This document shows positions 1 through 64,000 of a DNA stretch of 64,000 nt, piece after piece. The stretch covers positions 29,896,184-29,960,183 of the forward strand of contig CAIIXF020000012.1 of NCBI GenBank assembly GCA_903813345.2, read 5' to 3'. Source of the DNA: Owenia fusiformis (lineage: Eukaryota; Annelida; Polychaeta; Sabellida; Oweniidae). The position numbers and the translations under genes are program-made. The notes below the pieces were generated by a model. That model was not told where the DNA came from. It saw nothing but the letters and a program-made list of their open reading frames with translations, and searched no databases. Position 1 is the first letter of the stretch, and every line of letters starts with the position of its first letter.

Positions 1-2961
1 AAGCCATGGCTCATTTGAAAGGTCTCTTTGTGCTTTTTAAGATAAACAAAAAATCAAAATATTGAAAAATATGTGATAAGACCCCTTTTCCTTTGGCCTG
101 GCTCAAATAATGAAATATAAACAATTTACACATTTCCAAAATGCTGTACCTTCACTGATTCCTTCAATATGGATAGTGGTTTGCTATGTTGAAACTTAAA
201 ATAATATCTAAACAAATCCGTTTAGTGTATAAGAACAATAAAAGTAAATATGTTAAATATCAATTATTATTAGACATATGAATATAACCTAAAATAAGAA
301 ATCTTGTTCTCGTATTCCATTTTAAAATTGGTTGAATGATTTTGGCACAGTAGAAATGATGACAGTCATAATTTATAACTTATACCTAAGTAACTAAATA
401 TTATACGTAATATGCCCTGATGCTGTAACATAAATGGTCCTTTATAATCAGGTATGACTGAAATTGGACAAGATCTTATAAGGTTACAGTTTCCATATAA
501 CGTATGTTCCATATTACTACCCCAAATGTCCATACCAGTAGTTATGTTTATGAGTCATAATCCCTCATAGTTTATGATGGCAAATGCCTATCCTTGTCTA
601 AACAATTACATGCCCCCCCCCTCCCACACTAAAACTCCATTTTCTTTATCAATCTTTCTACTTCTGTTAATATTCTCTGTCCGGATTCCCCAATCCTAAA
701 TACTGTCAAGTAAACATCTAAATAGGATAGTTCTAGCTATTGCTGTTGTTTTGAAATGTTGACTTTTCTTGGGGAAAAATTGTTTCAATTCTGACGGAAG
801 TTTCTGGCCAATATCATTCAATTTACCAATATCCAAAAGCAGAGTTTCGAAATGCACTTTTTGCTTGTAATTTCAGTTTTTACTAGAATCAGAATCTTAT
901 TCTACAAAACGGGTGTTCATGGAAGTAGCACTAACTATTACATCATTGATATTAATCGTGTGATTTGATTGGCTAATTCAGTACCATGGGACTAAAAAAA
1001 CCATAGCGTATTTCACAGCTCCCTGAATTATTGGCATGTAAAACATGTATCCCTTATTGTCCAGCGTATTGCCCGCCTAGGGATTTTGACAACTGCACCT
1101 TCAATGATTTTTGCAACATGTATTGCCCGCAGCCCGTAGGTATTGCCCTCCATAGAATGAAATATTTGCTTAATATTTATTACTGTTTCGGGCTAAATAT
1201 CAATTTTGTTATAAACTGAGCAAAACGCCACCTTTAACATGCAGCTAATTCTCCCATCTAACCAACAGAGCCTCTTTTAACATATCAAAACTGATTCAAT
1301 TTATTCAATCAAATCTAAAATGGAAATACCTTTTTACTGCTTCGAACTTCCTTATATTTTATACCATTGGAGTAGGATCTTGTCTCTTTCAATTGATGCT
1401 TTCACCAGAAACATGGATATCACTAATTTTGATTCATATTTAAAATGGTATGCATGAATAGACCTGTGTATTTTATACCAAATAGAGACACTTCCCTGGA
1501 AAGTTCTAAATATCTCTATGTAAACAGCCTAGTTTCCCACATCACTTGTTGACTTTGCTCCCATATTTCCTGCGAAGCTGTGGAACAGTTCTCTTGTTCT
1601 TCACAATATTCTATTTTACTGTAAATCAATGAATAGGGCCAATTCATATCACTGGGTTCCCTAGGTCATTTAAATGCCTTGAAATTTTCAATCAGCAATA
1701 AAGAATAATGGGTTAAATTATCAAATAATGAAAAAGTTGCAAATGATGAGATTTGCTATATAGCTTTAAAATCTTGCTGAAGTATAGTTTAACTATAGGT
1801 TAACAGGCTAATTTCTCATTGACATAATTTTAAAGAATCTTAAACATGGACTTATTGTTTCAGTGGTCCTTTTAAAGTTTATGTATACACAATTTGAACA
1901 ACATCCAGTCTCAAACACAATCTGATTATCATCAAGTTTCAAACACAATCTGAACATCATCAAATTCATTGCAAATGCAGGTTTACTTTAATCCAACAGA
2001 ATGAATATGGTAAATCAATAGACTAAGTGAAATATGTCAAGTCAATGTTAAACACTAGCATATAGCCCAACTAGCACAAGTGCTGCCATCTACCTACTAG
2101 TATCAATCCATCTATCCATATACATAGCACCTAATGAGGTCACTACTTCAAGTAAAGCTTTTCCCCTGTCTATGGTAAAAAATAAATGAAACAGAAAAGT
2201 TAGATGTCACCATTGGTGATGCCCACCTTCTATGGTATAGGGATAAAAGGAAGGTTCATGATAACACTTACATAAAAGTATCGTATAATGATAATGAACA
2301 TATTACAATGTTACACAATGTTAGTAGATGATAATTAAATGTCAATTGTTGTTAGTGTAATATGTATTTTTTGCTTAATGCTGCAACAAGTACGCAAGTA
2401 CCAAAAAGTGTCACGCCCACTTTTCCCTAAAAGTAGTTGTGTGTGACTATATTTGATAAATATTATTGATTTATTGGAGGATTATATCAACTTTCTAGTG
2501 CTTTAGTGTGAATATATACATATTTTTACAACTTTTGACTAAGTGGAAGCCACAAATTCCGAACAAATTTGCAAATATTTCACTTTGAGAGCGAAGGGAC
2601 ATATTTGGGAGGAGGTCAAATTGAGAAGATATTGAGATATAAATACTGTTTCCATGCTAACCATATAAGTTAGAGATTGGGAATTTCTTGCACTGACTAA
2701 CCATAGTATGCCCTGCCTACTAAAAAACTATGAATGTATAACATGCATTAGTATTCTTTTTATTAGGTGGTATTAAAGTACCCCCAAGGTTTTCTTGGGG
2801 TGGGGGTATAAATTGGCCTGAGGGCCGTCTGCAACCCCTACATGAAGTCCAACTACCCAGAAAGTACCAAGCATAATCATACAGACTGTTTGAAATATGT
2901 TGGAATGTCTGACCTTCCATGAAAAGCAGAAGTTACAATTATCAGAGTAGTCCACAGTCTA
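1..2961. mobile_element. Right-hand part of a large TAG-ended DNA element (copy 1)
   Basis: From about base 104 to 2961 this is a near-identical direct copy of 29013-31877, the right part of the complete element at 27188-31877. The right end reads ...CCACAGTCTA at 2961 and is followed by TAT, the same terminus and flank as the complete copy. The left end lies outside the window, and bases 1-103 do not match the second copy directly. The last 750 bp correspond to the inverted-repeat arm. No transposase-like ORF is visible. The element lies about 390 bp beyond the 3' end of FReD gene A. Confidence 0.6.
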
Positions 2962-3127
2962 TATGTATGTGTATATATATGTATGTTGAGCAGCGTGTGT
3001 GCGTATGTGGGAATATATAAGCGCAAATGCCAAAGGGTAAAAAAATAGGGTAGGGTGCTTCCACCGGTGTGTCTGAGCGTTAAAATCAGCTGCCTCTAGT
3101 CAGATCGACCGACAAAACAACCTTTTA

Positions 3128-3225
3128 GGGTTGTCGAGTTGGCCGAGAGGGCTTGAGCGCCAGCACGGTCAGGCTAGGCGATTGGGTGCCATTACCACGA
3201 GTTCGAGACATAAGTGCTCCTTGTG
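3128..3225 (+). repeat. tRNA-derived SINE-like head (copy 1)
   Basis: The sequence has an A-box-like TTGGCCGAGAGGG and a B-box-like GAGTTCGAGAC at tRNA-like spacing, most like a leucine or serine tRNA. No clean cloverleaf or acceptor stem can be folded, so it is a degenerate tRNA-derived repeat and not a tRNA gene. The second copy is at 32042-32140. Copy 1 has lost about 8 bp before the B box, between two short ACGAG repeats. Gene B has no such copy in its 3' flank. Confidence 0.45.
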
Positions 3226-3293
3226 TTTATTCATTTACAATGCATGGATTTTCTATTTTACAAAACTATTTCAAAATTAGCTATGTTAATTCA

Positions 3294-3299
3294 TTTATT
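3294..3299 (-). terminator. Candidate poly(A) signal of FReD gene A
   Basis: AATAAA on the minus strand lies 50 bp beyond the gene A stop codon. An AATAAA lies 50-73 bp past the stop in all five paralogues, which supports use. Confidence 0.5.
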
Positions 3300-3348
3300 C
3301 TCTCGAATGTCAAGAAACATATCACAATTGACCAGATGTTTTCAAAAT

Positions 3349-4782
3349 TTAGATAATACGATAGATCTTCATTGATGCCTCTTTAAATGAGTAATAATTG
3401 TTGTCTGGAGTACCAATAACAGAGCCCCAATCTTTCCACGTAACACATGAAGCATACCGAGGACAAACTGGTCCTTTTTGGTAGATGCCAAATAGAGCCA
3501 CGACACTACAGTTGGTATACCACCATGCACCTTTGCGATGTATAGCACAATTTACAGTTTCGTGTGAGTCATTGTCATTGTCATGTGTAGAGAACTGTTG
3601 GCCATTATGCGGTGTGAGGCTGTCCCCCATAGTCCCAGTAAAACCTCCAATGGTCAGACGATATTTGTCAGATCTGTCAATTTGAAAGATCGAATACTCG
3701 GCAAACTTTGCTTCACTTGATGGACCTGGCCACATTGCGAGGTCAATCCGAACTTTATAGTTCCCCTGTGTCAATACACTTGCGAGGTTATCAAGTCCGA
3801 TAAAATGTTCCCTTGCTGTATACCCAAAGCCATGCTGATATTCAGTCCATGAACGATAGAAGTCTTCCGTGCCGTCAAATCGTTTGAATATATACATCCA
3901 TCCCTGGTCGCAATAGGCACTGAATATTCGGCCCTCTTTTGTTTTTATGTTTCTTACACCAGTGAATGATGGATCAGAATTACAGTCTTCAACATATCTA
4001 TCTGCAATTAAAACGACATTTACATCATTTACACATTGTTTCACTTATTACAGTAATGATGAAGAATGTCATGTCATGTCATAAATTGAATTAATAAATA
4101 AAATGAATTAATGTTGAGCATTTTGAAGGGCGGTATTTCGCATCAGTTGGTGTATTTGAAGACAGACCGGAAATATTATAACCCCTTCTGACGCGTGCGT
4201 ATAAACATCATGGTAATTTTTGCTCTAGAACTTTATTATATCCAAATCAGAGGTGAAATAGGACATGGTGACCAACCTATGCAACGATTACCATCTGATT
4301 TGGGAATTACTTTTCCAATTTTGATGGGATCTTCGTGTACTGTGGTATTTAAAGTTCAGTTATACACTTTGCATAATTAGAGCATTAATTAGAGCGATCA
4401 CATTTTCTGTCTTGATTAATTCTATTTGTGTCTTCCAAAGTTCAAAACAGAAATTCGAAAGAATTGGAAATTGGTTGCAAATATTATTATAATATTATGG
4501 ACTTTTCACTTCAGATTGATTTTAAATTCGTTAAAATTTGTTCCTCTATATTCATTCAGCAATCAGTTTTAAGGGACAATATAAAAAACAATTGAATGGA
4601 ATGCAGAAAAGAATTTAAACAAAAGTCTACTCACCACTATGAATATGTCCATTGTTTGTACATTCATCCAAACTATCTTCAATTGTTTCCTTTATTTCAT
4701 TCTTCACCTCTGCAAGGCAAATGTCCACCTCACTATGTGCTCTAACAGCAAAAGCAAGAGAAATCAGAATTGTGAACTTCAT
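3349..4782 (-). CDS. Secreted fibrinogen-related-domain protein A (two exons)
   Basis: Exon 1 is 4635-4782 and exon 2 is 3349-4001 (801 coding bp, 266 aa). The exon 1 donor is GTGAGT at 4634-4629, the acceptor is TTTTAATTGCAG ending at 4002, and the intron is phase 1. The start MKFTILIS opens a signal peptide (residues 1 to about 17); an earlier in-frame Met lies upstream of the TATA-like box and adds only basic sequence. Residues 24-40 are an acidic amphipathic stalk between Cys22 and Cys41. The FReD runs from Cys56 to the C-terminus: YCDQGW (79-84), RFDGTEDFYRSW, DNDND Ca2+ site (190-194), NCA, GAWWY (207-211), Cys214. The usual GGGW is shortened, and a Cys229/Cys235 pair encloses RYAS. By family it should be a Ca2+-dependent secreted recognition lectin; the ligand is unknown. 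Intron and promoter match genes B and C. Confidence 0.88.
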
Positions 4783-4840
4783 TTTCAGAATTGTTCGATC
4801 AGTATAAACCCGTGAACGTTGAATTCTGGCTTTGACTGTT

Positions 4841-4848
4841 ATTTTATG
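4841..4848 (-). promoter_or_regulatory. TATA-like box of gene A
   Basis: CATAAAAT lies about 60 bp upstream of the chosen ATG. The aligned position is TATAAAAT in gene B and CATAAAAT in gene C, with near-identical flanks. This favours a short 5' UTR and the internal ATG over the upstream one. Confidence 0.4.
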
Positions 4849-4912
4849 CATCTTTAATCCAAGGCTATACAATTTCATTTTACAAATTGGAAAATACCTG
4901 GATTATGATGTA

Positions 4913-5752
4913 CACTCCCCTCCATAAGATTGGCAACCTTAGCTCCCCCATTGAACTACGCGTTTAAGCCTCTTTACCTTTGAATTTTTATCTTCTTAAC
5001 CTGCGATGAAAATACTTGATGGAAACGTAATTTGACTTTATTTCCAATACCTCCAAACTTTCTCAATTTTTCCTCAATTACAATAAGTCGGAAATCGATG
5101 ATTTTGATGAATTTTTTAAAATCGACATTCCCATGTTAACCAATTGGAAATGGTAGGTTTGCCGCAAGTCATATGACAGAATATCCATCCATCCGAGTCT
5201 TTGCAAAAAATACGAATTAGGCAGGCAATTGAATTTGCTAACTTTATTTAACAAAAAATTGATATGTTTCTTCAGGTTCAACAAAGTTACAGGACTTTAA
5301 AGTAAAAGTTGTTTTTCAAAAAACCTCTTCCATTGAAATAACACAGGAGGCGAAAAATGGTTTTCAAAAATGACTTTGAAGCGCCGTAACTTAAGTATTC
5401 ATATATAAACTAAACACTTGGTGTACAAAAAAGTTAGCCAATTAATTTTCGATATAAAAATATTTTTGCTGAATCTTTTATTGAAAAATTATACTGATTT
5501 CTGATTTGCCCCGAACCCTCCATTTCCCATTGGATTACATGGGAATGACGATTTTCAAAAATTCATCAAATTTATCATCAATTTTCGCCCTATTGTAAAT
5601 GAGGAAAGAAATTGAGAAAATTTGGAGGTATTCGAAATAAAGTTAATAAATTATTTCATCGCCGGTTAAGTAAATTAAAATTCAAACGTAAAGAGGCTTT
5701 AACACGTAGTTCAATGGGGGAGCTAATGTTGCCAAACTTATGGAGGGGAGTG
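4913..5752. mobile_element. Palindromic MITE upstream of gene A, TA target
   Basis: The inverted ends begin CACTCCCCTCCATAAG and are flanked by TA at 4911-4912 and 5753-5754. The arms extend inward for most of the element: the minus-strand GAACTACG block and the fragment with GGAGGTATTCGAAATAAAG recur inverted. Gene B keeps the empty site at 15732-15733, with one TA between the same flanks. A TA target and no coding capacity suggest a Tc1/mariner-dependent MITE. A copy lies at the matching position upstream of gene C. Confidence 0.75.
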
Positions 5753-5754
5753 TA

Positions 5755-6200
5755 AGATATAATAATTTGTCATGCGTGGAACATTTCTCAAAATGATCTA
5801 ATTGAAAATCTAGAATTATATAAACAAAGCATAAACTATGATTTAATGATTGGCGATCCGTGAAATATTACTCAAGAAGCAGTGAACCGAATTGAAAACG
5901 ATGGATTATGTTTTATTACTTGGCTGAACAAAATGCATAAACGTTTTGGAATTTTGTTGGAATATTCTTTATAAACATGTCGTAGAGAAAACCTATCACA
6001 ACCTTGGAACTAAGTAATTTTCCGATTGAGCTCCACAGAACGCCATAGACATGATAGATATAATATTCACACATAGCTAGTAAATCCGAACACAGTATTT
6101 CTTATAATTGCAGTGCATTATATCACCAATCTACGCATCCGAGGTCATTCCTTATGTGGTTGTAAAGGTGACAACTTGACTACAGAGCTTTGCCAATCTG
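5755..6200. repeat. Upstream flank shared by genes A and C
   Basis: This non-coding stretch matches 25005-25460 upstream of gene C at high identity and continues the block that starts inside the FReD exons. It marks the extent of the A/C duplication. No ORF of interest is seen. Confidence 0.6.
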
Positions 6201-6353
6201 AACCCGACTGACTGACTTACTAAATGAGTGGTATCGATATGGAGAACTTCTTGAACACAAAAAAGTATATACACATTTGAAAAATATGTATATACTTTCA
6301 TCTATATTGTTTTAGAAAACACATCAAACATTTGTTTTGTTCTTGGTATCATG

Positions 6354-7130
6354 TTTCCAGAGTGAAATGAAACATCTTTCCGAACCTCATTGGAACAAAA
6401 CACAACATGTTTAGGTCTCTCAATATTGTAATTGTACAAAGGAAATTTTGGTTGATTTAAAAAAAAGTATCTTCCTAATGAAATAAAAGGTTTATCTTGA
6501 TTTTTATCTATTTTGGGGGGATTTTGTTTTAATTTTTTGAACACTTTTTTAAGATCAACCAAAAATTCCTTTGTATAACTATAATATTGAGAGGTCTAAA
6601 AACATGTTTTATCACATGCTCTGTAAAATTCCAGTAATCTGATTGGTTGATTACCGTGTGAGTTTTCCCGTCTCACACGTTACTAGAGGCAACCAGTGAT
6701 GATCAATAGCAACGATGTGACGTCACTGATTATATCACTCCTAGCTAAGGAAAACAATATGACGTCATACTATTTCACAAACAAGTACGAATACAACGGT
6801 ATGACGTCATATTGTTTCAAAGCGAAATCAAAAATTATAATAGTTACCAGAAGTACTGAACACAATCATAACTGACCAAATCAAAATGCTTCAAAATTCC
6901 TAGACATGTGATAAAATCGTCATCACACGTTTCAGCTTATGTGATACAGGAAATATTCCACTCGGGTAACAATGTATCACCACTCAAGCTTCGCTTTCGT
7001 GGATGATACAGTATTACCTTTCGTGGAATATTTCCTGTATCACATGCTGAAACGTGTGATAACTGATAGTATATGCTATTTTATTCCAACGAGGTTCGGA
7101 AAGACATTTTATTTCATTCTCACGAATTTG
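6354..7130. mobile_element. Nested palindromic repeats
   Basis: An outer palindrome has arms at about 6354-6460, 6545-6605 and 7085-7130: the TTTCCGAACCTC block recurs as GAGGTTCGGAAAG. Its right arm is interrupted by 6606-7075. Within the interruption is a second palindrome at about 6923-7063, with arms of roughly 45 bp containing GGAAATATTCCAC and its complement. The arrangement indicates a MITE inserted into a MITE. No TSD could be fixed. Confidence 0.5.
6718..6809. promoter_or_regulatory. Three TGACGTCA (CRE-type) palindromes
   Basis: Perfect TGACGTCA octamers stand at 6718-6725, 6760-6767 and 6802-6809. This is the classical binding site of CREB/ATF bZIP factors. They lie inside nested repeat DNA between genes A and B, about 1.9 kb upstream of A and 1.6 kb beyond the 3' end of B. 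Use as an enhancer is conjecture; they may simply be repeat sequence. Confidence 0.3.
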
Positions 7131-8400
7131 TAGAAAGGAGTAAAAACAATTGCACTAAAAAAACAAAAGATGTTATAAAAAACAGTTATATAAAATATTT
7201 CTGAATAAATTTCGCATTAAATTGTTGTCAATCAGTCAACATTACATAAAATACCCTGTTTTTTACAGAATGTTTTCAATGATTGGTCTAAGAGAAAAAC
7301 ATTGTTGAATTCAGTTCCTAATATAGCTCCCACTCCTTTCAATTGGGCTTCAAATAAATCATCATCATTGTGAATAACAAATACATACATTCTGAGTTCA
7401 CATTATTTAACAAATCATGCTACACTGAAATATCAGCAATTTATCCAGGCATGTATATATAAAAATGTGCATTTAGACCTTTATATACTTCCTATTGGAC
7501 GCTCCATGTTATCCAATGGAGAAGCATTCTCGCCGTTTCTTCAAACTGCAAAGGATTGAGAATTAGATTTTTCACTTACGTACGTAGTGCAATCAAATCA
7601 TTCGGAAAATATAGACATTCTTACAATTCGAGCATGCAAAAAGAAGTTTGATATGCCTTTTCTGACGTGCGTGATACTAGTTGACGCTGCGTATTAAATA
7701 GTTCACAAAAAAAATTTACGGCGTAAAAATAGTTTGTTTAAAAATACAGTTTTCATCGCAGATGTGTTATTTACCATTTACGATCATTCTTGACTCCTCT
7801 TAATTTAAGCATTCGTGATATAAGCTATACATGTACAGTCCTCACTTAAAGGGTAACGATTCGAAGATGACCGAAGATAACTGATCCCAACCTCTAACTC
7901 TAATCCCTTACTATGAAGCATCAGAATTTTGTTCGGCCATCTTTGGTTATGATAGATCCATACCCCTTTTATTAAACACCAGAATAATGTTTTTTGGAAT
8001 TAATATAGACTTGCTATATAATTACAGTGTATGATGTTTTTCCCCTCTGTTGAGAATTGCAAAGTGATTTTCAACCAATCACATATTCTGCCCAACCGTC
8101 CCAATTTTGATAAATATGCTGGCAATCGCAGGGAAGACAATTTTAGAAAAATACAAGACAGAAATACAATCATCCTCATTGTTTGTTTATTAAAGAGTAC
8201 AACGAGTTGAGAAATGTTAACATAAGAGCGATATTCATAATTTGAGGTGGTGTAGGCTGTGCTACTGTTTTATCATTAAACTATGTTATTTTTTAATGTC
8301 CAGATTTAGCTCATCAGCGCCTACTAATACAGATGAAGATTTGTCGCAATGTATATGTTACAATGCATAGACTTCCCATTTTACAAAACTATTTCAAAAT
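7131..8400. repeat. Intergenic DNA; 7790-8390 duplicated at 26530-27185
   Basis: I see no gene here. About 7790-8390 matches 26530-27185 downstream of the C block. The match shows the same flank was part of the ancestral FReD unit and continues to the 3' end of the next gene (here gene B). The stretch 7131-7790 holds nothing I recognise. Confidence 0.5.
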
Positions 8401-8412
8401 TAACTATGTTAA

Positions 8413-8418
8413 TTTATT
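8413..8418 (-). terminator. Candidate poly(A) signal of gene B
   Basis: AATAAA on the minus strand, 54 bp past the gene B stop codon, at the position aligned with the gene A and D signals. Confidence 0.45.
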
Positions 8419-9907
8419 ATGTTCTCGAACTGTCAAGAAACATATCACAATGGACAAGATTTTATCAAAATTTAGATAGTACGATATATCTTCATAGATG
8501 CCTCTTTGAATGAATAATGATTGTTGTTTGGAGTACCAATAACAGAGCCCCAAACACTCCACGTTACACATGAACCATACTGAGGGCAAACTCGTCCTTT
8601 TGGGTAGATGCCAAATAGAGTCACGCCACAACTGGTATACCACCATGGACCTTTGCGAGATATAGCACAAATTTCAGTTTTATGCGAGTCATTATCAGAG
8701 TCATGGGTAGTGAACCGTCTACCATTATACCATTTCATGCTGTCGTTCATAGAACCACGAAAACCGCCAATGGTCAGACGATATTTTAGTGCTACGGCCA
8801 AGGCGATTTGTGTCCAAAAACACCTAGATTCAATTTGACTTTAGATTCTTGAAGGGGACCCCAAGGCAAGTAAAAAAAAGTTTGTGAACCCTTGCAAAGC
8901 AGGCTCAAAAGTGCTGAGTCAGCAAATTTTATCATTTTCGAGTCGGAGTTTGACCATATGCTTGAAACTATTTAATATCTCATTTCAGGATGTTGCAATT
9001 GTAATGAAACATTGTAAGTATATCAATAAGGCATGTATGAAGAATTCCTGAAAGTTTGGGTCTTATCCAACAGAATCTGGTAGAGATATGGGATAATTTG
9101 TCCCTAAAAGTGCATAATTTCTTCTCAAAATTTCTTAATCAGTCGATAGTTAATCAGTCATTTAAAAAACAGTAAGAGCCTATGGTGTATAAAACCTGAT
9201 TAAAAACTTCACTGATGATGCTAGCAAATATTGCTTGCATAAGTTTCAATAAAAAGTGCATGCATCTATTTTTCTGATTTTTCTCTTAACCTTTCCCTAA
9301 AAATTCAAGAAAGGGGGCGTGGCACCTTACACTTCAGTTGTTGAACTTTTTGCTAGGGTCAAATAGAAAATATGGATCATTATAGCAAAAAGTGTTATTC
9401 TAAATAAATCTTAACACAATATGTGACATCATAATATGCTAAACATATTCATTATCTATCATTTTATATTTTTACAGCTTATCATTGCCATAAACCATAA
9501 AACCATTAAGGGCATGTGTGGTCAGCAATTGGAAATACATGTATGTGTACTAATAACATTTTTCAAAACTGTATTTCGGGTGCCATTCTTTCCAAATGTT
9601 GTTCATGTAGTTATAGTTTATGTTTATGAATGATAGCACTTCCCATCATAGGTTTGGCAACTCAAACCCCTTTGAATCACTTATTAAAGTCTGTTTATTT
9701 TTGGCATATGAAATCGAAGTATCTGAAATATGGTAATAAGGAACATCATCAAGTTTTAAACATTGACAGACTTTGATATCCTATCATTTAATAACTTCCA
9801 GTTGCCAAATTTATGGAGGGGGTGTACATGCTTTATAGTATAGGGTCCATGTAAACATGTAAACTGCAACGGGACTCCTATTGTTGCTGCAAATAATTAG
9901 CTATATA

Positions 9908-10865
9908 CAGAGTGTCTCAAAAAAATGTTACACTCACAAAAAGTTCAATATCTTTCATAATTTTGACTTTTCCCTAAAATATACTTTGGATACCAAGAGA
10001 CAAATCTTTCTCGAATAATTTGACACCATCAAATTCAAAATCTGTCATTGATTGGCTCCACATGACAGCTTTTAGTGTCCCATGGTAAAATCTGACTTGC
10101 GCCAACTTCTAAGTGATTGGATTGACCAAATGACAAAAGAAGAACAGTTTCCTTAATATTTAACTTTCTTCTGAGTATAAGCTTGACCTTAAACTGAGTC
10201 ATTATGTAATTTTCCTATTTGTATTACATATGATCATTGGGTATATAAGACATAAACATGTGGTCCCCTCAACATGTTCTCCAAATTAAACTTGAGGTAC
10301 CCTTGCCCATGCGCACATGAATTGTAATATCACTCTGATTCTATCAATTATGCAGAAGTTCATTTAGGTCAGTTTGTAATGCTGTAAACTGCTTTCAGAG
10401 GCCCTTAAAAAACTCAAAGGTGTAAAGTGGGATGACCCTGGGAGCCAATACATTGGGTAATTCAATGCTATCTTCTAATTTCCAAAGAGTTCTACCAAAC
10501 AATCTGCCACAGGCCTTTGCACCATCCTGTTTCCATCATAACACAATTGAAATCTTGTATTTCTATCCAGGAAAGAAACAACTGGATCATTGATCATATC
10601 AAGATATCACTGTCCACAGCATTCACACCAAAAAAGAATTGATCACCACATGTCCAGCCACTGAGAGGTTGGCGCAAATCAGATTTCACATGCGTCTATA
10701 AAATCTGTCCTGTGCAGCCAATCTTGGACAGATTTTGAATCTGATGGTGTGAATTTATTTGAGAAAGACTGGTCTTATGGTATCTAAGTATATTTTAGGG
10801 GAAAAGTCAAAATCATGAAAGATATTGAACTTTTTGTAAGTGTAACATTTTTTTGAGACACACTG
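9908..10865. mobile_element. Tc1/mariner-type relic nested in the gene B insertion
   Basis: Inverted ends (CAGAGTGTCTCAAAAAAATG and the near complement ending TTGAGACACACTG) are flanked by TA at 9906-9907 and 10866-10867. The arms extend to about 130 bp with the TTCAATATCTTTCAT block. The interior of roughly 700 bp has lost any long reading frame. The same family leaves a one-sided fragment ending at 63312. Confidence 0.72.
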
Positions 10866-11689
10866 TAATAACAAATTGTAACACTACAAATGATTAAGAG
10901 CCAGAGTTTCTCAGAGCCTGGTTGCAGTTTGCACACTTTGTATTGTATATATGTCATAAATTGTTTAGTTGTAGTCTGTAGAACATAACAAGATGTGTAT
11001 GTTTTGTTTATATCAAAATAATACATCTTGTCCATAGGCTTAGCCAGGGGGTGCAATGGGATCGCACCCCCCCCCCCATGACCAATAAAAATATAACCAT
11101 GAGATAGAAGAAGAGTTTTAAAATGCTTTTTATTTTAAGCTTCTAGCCCTTTTTTGAAGGAAGTTGAATCAAGATTTGTAAAATTCAAGATAGATCTTAA
11201 TTTTTAGCCTTTTTTATGCCACAGTAGCATCCCCCTGACTGAAAACCGAAAATGTTTTGGCGATCAAACCCCCACTGAACCAAAGCTGGCTTCACCCCTA
11301 TTGTCCCTAAGGAATTGGAGATAATGTTTCACTGCTAGACTAGCACCCGATACTTCACATAGTATCAAGGGAATTGATTGTACTTTGTACATAAAATAAT
11401 TGTATCCCTAGCTGTAGACAGAAGAGTTAAGAAACCCCAGCAAAGTCATCACCTCCATAGTAAGCATTTAATGGAGCTTATTAGCATCTTCGACTTCCAT
11501 GTTATTATACAGTTGGAGCAATTGAAACCTTGAAAATCAAGATGGCTAATTATCAAAATTTCAATCTTAAATGGGTTCTCATTTGCTTCTACCACCTTGA
11601 TTATGCTTTGTACAGATGACTCATTATTCCTGGAGCAGCATGATCGACAGTAAGTGTTACACGGAATAATGGCATACATTCATGGTTGC

Positions 11690-12260
11690 GCAGTATTTGT
11701 GATATGGGTGAATATGCCATACTCACCTGCAGTGTATGGCATATTCTGCTGGTGGGTATGCAATATTCCGCAGTGAATATGCGATACATTGATTTCAGTG
11801 AATACCCCATACTCACCTGCGGAATATGTCATACTCACTTGCGGAAAGTGCCATATACTGCAGTCCAAAACGTGATACAGAAAGCCTTGATTTGATTGGT
11901 TGCGAGAATCGACTCTAAATGAAAAACTACGCTGGATTACCAATATAGTTAGTGCGTCTAGTACTAATGTATCAATCCTGGATTGATTGAGTAAGTTTAT
12001 TGCACAAGATTGGTGACTGATACTTCTGCTAAGTTAATATATTTGATACACAGTGCTGTTGATTCAGTAATCATTATAATAATTTATAATGTTTAACTTG
12101 TTTGTTCAATCTAAGCAATTGACAATTGCGTAATTCCATATCACATTCTCATTTGTTACTGTGTATGCCATATACCGCAGGTGAATCTGTCATACACCGC
12201 AAGTGAATATGCCATATTCATTGCGGAATATGACATATTTTTGTATCGTGATTACCGCAT
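11690..12260. repeat. Two clusters of short imperfect repeats (GAATATGCCATA / TGCGG)
   Basis: Two clusters, about 11700-11870 and 12160-12250, repeat short units built from GTGAATATGCCATA and ACCTGCGG or ACTGCAG-like pieces in both orientations, with spacing near 20-25 bp. They lie in the centre of the 5.65-kb element. The units are too irregular and variable to be a CRISPR array or a simple minisatellite. Confidence 0.4.
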
Positions 12261-12739
12261 AACAGTAAATTCCAGTTTTTGTTCCCTGCTAACTGTTATA
12301 GTACGTAATAAGCTACTGACTGATAATATCTTGGGATCAACCAATCCACACTCAGTTATTAAGCATTACTTACGTTTTGTCACTCCCATTGACTTTTGGG
12401 ATCTGTTTATCCAAGACTCATACGTTTTCATGGAAACCCCTTCATAATAAACCTATTCACCCGAGTTAAAGACATTCAATCCAAGGCCAAGTGACCATGG
12501 AATGGCTTATCCCTGAGGATCCTATGGATTCTGTTGTAACATGTGGTCATGAATTGAATGCAGGAGAAAAAGTTTATTTGAAGATAATATGAATGGCACT
12601 GGCCCGCTCAGTTCGTGTAAAACTAAAATAGCTTTAGCAGACAAGTGAAATCGGTCCAAATAATCACGCTCTTACAAAGTTTTGACAACTTTTCCTTTTT
12701 AACGATTTGATGAATGTAAACAAAGGAAGTTATTTCGCT

Positions 12740-13230
12740 AAAGCCTAACATACACCAATACGGCATGGTGGGACCTCCATTGATTTAACATTGGGTGGGA
12801 CCTCCATTGATTTAACATTGGGTGGGACCTCATGTAAATCTGTTGGACTTCATTGAGCTTTGCCCGATGGAACTCCTTCGGATTCCTTGGGATTTACCCC
12901 ATGAAGCCCCATTGAGTCCCATAAGATTCGATTGGGTATCATTTGGCGAAGTCCCACTGAGAATGGACCTATTCATTCTTTCCATTGGGCATCATGGGAT
13001 TTTTGATCATGGGATGTGTCAGCTAACTTGGGATCAAAATGACCTTGACAAAACCTTTTGAACTAAATTACATCATTTCTGTGAGACTCGATGGGATATG
13101 GAGGGACTCGATGAGACTCCATGGGGCAAAGTTAACAAGGTCTCTTGGGACATTGTGGGACTCGATATGGCATAGTGGGACTTGATGGGGCGAGTGGAAT
13201 TCTGCACCATTGGAATATGTTGGCCTTAGG
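12740..13230. repeat. Palindrome-like repeat rich in TGGGACT and GATGGGG
   Basis: This locally GC-richer stretch contains many variants of TGGGACT and CCATTGA. It begins with two tandem copies of a 31-bp unit (TGGGTGGGACCTCCATTGAT...) at about 12770-12830. Loosely inverted ends (CTAACATACACCAAT and CATTGGAATATGTTGGCC) suggest a degraded MITE inside the larger element. An ORF across it is produced by the repeat. Confidence 0.4.
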
Positions 13231-15687
13231 ACCAAACTCGCGTAATGTCACATATCATATAAGTAATGTCAACAAACCCAGTGCCACGGAATTGATCACT
13301 GTCTTTGAGAGAATGTAAGGCACTATTATTTCCTTTGGCTTCAGGTTTCTACACCTAAACAATTTATGACACATATAATATTTATACACCCCTCTATAAG
13401 GGTGGCAACTGCAAGTTTTCATATGATTACATATTAAGGTCTGTCAATGTTTGAACCTTGTTCCTTATTGCTTTATTCCAAAAGCTTGATGTCTTGTTTA
13501 AAATTGCCAAACAGCATGACAAGCTTTAATAAGTGATTCAAAGGGGGACTTACAGTTACAAAACTTATGATGGGGAGTGTAATATAACATATTATCATCA
13601 TAATTCATTCTTAACATACCATAACTACATGAACAACATTAGGATAGAATGGCATCTGAAATACAATTTTGAAAAATGTTTTAAGTACACATACATGTAT
13701 TACCTATTGCTGACCACACATACCCTAAACGGTTTTATGGGGTATGGCAATGATAAGCTGTAAAAATATAAAATGGTAGATAATGAATATGTTTAGCATA
13801 TTATGATGTCACATATAGTGTTAAGATCTATTTAGAAAAACACTTTTTGCTATAATGATACACATTTTCTATTTGACCCTAGCAACAAGTTCAACAACTG
13901 AAGTGTTATGTGCCACGCCCGCCCCCTTTCTTGCAAGAGAAAAATCAGAAAAAAATAAATACTTGTACTTTTTATTGAAACTAATTCCAGAAATATTTTG
14001 CTAACATCATCAGTGAAGTTTTAAATCAGGTTTTATACACCATAGGCCCTTACTGTTTTTTTAAACGACTGATTAACTATCGACTGATTAAGAAATTTTG
14101 AGAAGAAATTATGTACTTTTAGGGACAAATTATCCAATATCTCTACCAAATTTTGTTGGATAAGACCCAAACTTTCAGGAATTCTTCATACATGCCTTAT
14201 TGATATACTAACAATGTTTCAATACAATTGCAACACCCTGAAATGAGATATTAAATAGTTTCAAGCATATGGTCAAACTCCTACTCGAAAATGATAAGAT
14301 TTGCTGACTCAGCACTTTTGAGCCTGCTTTGCAAGGGTTCACAAACTTTTTTTACATGCCTTGGGGTCCCCTACAAGAATCTAAAGTCAAATTGAATCTA
14401 GGTGTTTTGGACACAAATCGCCTTGGCCGTAGCACTATTTGTCAGATCTGTCAATTTGAAAAATCGAATACTCGGCAAACTTTGCTTCACTTGATGGCCC
14501 TGGCCACATTGCGAGGTCGACCCAAACTTTATAGTTCCCCTGCATCAATACACTTGCGACGTTATCAAGTCCGATAAAATGTTCTTTTCCTGCATACCCG
14601 AAGCCATGTTGATATTCGGCCCATGTACGATAGAAATCTTCCGTGCCGTCGAATCGCTTGAAAATATACATCCATCCCTGGTCGCAATAGGCACTGAATA
14701 TTCGGCCCTCTTTTGTTTTTATGTTTCTTACACCAGTGAAGGATGGATCAGAATTACAGTCCCTGACATATCTATCTGCAATTAAAACGACATTTACATC
14801 ATTTACACATTGCTTCGCTTATTACAGTAATGATAAAGAATGTATTTATGAATTAAACCAATTAATGTTGAGCATTTTGAAGGGCGGTATTTAGGATCAA
14901 TTGGTGTATTTTGAATGTATTTATGAATTATAAACCAATCAATTATGAGCATTTTGAAGGGCGGTATTTCGCATTAATTGGTGTATTTGAAGACAGACCG
15001 GAAATATTATAACCCGTTCTGGTGTGTGCGTGTAAACATGGCAATTCACATTAATTTTTGCTCTATTCTAATCAAAGGTGAAATAGGACATAGTGATCAA
15101 CCTGCAACGATTACCATCTGATTTGGGAATTACTTTTCCAATTTTGATGGGATCTTCGTGTACTGTGGTATTTAAGGTTCAGTTATACACTTTGCATAAT
15201 TAGAGCGTTAATTAGAGAGTTAGGGCGATCACATTTTCTGTCTTGATTAATTCTATTTGTGTCTTGGAAAGTCCAAAACAGAAATTCGAAAGAATTGGAA
15301 ATTGGTTGCAAATATTATTATAATATTATTCAGATTGACTTAAACTAGAACTTCACTTCCGGAATCCCATTTGTTCGTTAAAATCTATTCCTCTATATTC
15401 ATACAGCACTCAGTTTTAAGGGACAATATAAAAAACAACTGAATGGAATGCAGAAAAGAAATTAAACAAAAGTCTACTCACCACTATGACCATGTCCATT
15501 GTTTGAACATTCATCAAAACTATCTTCAATAGTTTCCTTTATTTCATTCTTCACCTCTGCAAGGCAAATGTCCACCTCACTATGTGCTCTAACAGCAACA
15601 CCAAGGGCAATGAAAAGTGTGAACTTCATTTTCAGAGTTGTTAGATCAGTATAAACCTGTGTTAGTTGAGTTCAGGCTTTTACTGTC

Positions 15688-15695
15688 ATTTTATA
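15688..15695 (-). promoter_or_regulatory. TATA box of gene B
   Basis: TATAAAAT lies 59 bp upstream of the ATG. It is the best TATA match among the five paralogues. Confidence 0.45.
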
Positions 15696-15731
15696 CATCT
15701 ATAATATTTCATTTTACAAATTGGAATGATG

Positions 15732-15733
15732 TA
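15732..15733. other. Empty insertion site for the A/C upstream MITE
   Basis: The sequence around a single TA here matches the outer flanks of the MITEs at 4913-5752 and 24130-25003. This is the pre-insertion state, which fixes TA as the target duplication and places the insertion after B separated from the A/C lineage. Confidence 0.7.
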
Positions 15734-16658
15734 AGATTTAATAATTTGACATGCGTGGAACATTTCTCAAAATGATCTATTTGAAAATCTAGAATGATAT
15801 GAAACATTAGTTAAGATTTAATAATTGGCGATGCGTAAAACATTATTTAATATAATTGAAGCAGTGGACCGAATTGGAAACGATTGATTGTGTAATATTA
15901 CGGGGCTAAACAAATCCTCACAAGTTGCGGAATTCAGTTGGAATATTCTTTATAATCATGTCATGGAAAACCTATAACGTTGGAACATAATACTTATATT
16001 TGCAAATGCAACTTTCGGCTAGCAATTCAACCGTGTGGCTTTATCATAATTGATCGTTACAGTGACATATAAAAAACATGCGTTAGATCAACTCCCGATC
16101 GAAATGACGGCTTAATTCATGAAAATTAATAGGTAAATCCGGTAGCCGACAGCCAAAAAGTTGCGTTTGCGAATACAAGCCAAGTCGTTTTTCAAATTGA
16201 GCTCCATTTTAGAATTACTAACTCAATGTTTTCAAATTCTACAGGTGAATAGATGTATATTTTGATCACCATATCATCTATTTTACCGCTTATTGAAATA
16301 TCTTTCACTCAAATATATCATTTTGTATTACTAACAGACTAAACTTTGCTAGTGATATAAGGACGTCTAATCAATCATGTATTTCTAGGTTAAGTGCTTT
16401 AAATGTTACGCTCCACCAGTTTACAAAATTAGACGTTCCAAACTCGTAAATAAATCTGACTCAAATCGTTTTATTTTTTATTTTTAATAACCAATCCATT
16501 TTGTTTTGTTTTTCTTGTCAACTGATGTAAACATCTGAAATTCATTCACATTTATTTGCGTTTGAGCAAAGCGACATAAGCAAATAAATGATTTCTTTGT
16601 GCGTTGACTAAATGGAACAGTATGTTGTATGGGATAAGAGGTGATTAGTCGATGCTAG
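15734..16658. other. Intergenic DNA upstream of gene B
   Basis: The first 130 bp or so match the upstream flank of genes A and C. The rest is AT-rich with no gene or repeat that I recognise. Confidence 0.4.
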
Positions 16659-16797
16659 CTAATGCCTTGGTCACATTTGCTCCGATTGTATTCCGAGTGT
16701 ATACAACTGTATTCAAAACTGAATACAGTTGTGAACATGATACTCGATCGGCCGGGAGCCGGCCGATGAATCGGAGCAAATGTGAACCAGGCATTAG
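16659..16797. mobile_element. Short palindromic MITE (GGTTCACATTTGCTCCGA family)
   Basis: Inverted ends TAATGCCTTGGTCACATTTG and CAAATGTGAACCAGGCATTA surround a second inverted pair, TGTATTC/GAATACA, and CGGCCG-rich sequence. A diverged copy is at 58488-58614. End fragments are near 35920-35950, 44804-44834 and 61866-61935. Confidence 0.65.
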
Positions 16798-16996
16798 TGA
16801 GTGAGTGATACGGTTCGAAGGATAGAGCTAGCGTCGGTTGCATAGTCATTTTGAGTTCTTGCCACGACATAAACACTCAATATAGTCCCCGATCTGATTT
16901 CCAAAGGGGCTCTAGAAAAGGGGTTTTGTTGTCCGGTACTTTAAAATGATTGCACCGTTTGAAAGAACAGACTTCCCTCTTAAAGAAAACACCTCT

Positions 16997-17480
16997 TGTC
17001 ATCACGATTCCAGGTATACCATTAGACGGATTTACTTCAAATTTTCACACATGATACATTGTAAGAAGTTCTAGAGCCGATTAACTTTGCGGCGGCCATC
17101 TTGCATTCTGGCGGCCATCTTGGAATTTTTTTTTTTTCAGATAAAAAACCACAACAGATGTTCTTCAAATGTTCACACATGTAACATGGTAAAAAGTCCT
17201 AGACCTCATTATTTTTTCGGTGGCCATCTTGCATTCTGGCAGCCATCTTGGAAGTTTAAAGATAAATCTTGTCATCACGATTTCAGGAAAACCAAACGGA
17301 TTTACTTCAAATTTTCACACATATTACATGGTAAGAAGTTCTAGAGCTAATTAACCTTTCGGTGGCCATCTTGCATTCTGGCGGCCATCTTGGAAGTTTT
17401 TTGGATAAATCTTGTCATTGTGATTCCAGGAAAATCACTTTACTGATTTTCTTGAAACTTTTACACATGTTACAAGGAAG
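16997..17480 (-). repeat. ~145-bp satellite array, left arm
   Basis: About three to four units read on the minus strand. Each contains paired CAAGATGGCC and GCCAGAATGC motifs and a GTAACATGTGTGAAAATTTG segment. The right array reads the other way. Confidence 0.65.
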
Positions 17481-18319
17481 GTTACATGCTACCTTTTATA
17501 TTGATAAAACAGGGGCAAAAGGCAGTAAAGTGGGGTTACACAAGGTGGTATTCTAAGGAGAATGTTATCTATTTTTTTTGTATTTTAAACCACATAATTT
17601 GACATAAATGCTTATTTGGTGTATGATATCATGTTTTATATTGATAGAAACATGGGCAAGAGGCGCTACAATGGGGTAACACATGTTGATATTCTAAAAT
17701 ACATATTTTTACTCTGCTTCTGTACTTTATACCACTTTAATGCATTTTGTGTATGACATAGATTGATTTTTAGAATAAATAACTTCATTTCATCAAAAAG
17801 AAAAAAGATTATTGAAAATGTCAAACATTTCTTTGAAATCCATTATTGCACAGTGATTTTTGAGAGCAAAATGTATGCTAAATTGGCCTTGATCTGAGTA
17901 TATAATGGAATTAAAGCTCTTTTAAACGAAAATGTGAATGTGTGGAAAACCTTTCACTGTGCATCATGTCAACGAAATGTTCTTCATGCAGTTAAATTAT
18001 CTTCTGGACAGGTGATCACACAGAAGGAGATACCTGCGTATCATATCCTTACTAAATATAAACAAAAATGAGAAATGAGAAAGGAAAAAAGTGTAAAGCA
18101 ACCTAGTGGGAAAAGCAAACTGTAAAGTGTAAAACTGGCAAACAAAAATCAAACCTGAATATCCCGAGACAATAATCTAATATGGGGATAAACAGCATCC
18201 ACACCGTTCAATGACCAATTCCTATCAAAGGCCACAACTCCGAGGGACATTCAATCCATACTGAAGTCATTAAAATACATGTTGAAGAAAAATTGAAAAT
18301 AATGATATCCAATACTCAT

Positions 18320-19620
18320 ACTTCAACTGATTAACTTTTCGGCCATCTTGCTTTCTGGGACATCAAGTCCATACTGCTACGTTTTAGGCAGATCTTGTTC
18401 ACCATGTGCTTTGTTTACTTTGTTTTTGTAACAGTTCTAGAACTTCTTAGCATGCAACATGTGTAAAAATGTCAAGAAAATCAGTTAAGTGGTTTTCCTG
18501 GAATCGCAATTACAAGATTTATTTAAAATTGTTCAAGATGGCTGCAAGAATGCAAAATGGCTACTTAAAAGTTGATCAGCTGTAGAACTTCATACCATGT
18601 TACATGTGTGAAAAATAGTAGCAAATCTGTTAAGTGGTTTTCCTGGAATCGCGATGACACGATTTATCTAGAAACTTCCAAGATGGTCGCCAGAATGTGA
18701 GATGTCCACCAGAAAGTTAACAAGCTCTATAACTTCTTACCATGTAACATGTGTAAAAAATTGAAGTAAAACTGTTGAGTGGTTTTCCTGGAATCTTGAT
18801 TACAAGAGATCTGAAAACTTCCAAGATGGCCGCCAGAATGCAAGATGGCCACTGAAAAGTTGATCAGCTGTAGTACTTCTTACCATGTAACATGTGTGAA
18901 AATTTGAAGCAAATCTGTAAAGTGGTTTTTCTGGAATCGTGATGACAAGATTTATCTACAAACTTCCAAGATGGCCGCCAGAATGCAAGATGGCTATCGG
19001 AAAGTTAATCAACTCTATAACTTCTTACCATGTAACATGTGTGAAAATTTGAAGTAAAACTGTTTATGGAATCGTGATGACAAGATTTATCTAAAAACTT
19101 CCAAGATGGCCGGCGGAATGCAACATGGCCACCGAAAAGTTAGTCAGCTCTAGAACTTCATACCATGTAACATGTGTGAAAATTCGAAGTAAAACTGTGA
19201 AGTGGTTTTTCTGGAATCGTGACTACAAGATTTATCTATAAACCTTCCAAAATGGCCGCCAGAATGCAAGATGGCCACTGAAAAGTTAATCAGCTCTAGA
19301 ACTTCGATCATACCATGTAACATGTGTGAAAATTTGAAGTTAATCTGATAGGTTGTTTTCCTGGAATCACGATGACAAGATTTATCCCAACATTTCCAAG
19401 ATGGCCGCCAGAATGCAAGATGGCTGCCGAAAAGTTATTCACCTCTATATTATCTTGCCATGTAACATGTGTGGAAATTTGAAGTAAATCCAAGATGGCC
19501 GCCATAATGCAAGATGGCCGCCGCAAAGTTAATCAGCCCTAGAACTTCTTACCATGTAACATGTGTGAAAATTTGAAGTAAATCCGTCTGATGGTTTACC
19601 TGGAATCGTGATGACAAGAA
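18320..19620 (+). repeat. ~145-bp satellite array, right arm
   Basis: About nine units, with ACATGTGTGAAAA-type segments recurring at spacings near 145 bp. Units vary by substitutions and short deletions. ORFs across the array are repeat translations. Confidence 0.72.
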
Positions 19621-20104
19621 AGTGAGACTTCAGAATGCCACCTTGTCTAACCCCGTTTTGGTGCCTTTTGCCCCTGTTTACATCAATAGAAGAGGTGTTT
19701 TCTTTAAGAGGGAAGTCTGTTCTTTCAAACGGTACAATCATTTTATGTGGGAAAGTACCGGACAACAAAACTTTTTTTCAGAGGGTCCAGATCAGGGACT
19801 AATACATTTTTAAACACAATACAGAATTTGTATCGTTAGACATTTTAATTGACGGTTTATTTTTGTCAAATTGAGAAACATTTACTTTATTATTATTTCT
19901 GGACAAGACAATTGCTTTGTTATTATCAAATAAATTGAAAAGTACTGTTGTCGCCATCCACTAATTGTTTATCATCAGTTTTTTATAATTTCGCTAATAT
20001 ATTACGTAAAGTCATAAAATCTTGGCATTCTATTCGTCGTCTGTTCAGCCATCTGAACGCAGCGTTTGAATTGTAATTAAAATGTAGAACGATGTTGTTA
20101 AGGC

Positions 20105-20536
20105 TTAAACTTTGAGAGGTTCATTTTTATTAGTTTTTGTTGCTTTTGTATGCTGAGAGTGCATGATCATATAGTGAACGATAAAGCATCTAAGGCCATC
20201 TACGCTACAAGGATCTTTGGTTGCGGTAAAAATCGTGATCACCTTTAAAATCATCAAACCTCCAAAAACTAGAAAATGTACAGGATAACCAATAATATCA
20301 ATATTCGGTTCTTTTGAAAACTGCTCCTTGTTGAGATGGGCTTTCCTTATAGGAAGAAGATGTTCCCTAAGACAGGTTTTACTGTAATCATATCTGTACT
20401 CATTACCTTGTACGATAGTGTTATTTGGTATTATTGTTTTTTTTTTACCAAAATCTACTTCATGTACACTATCTTTCAAATATTTGGCATAATCACCTCC
20501 CTTATTCGACCACATTAAGAAATAAAGTGATTTCAA
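20105..20536 (-). CDS. Unrecognised ORF with one possible membrane segment
   Basis: A 143-aa open frame on the minus strand. It has a hydrophobic stretch GYPVHFLVFGGLMILKVI at about residues 84-101 and a Lys-rich C-terminus, and I know no family it fits. It is followed upstream by the ORF at 20573-20788. A GTAATGAG donor-like sequence lies inside it. This is non-duplicated DNA between genes B and C. It may be a genuine small gene, a terminal exon or chance. Confidence 0.25.
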   Translation of the reverse strand: MKSLYFLMWSNKGGDYAKYLKDSVHEVDFGKKKTIIPNNTIVQGNEYRYDYSKTCLREHLLPIRKAHLNKEQFSKEPNIDIIGYPVHFLVFGGLMILKVITIFTATKDPCSVDGLRCFIVHYMIMHSQHTKATKTNKNEPLKV

Positions 20537-20572
20537 ACATATTCACGCGTGATATTCATAAATAAACGGGAT

Positions 20573-20788
20573 TCATGAATAAATGGGCTTTAAAAACTTT
20601 TCACAGGGGAGTTGAAGCTGCCAAACTTTTAGAGGAGAATCGGGAATTGCTGGGCGGATACCTTGAATCATACTCTTCACGTTTGTTTGACTGCACTCGG
20701 CTGCCTTTTTAATTGCATCAAGCGTATCAGATAATTTTTCAATTTTATCAGTCATCGCATTAAACTGCTTGTTTCCGACTTTGTACAC
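20573..20788 (-). CDS. Unrecognised short ORF, possible coiled-coil exon
   Basis: A 71-aa open frame; its first 35 residues (MTDKIEKLSDTLDAIKKAA and neighbours) are charged and heptad-like. A donor-like CAAGGTATCC sits near residue 44. It could be the 5' exon of a gene including the ORF at 20105-20536, but I find no convincing acceptor. No family is recognised. Confidence 0.22.
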   Translation of the reverse strand: MYKVGNKQFNAMTDKIEKLSDTLDAIKKAAECSQTNVKSMIQGIRPAIPDSPLKVWQLQLPCEKFLKPIYS

Positions 20789-21029
20789 TTGTCATTCTGG
20801 GCCGTCACAGATGTTGTCAGATGCCCCGCGATTAAGTCAGAGTCTAAAACAGCTACGATGGCTGCCTTGTATCACAAGTGCTTCAATATTGTTTATATTT
20901 GGCCTGTAAAGCTATAGAACGACGCAAATAGTTTATAGTTAGTATGATATGATTTGTTCAGTGCTCTCTTTGTATCTAGCCATATTTATAGAACAGAGTA
21001 TACAATATTTTGCATCAAAAAATAAACTG

Positions 21030-22290
21030 GATTCAGGTAACGTTTAAGTTAATCAAAAGTACAAAAGAATGGCAGCCATATTTTTTGCTAAAGTCACACG
21101 ATTTTGTATCTGTTTTGCTTATATGTGAATGCATTTCCTCACTCAAAGGACGTGTAAAAGAAAACATCACATTAAAACGCATTTTTCATTATTATGAATT
21201 GGAGGTGCATGAAGACAGTGAAGTGAGGCTATCTTTTGAAAGTTTCAAGGAGTAGCCTTGAAATATGGCTCTAGAAAAGTGCCCCAGAACAACTTTTACA
21301 CTCATCAAATATCATACAAGTTTGTAAAACCAAAGATTATACTATTTTAATTCATTATTTAGTAACATATTTGGATAAGATGTAGGAATGCGTAGGATGC
21401 AAATGGATTTTGATAGACATAAAAATACTTCCTGGTTTGGAATCTATGCCTCTACACTTCATGACTGAATTTTGACCCTAATAAGTGTATACTCATTTTG
21501 AAAAATCAGATGAATTAATTTTTTTCATGGGGAGATCACAATTGAGAGTGCACTACTTCCTTTCCACAGATCATCTTACCTTACCAAGGAACAACGAAGG
21601 AGCATGAAAATGTGCACTTCTTGCATTTAATTGTTAGAGTATAAGGCTCAAACAATAGTTTCTTATAAATATTTCATCATCCACGATTTTGTTTGCCGGA
21701 ACTACTTCAAGACTTCCTGATTAATCCTCATACAAGTTTTGTGACTTCACCAAGTGGCATGGATTATCACTAGTATATCCTATCTATTACAGTATAATTA
21801 TCGTGATAGATACATGATTGAGGCTTTATAAATGATTGACAATGGATACATGAATGAGAATTTCTCTGGACTAAATATAGCCCCAGCAAACAAAATGGTG
21901 GACATGGCTCATATTTAGAATTCACAATACTTGAGCTTTATTATACTATAACAATGCAAGAAGTTCACGTTTTCATGCTCCTTTGATGTTCCTTGGTAAG
22001 TTAAGTTGTTTGTGGAAATTTCGGAATCTTACAAATGTGACACTGAAGCACCCCTACTCCTTGAAGTTTTCAAAAAGTAACCTAACTTCACAGTTTTCAT
22101 GGAGGGACCCATACACCTACTATTCATCCTTATTTAAACATGTTAAATATGATTTCACTTTGACATGTCTCTTTTGTCAAGATATACATTCATCTACAAG
22201 GTAAACAGATTTTAAAACCATGTGTCTTTATCATAAAAAATATGGCTGTCATTTTTGTACCTTTGATTAACTTTAATGTTACCTTAACCA
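21030..22290. mobile_element. 1.26-kb near-complete palindrome (fold-back element)
   Basis: Inverted pairs align over nearly the full length: TTAAGTTAATCAAAAGTAC at 21048 with the complement near 22270; CAGTGAAGTGAGGCT and TTTCAAGGAGTAG near 21218-21255 with 22055-22100; CTTACCAAGGAACA and GGAGCATGAAAA near 21580-21610 with 21970-22000. Arms are diverged and I could not fix the target duplication. It contains no coding sequence. Confidence 0.6.
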
Positions 22291-22506
22291 ATACTATCGC
22301 AGGGTAAACATTCTAAGAGAATATTAGACTGATTAAGAAGTCACTCTACTAATATGCATTATTTGTCACATATAAGCACTTAACAAGAGTACAATGAAGA
22401 AAGAAGTATTCGATAAGAGACATTCATGATTAGGGGTGCGACTGTCTGACGACTGTCGTTCCGTGAATACACTTCATGTAGTTTCAAATGACAATTGAAA
22501 ACAAAC

Positions 22507-22530
22507 TTTATTGATTTATTTATTTTATTT
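22507..22530 (-). terminator. Candidate poly(A) signals of gene C
   Basis: Three AATAAA hexamers on the minus strand (22524-22529, 22515-22520, 22507-22512). The nearest is 58 bp past the stop codon. Confidence 0.45.
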
Positions 22531-22586
22531 TATAATTTCAAAGAACATGTCATAAAATCATCATGGACGAGGTTTGATAAATAACG

Positions 22587-23997
22587 TTAGATAGAACGAA
22601 ATATCTTCATGGATGCCTCTTTGAATGAGTATTGATAATTGCCTGGAGTACCAATCGTAGATCCCCAGTTATACCATACGATACAGTTGTAAAGTTCAGG
22701 ACAAACAGGTCCTTTCACATAATTGCTAAATAAATTAGATGAAAAGCAACGATTATACCACCAAGCACCTTTGTGATGTAATGCACAATTTAGAGTTGCA
22801 TGTGAGTCATTATCAGAGTCATATGTTGTGAACCGTTGGCCATTATGCGGTGTAAGGCTGTCCCCCATAGTCCCAGAAAAACCTCCAATGGTCAGACGAT
22901 ATTTGTCAGATCTGTTAATTAGAAAACTTGAATACTCGGCAAACTTTGCTTCACTTGATGGACCTGGCCACATTGCGAGTTCGACCCGAACTTTATAGTT
23001 CCTCTGCGTCAATACACTTGCGAGGTTATCAAGTCCGATAAAATGCTCTTTTCCTGCATACCCAAAACCATGTTGGTATTCAGTCCATGAACGATAGAAG
23101 TCTTCCGTACCGTCAAATCGTTTGAATATATACATCCAGCCCTGGTCGCAATAGGCACTGAATATTCGGCCCTCTTTTGTTTTTATGTTTCTTACACCAG
23201 TGAATGATGGATCAGAATAACAGTCCTCAACATATCGATCTGCAATTAAAACGACATTTACATCATTTACACATTGTTTCGCTTATTACAGTAATGATGA
23301 AGAATGTATCTATAAATTAAACCAATTAATGTTGATCATTTTGAAGGGCGGTGTTTAGCATCAATTGGTGTATTTGAAGACAGACCTGAAATAGTATAAC
23401 CCTTTCTGACGTGTACGTATAAACATGGTAATTCACATTAATTTTTGCTCTCGAACTTCATTATATTCAAATCAAAGGTGAAAAAGGACATGGTGACCAA
23501 CCTATGCAACTATTACTATCTGAATTGGGAATTACTTATACAATTTTGATGGGATCTTCGTGTACTCTGGTATTTAAGGTTCAGTTATACACTTTGCATA
23601 ATTAGAGCATTAATTAGAGCGATCACATTTTCTGTCTTGATTAATCTATTTGTGTCTTGGAAAGTCAAAAACAGAAATTCGAAAGAATTGGAAATTGGTT
23701 GCAAATATTATTATAATATTATGAACTAGATTGATTCTAAATTCGTTAAAATGTGTTCCTCTATATTCATTCAGCAATCAGTTTTAATGGACAATATAAA
23801 AAACAATTGAATGGAATGCAGAAAAGAATTTAAACAAAAGTCTACTCACAACTATGACCATGTCCATTGTTTGTACATTCATCCAAACTATCTTCAATTG
23901 TTTCCTTTATTTCATTCTTCACCTCTGCAAGGCAAATGTCCACCTCACTATGTGCTCTAACAGCAAAAACAAGAGAAATCAGAATTGTGAACTTCAT
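22587..23997 (-). CDS. Secreted fibrinogen-related-domain protein C (two exons)
   Basis: Exon 1 is 23850-23997 and exon 2 is 22587-23239, joined in phase 1 (266 aa). The split codon reads TAT (Tyr50) where gene A has Asp. Exon 1, the intron start and the upstream MITE match gene A. The FReD keeps DSDND, GAWWY and the extra Cys pair, which encloses ELYN. From GGFSGTMGD onward the protein diverges from A and resembles E: LNCALHHKGAWWYNRC, SSNLFSNYVK, GSTIGTPG. The 3' flank also matches E's and not A's. The first FReD Cys is followed by Tyr where others have Asn, and the ...SFLINRSDK segment is changed. By family it is a secreted Ca2+-dependent lectin; the different binding region suggests a different ligand from A. 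Confidence 0.88.
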
Positions 23998-24055
23998 TTT
24001 CAGAATTGTTCGATCAGTATAAACCCGTGAACGTTGAATTCTGGCTTTTACTGTT

Positions 24056-24063
24056 ATTTTATG
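24056..24063 (-). promoter_or_regulatory. TATA-like box of gene C
   Basis: CATAAAAT about 60 bp upstream of the ATG, aligned with the boxes of genes A and B. Confidence 0.4.
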
Positions 24064-24129
24064 CATCTTTAATCCAAGCCTATAAAATTTCATTTTACGA
24101 ATTGGAAAAAAAAACTGGATTATGATGTA

Positions 24130-25003
24130 CACTCCCCTCCATAAGTTTAGCAACCTTAGCTCCCCATTGAACTACGTGTTAAAGCCTCTTTACCTTTGAA
24201 TTTTTATCTACTTAACCTGCGATGAAAATACCTATACTATTGATGGAAACGTAATTTGACTTTATTTCCAATACCTCCAAACTTTCTCAATTTTTTCCTC
24301 AATTATAATAAGTCAGAAATAGATGATTTTGATGAATTCTTTAAAATCGACATTCCCATCTTAACCAATGGGAAATGTTAGGTTTGCCGCAAGTCATATG
24401 ACAGAATATTCATCCATCCGAGTCTTTGCAAAAAATACGAATTAGGCAGGCAAATGAATTTGCTAACTTTATTTAACAAAAAATTGATATGTTTCTTCAG
24501 GTTCAACAAAGTTATAGGACTTTAAAGTAAAAGTTGTTTTTAAAAAAAACTCTTCCATTGAAATAACACAGGAGGCAAAAAATGATTTTCAAAAATGACT
24601 TTGAAGCGCTGTAACTTAAGTATTCATAAATAAACTAAACATTCAGTGTACAAAAAAATAAGACAATTTAATTTTCTATATAAAAATATTTTTTGCTGAA
24701 TCTTTTACTGAAAAATTATACTGATTTCTGATTTGCCCCGAACCCTCCATTTCCCATTGGATTACATGGGAATGACGATTTTCAAAAATTCATCAAATTT
24801 ATCATCAATTTTCGACCTATTGTAATTGAGGGAAAAAAAATTGAGAAAATTTGGAGGTATTCGAAATAAAGTCAAGTTACGTTTCCATCAATATTATAAG
24901 TTATTTCATCGCCAGTTAAGTAAATTAAAATTCAAACGTAAAGAGGCTTTAATACGTAGTTCAATGGGGGGGGCTAAGGTTGCCAAACTTATGGAGGGGA
25001 GTG
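24130..25003. mobile_element. Palindromic MITE upstream of gene C (copy of 4913-5752)
   Basis: Same CACTCCCCTCC ends and same position relative to the FReD gene as the copy upstream of A. The left flank is TA; the right flank has drifted to TT. It was carried along in the A/C duplication, since both copies share insertion point and inner sequence. Confidence 0.72.
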
Positions 25004-25004
25004 T

Positions 25005-27184
25005 TAGATATAATAATTTGTCATGCGTGGAACATTTCTCAAAATGATCTAATTGAAAATCTAGAATTATATAAACAAAGCATAAACTATGATTTAATGA
25101 TTGGCGATCCGTGAAATATTACTCAAGAAGCAGTGAACCGAATTGAAAACGATGGGTTATGTTTTATCACTTGGCTGAACAAAATGCATACACGTTTTGG
25201 AATTTAGTTGTAATATTCTTTATAGACATGTCGTAGAGAAAACCTATCCGAACCTTGGAACTACTAGTAAGTAATTTTCCGAATGAGCTCCACAGAACGC
25301 TATAGACATGATAGATATAATATTCACACATAGCTAGTCAATCCGAACACAGTATTCCTTATAATTGCAGTACATTATATCACCAATCTACGCATCCGAG
25401 GTCATTCCTTGTTGCTGTTCAGGTGATAACTTGACTACACTGCTTTGCCAATCTGAACCAGCGTATCCATGAAAAAAGGCCTTTATTTTTCTCCTTTTGT
25501 GACTGTAACGTGAACACTACTGAACTGATTTGGTCCAAAATTCAATTGAGACATGCCTTTTGAGTGTAGTTTTGCCAAGAATTTGAACTTGAAAATACGT
25601 TTAGACTCCAGTACCGTTTTATGTTCCAAACACATAATGTGGGGATCATATTGTCAGTGTTGCCTCATTAATCTCAAAAGAAGACTCATGATATAATTAT
25701 AATGTATAGCACCGATGATACTTATGGTTTGACAGCAGGTTGGCAATGTGAGATCATCTGAGGCACTGAAGGCATATCAGGGTTGACAGGTCTTGAAAAG
25801 TTTGAAAATATAGTTTAATCATTTACTTCTTTTCTTGACTTGAAAAACCTTTTGGACATTTTTAATGCCTGACTAGTTATTCATCTTGCGATTTTAAAGA
25901 TGTAAATTTCCCGCCATTTTAGAAACAAAAGGTAAGATTTTAGATTATCAAATATAACATTTAACATAGTAAAACTAGGCAAACGTCATATTATTTTAAT
26001 CATTCAATCGATGATTTTATGCCATTTAAACTTTAAAGGAATTTTGAAAGGTTCATGTAGGTTTTTGCAAACTTTTTCAGAGGGTTATATCTTGGATTAT
26101 GACGATTTTCTGACCATGAATACATCTTTGAGATGTATTCATTATCATAAAAAAGTATATACTATGTTAATAAAGTCAATAAGACTCAATAATAAGACTC
26201 AATAAGACAATAAGAGATATTTAGCCAGCAATCAACCCATCCACATACTTTTTTAAAGATGTTGATCACATTTTACAACTAAAACTGATTTGCATTCGCT
26301 TGTTAAGAATTTCATTTCAAAGTAAAAATAATTCAATGATTATGAATCAAATGTTTACAAAAGCTCCTATCCAAATGAAGGGTATTGCATCCAATATATG
26401 TACTTGCCCAGCACATAATATAAAATAATCCATATTTTATCATTAATTGTTTAAATCCAACACATCACTTTACATAAAGATATTAAATACCATTTAAACC
26501 ATTTATAAAGTCCTCTTAAACCATTTACGATAATTCTCGACTCCTCTTAATTTAAGGCATTCATGATATAAGCCATACATGTACAGTCCTCACTTAAAGC
26601 GTAACAATCCGAAGATGACCGAAAATAGCCCAACCCAACCTCTAACTCTAATCCCTCACTATAAAACATCAGAATTTTGTTCGGCCATCGGCTACGATAG
26701 GGCGATGCCCTTTTTATTTAAACACCAGAATAACGTTTTTGGAATTAATATAGACTTGCTACAGTGTATGCTGTTTTTCTCCTCTGTTGAGAATTGCAAA
26801 ATGATTTTCTACAAATCATATTTTCTGCCCTCCCCGTCCCAATTTTGAAATATTACAATTAATTTATACATTTTTATTGGCCATTACATCATTTTAGGTC
26901 AATTTTTGCACACAATTCAGGATAACATGAAGTTGAATGAGATAAGTATGCTGACAATCACAGGAAAGACAATTTTAGAAAAATTCAAGACAGAGAAATA
27001 CAATCATTCGCATTATTTGTTAAAGAGTACAACGAAGTGAGAAATGTGAATTATAAGAGCGATATTCATAATTTGAGGTGGTTCTAGGCTGTGCAATTGT
27101 TTTATCAATAAACTATGTTATTTTTGAATGTCAGCCAGCTCATTAGCGCCTACTAATCTAAATGTAGATTTGTTGCAATGTATA
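25005..27184. other. Intergenic DNA between the gene C block and the next element
   Basis: 25005-25460 copies 5755-6200 and 26530-27185 copies 7790-8390. The central part, 25460-26530, is unique in the window and holds no gene I can recognise. Confidence 0.45.
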
Positions 27185-27187
27185 TAT

Positions 27188-30100
27188 TAGACTGTGGACT
27201 ATTCTGTAGAAGTGCTCTAGGAATGCATCCTTCTTTTCATGGAAGGTCACACATTCCAACATATTTCAAACAATCTGTATGATAATACTGGACACTTTCT
27301 GGGTAGTTGCACTTCATGTTGGGGTGGCAGACAGCCCTCAGGCCAATTTATACCCCTACCCCAACAAAACCTTGGGGGTACTTTAATACCACCCAATAAA
27401 AAGAATACTAATGCATATCAGATATTCATTGTTTTAAAGTGGGTAGGGCATGCCATGGTTAGTCAGTGCCAGAGATTTCCAATCTCTGACTTATATGGTA
27501 ACCATGGAAACAGTATTTATATCTCACAATCTTCTCAATTTGACCCCGTCCCAAATGTGTCCTTTAGTTCTCAAAGTGAAATATTTGCAAATCTGTTTGG
27601 ATTTTGTGGCTGCTACTTCGTCAAAAGTTGAATTAATATGTATGTATTCACACACATATCACTAAAAACTTGATATAATGATCCCATAAATTAATAATAT
27701 TTATCACATGTAGTCACACACAACTGCTTTAAGGGAAAAGTGGGCGTGGCACTTTTTGGTACTTGTGTAATTGTCGCAGCATTAAATGAAAAATACATAT
27801 CAAACTAACAACAATTGACATTTAATTAGCATCTACTAACATTGTGTAACATTCTAATATGTTCATTATCATTATTAGATACTTTGAATAGTACTATTTT
27901 ATATAAGTGTTATCATGACCTTTCCCTTTCATAGGTCATCAATGGTCAAATTAACTTTTAGTCTTTTAGACTTTTAGAGGTCCTTAGTCTTTTCAGTTTG
28001 TCAAAGTCATATTCATTGACGTGTACCTACAACGGTTCCATCGATCAAGAGGTATGAGTTAAAATTGATTAATACATTTGTCAGGGTTAGAGCCATTTTA
28101 TGCAATTGAAAAGTAATGGACTGTTCCATCCTTTGAGTATGATGTTATCTCATGCTGGTGTGATTTGCATACTTGTAACAGTTATGACTTGGATTAAGTT
28201 ATATGAACTCATTTATCATAAAACAACCCTTCACTAGTATCTCTCATAATACCTCTAAATCATCTTCATATTCATGGCCTTAATCGAGAAGGAGGGAGGG
28301 GTTACAAACAGAGGGCACTGACAATTTGTAACAGAGCAAGGACACTGATCAGCACCAAGCGAAGGCAACGGCCGTAATCTTCGCATCTAAGATGGCGAAC
28401 GGTAATTGTCGATTTAGATATTTTTTATTTTCATTGAATTACACTACTTTAGAGTTCAATGATATCTCACTCCGCTTTAAAAGGGAAGGTAATACTAACT
28501 AGTAAAGGGGATGTAGTAAACATAAATAAATGATAGGTGAAATGTTATGCTCTGCCTTAATACATAACTAAGATTTCTTATTTTCTCGGACAAATGGTGT
28601 CTCACAATTGACTTACTGATTCTATTATCAATACATCAACATCAGGTAATGCATGATCTATCCAATGGATTAAAGATAATACTTGATTCTAATATGGCAA
28701 AATAAATCATTCCATGTATGGTAATTGTCGATTAAGATATTTTTTATTTTCATTGAATTAAACTACTTTAGAGTTCAATGATATCTCACTCCGCTTAAAT
28801 ACTTGATTCTAATATGGCAAAATAAATCATTCCATATATGAATTGCATAGTGCATCATTTTGCAGATATTATATGATGCATTCATTGACTCATGGTTAAC
28901 AAGGTACGAATATAACTCCTTTTAGTATTTCACAAAATGAGCCTGGCCATGGGAAACCCGGTCTTATCACAAAAATTAAAAGTGTGCTACAGAGCCAAAA
29001 ATGTGCTCAAATAATGAAATATAAACAATTTACACATTTCCAAAATGCTGTACCTTCACTGATTCCTTCAATATGGATAGTGGTTTGCTATGTTGAAACT
29101 TAAAATAATATCTAAACAAATCTGTTTAGTGTATAAGAACAATAAAAGTAAATATGTTTAATATCAATTATTATTAGACATATGAATATAACCTAAAATA
29201 AGAAATCTAGTTCTCGTATTCCATTTTAAAATTGGTTGAATGATTTTGGCACAGTAGAAATGATGACAGTCATAATTTATAACTTATACCTAAGTAACTA
29301 AATATTATACGTAATATACCCTGATGCTGTAACATAAATGGTCCTTTATAATCAGGTATGACTGAAATTGGACAAGATCTTATAAGGTTACAGTTTCCAT
29401 ATAACGTATGTTTCATATTACTACCCCAAATGTCCATACCAGTAGTTATGTTTATGAGTCATAATCCCTCATAGTTTATGATGGCAAATGCCTATCCTTG
29501 TCTAGACAATTACATGCCCCCCCCCCCCCCTCCCACACTAAAACTCCATTTTCTTTATCAATCTTTCTACTTCTGTTAATATTCTCTGTCCGGATTCCCC
29601 AATTGTACATACTGTCAAGTAAACATCTAAATAGGATAGTTCTAGCTATTGCTGTTGTTTTGAAATGTTGCCTTTTCTTGGGGAAAAATTGTTTCAATTC
29701 TGACGGAAGTTTCTGGCCAATATCATTCAATTTACCAATATCCAAAAGCAGAGTTTCGAAATGCACTTTGTGCTTGTAATTTCAGTTTTTACTAGAATCA
29801 GAATCTTATTCTACAAAACGGGTGTTCATGGAAGTAGCACTAATTATTACATCATTGATATTAATCGTGTGATTTGATTGGCTAATTCAGTACCATGGGA
29901 CTAAAAATACCATAGCGTATTTCACAGCTCCCTGAATTATTGGCATGTAAAACATGTATCCCTTATTGTCCTGCGTATTGCCCGCCTAGGGATTTTGACA
30001 ACTGCACCTTCAATGATTTTTGCAACATGTATTGCCCACAGCCCGTAGGTATTGCCCTCCATAGAATGAAATATTTGCTTAATATTTATTACTGTTTCGG

Positions 30101-31877
30101 GCTAAATATCAATTTTGTTATAAACTGAGCAAAACGCCACCTTTAACATGCAGCTAATTCTCCCATCTAACCAACAGAGCCTCTTTTAACATACCAAAAC
30201 TGATTCAATTTATTCAATCAAATCTAAAATGGTAATACCTTTTTACTGCTTCGAACTTCCTTATATTTTATACCATTGGAGTAGGATGTTTGTCTCTTTC
30301 AATTGATACTTTCACCAGAAACATGGATATCACTAATTTTGATTCATATTTAAAATGGCATGCATGAATAGACCTGTGTATTTTATACCAAATAGAGACA
30401 CTTCCCTGGAAAGTTCTAAATCTCTCTATGTAAACAGCCTAGTTTCCCACATCCCTTGTTGACTTTGCTCCCATATTTCCTGCGAAGCTGTGGAACAGTT
30501 CTCTTGTTCTTCACAATATTCTATTTTACTGTAAATCAATGAATAAGGCCAATTCATATCACTGGGTTCCCTAGGTCATTTAAATGCCTTGCAATTTTCA
30601 ATCAGCAATAAAGAATAATGGGTTAAATTATCAAATAATGAAAAAGTTGCAAATGATGAGATTTGCTATATAGCTTTAAAATCTTGCTGAAGTATAGTTT
30701 AACTATAGGTTAACAGGCTAATTTCTCATTGACATAATTTTAAAGAATCTTAAACATTGACTTATTGTTTCAGTGGTCCTTTTAAAGTTTATGTATACAC
30801 AATTTGAACAACATCCAGTCTCAAACACAATCTGATTATCATCAAGTTTCAAACACAATCTGAACATCATCAAATTCATTGCAAATGCAGGTTTACTTTA
30901 ATCCAACAGAATGAATATGGTAAATCAATAGACTAAGTGAAATATGTCAAGTCAATGTTAAACACTAGTATATAGCCCAACTAGCACAAGTGCTGCCATC
31001 TACCTACTAGTATCAATCCACCTATCCATATACATAGCACCTAATGAGGTCACTACTTCAAGTAAAGCTTTTCCCCTGTCTATGGTAAAAAATAAATGAA
31101 ACAGAAAAGTTAGTTGTCACCATTGGTGATGCCCACCTTCTATGGTATAGGGATAAAAGGAAGGTTCATGATAACACTTACATAAAATATCTTCAGTATC
31201 TTATAATGATAATGAACATATTACAATGTTACACAATGTTAGTAGATGATAATTAAATGTCAATTGTTGTTAGTGTAATATGTATTTTTCGCTTAATGCT
31301 GCAACAATTACGCAAGTACCAAAAAGTGTCACGCCCACTTTTCCCTAAAAGTAGTTGTGTGTGACTATATTTGATAAATATTATTGATTTATTGGAGCAT
31401 TATATCAACTTTCTAGTGCTTTAGTGTGAATATATACATATTTATACAACTTTTGACTAAGTGGTAGCCACAAATTCCGAACAAATTTGCAAATATTTCA
31501 CTTTGAGAGCTAAGGGACATATTTGGGAGGAGGTCAAATTGAGAGGATATTGAGATATAAATACTGTTTCCATGCTAACCATATAAGTTAGAGATTGGAA
31601 ATTTCTTGCACTGACTAATCATAGTATGCCCTGCCTACTAAAAAACTATGAATGTATGACATGCATTAGTATTCTTTTTATTAGGTGGTATTAAAGTACC
31701 CCCAAGGTTTTCTTGGGGTGGGGTATAAATTGGCCTGAGCGCCGTCTGCCACCCCTACATGAAGTCCAACTACCCAGAAAGTACCCAGCATAATCATACA
31801 GACTGTTTGAAATATGTTGGAATGTGTGACCTTCCATGAAAGCAGAAGTTACAATTATCAGAGTAGTCCACAGTCTA
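27188..31877. mobile_element. 4.7-kb TAG-ended DNA element with ~750-bp inverted repeats (copy 2, complete)
   Basis: The left end TAGACTGTGGACTATTCTG and right end CAGAGTAGTCCACAGTCTA are flanked by TAT at 27185-27187 and 31878-31880. Arms 27188-27945 and about 31120-31877 are inverted copies. The element separates the shared unit flank ending at 27185 from the 3' end of gene D. The interior repeats 104-2961 and holds no transposase-like frame. The 3-bp A/T target duplication and TAG terminus resemble the gene B insertion. Confidence 0.72.
28402..28845 (+). repeat. Local direct repeats
   Basis: A roughly 80-bp unit with GGTAATTGTCGATT...CACTCCGCTT stands at 28402-28483 and again at 28720-28800. 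A second unit, ACTTGATTCTAATATGGC and about 25 more bases, repeats at 28680 and 28801. The overlap suggests a replication-slippage or staggered duplication event inside the large element. Confidence 0.55.
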
Positions 31878-32041
31878 TATGTATGTTTATATATATGTAT
31901 GTTGAGCAGCGTGTGTGCGTATGTGGGAATATATAAGCGCAAATGCCAAAGGGTAAAAAAATAGGGTAGGGTGCTTCCACCGGTGTGTCTGAGCGTTAAC
32001 ATCAGCTGCCTCTAGTCAGATCGACCGACAAAACAACCTTT

Positions 32042-32140
32042 TTAGGGTTGTCGAGTTGGCCGAGAGGGCTTGAGCGCCAGCAGGGTCAGGCTAGGCGATT
32101 GGGTGCCATAACCACGAGGTTACGAGTTCGAGACACATGT
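32042..32140 (+). repeat. tRNA-derived SINE-like head (copy 2)
   Basis: The fuller of the two copies, with A-box TTGGCCGAGAGGG and B-box region GAGGTTACGAGTTCGAGAC. It lies in the 3' flank of gene D, as copy 1 does for gene A. Confidence 0.45.
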
Positions 32141-32216
32141 GCTCCTTGTGTTTATTCATTTACAGTGCATGGATTTTATTTCACAAAACTATTTCAAAAT
32201 TAGCTATGTTAATTCA

Positions 32217-32222
32217 TTTATT
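32217..32222 (-). terminator. Candidate poly(A) signal of gene D
   Basis: AATAAA on the minus strand 50 bp past the stop codon, aligned with that of gene A. Confidence 0.5.
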
Positions 32223-32271
32223 CCCTCGAATGTCAAGAAACATATCACAATTGACCAGATGTTTTCAAAAT

Positions 32272-35200
32272 TTAGATAATACGATATATCTTCATTGATG
32301 CCTCTTTGAATGAGTAATAATTGTTGTCTGGAGTACCAATAACAGAGCCCCAGTGTTTCCACGTTACACATGAACCAAACTGGGGACAAACTGGTCCTTT
32401 TTGGTAGATGCCAAATAAAGCCACGACACCACAGTTGGTATACCACCATGCACCTTTGCGATGTATAGCACAATTTACAGTTTCGTGTGAGTCATTGTCA
32501 TTGTCATGTGTAGAGAACTGTTGGCCATTATGCGGTGTGAGGCTGTCCCCCATAGTCCCAGTAAAACCTCCAATGGTCAGACGATATTTGTCAGATCTGT
32601 CAATTTGAAAGATCGAACACTCGGCAAACTTTGCTTCACTTGATGGACCTGGCCACATTGCGAGATCGACCCGAACTTTGTAGCTGCCCTGCATCAATAC
32701 ACTTGCAAGGTTATCAAGTCCGATAAAATGTTCTTTTCCGGCATACCCAAAGCCATGCTGATATTCAGTCCATGAACGATTGAAGTCTTCCGTGCCGTCA
32801 AATCGTTTAAAGATATACATCCAGCCCTGGTCGCAATAGGCACTAAATATTCGGCCCTCTTTTGTTTTTATGTTTCTTACACCAGTGAATGATGGATCAG
32901 AATTACAGTCCTCAACATATCGATCTGCAATTAAAAAATACATTTAATTTTGGAATTTTTATGGAATCTGAATACACTACATGTAGTTTCTTTGAATGTT
33001 CTCAGACATCACATTATGTAAAAACAAACTAAACGTTCTGCATACACAGGGGTGTATTCAGTATTTTGTGTTAGGGGCGGGGGGCGTTTGATAATCACTG
33101 TGAGCGAAGCGTACCGCGTGAATGAGCGTAGCGAACGAGCATGAGAATAGGCGGGTCTTGGAGTTCTTCCCCTCAAAAAAATTCTAAAATTGAATATCAT
33201 TTGGTGCATTCTGACAAATTTCGGAGCGTAGGTCCAATTTCCGGGTTTGATTTCAGCATATATGCTTAATTGACAACCCATAGCCATCTATTTTGATTTC
33301 CAGTTAAGATTCTGACTTTTTAGAGGGGGGGGGGCTGCGCACCCGTCTCGATCCGCCAGTAATATACGCAGCATACTATGCCATTGGTAGTTCTATGGCT
33401 GGTCTTCTGATGGATGGGTCGTGCGAGGCGGCGCAATCGGGGAGCATGCCCCCAGAAAATTAGACCCTCTCTGGTGCATTCTGAACATATCTCAGAACAA
33501 CATTTCCAATAATTAAAAACAAGAAAAATTTTATGACTTTTATGAAAATATACATTTTGCACTTATTCTTCAAAGTATCTACATACTGTATGGGTTCCTG
33601 AGAAACTATACATGATACATGGTGAGAAAATAGAGGCTGACGGTTATCCGGTTATACGGTTTCGGTACGGAATTGAGCATTTACCGGTATTGAAATTATT
33701 AACCGGTTAACCGACGCTGATCCCCGGGGGAATAAAAGACACGTCGTTTTTTAACTATTTCGTTTAATTTCCACTTTCACGATGCGTACATTTACATAGA
33801 TATGTCCATGTTTGGCAGTTCAGGTGTGATGTCCATGTTTGGCAGTTCGGGTGTAGTAGCTTCATGCTCAGGCTCAGATTTTGTTGTAGTTTTGTTTGGC
33901 AGTTCCGGTGTAGTTGTAGTGTCAACGCCAGATCCAGAAACTGAATTATGTTTTTAATAGTCATTTACGAACAACAAGGCATTGACAACCTCAGGTTGAA
34001 GTCGTGTCCGTTTTTAAGTGATGGTGTTGCCAGCTGCACTGAACTGGCGTTCACTTGACACGGATGACGCGGGAATAGCATGATATGTTTCAGCCAAACT
34101 CGCCACATCAGGATGTTTTCCTCCGTTTACTTTCCAGAATTCAAGACAGTCAATAAAATCTATTTTACCTACCCCATCCCCAAGTATACTGCACGTCGCT
34201 TGCTATTGATACAGTTGAGAAATGCTTTGAAATGTTATTTAATTTAAAACTAAAAATACATCTTGATTCGTAAGATAGTTACATACTATTTCGTGAAGTT
34301 CATCAGTATGGGTTCAAATCGGTCTTGCAACATGTATGCATATAGACTTGAGAAGCTACGGAGAGAGTTAGGAACAAAGTGGGGGTGGCAGCGCATTGGC
34401 ATTTTATCTTACATATTTTTACCGGTATTTCTATGAGAAATGACATCTTCTATGCTTAATATAGACTAGATACTGACATAGTATCATTTCTGTCATCAAT
34501 ACACTTTCACTTTAATTAGCTCTAGAGCTTTTAATTCTAGGCTCGGTTTCAAATGTAAAAAAATTGGGGGAAGGGGAGGGGAAGGGGGCGGTCGGCCCCA
34601 ACCCCCCCCCCCCCTTCTGACGCCGATGTACATGTAATCAATGATTCCCGTTGATACCCTACGCTCCTTACATTCCTATATTGACTTCATAATATGCACT
34701 CTTAAATCTTTCCGTTTATGTTGTGAAAAACATTGCAAGCTTCACCTCTATTATCATAAAATTATGAACTCTCAGATGAGTGTATTATCCTTACTCGATT
34801 TTTTTTATCTCGTGGTATGAGGAAAGTAGTTCTTTTAGAAACCTGTTTTGGGACTTCAATGGTATACTACAGCATCAACTTTGGATAGAATGCTCTCATT
34901 TGCTGGCATATACTGCCCAGAATAACTGGGAAGCATGTGATAACAGTGAACGGTAAAATATTAGGGATTATTTTCTGCGGATGGATGACCTTGATAGTGC
35001 TGAATTGGTCAATGTACATAAATATGATGACGTTTTGGTACTCGTATTATGTAAGATAGCAGAACTTTTGATTTTCGTTGGATATTTTTGTTGAAATGTA
35101 AGATAGCTGCGATTTGAGAAATTCTAATTCGAACTTTGTCAATTTAACAGTCATCTCAATGGTACAAAAAGTAATGAAAATTCTACCGATTGACAACAAG

Positions 35201-35471
35201 ATGGTATGTCGATAAGTCGATACGGTATGTGTTGTTAAAATGTGCTATTTTGTAATTCTTCAACAGCAGGAGAGGAAGGAATACTAATTACAAAGATTTT
35301 AGCATCAGTATACTCACCAAAATGGAAATGTCGACCATTGTTTGAACATCCATCCAAACTATCTTCAATAGTTTCCTTTATTTCATTCTTCATCTCTGCA
35401 AGGAAAATGTCCTCCTCACTATGTGCTTTTACAGCAAAAACAAGAGCCATCAAAATGGTGAAATTCTTCAT
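32272..35471 (-). CDS. Secreted fibrinogen-related-domain protein D (two exons)
   Basis: Exon 1 is 35318-35471 and exon 2 is 32272-32924 (268 aa, phase-1 intron of 2.4 kb). The exon 1 donor is GTGAGT. The start MKNFTILMALVFAVKAHS opens a signal peptide; an open frame continues upstream, but alignment with genes A-C supports this Met. The stalk keeps the NEIKETIEDS helix but has Phe where A-C have the first Cys, leaving only Cys42. The FReD is nearly that of gene A: DNDND, GAWWYTNC, VVALFGIYQKGPVCP, loop QFGS. It has EDFNRSW instead of FYRSW and an unusual extra Cys (AECSIFQ) where others have Tyr. The intron carries an hAT relic, a GAGCGNAGCG-rich repeat near 33095-33160 and a G-rich tract. 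Confidence 0.87.
33631..34433 (-). mobile_element. hAT-superfamily relic in the intron of gene D
   Basis: The left end TAGAGGCTGACGGTTATCC and flanks TGAGAAAA (33623-33630) and TGAGAAAT (34434-34441) give an 8-bp hAT-type target duplication with one mismatch. Minus-strand translation at about 33955-34155 shows the hAT C-terminal dimerisation motif: LEFWKVNGGKHPDVASLA, IPASSVSSERQFSAAGN, then TRLQPEVVNALLFV. A TAA stop replaces an expected Lys before RTRLQP. The catalytic core is missing and the right terminal repeat is partly deleted compared with the unit 2 copy. Confidence 0.78.
34566..34590 (+). other. G-quadruplex-type tract in the intron of gene D
   Basis: Four G runs of 4-5 separated by 1-2 A, followed by a long C run that could pair with it. 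The template-strand context is transcribed as C-rich RNA, so any effect would be at DNA level. Confidence 0.4.
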
Positions 35472-36006
35472 TTTCAGAAATGTCAGATCCTGTAAAAGTG
35501 TCTGTTTAGCGCAGACTCTGACTGTTATTTTGAAACAAAGTTGCAATCGGTCTTTATTAGTCACTGACAATACTTTTACTGAGAAAACTTGGATATGTGC
35601 GTAGTTTTCAGAAAATACGTTCATAATAACATTTGGTTTATTTTGATTTATTGCTGTTCATGTATTATGATTGGTTGGTTATGAAATCAGTTGTCAGCAT
35701 TTTGCCAATTGGCATTGTAATTTGAACAACCGTACAATTCAAAATTAAACATAGCAATATGACAAAAACGAAAATTGATGGTGCTGTGGATTGAAATCTA
35801 ATATGTAACCAATAGGAAACAGGGAAGCTCGAGAAGGCGGGCCTTAAAGTTTTGACATGAATCGATGTGTGCTCTAAATGTGAAAGTGGGCAATCTTTGA
35901 TTAACGATGTAGTAAAATGAATGAATCGTAGCAAATGTGACCCATGCATTGTAGGGTCATAATTCAATCATGAAGTGTAGAGATGTACATTCCAAACCAG
36001 AAAGTA

Positions 36007-37039
36007 CAAGGGTTGTTCAAAAAGTTGTGCACACATATGTCTGATTGTGAGAATAATGGACAAATCTTGCTCACAGTTGGTATGTATGTGTCAATATCTT
36101 ATTCCCTTACACTGTCAAAGTTTCATGTATATATGCGCTTACTACTAAACATTTTACGGTTGCTATAGTAACCACGGTGATGACGCTATGGTCCATATAT
36201 CATTTTGTAAAAGATAACTAGTTACAAATAAAGATCAATGTTACTAAGCATGCTAAATTAACTTTCATAAACTGTCAATTTAAATTTAAACGTTCTCATG
36301 GAAAATGTGAATCTTATCTCAATATTTCCCATCTTGTTTTCTTTGGTTATGTCAAAGAATGACCGTAAACTTACTCTTCAACGATCTTGAACAAATCACC
36401 TGATTTTTTAAAGTTATCAAAGTTCTCATGAATTCAGGAAATATTGGAGAATATGGCTCGGCATAATAAAGTTGGAGCAGAAAACATTGATAGAATAATA
36501 CATGATAAAGAATGGGGAAACAGTATTACACAAGTTATATTCATTCATGATAAAGACATGTTGCATATGATGACTCCAATAAGGTTTGCTAAGTATTCCA
36601 AGATAGAATAAGAGAAGGGAAATACATTGAGGGTAGCTGTAGTTATGAGAGGGTTTGACATCCTATAGGTAGAATGGTTCAGACATTTGCTTATGGACTG
36701 GACGTAGTGCTGCAAGTATAATGCATTACTGAAAAGGTAAATATAAATTAGTTATAATATAACCTGATTAACAGCTGAAAGAGCGAAGATTGATGGAATC
36801 ATTTCAGTATACAAAAGCATTCACAAAATCAATTCAATCTAATTACGTCATATGTACCATGGGGCCATTGGTTCAAATTTTGAAGTCAATGTATCCCAGG
36901 AAGTGTATTGCTTATAGTCCTGAAATTTCATATAAGCTTGTAAGAAGGATAATACTATATCTGTATGAAATTTCACATAAAAATAATAAAATGTCTTCTC
37001 TTGTGAAGCTGTCGTGCAAGACTTTTCGAACGACCCTTG
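36007..37039. mobile_element. Mariner-like relic, TA target, unit 1
   Basis: Ends CAAGGGTTGTTCAAAAAGT and CTTTTCGAACGACCCTTG are flanked by TA at 36005-36006 and 37040-37041. The interior keeps short open frames but no transposase motif I can name. The unit 2 copy is split by the 6.1-kb insertion. Confidence 0.6.
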
Positions 37040-37041
37040 TA

Positions 37042-38267
37042 TTGTGTCCATCAAAATCCATTTGGATCCTACTCACCCCTACATCTTATCTAAATATGTT
37101 ACGAAATAATAAAAATACAGAATAATAGTATAATCTTTGGTTTTAAAAAGTTGAATATGATATTTGATAAGTTTAAAAGTTGTTTTTGTAGCATTTTTTC
37201 TATAGCCATTTTGTAGGGACACAATTATGAAAAATGTACAATCTTTTAATTTTAAGATCTAATAGCAAAGGTATTGCCAAAATAAATATATAACGAAAAA
37301 ATAGATATGTGTTTAAAATATTGGTATTAACTTAAGATAAAAATTGTCACTATCACTTTCAACAAACATAGGGTCACGTGACATGACGCGGGGCAGTCAA
37401 TTTTGATCTATCGTAGACCATATCACCATCAAATTGCCAATATTTCAACCTCGTCTTGCGAGGCCATTTTAATTTGAAACATCTTGAATTTGGTGTCAAA
37501 ATAAAGCTGGTCACGCCCACTTTCTATAGTTATCAATACCCCAATTTACACTACGCGCAGCATTCCAAGACGTTTTGGTTAAAACGTTTTAGAAAAATAA
37601 AGTTGAATTTACATTACCATTTTCAAGACGTCTTAGGAAATAAGATCGAGTTTACACCTGTTTTCCTAAAACGTCTTAGAGATATGTAGGTATACCTGTA
37701 AAATGAAAAAAGCAGTTCAGTACTGGTTGAAGGACGGTTCAGTCAATATAGCTATTCTTTTCCTGCTTCTATACTTTGTACCCAACTTTGTACTAAAGAA
37801 TGCATCGGTTTCAGAAATATATGTCCTAAAGACAACATCGTTAAAAGCATGAAAGAGAGCAGGAAGTTTTAATGCATAAATTAGGATTATGATAAATTGC
37901 CAGGCAAATAAGTTCTTCTCAATAATTTTGGGATGATATTGGGAACAAGGGATAAGACAAAATAAAGGACCATGCGACATTATAGTGTTGTAACAACAAA
38001 AAATGGGATCACGATTGCAACATTTTGTCAGATGGCTAGTATATGCAAGTATTTGCAAGTTCGTTGCAAAGCGCTAAAACACAGAATGCAATAAACTCCT
38101 ACTATAATTTTTAAGAGAATGGGAAAGAAAACAGATATTCAGAGAAAGCGGATGACATCATACTTTTTAAACGCAAAATGCAATAAAAGGATGGGTGACT
38201 ATACAGATGTATCAAAATGATATACTGCAGACAAATCAAGAGAGAACATATGACTGGAACAATCAAA
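37042..38267. other. Non-coding stretch of unit 1
   Basis: A run near 37555-37680 contains repeated AAGACGT/ACGTTTT/ACGTCTTAG blocks in both orientations, likely another small palindromic repeat. ORFs here have identical copies at 52417-53019 only because of the duplication, and none shows a recognisable family. Confidence 0.4.
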
Positions 38268-38269
38268 TA

Positions 38270-39345
38270 CAGGGCGTTCAGTAAGTAAAGCTAATTTTGC
38301 TCTCAAACTTTCATTTCTTGTCTATCATCGTTCGAATTTTCAGTGGAGAAGCATCAGACACTTTTCTAACTATCCTGAAAAAATGATCAAGATATAATAA
38401 ATAACAGCAAAATGGTGGTTGTCATAGTAACGCGAATACGGGTTCTGCGGAGCAATTTTATAAGTTCACAGCATAGTAGATTTTGTTAACATTAGTTTCT
38501 GTCCTGTCTATATTTCAACCATAGTTCTGTGGCTACTCCATATTTCTGCTTTCAAGTTAGCATTCTATTTCATGTTCAAAGTAATTCCCCTTAGCTTCCA
38601 CACATAGCTGATGTCGTTCTATCCACTTCTGATATATCCTGTGGAAGCCATCTGGAAAGTTCTTTGTCAGCAAACGTTGATCGGCATTCTGAAGCTCATG
38701 GATATTTGCGTGGATCTTACCACGCAGATCATTTTTCAAACATGAAAATACCCCTTTTGGAATTTCTGATACCATTTGTAGATTGTGTATTTAGGCACAC
38801 TGTCCCCATATGCTTTTTGGATATCCCTTATGGTATCCTGCTTGGATTTCCCTAGCAACACATTGTATCTGATGCTACTTCTCAATTGTTGTTTCATTTC
38901 ATTGTTCATTTTGCTTCCATTGGCAATCCTGGCAGCCATGATTTTGATGATGTCATGGAGCAGTATCTGATGGATCATTCTGGATCATTCAATCTGTTGT
39001 ATCATCTGTCTGTGATGTCATAGACTACTGTTGCCATGGTATCATATTTGTGTATGTTGTTGTTGTTTGTCGTGACTTTCAGCCATAGCAAACAAAGACA
39101 TATGCAGCATTAATCTTAATCAATTCATTGCATTATAACATTTTTATTAAAGTAAGAAATTGCTCCGCAGAACCCGTATTCACGTTACTATGACAACCGT
39201 TGTTTTGCTATTATTCATCATATCTTATTTAATTTTTCAGGGTAGTTAGAAAAATGTCAAATGCTTCTTCACTGAAAATTTGAAAGATAAGTGACAAAAA
39301 ATAAAAGTTTGAGAGCAAAATTAGCTTTACTTACTGAACGCCCTG
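38270..39345 (-). mobile_element. Internally deleted Tc1/mariner-type element, unit 1
   Basis: Long inverted ends begin CAGGGCGTTCAGTAAGTAAA and are flanked by TA on both sides. Arms extend about 200 bp and include CCGCAGAACCCGTATTC. The minus strand carries transposase remnants, listed separately. Confidence 0.8.
38557..38978 (-). pseudogene. Transposase ends fused without the catalytic core
   Basis: Frame 38736-38978 encodes an N-terminal helix-turn-helix typical of mariner-type transposases (LGKSKQDTIRDIQKAYGDSV, then TIYKWYQKFQKG). Overlapping frame 38557-38775 encodes a mariner C-terminus (HELQNADQRLLTKNF, RIYQKWIERHQLCVEAKGNY). The DDE/D catalytic middle is absent, so an internal deletion joined the two ends with a frameshift. 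The copy at 53502-53923 has the same structure with few differences. Confidence 0.72.
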
Positions 39346-40689
39346 TATATCACCTTTCATTTATCTTGACATTTATTGATGTCAAAATCATAATAAGACA
39401 TGACATCATATGGACAAGAAGGAATATGAGATGTTAGTAAGTTGTGTTAGAATATAAGATCCAAACAGGTGTAACCACGCTCTTATAGTCTTCCCCACAG
39501 TCTTTAACTATTTACAGTGTATGTTTACAAAATATGACAATCGTTATAGGCTGAAAATGGTAGAATTGCTGCAGAATAATTTTCACGCCATTTTGACCCG
39601 CGAAATCTGTAGATAACAATGAAAGTGCGCCCCTTACTTGAAATTAATGTTTTTGGGTTTCTACAACAGCAATGGATATAGGAGATGGATGGCAAACAGT
39701 GGTTTGAAATCTGATTAACATAAATTCAAGAAAGAATAAATGGGGCAACATAAGGAGTTGTAATAGATCTAATGTTATCTTTATGTGAGATATGTACCCC
39801 TCCCACCATTGTTCAAGTTGTAAAAAGTGGAGGAAGAATGCCCTTGTGATTTTATCTCACACATATATATATTTATGACTTTAAAAAGTGTTTTTGTTGT
39901 CAATTTCTAGCTTTTTAAAATTTCAGCCTAAAACACAGCAGTCCCTTGCTTGGATAAATCTACAAAAAGTACAACCCCATAATAAAGCATAGACCAGTAA
40001 TGAATTAATAGTGTAATACATACTTGAGAGCCCTTTAGAGATAATGACTAACCCATACTCCAAAAACAATGTATACATTAATTGTTATCTGATTTATTTT
40101 AAGGTAAAGAACTGGCCGAGGGTTTTCAACAGAATGTTAATGTTAATAGAATTAATCTTTTATTCAAACTTCTTTTAACGATTCCATAGGGCTGGTTTAA
40201 CAAGTTGTTCCTTAATTTTACGAAACTTAAAAAGCAAAAAAGGATGGCAATGAATTGAAGCAGAATTTAACAACAAACAAACCATCAAAATTTCATCCTC
40301 ATTATATGTATATGACCAGTTTTGTATATAATACAAAATGTCCTTAGAATGCAATTGTAAACTAAATCACTGAAACATTTAATCCTAGAAGCCATGGGGG
40401 AATGCAGAAAGCAATTTTGGTATGGCTGTTACCAAGCAAAATAAACAACAACTACAATTTCCCAGTTAGGTCCCTAGTTTCGTGTTCTGTTTGGGATTAC
40501 ATCATATTTTGATGACATTGACCAGGACATTTTGTCATGTGTAAACTTTATTTTGAAGTGTCGAGATTTCATTCGTGATCAATCCTGCATTTGCCTCACC
40601 AGTTTCAACTAATGCATTTCTGTTCCAATGCACATACCATATTGGAAGGAATGCAATTACAAGAATATTAAAACACTAACTTCGTTGAT
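39346..40689. other. Non-coding stretch at the left end of unit 1
   Basis: AT-rich DNA matching 54293-55590 of unit 2. It contains short (AT)n and no gene that I can support. Confidence 0.45.
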
Positions 40690-40695
40690 TTTATT
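40690..40695 (-). terminator. Candidate poly(A) signal of gene E
   Basis: AATAAA on the minus strand 73 bp past the gene E stop. It lies in unit 1 DNA, so E uses a 3' end supplied by the neighbouring repeat unit. Confidence 0.45.
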
Positions 40696-40767
40696 AACAC
40701 TCTATTTTCTTAGAAGAATTAAAGAACGTGGTCATAATTCATTAGTGACAAGGTTTAATAAATAAAT

Positions 40768-43700
40768 TTAGATAATACGATATATCTTCATGGAAGCCTC
40801 TTTGAAGGAGTAGTTATGATTGTCTGGAGTACTGATGGTAGATCCCCAATCCCACCATGTTATGCATTTGGCACGTTGAGGACAAACAGGTCCCTTCGCA
40901 TAGACGCTAAGTAGATTAGATGCATAGCAACGATAATACCACCAAGCACCTTTGTGAGCTAAAGCACAATTTGCAGTTTCATGTGAGTCATTGTCATTGT
41001 CATATGTAGAGAACCGCTGGCCATTACGCGGTGTGAGGCTGTCCCCCATAGTCCCAGAAAAACCTCCAATGGTCAGACGATATTTGTCAGATCTATCAAT
41101 TTGAAAGATCGAATACTCGGCAAACTTTGCTTCACTTGATTGACCTGGCCACATTGCGAGTTCGACCCGAACTTTATAATTTCCTTGCGTCAATACACTT
41201 GCGAGGTTATCAAGTCCGAAAAAATGTTCCTTTCCGGCATACCCAAAGCCATGTTGGTATTCAGTCCATGTACGATAGAAGTCTTCTGTGCCGTCAAATC
41301 GTTTGAAGATATACATCCAGCCCTGGTCGCAATAGGCACTGAATATTCGGCCCTCTTTTGTTTTTATGTTTCTTACACCAGTGAATGATGGATCAGAATT
41401 ACAGTCCTCAACATATCGATCTGCAATTAAAAAATACATTTAATTTTGGAATTTTTATTGAAACTGAATAAACTACATGTAGTTTCTTTGAATGTTCTCA
41501 GACATCACATTATGTAAAAACAAACTAAATGTTCTGCATACACAGGGGTGTATTCAGTATTTTGTGTTAGGGGCGTTTGATAATCACTGTGAGCGAAGCG
41601 TATCGCGTGAATGAGCGTAGCGAATGAGCGCGAGAATAGGCGGGTCTTGGAGTTCTTCCCCCCCAATTTTTTTTTCTAAAATTGAACATCATTTGGTGCA
41701 TTCTGACAAATTTCGGAGCGTACATGTAGGTCCAATTTCCGGGTTTGATTTCAGCATATATGCTTTATTGACAACCCATAACCATCTATTTTGATTTCCA
41801 GTTAAAATTTTGAGTTTTTAGGTGGCGGAGGGGGGGGGGGACTTGCGCACCCGTCTCGATCCGCCAGTGATATACGACATTTATATGAATAAATGTATCT
41901 GGACTACACTCCAGCATATACGATGCCATTGGTATTTCTATGGCTGGTGCTCTTCTGATACAAATTTGAAACAAGCTCGTTTCGTAAGATGTTTGGAGGT
42001 AAAACATGTACACATACATCATTTTCTTCAAAAAGAGTGCATCGAAATCACAATTACCAGCATGGTATTAAAATTTAATACCATGCTGGTAATTGTGATT
42101 TCGATAATTAAATAGACATGAGTATAATCTAGGGGCGTCAGAAGGATTTGCCAAGGGAGGGGACGACTTTTTGGTATGGATGGGTCGTGCGAGGCGGCGC
42201 AATCTAGGGGGATCGGGGAGCATGCCCCCCAGAAAATTAGACCCTCTCTTGTGCATTCTGAACATATCTCAGAACAACATTTCCAATAATTAAAAACAAG
42301 AAAAATTGTTTTTCTAGAAAACTGAACTTGACTAAAAAACTGACTTTTATGAAAATATACATTTTGCACTTATTCTTCAAAGTATCTACATACTGTATGG
42401 GTTCCTGAGAAAATATACATGGTATAGAATTAAATTAAATGTGAGAAAATAGAGGCTGACGGTTATCCGGTTATACGGTTTCGGTACGGAATTGAGCATT
42501 TACCGGTTGAAATTATTAACCGGTTAACCGACGCTGATCCCCGGGGGAATAAAAGACACATCGTTTTTTTACTATTTCGTTTAATTTCCGCTTTCACGAT
42601 GCGTACATTTACATAGACATTTAGATGTCCATGTTTGGCAGTTCAGGTGTGATGTCCATATTTGGCAGTTCGGGTGTAGTAGCTTCATGCTCAGGCTCAG
42701 ATTTTGTTGTAGTTGTGTTTGGCAGTTCCGGTGTAGTTGTAGTGTCAACGTCAGATCCAGAAACTGAATTATGTTTGTTATAGTTATATACGAACAACAA
42801 GGTATTGACAACCTCAGGTTGAAGTCGTGTCCGTTTTTAAGTGATGGTGTTGCCAGCTGCACTGAACTGGCGTTCACTTGACACGGATGACGCGGGAATA
42901 GCATGATATGTTTCAGCCAAACTCGCCACATCAGGATGTTTTCCTCCGTTTACTTTCCAGAATTCAAGACAGTCAACAAAATCTATTTTACCTACCCCAT
43001 CCCCAAGTATACTGCACGTCGCTTGCTATTGATACAGTTGAGAAATGGTTTAATTTAAAACTAAAAATACATCTTGATTCGTAAGATAGTTACATAGTAT
43101 ATCGTGAAGTTCATCAGTAGGGGTTCAAATCGGTCTTGCACCATGTATGCATATAGACTTGAGAAGCTACGGAGAGAGTTAGGAACAAAGTGGGGGTGGC
43201 AGTGCATTGGCATTTTATCTTATATATTTTTACCGGTATTTCGGTAACGGTACGGTTATTAGCGTGACGGTTACCGGTACTGGTTTTCAGTACCGTTGCA
43301 ACCTCTATGAGAAATGACATCTTCTGTGCTTAATATAGACTAGATACTGACATAGTATCATGTCTGTCATCAATACACTTTCACTTTAATTAGCTCTAGA
43401 GCTTTTAATTCTAGGCTCGGTTTCAAATGTAAAAAAATTGGGGGAAGGGGAGGGGGAGGGGGCGGTCGGCCCCAACCCCCTCCCCCTTCTGACGCCGATG
43501 TACATGTAATCAATGATTCCCGTTGATACCCTACGCGCCTCACATTCCTATATTGACTTCATAATATACTCCCTTAAATCTTTCCGTTTACGTTGTGAAA
43601 AACATTGCCAGCGTCACCTCTCTAGCCTCTCTATTATCATAATATTATGAACTCTCAGATGAGTGTATTATCCTTACTCGGTTTTTTTATCTCGTGGTAT

Positions 43701-44353
43701 GAGGAAAGTAGTTCTTTTAGAAACCTGTTTGGGGACTTCAATGGTATACTACAGCACCAACTTTGGATAGAATGCTCTCATTTGCTGGCATATACTGCCC
43801 AGAATAACTGGGAAGCATGTGATAACAGTGAACGGTAAAATATTAGGGATTATTTTCTGCGGATGGATGACCTTGATAGTGCTGAATTGGTCAATGTACA
43901 TAAATATGATGACGTTTTGGTACTCGTATTATGTAAGATAGCAGAACTTTTGATTTTCGTTGGATATTTTTGTTGAAATGTAAGATAGCTGCGATTTGAG
44001 AAATTCTAATTCGAACTTTGTCAATTTAACAGTCATCTCAATGGTACAAAAAGTAATGAAAATTATACCGATTGACAACAAGATGGTATGTCGATAAGTC
44101 GATACGGTATGTGTTGTTAAAATGTGCTATTTTGTAATTCTTCAACAGCAGGAGAGGAAGGAATACTAATTACAAAGATTTTAGCATCAGTATACTCACC
44201 AAAATGGAAATGTCGACCATTGTTTGAACATCCATCCAAACTATCTTCAATAGTTTCCTTTATTTCATTCTTCATCTCTGCAAGGAAAATGTCCTCCTCA
44301 CTATGTGCTTTTACAGCAAAAACAAGAGCCATCAAAATGGTGAAATTCTTCAT
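40768..44353 (-). CDS. Secreted fibrinogen-related-domain protein E (two exons)
   Basis: Exon 1 is 44200-44353 and exon 2 is 40768-41420 (268 aa, phase-1 intron of 2.8 kb). Exon 1 is the same as in gene D, including loss of the first stalk Cys. The N-terminal half of the FReD is the common version (YCDQGWMYIFKR; HFFGLDN instead of HFIGLDN). The C-terminal half departs from D and resembles C: LAHKGAWWYYRC, ASNLLSVYAK, loop QRAK, ITWWDWGSTIS. DNDND and WWY are intact, so Ca2+ binding is expected. The stop codon abuts the tandem-duplication junction, and the 3' flank resembles that of gene C. By family it is a secreted Ca2+-dependent recognition protein. Confidence 0.88.
42041..42105. repeat. 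Perfect 65-bp palindrome in the intron of gene E
   Basis: Two 32-bp arms with no mismatch surround one central A: left arm 42041-42072 (starts ATCGAAATCACAATTACC), right arm 42074-42105. Gene D lacks it at the matching intron position. Confidence 0.9.
42450..43307 (-). mobile_element. hAT-superfamily relic in the intron of gene E
   Basis: Copy of the relic in gene D, with both ends: TAGAGGCTGACGG at left and CCGTTGCAACCTCTA at right, flanked by TGAGAAAA and TGAGAAAT. Minus-strand translation near 42780-42974 shows the hAT dimerisation domain with the same TAA stop before RTRLQP, so that mutation precedes the duplication. Confidence 0.8.
43440..43463 (+). other. G-quadruplex-type tract in the intron of gene E
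   Basis: Counterpart of 34566-34590 with slightly different run lengths. The four-run structure is kept despite length changes. Confidence 0.4.
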
Positions 44354-45465
44354 TTTCAGAAATGTCAGATCCTGTAAAAGTGTCTGTTTAGCGCAGACTC
44401 TGACTGTTATTTTGAAACAAAGTTGCAATCGGTCTTTATTAGTCACTGACAATACTTTTACTGAGAAAACTTGGATATGTGCGTAGTTTTCAGAAAATAC
44501 GTTGATAATATAACATTTGGTTTATTTTGATTTATTGCTGTTCATGTATTATGATTGGTTGGTTATGAAATCAGTTGTCAGCATTTTGCCAATTGGCATT
44601 GTAATTTGAACAACCGTACAATTCAAAATTAAACATAGCAATATGACAAAAACGAAAATTGATGGTGCTGTGGATTGAAATCTAATATGTAACCAATAGG
44701 AAACAGGGAAGCTCGAGAAGGCGGGCCTTAAAGTTTTGACATGAAGCGATGTGTGCTCTAAATGTGAAAGAGGGCAATCTTTGATTAACGATGTAGTAAA
44801 ATGAATGAATCGTAGCAAATGTGACCCATGCATTGTAGGGTCATAATTCAATCATGAAGTGTAGAGATGTACATTCCAAACCAGAAAGTACAAGGGTTGT
44901 TCAAAAAGTTGTGCACACATATGTCTGATTGTGAGAATAATGGACAAATCTTGCTCACAGTTGGTATGTATGTGTCAATATCTTATTCCCTTACACTGTC
45001 AAAGTTTCATGTATATATGCGCTTACTACTAAACATTTTACGGTTGCTATAGTAACCACGGTGATGACGCTATGGTCCATATATCATTTTGTAAAAGATA
45101 ACTAGTAACAAATAAAGATCAATGTTACTAAGCATGCTAAATTAACTTTCATAAACTGTCAATTTAAATTTAAACGTTCTCATGGAAAATGTGAATCTTA
45201 TCTCAATATTTCCCATCTTGTTTTCTTTGGTTATGTCAAAGAATGACCGTAAACTTACTCTTCAACGATCTTGAACAAATCACCTGATTTTTTGAAGTTA
45301 TCAAAGTTCTCATGAATTCAGGAAATATTGGAGAATATGGCTCGGCATAATAAAGTTGGAGCAGAAAACATTGATAGAACTAGACTTTGGAAATTGAACG
45401 AAGTTCAATTTCAGACTCCAGATTTAGACCATTTTTAGCCGAGTCATCCAGAAAAAGATGGATGA

Positions 45466-45665
45466 ATAAAATAGGAAGGTAGAATAGGATAGAATAGGAA
45501 GGAACGATGGGATAGAATAAGAAAGAAGGATAGGATAGAACAGAATAGGAAGAAAGGATAGGATAGAACAGAATAGGAAGAAAGGATATGATAGGAGAGG
45601 ATAGGAAGGAAAAGATACGAAGGAAGGATAGATAGGAAGGATAGGATAAGATCAGATAGGAAGGA
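45466..45665 (+). repeat. GGATAGAATAGGAAGGA microsatellite
   Basis: About 200 bp of purine-rich imperfect repeats of AGGATAGA and AGGAAGGA units. Confidence 0.85.
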
Positions 45666-46675
45666 TGGATAAATTTTTCAATATTTTCGACTTCTCTACT
45701 CTTGACTTTCTATCAGGATACCATCAGATCGATTTTCCGAAATCGAGCTTTCAAAACGCCATAACTTTCGAACCGGAAGTCGGATCGAAATTTGGTTTGC
45801 AGACTCGGATTCCTGAGAAAATTCTACTCTTAAAGGGAATGCGAAGTTTTGTCCCTTAAACATGATAATAAGTTAGAATAAAGATATATCTTTCAATCTA
45901 ACTTAGTTTTATTGTTCTATCATTATCCTTTTAATTGTTATTAAGCCCCGGGTTTTGCATATGAACTGGACCACGGAGCTGCCATTTCAACCGTAAAGTG
46001 GTTCTTTACGACATTGTTATGACGTCATTGATGCCGGATTGATGCCTTGGCATTCCAAAAGTTTTGTGGCGCCATTTTTGAATCAAAAAATGAATGCCGA
46101 GTTGTTGCCATTCCAAAGCCAAAGAAATCATTTCAATGGAACTAAAAGAATACGTATATACCACCCATAATGAAGAACGATTTCAATAGAATATTAACGC
46201 CGGCATTTTCGGAATTGCTTTTTACCTATCTAGACATGGAATGCGGGTTAGATTTATTCTTTATTTACACTTGAAACAATCTGGGATTCGTGACTTTTTA
46301 ACTTTTATAAGGTCTAGCGCTAAATGCGAACAGAGAATGCTAATTCTATCAGGCGAATGCAAACTATTTGAATAAAACATAATAAAATTAATTCAACCAA
46401 CCCATCTTGAATTTCCAAGAATGCAATGGTTTAATTTGCTAGTCTCATTACAAAAATACGTGTTCGTACTTTAATATTCATTGCATTTATGTTTATCTTT
46501 AACACAGGTATTCAAAGAAATTAAAATTTTAAAATTAAATTTTAAAACCGTATTCAATTACTATCATGGATTCTTAGCCTCACGTCACATTTTTACGGGG
46601 ACCGTACGGTCTATCATTTCTGTGGTAAGTAGGATTTCTACGGTTGCCTAAGTATTTATGCAGTCAGATAATTTA

Positions 46676-47106
46676 TCAGTCACATTTGCTAACATAGCCG
46701 TACGGCGTATCTTGATTATGAGGAAAAACTACGATTCCCGTACGGCTGATAAATGGCGGCCCTACGACGTGCGTAGTTTTTCTTGAAGGCATCAACAAGG
46801 GGTTCTATGGTTCGGAAAGGTCAATTGTAACCTATGAAATCCAAGCGCAGCCGCAAGTCGACCGTGAACCCGACGTGCGGCCGTCGTGAGACCTACGGTT
46901 TGGCTGCTGCTTGTTGATATCTATGGTGACCAAAGGAAAGGAAAAGTTATAACTCCGACTCTACGCCTTGTAAAAACTGGATATGTCGTGTACGTAGACA
47001 GCAAGGTGACCTTAAGTCGACTGTAGTTTTCCTATGTTTGCCGCGGAAATTTACTGATTTCAGGGAAATACGATCAACGTGTGGTCGCATTGAACAAATG
47101 TGACTG
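46676..47106. mobile_element. Palindromic MITE with CAGTCACATTTG ends (copy 1)
   Basis: Inverted ends TCAGTCACATTTGCT and GAACAAATGTGACTGA with CpG-rich arms containing CCGTACGG. Related copies are at 49050-49538 and, as one half, 56766-56925. Confidence 0.55.
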
Positions 47107-47868
47107 AAGCTTTTAAAGTTTCACTTATTTTCCGATATAGAAAAACAAAAGGTTGTATGCCATTAAATTGAAAATCATTATTCCGAAAATACTGTAGAAC
47201 TGTACTTACCACGGATGTCATATAATTAAATTCGAGCTCGAAATCAGAAATTGTTTTTAAAAATAAATATATAATAAAATAAATATTAAACTATTGGCGT
47301 ACTGTCAATACGGCAATTGCCTTATCGTCGTTGAATTGAAATATCATACTACAATCGACCCCATCGTCTCCCCGCATCACTGAATGATATGAGCCTTCTC
47401 TTGTCATGATCCAAGGTGAAATACCATTGAATTTTGAAAAGCTATTTTGTCATATTGAATGTCGCTACGGTGATATGATATGATTGAAATTGTTCGTTTA
47501 ACAACTGAGAAAAATTAAACATTACGTATTATTCTTTGAAAATATGACAGTGGCATGTCCTTGTAAAGCTATTGCCAATCTTAATATTTAGGAGATTGAC
47601 ATTTACATACATGTATGTATCATTTAGACGACATCGATTTTTCGTTTTTTTGTTTGCGTTTTTCATCAGCATTTACAGGGTGTCTCAAAAAAATGTACCC
47701 AAAAGTATATCAAGAGCACAGATAAACCAATCAATATTTTCAGACATTTTTTGCATGGTCATGTAGCCAAAACATGAAAGTTTTCTCCCCAATACACCAT
47801 TTGTATTTCAGTCTTTTCTTTTTGATGCTTTAACCCTTTACCTTTTACAGCACATAATCGATGTAACC

Positions 47869-48075
47869 TCATATTTCGATGGCAGCCTGTATCCTTACTG
47901 CTACATTGTTCATCACATTTGATAATAATTCTGGTGGAATGTTTTGTAATTCTCTTTGGATGTTGCCCTTAAGTTGTTCTCGATCTTTTTGCTTGGAATG
48001 AGCATTAAAACACTCCTTCAAATAGCCACAGAGAAAGATGTTTGAGGATGACGACGGCAGAAAAAACACAGACAA
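47869..48075 (-). pseudogene. Transposase C-terminal fragment, left arm
   Basis: The translation FLCGYLKECFNAH... followed by REQLKGNIQRELQNIPPELL and SNVMNNVAVRIQAAIEI matches the well-known C-terminal end of mariner-type transposases (WGYLK..., LKENI..EI..IPPE). The catalytic domain is missing. Confidence 0.7.
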
Positions 48076-48294
48076 TCAGGTCAATTATCGGCAAATGATT
48101 CAGGACCTACATTCCAGGGTTAGGCAGGCTTGCCTGGAGACCAAATGATATCCAAATGAAAGCACAGTGATCTCAAATTGATACACACAACAAAAGCAAC
48201 ACTAGAATCTCAACCAATGCAGTTTCTTGAACCTCTGACCTCTCTGTATAAGGGGGCTATAAGACATTGTGAGGGCCTCCCTATTCACCATATT

Positions 48295-48475
48295 TGACGG
48301 CCCATACTTTTTTCTGTGAGGCTATTTGAAGGACCATTTTTATGCTAAACCCAAGCTAAGAGACCTAGAACAACTTAAGACCAGCATCCGAACAGAAATC
48401 AAAACATTCCACCGGAAATATCAAATGTGATGAACAATGTAGTAGTAAGGATGCAGACTGTCATTGAAATATGAG
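48295..48475 (+). pseudogene. Transposase C-terminal fragment, right arm, inverted
   Basis: Plus-strand frames read GYLKDHFYAKPKLRDLEQLK, then after a frameshift PPEISNVMNNVVVRMQTVIE. This is homologous to the left-arm fragment but on the other strand, with a stop in the first segment. Divergence between the arms shows that the inverted duplication is old or was built from two elements. Confidence 0.65.
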
Positions 48476-49049
48476 GTTACATTGAATATGTGGTGTAAAA
48501 GGTAACGGGTTAAAGTATCTAAAAGGCAAAACTGAATTAAAAACTGTATATAGGGGGAAAAACTTTCATCTTTTATCTACAAGACCATGCAAAAAATGTC
48601 TGAAAATATTGATTGGTTTGTCTATGGTGTTGATATACTTTTGGGTACATTTTTTTGAGACACCCTATAAATGGCTAAACACTTTAGGGAGTTACTGTTT
48701 CATTGGATTACTACTTTTTGTTTTATTTCTTTCATTCTCCAATATGCACCTATTCATATTTGAATAGAATACTACAGATTGAAGAAATCTACCATTTATG
48801 ATTAGGTAAGAAAGCAATTGCGGCAGTATGCCTATTTGCCGACGTAAACCTCAAGGTTAATAATGATGTGCCGTAAATGCTCATCAGCGCATTAATGAAC
48901 ATTAGCATAGATTTTGATATTTTAGATGGTATGTCGTGTATTAACATAAATATGGTAAATGCAACTATTTGTTGGATGCGTTCAGCCGATGATATAACTT
49001 ACTTATTTTCACCACAAATACGCCAACACATTAGCCACATTAATCTAAA

Positions 49050-49538
49050 ACCTCAGTCACATTTCCTACGGCGACCCTGCGGTCTATCATTTCTGCGGCC
49101 AGTAACATTTCTACGCTCGCCGTGGAATTTCTACGCTCTCATTCTTTTGCAGTCACATTTCCCACGGCAGCCGCACGATGAATTAAATTTCTGTTGATAA
49201 ATAATACTTTTTTTCATTTTATTTACATCGGGACAATTTATAAATGTTATTCATAGTATAGGATGTAATATCAAATGAAAAGTGATCGTGAAACATTGAC
49301 AAATAAGGATTCAATCTTGTTGAGCCAGTTGATTTCTACGGGGACCTCAGAAATGAACAAATATTATAACTCCGAGTTATAATTTCAACGGCGACCCTGC
49401 GGCCTGTAAAAAACTGGATACGCCGTATGGAGGCCGCAAGGCGAGCGTAGTTTTCCTACGCTCGCCGCAGAAATACACCGATTTAATCGATCTGCGGTCG
49501 ACGCACGGCCTCCGTACGACAAATGTGACTGGGGTGTA
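49050..49538. mobile_element. Palindromic MITE with CAGTCACATTTC ends (copy 2)
   Basis: Ends CCTCAGTCACATTTC and AAATGTGACTGGGG. Arms contain ACGGCGACCCTGCGG, ACGCTCGCCG and their complements. It shares end motifs and CpG-rich arms with 46676-47106. Confidence 0.55.
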
Positions 49539-50225
49539 AATAAATCCCCATTGATGCACAGTAATGCATTTATGTGTAAATGCCATTTTGTATATTTTAA
49601 TGCATTTACCTCATTTATCGGTTAAATATGTAAGAAAGCATTTACGGGATTTGAACAGATTTATCCTTTTTGACCCAGTGTTATCATTATATAAAGTAAT
49701 TCTAGTGGATATTTTTCAAGTGGAATATAATGCGATGACTTCCGAATCGCGCAGCCGATATCTCATAAGTTTAGTGATTTTTCTACCTAGCCTATAAACT
49801 TACTATATCACATTGGAGAAAATAAATACAAACATTTGAAAAAAGACATTGCAACAATTCAATTTCTATGAAGAATATATTGAAACAACTTTTTCAAATA
49901 TATGATATGATATGGACATGAACATGCGGCAACAATGTTATAGAGCGGACAGAAATAGTTATAAAATACCAGTGAAATGTGTTCTATTTCTGCGATCCGG
50001 ACGTGATTATATAGAGACATTTCCGAGGCATCAATTTTAAGGCATCAATGACGTCATTGATACATAACAATGGCGGCATCCGCAGCGATCCAGATATGGG
50101 TACTTTGAACTTGGATTATATGTTAGTTCAAACACGATATGTCCCATGAGTGAGGTGAAGTGATAGATGATGGTTATAAGTAGCCAGCGTGTAAATTAGA
50201 ACATGAAACTTCGCATTCCCTTTAA

Positions 50226-51420
50226 TTCATAACTCATGTGTTAAATTTGGACAACTTTTTATTTTGACCTACTTTTCGGACAACATATCTCAAAAGGGGG
50301 TCGAAATACTTTCTGACGGCAAAAGGCTAACACTATAAGCACACTCTTGGCTACATGTATACAAAATTTCGAAGAATATAATTAAAACATAGTATCAGAA
50401 TCGCAAAAATAAGGAAAAACTATGAATTTGACCTAGATTTTGACCTAGGGATTTTGGTGTCCAAATTTTGAAGTTACATAGCCTTCGAGGTCCCCTTCTT
50501 TCATAGGCTTTCATTATTTTAAGCTGTACTTAGTCTATATCTCATATTTTACACTTCAAAAAAATCTTTTTTCCCATTGACATAACATGGGGCACCAAAT
50601 TTAGCGATTTTTGAGCTTTCAAAATGTCATAACTTCCGAACCGGAAGTCGGATCGAAATTTGATTTGCTGATTCGGATTCCTGAGAAAATTCTATACTTA
50701 ATTCATTACTCAAACGTTAAATTTGGAGAATTTTTTATTTTGACCTACTTTTCGGACACCATATCTCAAAAGTGGGTCAAAATACTTTCTGACGGCAAAA
50801 GGCTAACACTATAAGCACACTCTTGGCTACATGTATACAAAATTTCGAAGATTATAATTAATCTGTAGTGTCAGAATCGCAAAAATAAGGAAAAACTTTG
50901 AATTTGACCTAGATTTTGACCTAGGCATTTTGGTGTCCAAATTTTTATGAAAAGAAGGTTTTGAGGTTCCTTTCTTTTATGGGCTTCCATTATGTTTAGC
51001 TGTGCTTAGTCTATATCTCGTATTTTACACTTCAAAAAAATATTTTTTCCCATTGAATTAACATGGGGCACCAAATTTAGCGATTTTTGAATTTTTAAAA
51101 CGCCATCACTTCTGAACCGGAAGTCAGATCGAAATTTGGTTTTCAGATTCGGAATCCTGAGAAAATTTCCTATAAGACTTTTTTTTGGACCTCGTTTTCG
51201 GACACTGATATCTCGAAATCGGTTTGAGATACCAAAAAACTAAATCGACCTTAGATTTTCTACTTTTTTATGAGGAACACAATGAAAAAAACCCGGATCA
51301 AAAATATTGAAGAACGACCGAGAAAATCGAAAAAAGTGACAAAGTACTGGATTTGACCTAGTTCTTGACCTTTGACCTAGATAAAAATTTGACCCAATTT
51401 CCAAGAAACTAGATCTAGGA
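50226..51420 (+). repeat. 476-bp tandem repeat array
   Basis: Unit 1 is 50226-50701 and unit 2 starts at 50702, offset 476. A partial third follows to about 51420. The tail of a preceding unit lies at about 45700-45833, left of the TTAA element. A diagnostic block, GAACCGGAAGTCGGATCGAA, recurs near 45770, 50640 and, changed, 51115. No coding sense is seen. Confidence 0.7.
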
Positions 51421-53230
51421 CCTAAATGGACCATATATAAGACTTGACTCAATATCTTCTAGTTAACGAGAAAACTGGGAAAGAATAATAAGAATAAAGA
51501 ATAATAAAGAATACTGACGTGTTGCATATGATGACTCCAATAAGGTTTGCTAAGTATTCCAAGATAGAATAAGAGAAGGGAAATACATTGAGGGTAGCTG
51601 TAGTTATGAGAGGGTTTGACATCCTATAGGTAGAATGGTTCAGACATTTGCTTATGGACTGGACGTAGTGCTGCAAGTATAATGCATTACTGAAAAGGTA
51701 AATATAAATTAGTTATAATATAACCTGATTAACAGCTGAAAGAGCGAAGATTGATGGAATCATTTCAGTATACAAAAGCATTCACAAAATCAATTCAATC
51801 TAATTACGTCATATGTACCATGGGGCCATTGGTTCAAATTTTGAAGTCAATGTATCCCAGGAAGTGTATTGCTTATAGTCCTGAAATTTCATATAAGCTT
51901 GTAAGAAGGATAATACTATATCTGTATGAAATTTCACATAAAAATAATAAAATGTCTTCTCTTGTGAAGCTGTCGTGCAAGACTTTTCGAACGACCCTTG
52001 TATTGTGTCCATCAAAATCCATTTGGATCCTACTCACCCCTACATCTTATCCAAATATGTTACGAAATAATAAAAATACAGTATAATAGTATAATCTTTG
52101 GTTTTAAAAAGTTGAATATGATATTTGATAAGTTTAAAAGTTGTTTTTGTAGCATTTTTTCTATAGCCATTTTGTAGGGACACAATTATGAAAAATGTAC
52201 AATCTTTTAATTTTAAGATCTAATAGCAAAGGTATTGCCAAAATAAATATATAACGAAAAAATAGATATGTGTTTAAAATATTGGTATTAACTTAAGATA
52301 AAAATTGTCACTATCACTTTCAACAAACATAGGGTCACGTGACATGACGCGGGGCAGTCAATTTTGATCTATCGTAGACCATATCACCATCAAATTGCCA
52401 ATATTTCAACCTCGTCTTGCGAGGCCATTTTAATTTGAAACATCTTGAATTTGGTGTCAAAATAAAGCTGGTCACGCCCACTTTCTATAGTTATCAATAC
52501 CCCAATTTACACTACGCGCAGCATTCCAAGACGTTTTGGTTAAAACGTTTTAGAAAAATAAAGTTGAATTTACATTACCATTTTCAAGACGTCTTAGGAA
52601 ATAAGATCGAGTTTACACCTGTTTTCCTAAAACGTCTTAGAGATATGTAGGTATACCTGTAAAATGAAAAAAGCAGTTCAGTACTGGTTGAAGGACGGTT
52701 CAGTCAATATAGCTATTCTTTTCCTGCTTCTATACTTTGTACCCAACTTTGTACTAAAGAATGCATCGGTTTCAGAAATATATGTCCTAAAGACAACATC
52801 GTTAAAAGCATGAAAGAGAGCAGGAAGTTTTAATGCATAAATTAGGATTATGATAAATTGCCAGGCAAATAAGTTCTTCTCAATAATTTTGGGATGATAT
52901 TGGGAACAAGGGATAAGACAAAATAAAGGACCATGCGACATTATAGTGTTGTAACAACAAAAAATGGGATCACGATTGCAACATTTTGTCAGATGGCTAG
53001 TATATGCAAGTATTTGCAAGTTCGTTGCAAAGCGCTAAAACACAGAATGCAATAAACTCCTACTATAATTTTTAAGAGAATGGGAAAGAAAACAGATATT
53101 CAGAGAAAGCGGATGACATCATACTTTTAAAACGCAAAATGCAATAAAAGGATGGGTGACTATACAGATGTATCAAAATGATATACTGCAGACAAATCAA
53201 GAGAGAACATATGACTGGAACAATCAAATA

Positions 53231-54290
53231 CAGGGCGTTCAGTAAGTAAAGCTAATTTTGCTCTCAAACTTTCATTTCTTGTCTATCATCGTTCGGATTT
53301 TCAGTGGAGAAGCATCAGACACTTTTCTAACTATCCTGAAAAAATGATCAAGATATAATAAATAACAGCAAAATGGTGGTTGTCATAGTAACGCGAATAC
53401 GGGTTCTGCGGAGCAATTTTATAAGTTCACAGCATAGTAGATTCTGTCCTGTCTATATTTCAACCATAGTTCTGTGGCTACTCCATATTTCTGCTTTCAA
53501 GTTAGCATTCTATTTCATGTTCAAAGTAATTCCCCTTAGCTTCCACACATAGCTGATGTCGTTCTATCCACTTCTGATATATCCTGTGGAAGCCATCTGG
53601 AAAGTTCTTTGTCAGCAAACGTTGAACGGCATTCTGAAGCTCATGGATATTTGCGTGGATCTTACCACGCAGATCATTTTTCAAACATGAAAATACCCCT
53701 TTTGGAATTTCTGATACCATTTGTAGATTGTGTATTTAGGCACACTGTCCCCATATGCTTTTTGGATATCCCTAATGGTATCCTGCTTGGATTTCCCTAG
53801 CAACACATTGTATCTGATGCTACTTCTCAATTGTTGTTTCATTTCATTGTTCATTTTGCTTCCATTGGCAATCCTGGCAGCCATGATTTTGATGATGTCA
53901 TGGAGCAGTGTCTGATGGATCATTCTGGATCATTCAATCTGTTGTATCATCTGTCTGTGATGTCATAGACTACTGTTGCCATGGTATCATATTTGTGTAT
54001 GTTGTTGTTGTTTGTCGTGACTTTCAGCCATAGCAAACAAAGACATATGCAGCATTAATCTTAATCAATTCATTGCATTATAACATTTTTATTAAAGTAA
54101 GAAATTGCTCCGCAGAACCCGTATTCACGTTACTATGACAACCGTTGTTTTGCTATTATTCATCATATCTTATTTAATTTTTCAGGGTAGTTAGAAAAAT
54201 GTCAAATGCTTCTTCACTGAAAATTTGAAAGATAAGTGACAGAAAATAAAAGTTTGAGAGCAAAATTAGCTTTACTTACTGAACGCCCTG
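53231..54290 (-). mobile_element. Internally deleted Tc1/mariner-type element, unit 2
   Basis: Copy of 38270-39345 with TA flanks. Its transposase remnants at 53502-53923 repeat the same N-terminus to C-terminus fusion, so the deletion predates the segmental duplication. Confidence 0.78.
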
Positions 54291-55656
54291 TATATCACCT
54301 TTCATTTATCTTGACATTTATTGATGTCAAAATCATAATAAGACATGTTATCATATGGACAAGAAGGAATATGAGATGTTAGTAAGTTGTGTTAGAATAT
54401 AAGATCCAAACAGGTGTAACCACGCTCTTATAGTCTTCCCCACAGTCTTTAACTATTTACAGTGTATGTTTACAAAATATGACAATCGTTATAGGCTGAA
54501 AATGGTAGAATTGCTGCAGAATAATTTTCACGCCATTTTGACCCGCGAAATCTGTAGATAACAATGAAAGTGCGCCCCTTACTTGAAATTAATGTTTTTG
54601 GGTTTCTACAACAGCAATGGATATAGGAGATGGATGGCAAACAGTGGTTTGAAATCTGATTAACATAAATTCAAGAAAGAATAAATGGGGCAACATAAGG
54701 AGTTGTAATAGATCTAATGTTATCTTTATGTGAGATATGTACCCCCTCCCACCATTGTTCAAGTTGTAAAAAGTGGAGTAAGAATGCCCTTGTGATTTTA
54801 TCTCACACATATATATATATATTTATGACTTTAAAAAAGTGATTTTGTTGTCAATTTCTAGCTTTTAAAATTTCAGCCTAAAACACAGCAGTCCCTTGCT
54901 TGGATAAATCTACAAAAAGTACAACCCCATAATAAAGCATAGTACAGTAATGAATTAATAGTATGCATACTTGACTGGAGCCCATTGGAGATAATGACTA
55001 ACCCATACTCCAAAAACAATGTATACATTAATTGTTATCTGATTTATTTTAAGGTTGAGAACTGGCCGAGGGTTTTCAACAGAATGTTAATGTTAATAGA
55101 ATTAATCTTTTATTCAAACTTCTTAAAAAGCAAAAAGGATGGCAATGAATTGAAGCAGAATTTAACAACAAACAAACCATCAAAATATCATCCTCATTAT
55201 ATGTATATGACAACTTTTGTATACAATACAAAATGTCCTTAGAATGCAATTGTAAACTAAATCAATGAAAGATTTAACCGTAGTAGTCATGGGGGAATGC
55301 AGAAAGCAATTTTGGTATGGCTGTTACCAAGCAAAATAAACAACAACTACAATTTCCAAGTTGGGATTACATCATATTTTGATGACATTGACCAGGACAT
55401 TTTGTCATGTGTAAACTATACATGTTATTTTGAAGTGTCGAGATTTCATTCGTGATCAATCCTGCATTTGCCTCACCAGTCTCAACTAATGCAGATCTGT
55501 TCGAATGCACATACCATATTGGAAGGAATGCAATGGGCTTTCGAGTTTACAAGACTATTAAAATACTAACTTCGTTGATTTTATTAACACTCTATTTTCT
55601 TAGAAGAATTAAAGAACGTGGTCATAATTCATTAGTGACAAGGTTTAATAAATAAA

Positions 55657-56765
55657 GGAAGAGGCTCGATAGAGAGAGCTTTTTAGATGGGTATACGTTT
55701 TTTATTTTCTACACGATCATTATGGAATTTTCAGACAATATCGGAGGTGTGATGAATTTTTATATTCTAAAATATTATTGTTGAATTATGAAAAACGCAT
55801 TTTGTAGAACTTTTTTGGCGAAGCGATGAAATTCCATCTTATATTTTGTACCGTTCTTCAGTGCGTAAATAGAATGACTTAACGTTTTTTAAGCAGCAAA
55901 ATAACATATATCGTAACCACATAATAAAGCAAAGTCTTATTTTCTGTAAAGAAATCGTGATTCGATCCATGAGAAGTATGTCTTAAAATTGATGAGAAAA
56001 ATGGTTTCATTTTTTCAATATTTTTGAGCGATCTCTTTAGTAGAATTTTACTTGTGTTAGATAGAGGTCGTCTCGCAAAACCATTATGTGCAATTTTCGC
56101 TTAAAATTGATTATTTTTGGAAATGCTTCACTCGACGAAAATTAGATGTCGTTGCATGTCGTCTATGGATGGTCTATTTTTCTTGAGTAATTCCAAGGCC
56201 GAGAGAAATAGCCCAAACGTACCGCGTTCGTAATTTCAATGTTTTCTGCGTTCGGCCTTTTATCGTAAACTGTTCTATCATCAATGAAAAAGAAGGGTGC
56301 GCGAACTTTGAATTTATTCAGTGTGGGGGTTACCCTTCCCCCTTTTGACATGAAGGCCAGAGCTGAATATGACAGCACATGTTAATGAATGATTGGTAAG
56401 TGAAAACAATATATCTTTATAACGGAATATATTCCCTATAGTTAAGTGTATTTCTGGTCACGAAACGTTAAGAAATACTAGATATAGTAACAGTTCAAAC
56501 AAAGCTTACCCCGTCTGTTTTGATTGTTTGACCGGGAAACCAATGGGGTCTTCTCTTCTCATCTGCATAATCAAGTCACCTTATATCGCACTATTAGAGC
56601 TGGGTAACTGGTAAGCAGAAAACACAATCGCCACTTCAAGTACATTTCACTGTTTTTTCTTGCGCTTTTTTCTTAGCTCTCATTTATGTATCATACGTTT
56701 AGTCAATCAATTTTGTAGCTAACGATTTGAACGGATTGCAATGAAATGACCTTTATGCGGTCTGG
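55657..56765. other. Unassigned DNA right of the duplication
   Basis: Beyond unit 2 the sequence is single copy in this window. One 71-aa minus-strand frame at 56163-56378 has no recognisable domain. I see no gene here. Confidence 0.4.
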
Positions 56766-56925
56766 CTACGTACGGCCTGTTGATTTCTACGGGGACCGCA
56801 GAAATTAACAAATATTGTAACCCCGAGTTATAAAATCTACGGCTTCCCTTCACTGATATAATTGATCTGCGGTCTACTTACGGCCGCTGTGCAACAAATG
56901 TGACTGGGGAGTAAATTGATCTGCG
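56766..56925. mobile_element. Half copy of the CAGTCACATTTG MITE family
   Basis: Contains TTGATTTCTACGGGGACC, ATAACTCCGAGTTATAA-like sequence and the end AAATGTGACTGGGG, matching the right half of 49050-49538. The other half is missing. Confidence 0.5.
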
Positions 56926-57254
56926 GTTGACGTAGTCGCCTTTCAAGTTAAGTATTGAGATTTCTATTCTAACCTTCACTTAAGAAACATAACATTAACT
57001 AGGATGTGGCTCTGGGGCTGCTGCAGAAAAACCGAGTGTATTATTTACATACAATAATGTTATCGTATATACATGCTGGTTGCCAAAATGTGGCTCTGCG
57101 GCTGCGTCGCCACTGGACAATATACAAAAATGTTTATAATGGACAATTGATAAGCTTTCTCGATAATGTAGTAATAACAAATCTCATTTCAAAATTAAAA
57201 ACTTTCCGACCACCTGTAAAACCTTTTCTATCTTTAGCATCACAAACTCATTAA

Positions 57255-57668
57255 GGTCAGGGTGCATGATGGGAAATTTTCTGCATTCCTCAATTGAGTC
57301 ACATGTTATTTTTCAAACAAGAATCACTCCTTCCCTTCATTGTCTATATCTTCCAGTTTTGCACAAAGAGTGCAATTATGTGCCTAGAAAAGACTTGTGA
57401 GAAGAATGTTTTGATAAAGTGTATAAAAAACAAGTAAATTCAGTGAAAAAAATCAGAAAATTTTCAGAAATTTTTTTCACTGAATTTTCTCATTTTTTAT
57501 ACATTTTACAAAACAAACCTTCTCACAAGGCTTTTCTAGGCACAGAAGTGCACTCTTTGTGCAAACTTGGAAGATGTAGACAATGTGGGGAAGGAGTTAT
57601 TCATGTTTGAAAAATAACATGTGACTCAATTGAGGAATGCAGAAAATTTCCCAACATGCACCCTGTCC
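57255..57668. mobile_element. 414-bp palindromic MITE with TTAA target
   Basis: Inverted arms run almost to the centre, starting GGTCAGGGTGCATGATGGGA and ending in its near complement, flanked by TTAA at 57251-57254 and 57669-57672. Probably mobilised by a piggyBac- or Kolobok-type enzyme. An ORF inside is part of the palindrome. Confidence 0.75.
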
Positions 57669-57672
57669 TTAA

Positions 57673-58487
57673 TGCCCATTATTATTCTGTTGAGAACATG
57701 ATGCTAAAAATCTTTGAAATCCTCAACAATTGAGGTTATAAGGAAAAAAGTTTGTCCGAAAATTTTTCATAAACATTTTAAAGACATAGACTTAGTTTAT
57801 CTCGCCGCTTAGAGCCGAAGTGATCTTATTCACTAATACATACACCGTTCACTCAGTAATACTGCATTTACAATTACCGTTCTATTTTCATAACGTTAAA
57901 CGACCAAATAGAAATCATTTTCTTGCTAATTCGTACTACGTGACTCAAACACAATAAAATACATTTCTTGTATAGTGATAAGACCTGATACATTTCAATT
58001 TATTTTAGTATTCCCACGATTTGTTATGGGGTAATGACCATAGATGAATTTTATTTGTAATTATGATGGCTTGTTTTTAGTCGAGTTACAGCACTAGTAC
58101 TTCCATTGACTGACTTGTTCAAACTAACACTTCTCCCTACAATGTACAACAGTTTTTAATGCATGTAGGCATACACCCATTGCAAGCAGAAACACCGCAC
58201 TTCAATTTGTACAGCAGTAAGGGTCGAGCACATGTTGTAAAAGCTGCATACCGAATTTTCCCTCAAATATTTGTAAAAGTTGTTTCAATTTAAAGGCTGG
58301 ATTTGAGATAAGGTATAAGCCTTGTGAGACGTGACCTATATATCATACAGGAGTCGATTTAATATTTTACGCTCACACATATCTGACATAGCCTAACATG
58401 TTATAAATTGAGAGCTTACAAAATATATGCAATTAGCATTTATATCACAGTTAGCTATAACAACCATTTCGTGACAATTAGCACACG
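57673..58487. other. Unassigned AT-rich DNA
   Basis: I see no gene, RNA or clear repeat here. Confidence 0.4.
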
Positions 58488-58614
58488 TTATGCCTGGGTC
58501 ACATAGGTGTCTGGCCGATTGAGTGTTTTGTTCAAAATTGTATTTGTTTGAAACAAAATACTCAATCGGCCGAGGGCTGACCGATGAATCGCAGCAAATA
58601 TGAACCTGGCATTA
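58488..58614. mobile_element. Short palindromic MITE (copy of 16659-16797 family)
   Basis: Ends TTATGCCTGGGTCACAT and ATGAACCTGGCATTA, inner pair GGCCGATTGAGTGTTTTG and complement. It is diverged from 16659-16797 but has the same plan. Confidence 0.6.
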
Positions 58615-59116
58615 TGTAACGTTCCCTTTTTTACAAATACGTATCTTGGGCTTTTTTATATTTTGATATTGGTTGCTTATTTTCACGGCTTGATTGACGC
58701 ACAAATATTTTGATTGTACGTGCTCATGACAGGTTTAGGCATTAATGGGTGACAACGTCTGTCAAAATATTGCACGTTGGTTGTGTTGACGTGATTTATG
58801 ACTGAATACATATTAAAACTAGTACTGCTTTTGAAAAGTTTTTAAAAAAGTATGGAAGAGTCTAACCTGCTCGTTAAAGATATTAAGTTGTATTATGTAT
58901 TGTACACGTAACTACATTAATTGTATGTACCTACATTGTAACACAACGGTGTTGCATGGTGTACTTAGTAATGTTTATGCGCATTAGCAATGTCATGAAC
59001 AAAATTGAGCAGAATGTGATCCTCTCGATTTTTGTGAATTTCTAATTTCAGGGACTTTCTCTCAAAACAGACCCCAAGTTAGTCATGGAAACACTTTCTT
59101 AATCTCTCAAGCAACT

Positions 59117-59500
59117 TTAAGGTAGATGTGTTTTTTGGGAATTTTTATACAGTTTATACTAATTTTAACGAAGCCACACATTACTTTCAAATATGGACCT
59201 CTTTCCAATGTTGTCTACAACTTTCAGTTTTGCATAAAGACTGCACTATTGTAGCGAGAAAAGAGTGTGGACAATATTTCGTTTATAAAATGTATGAAAA
59301 CGAGAAAATCCAGTGACTTACTTTTTAAAAATAAAAAATAAGTCGGCTACTTTATTTTCCAATTTTTATATATATAAAAATATCCAAAACGTTCACTACG
59401 CTCTTTTCTGGTTACCTTTAGTGTACTCTTTGTGTAAATGTGAAAGATGTAGTGAGCGTATGAAAAATACGCCTCGCACTTTTTGTCAGATTTCAGACAT
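59117..59500. mobile_element. Diverged palindromic MITE related to 57255-57668
   Basis: The arms share GCATAAAGACTGCACT / GTACTCTTTGTGTAAA and GAGAAAAGAGTGTG / CGCTCTTTTC with the 57.3-57.7 kb MITE. The left flank is TTAA followed by GGTAGATGTG; the right end is not clear. Confidence 0.45.
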
Positions 59501-60421
59501 AATTAACTTCAAGGTAATATACAAATTGGGAAAGAAATTGCCATCAATATATTCCAGAAAAGAAACATATTGATATGGTCTTTGTTGATTGAACATCGTT
59601 TAGATAATATTAGTATTGAAACATCACTGAGGGCGGTCCCAACAAAATCTCTATATGTCAACCTTGCTTGAAGCATCAAATTGATTAATTTGAGTATCGT
59701 ATAGAGTTCACGGAATGTGTGTGTCAACGATGGATGCTTTTTGTTTGATACGTTTATTTCGTACACTCGTATGATTGATATAATCAATAACTTCAAAAAT
59801 ACATGCTCATAGAATCTAGAATGTTTTGTTAATTAGGGGTACAATGTTTAGGACACTAAAGACTAAAAGAGTTTTTATGTTCACAATGATTATACAGTAT
59901 GTATTACATTCAAGGACAGGTTGACCGAACAAGCTCGAACATTTAGCACGCATCAATGAATATGTACGTAACATATAACAACTGAATACACTCCCTGGAG
60001 TGAATTGAACTTACACTTGTACAGAATCGGTTTCCGTGTTCAGCCTCGTACTTGAAGCACAGTTGAATTTAGAAATATATTATAACGAATGCGTCAGGTC
60101 TAATAAGTCTCAGCAACGTACCCAAAAGCAAAAGCGACCGACCCAAGACGGGAAAGGCCACAGTTGTCTGTGATGCTTCTGAAAGCTGGCACATCACAAA
60201 TCAAGAGTGAGTATGCCCCCCCCCCCCAATAACGTTTGAAAGGTCGTATAAAGTGCGACCACTCGTACCTGTCATGATATACATAATTGTTTTTGGATAT
60301 TGCTTTTGTGTGGGTCAAGTAAATTGGAGCATATTGGTTGAGAGGTGTTATCATTGGACCCTCCATTTATTAATAGGGACGGAATAAGTCACTGCAAAAC
60401 CCCGGATGAAAACGTCATTAA

Positions 60422-60587
60422 GGTTCAGCTGGAAAGTAACATTTTGGTAAAAAATTGCTATACCTGCACATGTTATTTTCTGGTACATAATTAAGTATGA
60501 AGGCATGTGTGTATTTCCTTGCTTTTTTCAGGAAAGTATGTGCTGGTATGGCAATTTTTTACCAAAATGTTACTTTCCAGCTGTACC
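60422..60587. mobile_element. 166-bp palindromic MITE with TTAA target
   Basis: Arms of about 45 bp begin GGTTCAGCTGGAAAGTAACA and are flanked by TTAA at 60418-60421 and 60588-60591. A second, different TTAA MITE beside the one at 57.3 kb. Confidence 0.72.
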
Positions 60588-61136
60588 TTAAACTGGTCTG
60601 TATAGGATTTTTACATAAACTGTTTCAATATGGTCATTTGATTGCTTAGTTTTAAATTCAAAGTAATCCCAAACATTTCTGTTTTGACTGTAGCTTCATT
60701 CTTGAAGATAGTTGCCGACATTCTTTCGTTTTCGAAAAACTACCGATTTCTGCTAAACTAAGTTGAATAGTACTAATAACGTCATTTCATCTTATTTCCA
60801 CATACTGGTCAAGTCGATATAGTAAATTCTAATACGATACGTGAAGTCACAATAGCTACAACAATTGAATATTATAATGGTCTTTATTGGAATATGTATG
60901 GCCGCCAAAATTCATAAATACAAAGAGTAGTACAATAACGTCATATAACTTCGTATATACTGAAATATTGGATTGAGCGCCGAAGGCCCAAGGTCCAAAT
61001 TTTTCTATATTGCTCGCAGAAATGACGTTACTACGAGTATTACCACCGTTAATGACCAGAGCTGAAATAGCAAGAAAACCTTACGCGCTGAACGATATCT
61101 AATTTCTCGGGGAAAATTGCCGATTGTAAAATCCAT

Positions 61137-61396
61137 TATCCTATGCCAAGTAGAGTTTTAGGGAGATAAGTTGGTAATATATATCCCGTATCCTGATTTT
61201 GAGGTTTCAATATCCAGAACCTCCAAATCTCCCGCCATATCTCCCGCTTCGGTGCATATCTTCCCGCTTCCGGTGCATATCTTCCCGCTTCCGGTAATGC
61301 AATAAAATGACTTTGCATATGAATGATTTGTTTATTTTCACACCTTGTACTATTGAAATGGCCATATGCTCCTGAAAACTCTACTTGGTATAGGAT
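61137..61396. mobile_element. Small inverted-repeat element with a 22-bp tandem repeat
   Basis: Inverted ends ATGCCAAGTAGAGTTTT and AAAACTCTACTTGGTAT surround three near-copies of a 22-bp CTTCCCGCTTCCGGTGCATAT unit at about 61234-61300. No target duplication was fixed. Confidence 0.5.
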
Positions 61397-61609
61397 AAAG
61401 CAGTTATGTACGGTCGGTTTGGATATTGGGTTCATCCCTCGTGAGATATGCACATCTACCTTCAGTCCCTACGGTCCCTCAGGTAGATATGCATATCTCC
61501 CTCTGGATAAACCCCATATCCAAAACCTCCCAGTACATAACCCTTATTTATTGACCGGCAATATGGCCCGCCACTATGACGTAACTGCTCATGTTGATAT
61601 AGTAAAATA

Positions 61610-61870
61610 AATGCCTTCTAAACTAGCACTCATAACCCTAGAATAGGACCGGTAAGGTGGTAATAATTGTTTTTCTTGTCTGTCTATCATATTAGAATTG
61701 ATTTCATGATTAATGTCAAATATATGACCTCAGATTTTATTCAGATTTCGGTCTTTTAACAATGAGTAGAATATAATTTTTGGTCATACATTGCGCCATA
61801 AATTATAAAATAACGGTCTTTATTCCTTGAATAAATGCCTTCTAAACTAGCACTTATACCCCTAGAACAG
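61610..61870 (+). repeat. Dispersed direct repeat
   Basis: ATAAATGCCTTCTAAACTAG and about 30 following bases occur at 61610 and 61833. The second copy runs into a fragment of the CACATTTGCTCCGA MITE family. Confidence 0.55.
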
Positions 61871-62331
61871 GCCTGGTAATATCGTGGTCACATTGCTCCG
61901 ATATTTACTACGACGCCCGGCCGATTGAGTATTTTTTATTCAATTCAATAATAATGTATCTAGGCGCAAAACTAATCATTTATCCGCGTCTATGGTATTT
62001 TGTGGTTCATGGTATTTCACAAACACAAAGTTGATCATCATTTTTTATTCATAGAATTTATTTTGACATTTCATATCTAAAACATAATATTGTAGTGGCT
62101 CTGGTTATCGAATTATAATAAATTACTCGGTATAGGCTTAATATACTAATCTAGATGTAACCAAAATCTTTATAAATCATGTAAAAACTCCTATTTAGGA
62201 ACCCTTATTATAACAAGTTGGATTAGTGTTCGTCTTCGAAAATAAGGACGTCAGCAAGGAAGTATTTTAAGCGATTTTTAAAAAGACGATTATATCCAAG
62301 AGGCCTAAATATTGCATATTAGAGCTATATA

Positions 62332-63405
62332 CAGAACGTTCAATAAATACTGATAAAATTGCTGAATTTTTTTTATATTTCTGACTAACTTTTCTACTGA
62401 ACGTAGTTGAGTATTGTGCTGTGAGAATTACAAGAATGCACTCTAACAGGAAGGTGGTACTGGATGGAGCCTAAGATGGTTCGCTGTGGTTTAGATATGC
62501 ACGAAAATCTTTTCAAAAGAACCACTTCAAATGTGAACATTTTCATAAAATACTAAGATGCCTTGGCATCAAGGAAGTGCACTCTAACAGGAAGGTGGTA
62601 CTGGATGGAGCCTAAGATGGTTCGCCGTGGTTTAGATCTGCACGAAAATCTTTTCAAAAGAACCACTTCAAATGTGAACAGTTTCATTCATAATTTTATT
62701 TTGAATCGATTTTGACAGTTGGGTAATACACACTGGTACTAAGATACCTTGGCATCACCTAACATGGCTGCTGAACAGAATATATCAATGATATTCATCA
62801 AATTAGAAGCAGCGTCAAGTTCTATATACATGTAACCATAAGTTAATCAAAATAGGATGCAACAAAGGACATTACTGAAGGTTTTGGGGAGGACACTATA
62901 TCTATCCCTGGCATATATCATTGGTTCTGCTATTTCAAATAGGGAGAAAGTCAGTTGAAGATGAACCCAGACAGGAGTGACCAAAAGCTGTAACTTCCCA
63001 TAGTCAGATTGATGCAATATACTTATTGAATGAATTCCTATCAGAAAAATTGCAGACATGACTAATTCAAATTTTGGTTGCACGCATCATTTTATTCATA
63101 ATGATTAAGAAATGACATTGATTTGTGACAAGTTTGTGCGCAAACAATTGACTGAGGAACAATTTTCATTTTGATGATTTTGAATTCGATGGTGTCAAAT
63201 TATTCGAGAAAGATTTGTCTTTTCATATCCAAAGTACGTTTTAGGGGAAAAATCAAAATTATGAAAGATATTGAACTTTTTGTAAGTGAAACATATTTTT
63301 TGAGACACACTGTATATTACTCAACGATCCACACTAAAATAATTAGTTAGATATCTGAAAAAATAAAAAGTTACAGCATTTTATCAGTACTTATTGAACG
63401 CCCTG
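62332..63405. mobile_element. Mariner-like relic with GTTCAATAAATACTGATAAA ends
   Basis: Left end CAGAACGTTCAATAAATACTG is flanked by TA; right end CAGTACTTATTGAACGCCCTG is followed by TG. The interior contains a 141-bp tandem duplication (62437-62577 and 62578-62718) and a fragment of another mariner family ending at 63312. No usable transposase frame is seen. Confidence 0.6.
63180..63312. mobile_element. Fragment of the 9908-10865 mariner family
   Basis: Matches one arm of that element (GATGGTGTCAAATTATTCGAG ... TTTTTGAGACACACTG) with its outer end at 63312. The opposite end is absent. Confidence 0.6.
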
Positions 63406-64000
63406 TGTAAAACCTCTTCAGTTTGATTATCGATGATTTTATTTGTGTCTTATCTGTGTCCGATATTTTTTAATTATTTTTTTTTCTTCGACACCATCCC
63501 CATTATCTGAAAAGAACATTGGTTGATTGAGTTTTAACGAGTTATATTATTTTACAGGCTATACGTATTAACATGTATAAGTCCAATTCGTTCGAATAGG
63601 TAGGGTTCTTTGGCAGGAGTTTTTAGCAGAACCGAGGCCTGTTTGAAATTATGCAACTGTTGTCGGTAATGCATGCAAGTTGAAGAGAAGATGGTGTGCA
63701 TACATACATGTATTACTGTACTTTCAGGTGCAAGATGACGACGATAACTCTGGCGACAACGATGACTGATGGTGCTCATGATGATGACGACGTTAATACG
63801 ATTTGTTGCTTGAGGCATATCTAAACATTGTGATTGTTTGTGTTGAAGTGATGTCTATACTCAAAACGATCTAATGATATTAGGATTATAATACGAAGTG
63901 TGAACTCAGAAACTAATTTTTGGAAATATGTTGTCCTTGAAGCAATCTTTTATCTCTGACAATTGACTCAGGCTAACTCGGATTCATTGCTCTTGTATGT
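63406..64000. other. Unassigned DNA at the right edge
   Basis: I see no gene or repeat that can be supported here. Confidence 0.4.

Follow-up and report, generated by a model that had tools for sequence, protein, structure and literature searches.

FReD genes of a tandem array in Owenia fusiformis have fronts and backs with conflicting histories

Five lectin genes of the fibrinogen-related domain (FReD) type, found in a 64-kb stretch of the Owenia fusiformis genome (the whole stretch analysed, referred to below as the window) have fronts and backs with conflicting histories, and our analysis confirmed that the breakpoint zone lies inside exon 2. All four pairings of the 5' backbones (A/B/C or D/E) with the 3' halves (A/B/D or C/E) are present in the array. 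Unequal recombination in the germline tandem array is the most likely mechanism: very probably, the copies exchange sequence by ectopic homologous recombination, by which backbones are re-paired with C-terminal halves.

The array and its genes

All five genes have two exons each and are encoded on the minus strand, and the array extends from the stop of gene A at 3349 to the start codon of gene E at 44353. Using the Pfam Fibrinogen_C profile (PF00147; curated cut-off of 22 bits), we obtained scores of 146-156 bits for exon 2 of A, C, D and E, and of 64 and 60 bits for the two halves of gene B exon 2. The features are as follows.

101..3348, minus strand: gene A 3' flank, which travels with the A/D 3' half (alignment)
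3349..4001, minus strand: gene A exon 2, FReD, 653 bp (Pfam PF00147, alignment); 3349-3526 is an A/B/D-type binding block
4635..4782, minus strand: gene A exon 1 CDS, with a signal-peptide-like N-terminus (by eye) and donor GTGAGTA
4911..5754, no strand assigned: palindromic element at a TA site, upstream of gene A exon 1
8472..8786, minus strand: 3' half of gene B exon 2, an open reading frame that is one codon shorter
8787..14436, no strand assigned: 5,650-bp inserted element interrupting gene B exon 2, with terminal inverted repeats of about 1.05 kb (86% identical) and a target duplication of 3-4 bp
14437..14775, minus strand: 5' half of gene B exon 2, also an open reading frame
15482..15629, minus strand: gene B exon 1 CDS
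22587..23239, minus strand: gene C exon 2 (Pfam PF00147, alignment); 22587-22764 is a C/E-type binding block
23850..23997, minus strand: gene C exon 1 CDS
29005..32271, minus strand: gene D 3' flank, A-type (alignment)
32272..32924, minus strand: gene D exon 2, A-like from about 32660 downwards; 32272-32449 is an A/B/D-type binding block
34876..36495, minus strand: gene D upstream region, exon 1 and first part of the intron, nearly identical to E (alignment)
35318..35471, minus strand: gene D exon 1 CDS, the same as E across 148 aligned bp
36555..40766, no strand assigned: segment X1, between D and E (the copy X2 is at 51516-55656)
40768..41420, minus strand: gene E exon 2 (Pfam PF00147, alignment); 40768-40945 is a C/E-type binding block
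44200..44353, minus strand: gene E exon 1 CDS

The array products are probably secreted, FReD-only lectins, with a short signal-peptide-like exon 1 and the entire FReD in exon 2. Exon 1 codes for 49-51 residues, which is too short for an IgSF domain, and no IgSF domain was found in exon 2, where only PF00147 matched. Neither a tRNA nor an Rfam family at gathering score was found in the window, and no relatives of the array were confirmed in the viral and prokaryote collections.

Several insertions and duplications are seen along the array. The element in gene B is overlapped by 17 ORFs of at least 60 residues (including the two B exon pieces), among which no transposase was recognised by eye. 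The palindromic TA-site insertion upstream of gene A is also found in C (24128-25006), and B has the empty site (15732-15733), so the insertion marks an A+C backbone unless B has lost it. D and E form a tandem unit (gene plus X, 0.4-1% divergence) that was duplicated recently; X1 and X2 differ at 40 of 4112 aligned bases (96% identity when gaps are counted), and their homology stops at the E stop codon.

Tree conflict and divergence along the genes

All trees and tests are based on the five genes in this one window, for which there are 15 topologies. According to the AU test, 12 of the 15 trees are rejected for exon 1 and the three that are kept all contain D+E; for exon 2 from position 310, 12 are again rejected and the three that are kept all contain C+E. 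The accepted sets are therefore disjoint, giving an AU-significant conflict on either side of the breakpoint, which is what the earlier note on this DNA expected of the 5' and 3' trees. An independent HKY+G fit gave the same best groupings as IQ-TREE for exon 1, the 5' half and the 3' half, and the PHI test gave P = 0.0005 (the floor for 2000 shuffles). AU test, breakpoint search and PHI thus all show the significant conflict between trees of gene parts that defines a mosaic family.

For the breakpoint search we used our own GARD-like scan with IQ-TREE, covering 355 intervals of exon 1 plus exon 2. One tree (lnL -2339.0, AICc 4700.3) fits far worse than two segments (lnL -2223.7, AICc 4486.4), so that no single tree serves both halves. 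The best single breakpoint is at exon-2 position 350 (grid points 350, 375 and 400 lie within 2.3 lnL units), at about codon 166 and beside GGFxGTMGD, inside the interval of codons 165-175 that had been predicted. BIC favours four segments and AICc is still dropping at six, the largest number tried; one clean swap is therefore too simple, and the earlier proposal of recombination near GGFxGTMGD in exon 2 holds, with more than one breakpoint needed. The conflict is strongest at exon-2 positions 475-653. Over positions 310-475 the best tree has B+C, hardly ahead of C+E, and the 5' half of exon 2 has mixed patterns (9 patterns among 10 informative sites). Triplet tests were done in exon 2 alone (best 24 of up to 60 ordered triplets, P values uncorrected). 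Gene B is a parent, in both orders, in each of the eight triplets with the lowest P values, an effect of a private stretch of B; the two triplets in line with the proposed mosaics have weaker support, with P = 0.00065 for D from E and A and P = 0.0016 for A from C and D (uncorrected, 60 triplets).

At the 5' end, the grouping of A, B and C against D and E that had been read from exon 1, the promoter and the intron start agrees with the trees and with the exon 1 counts: per 148 aligned bp there are 0 differences for D-E, 4 for A-C, 11 for B-C and 12 for A-B, as compared to 17-19 between A/B/C and D/E. D and E differ at 5 of 1178 positions of the upstream region plus exon 1 (1 of 625 over 34876-35500), and their divergence rises inside the intron, from 0.2 to 4.4% at 34875, towards exon 2. 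The A-C upstream divergence is 4.6%, and the intron divergences inside A/B/C (A-C 6.3%, B-C 6.8%, A-B 11.8%) leave the backbone order mixed. No BLAST match was found between the introns of A and D, and their upstream regions likewise do not match.

The first part of exon 2 is alike in all genes, with a DNA identity of 91-95% over positions 0-300 in all 10 pairs and runs of up to 44 bp that are identical across all five genes. The earlier description of this half as nearly uniform is right for the protein but not for synonymous sites, with dS of 0.18-0.40 in all pairs. This half differs more at synonymous sites than the intron does overall, both for D-E (11/62 vs 79/2369, P = 1e-5) and for A-C (11/63 vs 38/603, P = 0.004). 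In the 3' half, dS between types is 0.49-0.70 (0.87-1.41 over positions 440-620), and dN/dS is 0.28-0.51 in 9 of 10 pairs (0.21 for A-D), vs 0.09-0.19 in the 5' half. The clean type block begins only near exon-2 position 475. Pairwise divergence changes from 5.7 to 30.8% at 3600 (A-C), from 4.4 to 33.3% at 32467 (D-E), from 5.7 to 19.9% at 22856 (C-E), and from 8.1 down to 2.0% at 3738 (A-D); the change points of these four tested pairs, which are not independent because they share sequences, fall in the same exon 2 zone.

The 3' halves are told apart by motifs. A, B and D have VTW..WGSVIGTP in common and carry ALFGIYxKG as claimed before (ALFGIYQKG in A and D; TLFGIYPKG in B, which is one codon short). 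For C and E, the SNL part (SNLFSNY / SNLLSVY) and GSTI are as had been described; KGPVCP, however, is not C/E-specific, since it is also found in A and D (KGRVCP in B). The 3' flank that C and E were said to have in common was found next to the stop (TTTGATAAATAA / TTTAATAAATAA); it is only about 50 bp long, so crossover and conversion look the same for C/E. A and D have a 3' flank of 3.2 kb in common (52/3244 aligned bases differ, 1.6%), so that the A/D exchange looks one-sided; to the left of it there is no like-oriented match. In exon 2, A and D differ at 22 sites as far as position 306, at none of the next 187 bp (307-493), and at 9/78 over 494-571. Their synonymous differences in the 3' half (6/72) exceed the differences in the flank (P = 0.0014), which argues against a simple single undisturbed A/D block.

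Routes of exchange

In the route that we propose, pairing of otherwise unlike copies would be made possible by the conservation of exon 2 in its first part, and exchanges would resolve at about exon-2 positions 260-460, joining one promoter/exon 1/intron backbone to the C-terminal half (with the predicted pocket) and the 3' flank of another copy. Gene D is the clearest case, with an E-type front and an A-type back including the 3.2-kb flank. Unequal crossing-over may be the main route, accompanied by smaller gene-conversion tracts; the exchanges would take place in the germline, and binding specificity may change along with the half.

There is a lesser but appreciable chance that the mosaic arose instead mostly as the sum of many short gene conversion tracts, two-sided and lying within exon 2, and not by crossing-over. 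The four segments that BIC needs over exon 1 plus exon 2 and the mixed site patterns of the 5' half would fit such tracts, as would the A-D differences at 494-571 following none at 307-493, which with their synonymous excess resemble a small foreign tract, and the stretch of gene B that is 76-82% identical to the other four genes over 320-480 (88-94% before 320). A short tract does not, however, account for the A/D 3' half together with the whole 3.2-kb flank, and the D/E tandem unit is a duplication product. Somewhat less probable again is that the 3' halves are true old lineages (A/B/D and C/E) and that the backbones were replaced or duplicated more recently, with no half swap. The split between the 3' types is the oldest one (dS up to 1.4), and the backbones are young (upstream, 0.4% for D-E and 4.6% for A-C). 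Such replacement would still be intragenic recombination resulting in the same chimeras, and the A/D 3' flank is a young match while the A/D introns and upstream regions are unmatched, so at least the A/D exchange moved the 3' side.

We consider it improbable that alleles or similar copies were misjoined into false chimeras during assembly. The window has no N; gene C is near A in front (4.6-6.3%) and near E behind (84% vs 77% to A), which is too divergent for mixed alleles; and the change points of four pairs fall in one zone, though the pairs share sequences. We note that some copies are 97-99% alike over kilobases, that loci of this type are prone to assembly failure (for the sea urchin Sp185/333 locus, the available text of PMC5103432 describes two clusters that were assembled into a hybrid), and that this doubt weighs most on gene D, on which the tree conflict hinges. 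Convergent selection on the binding site along one tree, to which the higher dN/dS of the 3' half could point, has next to no probability, and we regard it as refuted: taken alone, third codon positions in the 3' half reject every one of the 12 trees that lack C+E (p-AU 0.007-0.009), including the three D+E trees, which rules out protein convergence as the cause, and the 3' flank goes with the 3' half.

Predicted pocket and related systems

Gene A is similar to ficolin-2 (E 9.2e-36) and FIBCD1 (E 1.6e-33), and the 3' half of gene C is similar to FIBCD1 (E 1.1e-19); by these alignments, the predicted pocket residues fall within the exchanged half. The pocket was mapped by alignment only, since the mean pLDDT of the structure predictions (35.4 for D alone, 41.0 for A with C, D and E) is too low. 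As to the claim that the binding half is swapped between backbones, the five sequences support an exchange that involves the predicted pocket, in which either the 3' half or the backbone may have moved. Two marks of an acetyl-binding FReD lectin of the ficolin/FIBCD1 type are present: in C, the Asp-x-Asp of the Ca site and both Cys of the pocket disulfide line up with those of FIBCD1, and by eye they can be recognised in each of the five genes. The Ca residues were placed via the C-FIBCD1 alignment, because the array proteins are one residue longer and a fixed offset misplaces them. The FIBCD1 S1 pocket (Tyr405, His415, Tyr431) is not found in the array by alignment: the residue aligned with 405 is Arg or His, that aligned with 415 is Ser, Gly, Phe or Tyr, and at 431 A and B have Tyr, D has Phe, C has Leu and E has Arg. 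The residues aligned with Tyr405, Arg412 and His415 are unlike FIBCD1 in all five genes and differ between types. S1 is also altered in ficolin-2, according to the available part of PMC10825690, so another site could serve for binding in the array proteins. An extra Cys pair encloses a four-residue loop (VCPxxxxC) that differs in all five genes; ficolin-2 and FIBCD1 have no such pair in the alignments compared.

A further idea, which we regard as rather unlikely, is that these are two-part combinatorial receptors, in which a few young regulatory backbones would be recombined, at a conserved seam inside the FReD exon, with much older binding halves under selection, each with a VCPxxxxC loop at the pocket; the seam would be near-invariant so that a swap would preserve the reading frame and the ability to fold.

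Like ficolins, FIBCD1 and tachylectin-5A, which are FReD lectins, the array proteins show sequence homology over the FReD. The Sp185/333 (SpTrf) protein of the purple sea urchin is not known to be related to them. At the gene level, the portions available of PMC5103432 describe for Sp185/333, as seen in the array, small two-exon genes with exon 1 as the signal sequence and a mosaic second exon, as well as tandem segmental duplications (one a partial duplication without its gene). The sea urchin genes are bounded by GA/GAT repeats, and their mosaic consists of combinations of many elements, whereas the array has alternative halves of one domain. Plant R-gene clusters (Cf-4/9 and others) are alike in process only, with other proteins in another kingdom: tandem paralogues exchange sequence, leading to new recognition specificities (PMC1988830, PMC5103432, as far as their accessible text goes).

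The array products resemble the FREPs of Biomphalaria in being multigene FReD proteins. In the passages available, FREPs are described as diversified by gene conversion, point mutation, duplication, gene loss and exon shuffling (PMC7588048, PMC10875847, PMC12074976), and one FREP2 study reports no recombination (PMC2935394, likewise in part). FREPs have one or two IgSF domains plus the FReD (PMC7588048, same portion), unlike the array genes, whose exon 2 matches PF00147 only and which, as far as their two exons go, would not be FREPs in the snail sense. FREP variants are also described as differing between cells of one snail, whereas the array mosaic lies in one genome sequence. Our literature search, in which few subscription papers were covered and sources were available in part, found no description of a half-FReD swap at a mid-exon breakpoint. 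For FREPs, both conversion and exon shuffling are already known; what is new here is one FReD split between a scaffold and a predicted binding half.

How recognition proteins are diversified in animals without antibodies is an open question, for which FREPs are a main example. In the texts available, FREP mosaicism is described in general terms, by gene conversion or exon shuffling; the window locates the exchange inside the FReD, where the scaffold half meets the half predicted to hold the pocket, and has all four backbone/half combinations side by side. A single tree is misleading for classifying such genes. The array would allow a direct test, by comparing the ligand of the same half on different backbones and by searching populations for further combinations.

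Tree conflict between exon 1 and the 3' half

Our analysis of mosaicism covered one window, five genes and assembled sequence. All five FReD (Pfam Fibrinogen_C, PF00147) genes, A to E, lie on the minus strand, and each has an exon 1 with 148 or 154 bp of coding sequence, a start that looks like a signal peptide (judged by eye) and the donor GTGAGTA. Exon 2, preceded by a GCAG acceptor, encodes the whole FReD; it is 653 bp long in A, C, D and E, whose proteins are open (266 or 268 residues).

Exon 1 of D and E shows 0 differences over 148 aligned positions, as compared to 4 for A-C, 11-12 for B versus A or C, and 17-19 for A/B/C versus D/E. In a BLAST comparison of the window with itself, limited to matches of at least 150 bp with E no higher than 1e-20, just two stretches connect A/B/C with D/E: exon 2, and 199-244 aligned positions surrounding exon 1. 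The remaining intron and the upstream regions gave no such match. Over positions 300-653 of exon 2, identity is 96.6% for A-D, 84.9% for A-B and B-D, 84.4% for C-E, and 73.7-81.0% for the other six pairs. AU tests on all 15 trees per segment kept 3 of 15 for exon 1, every one with D+E, and 3 of 15 for the 3' half of exon 2 (from position 310), every one with C+E; the two sets do not overlap, which bears out the conflicting 5' and 3' groupings claimed in the earlier note. The first half of exon 2 rejected only 4 of 15 trees. As in a four-gamete test, here on gene halves, all four pairings of backbone (promoter, exon 1 and intron) and 3' half occur: A/B/C with A/B/D (genes A and B), A/B/C with C/E (gene C), D/E with A/B/D (gene D), and D/E with C/E (gene E). 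The 3' flank groups as the 3' half does (A-D, 52 differences over 3,244 aligned bases; A-B and C-E have about 115 bp and about 50 bp in common, respectively).

Selection as the source of the 3'-half pattern was ruled out using only the third positions of that half, at which the three C+E trees were kept and the other 12 rejected (p-AU 0.0070-0.0089; 0.0072-0.0076 for the three D+E trees).

Breakpoints and ages of the gene parts

Breakpoint models were fitted on exon 1 and exon 2 jointly, with six segments as the most tried. Two segments gained 115 lnL units over one tree, and the best single breakpoint on the grid is at exon-2 position 350 (position 400 is only 0.2 lnL units lower), inside exon 2 as had been proposed. 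BIC chose four segments (exon 1, 0-350, 350-475 and 475-653), and AICc had not yet levelled, still dropping at six. Pairwise change points, converted from window coordinates, fall at exon-2 positions ~401 (A-C), ~457 (D-E), ~383 (C-E) and ~263 (A-D). Positions 310-475 alone leave the tree undecided; for 475-653 all 12 trees without C+E were rejected (p-AU at most 2.6e-5). The A-D differences number 22 up to position 306, 0 over 307-493 and 11 thereafter (9 within 494-571); this cluster, together with synonymous differences in the 3' half (6/72) above the flank rate (P = 0.0014), suggests an additional small tract in A or D. Runs of at least 20 bp identical in all five genes (exon-2 positions 35-78, 80-99, 280-305 and 326-354, the last adjoining the best breakpoint) would be plausible pairing sites for exchange.

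The two types are 0.49-0.70 apart at synonymous sites of the 3' half (0.87-1.41 over positions 440-620), more than the 0.18-0.40 found among all pairs in the 5' half, which argues for different ages of different parts of one gene. The first half of exon 2 is not young: synonymous differences there exceed the intron divergence for D-E (11/62 vs 79/2369, P = 1e-5) and A-C (11/63 vs 38/603, P = 0.004). This excess shows that the first half was also exchanged relative to the adjoining intron, besides the mid-exon break, and its uniform look reflects protein conservation, not recent homogenisation alone.

Predicted pocket residues

We mapped the pocket by aligning A to ficolin-2 and C to FIBCD1, and B, D and E by place in the same loop. 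Residues named for FIBCD1 in PMC10825690 include Tyr405, Arg412, Asn413, Cys414, His415 and Tyr431; Ca residues and the disulfide are named in PMC3908420. By these alignments the S1 pocket lies in the half 3' of the breakpoint, and so do the Ca site and the pocket disulfide. The block that separates the two types cleanly, from exon-2 position 475 (residue 208 of A) onward, spans the pocket from the equivalent of FIBCD1 residue 412 on, with the Ca site outside it. The equivalents of 431-432 sit between two extra cysteines in a loop, VCPxxxxC, present in all five genes; the four bracketed residues, aligned with Tyr431-Ala432 of FIBCD1, are different in every gene. A change of ligand is predicted to go with the exchanged half.

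Table. Type-specific residues at FIBCD1-equivalent pocket sites, by alignment
405: Arg in A, B and D; His in C and E
412-413: Thr-Asn or Thr-Ser in A/B/D type; Asn-Arg or Tyr-Arg in C/E type
415: Ser or Gly in A/B/D type; Phe or Tyr in C/E type
431-432: Tyr-Ala, Tyr-Gly or Phe-Gly in A/B/D type; Leu-Tyr or Arg-Ala in C/E type
VCPxxxxC loop: RYAS (A), QYGS (B), ELYN (C), QFGS (D), QRAK (E)

History of the array and known systems

The features that bear on the history of the array are as follows.

4911-5754: palindromic element with TA target, upstream of exon 1 of A
24128-25006: the same element, upstream of exon 1 of C
15732-15733: empty site in B
8787-14436: element inserted in exon 2 of B, 5,650 bp (5.65 kb), inverted terminal repeats ~1.05 kb, target duplication 3-4 bp
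36555-40766: X1, forming a tandem unit with D
51516-55656: X2, forming a tandem unit with E
55612-55656: C/E-type 3' end retained by X2, breaking off at the position of the E stop codon

The reading frame of B is open in both halves of exon 2 but interrupted by the inserted element, so B is probably an insertional null of recent date. A ~140-bp repeat within this element has another copy at 63176-63317. B also has a private stretch at 8721-8756 (GSMNDSMKWYNG vs GTMGDSLTPxNG in A, C, D and E); as it differs from the other four genes, its donor may possibly lie outside the window.

The palindromic element of A and C, absent in B, appears to be a marker of common backbone ancestry, and its place just upstream of exon 1 makes a promoter change possible. 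Intron divergence within A/B/C is mixed (A-C 6.3%, B-C 6.8%, A-B 11.8%). In the tandem units, D and E differ at 5/1178 positions upstream and in exon 1, and X1 and X2 at 40/4112 aligned bases (96% identity with gaps counted). Divergence in the D/E intron climbs from 1/625 to 4.4% at 34875, likely another exchange point. Given the 3' end retained by X2, and a tblastn search with the FReDs of the window that returned only matches with E > 1 in 55657-64000, a sixth gene at the X2 end was probably lost or displaced. Judged by divergence, the D/E unit is probably youngest, followed by the A/D back flank, the A/C backbone and the C/E back half, with the two half types having split before these.

Other repeats in the window include a tandem repeat at 18429-19619 (unit ~145 bp), whose unit recurs as a block in inverted orientation at 16980-17477, at a distance of 1 kb, and a 430-bp palindrome at 57249-57674 (self-complementary at 89%). 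The 6.1-kb segment between E and X2 (45380-51515) has no counterpart between D and X1. Within it lie two repeat pairs, one in tandem (476 bp, 50222-51174) and one inverted (47670-48044 and 48303-48673).

For snail fibrinogen-related proteins (FREPs), PMC12074976, PMC10875847 and PMC7588048 already name duplication and exon shuffling, as well as gene conversion, among the sources of diversity; in the purple sea urchin, the second exons of the Sp185/333 family are described as mosaic (PMC5103432). Snail-type FREPs carry IgSF domains; in genes A-E the scan of exon 2 gave PF00147 only and no IgSF domain was found, and because of this we do not class them as such. In genes A-E, as judged from their sequences, the exchange divides one domain, with the scaffold on one side and the predicted pocket half on the other.
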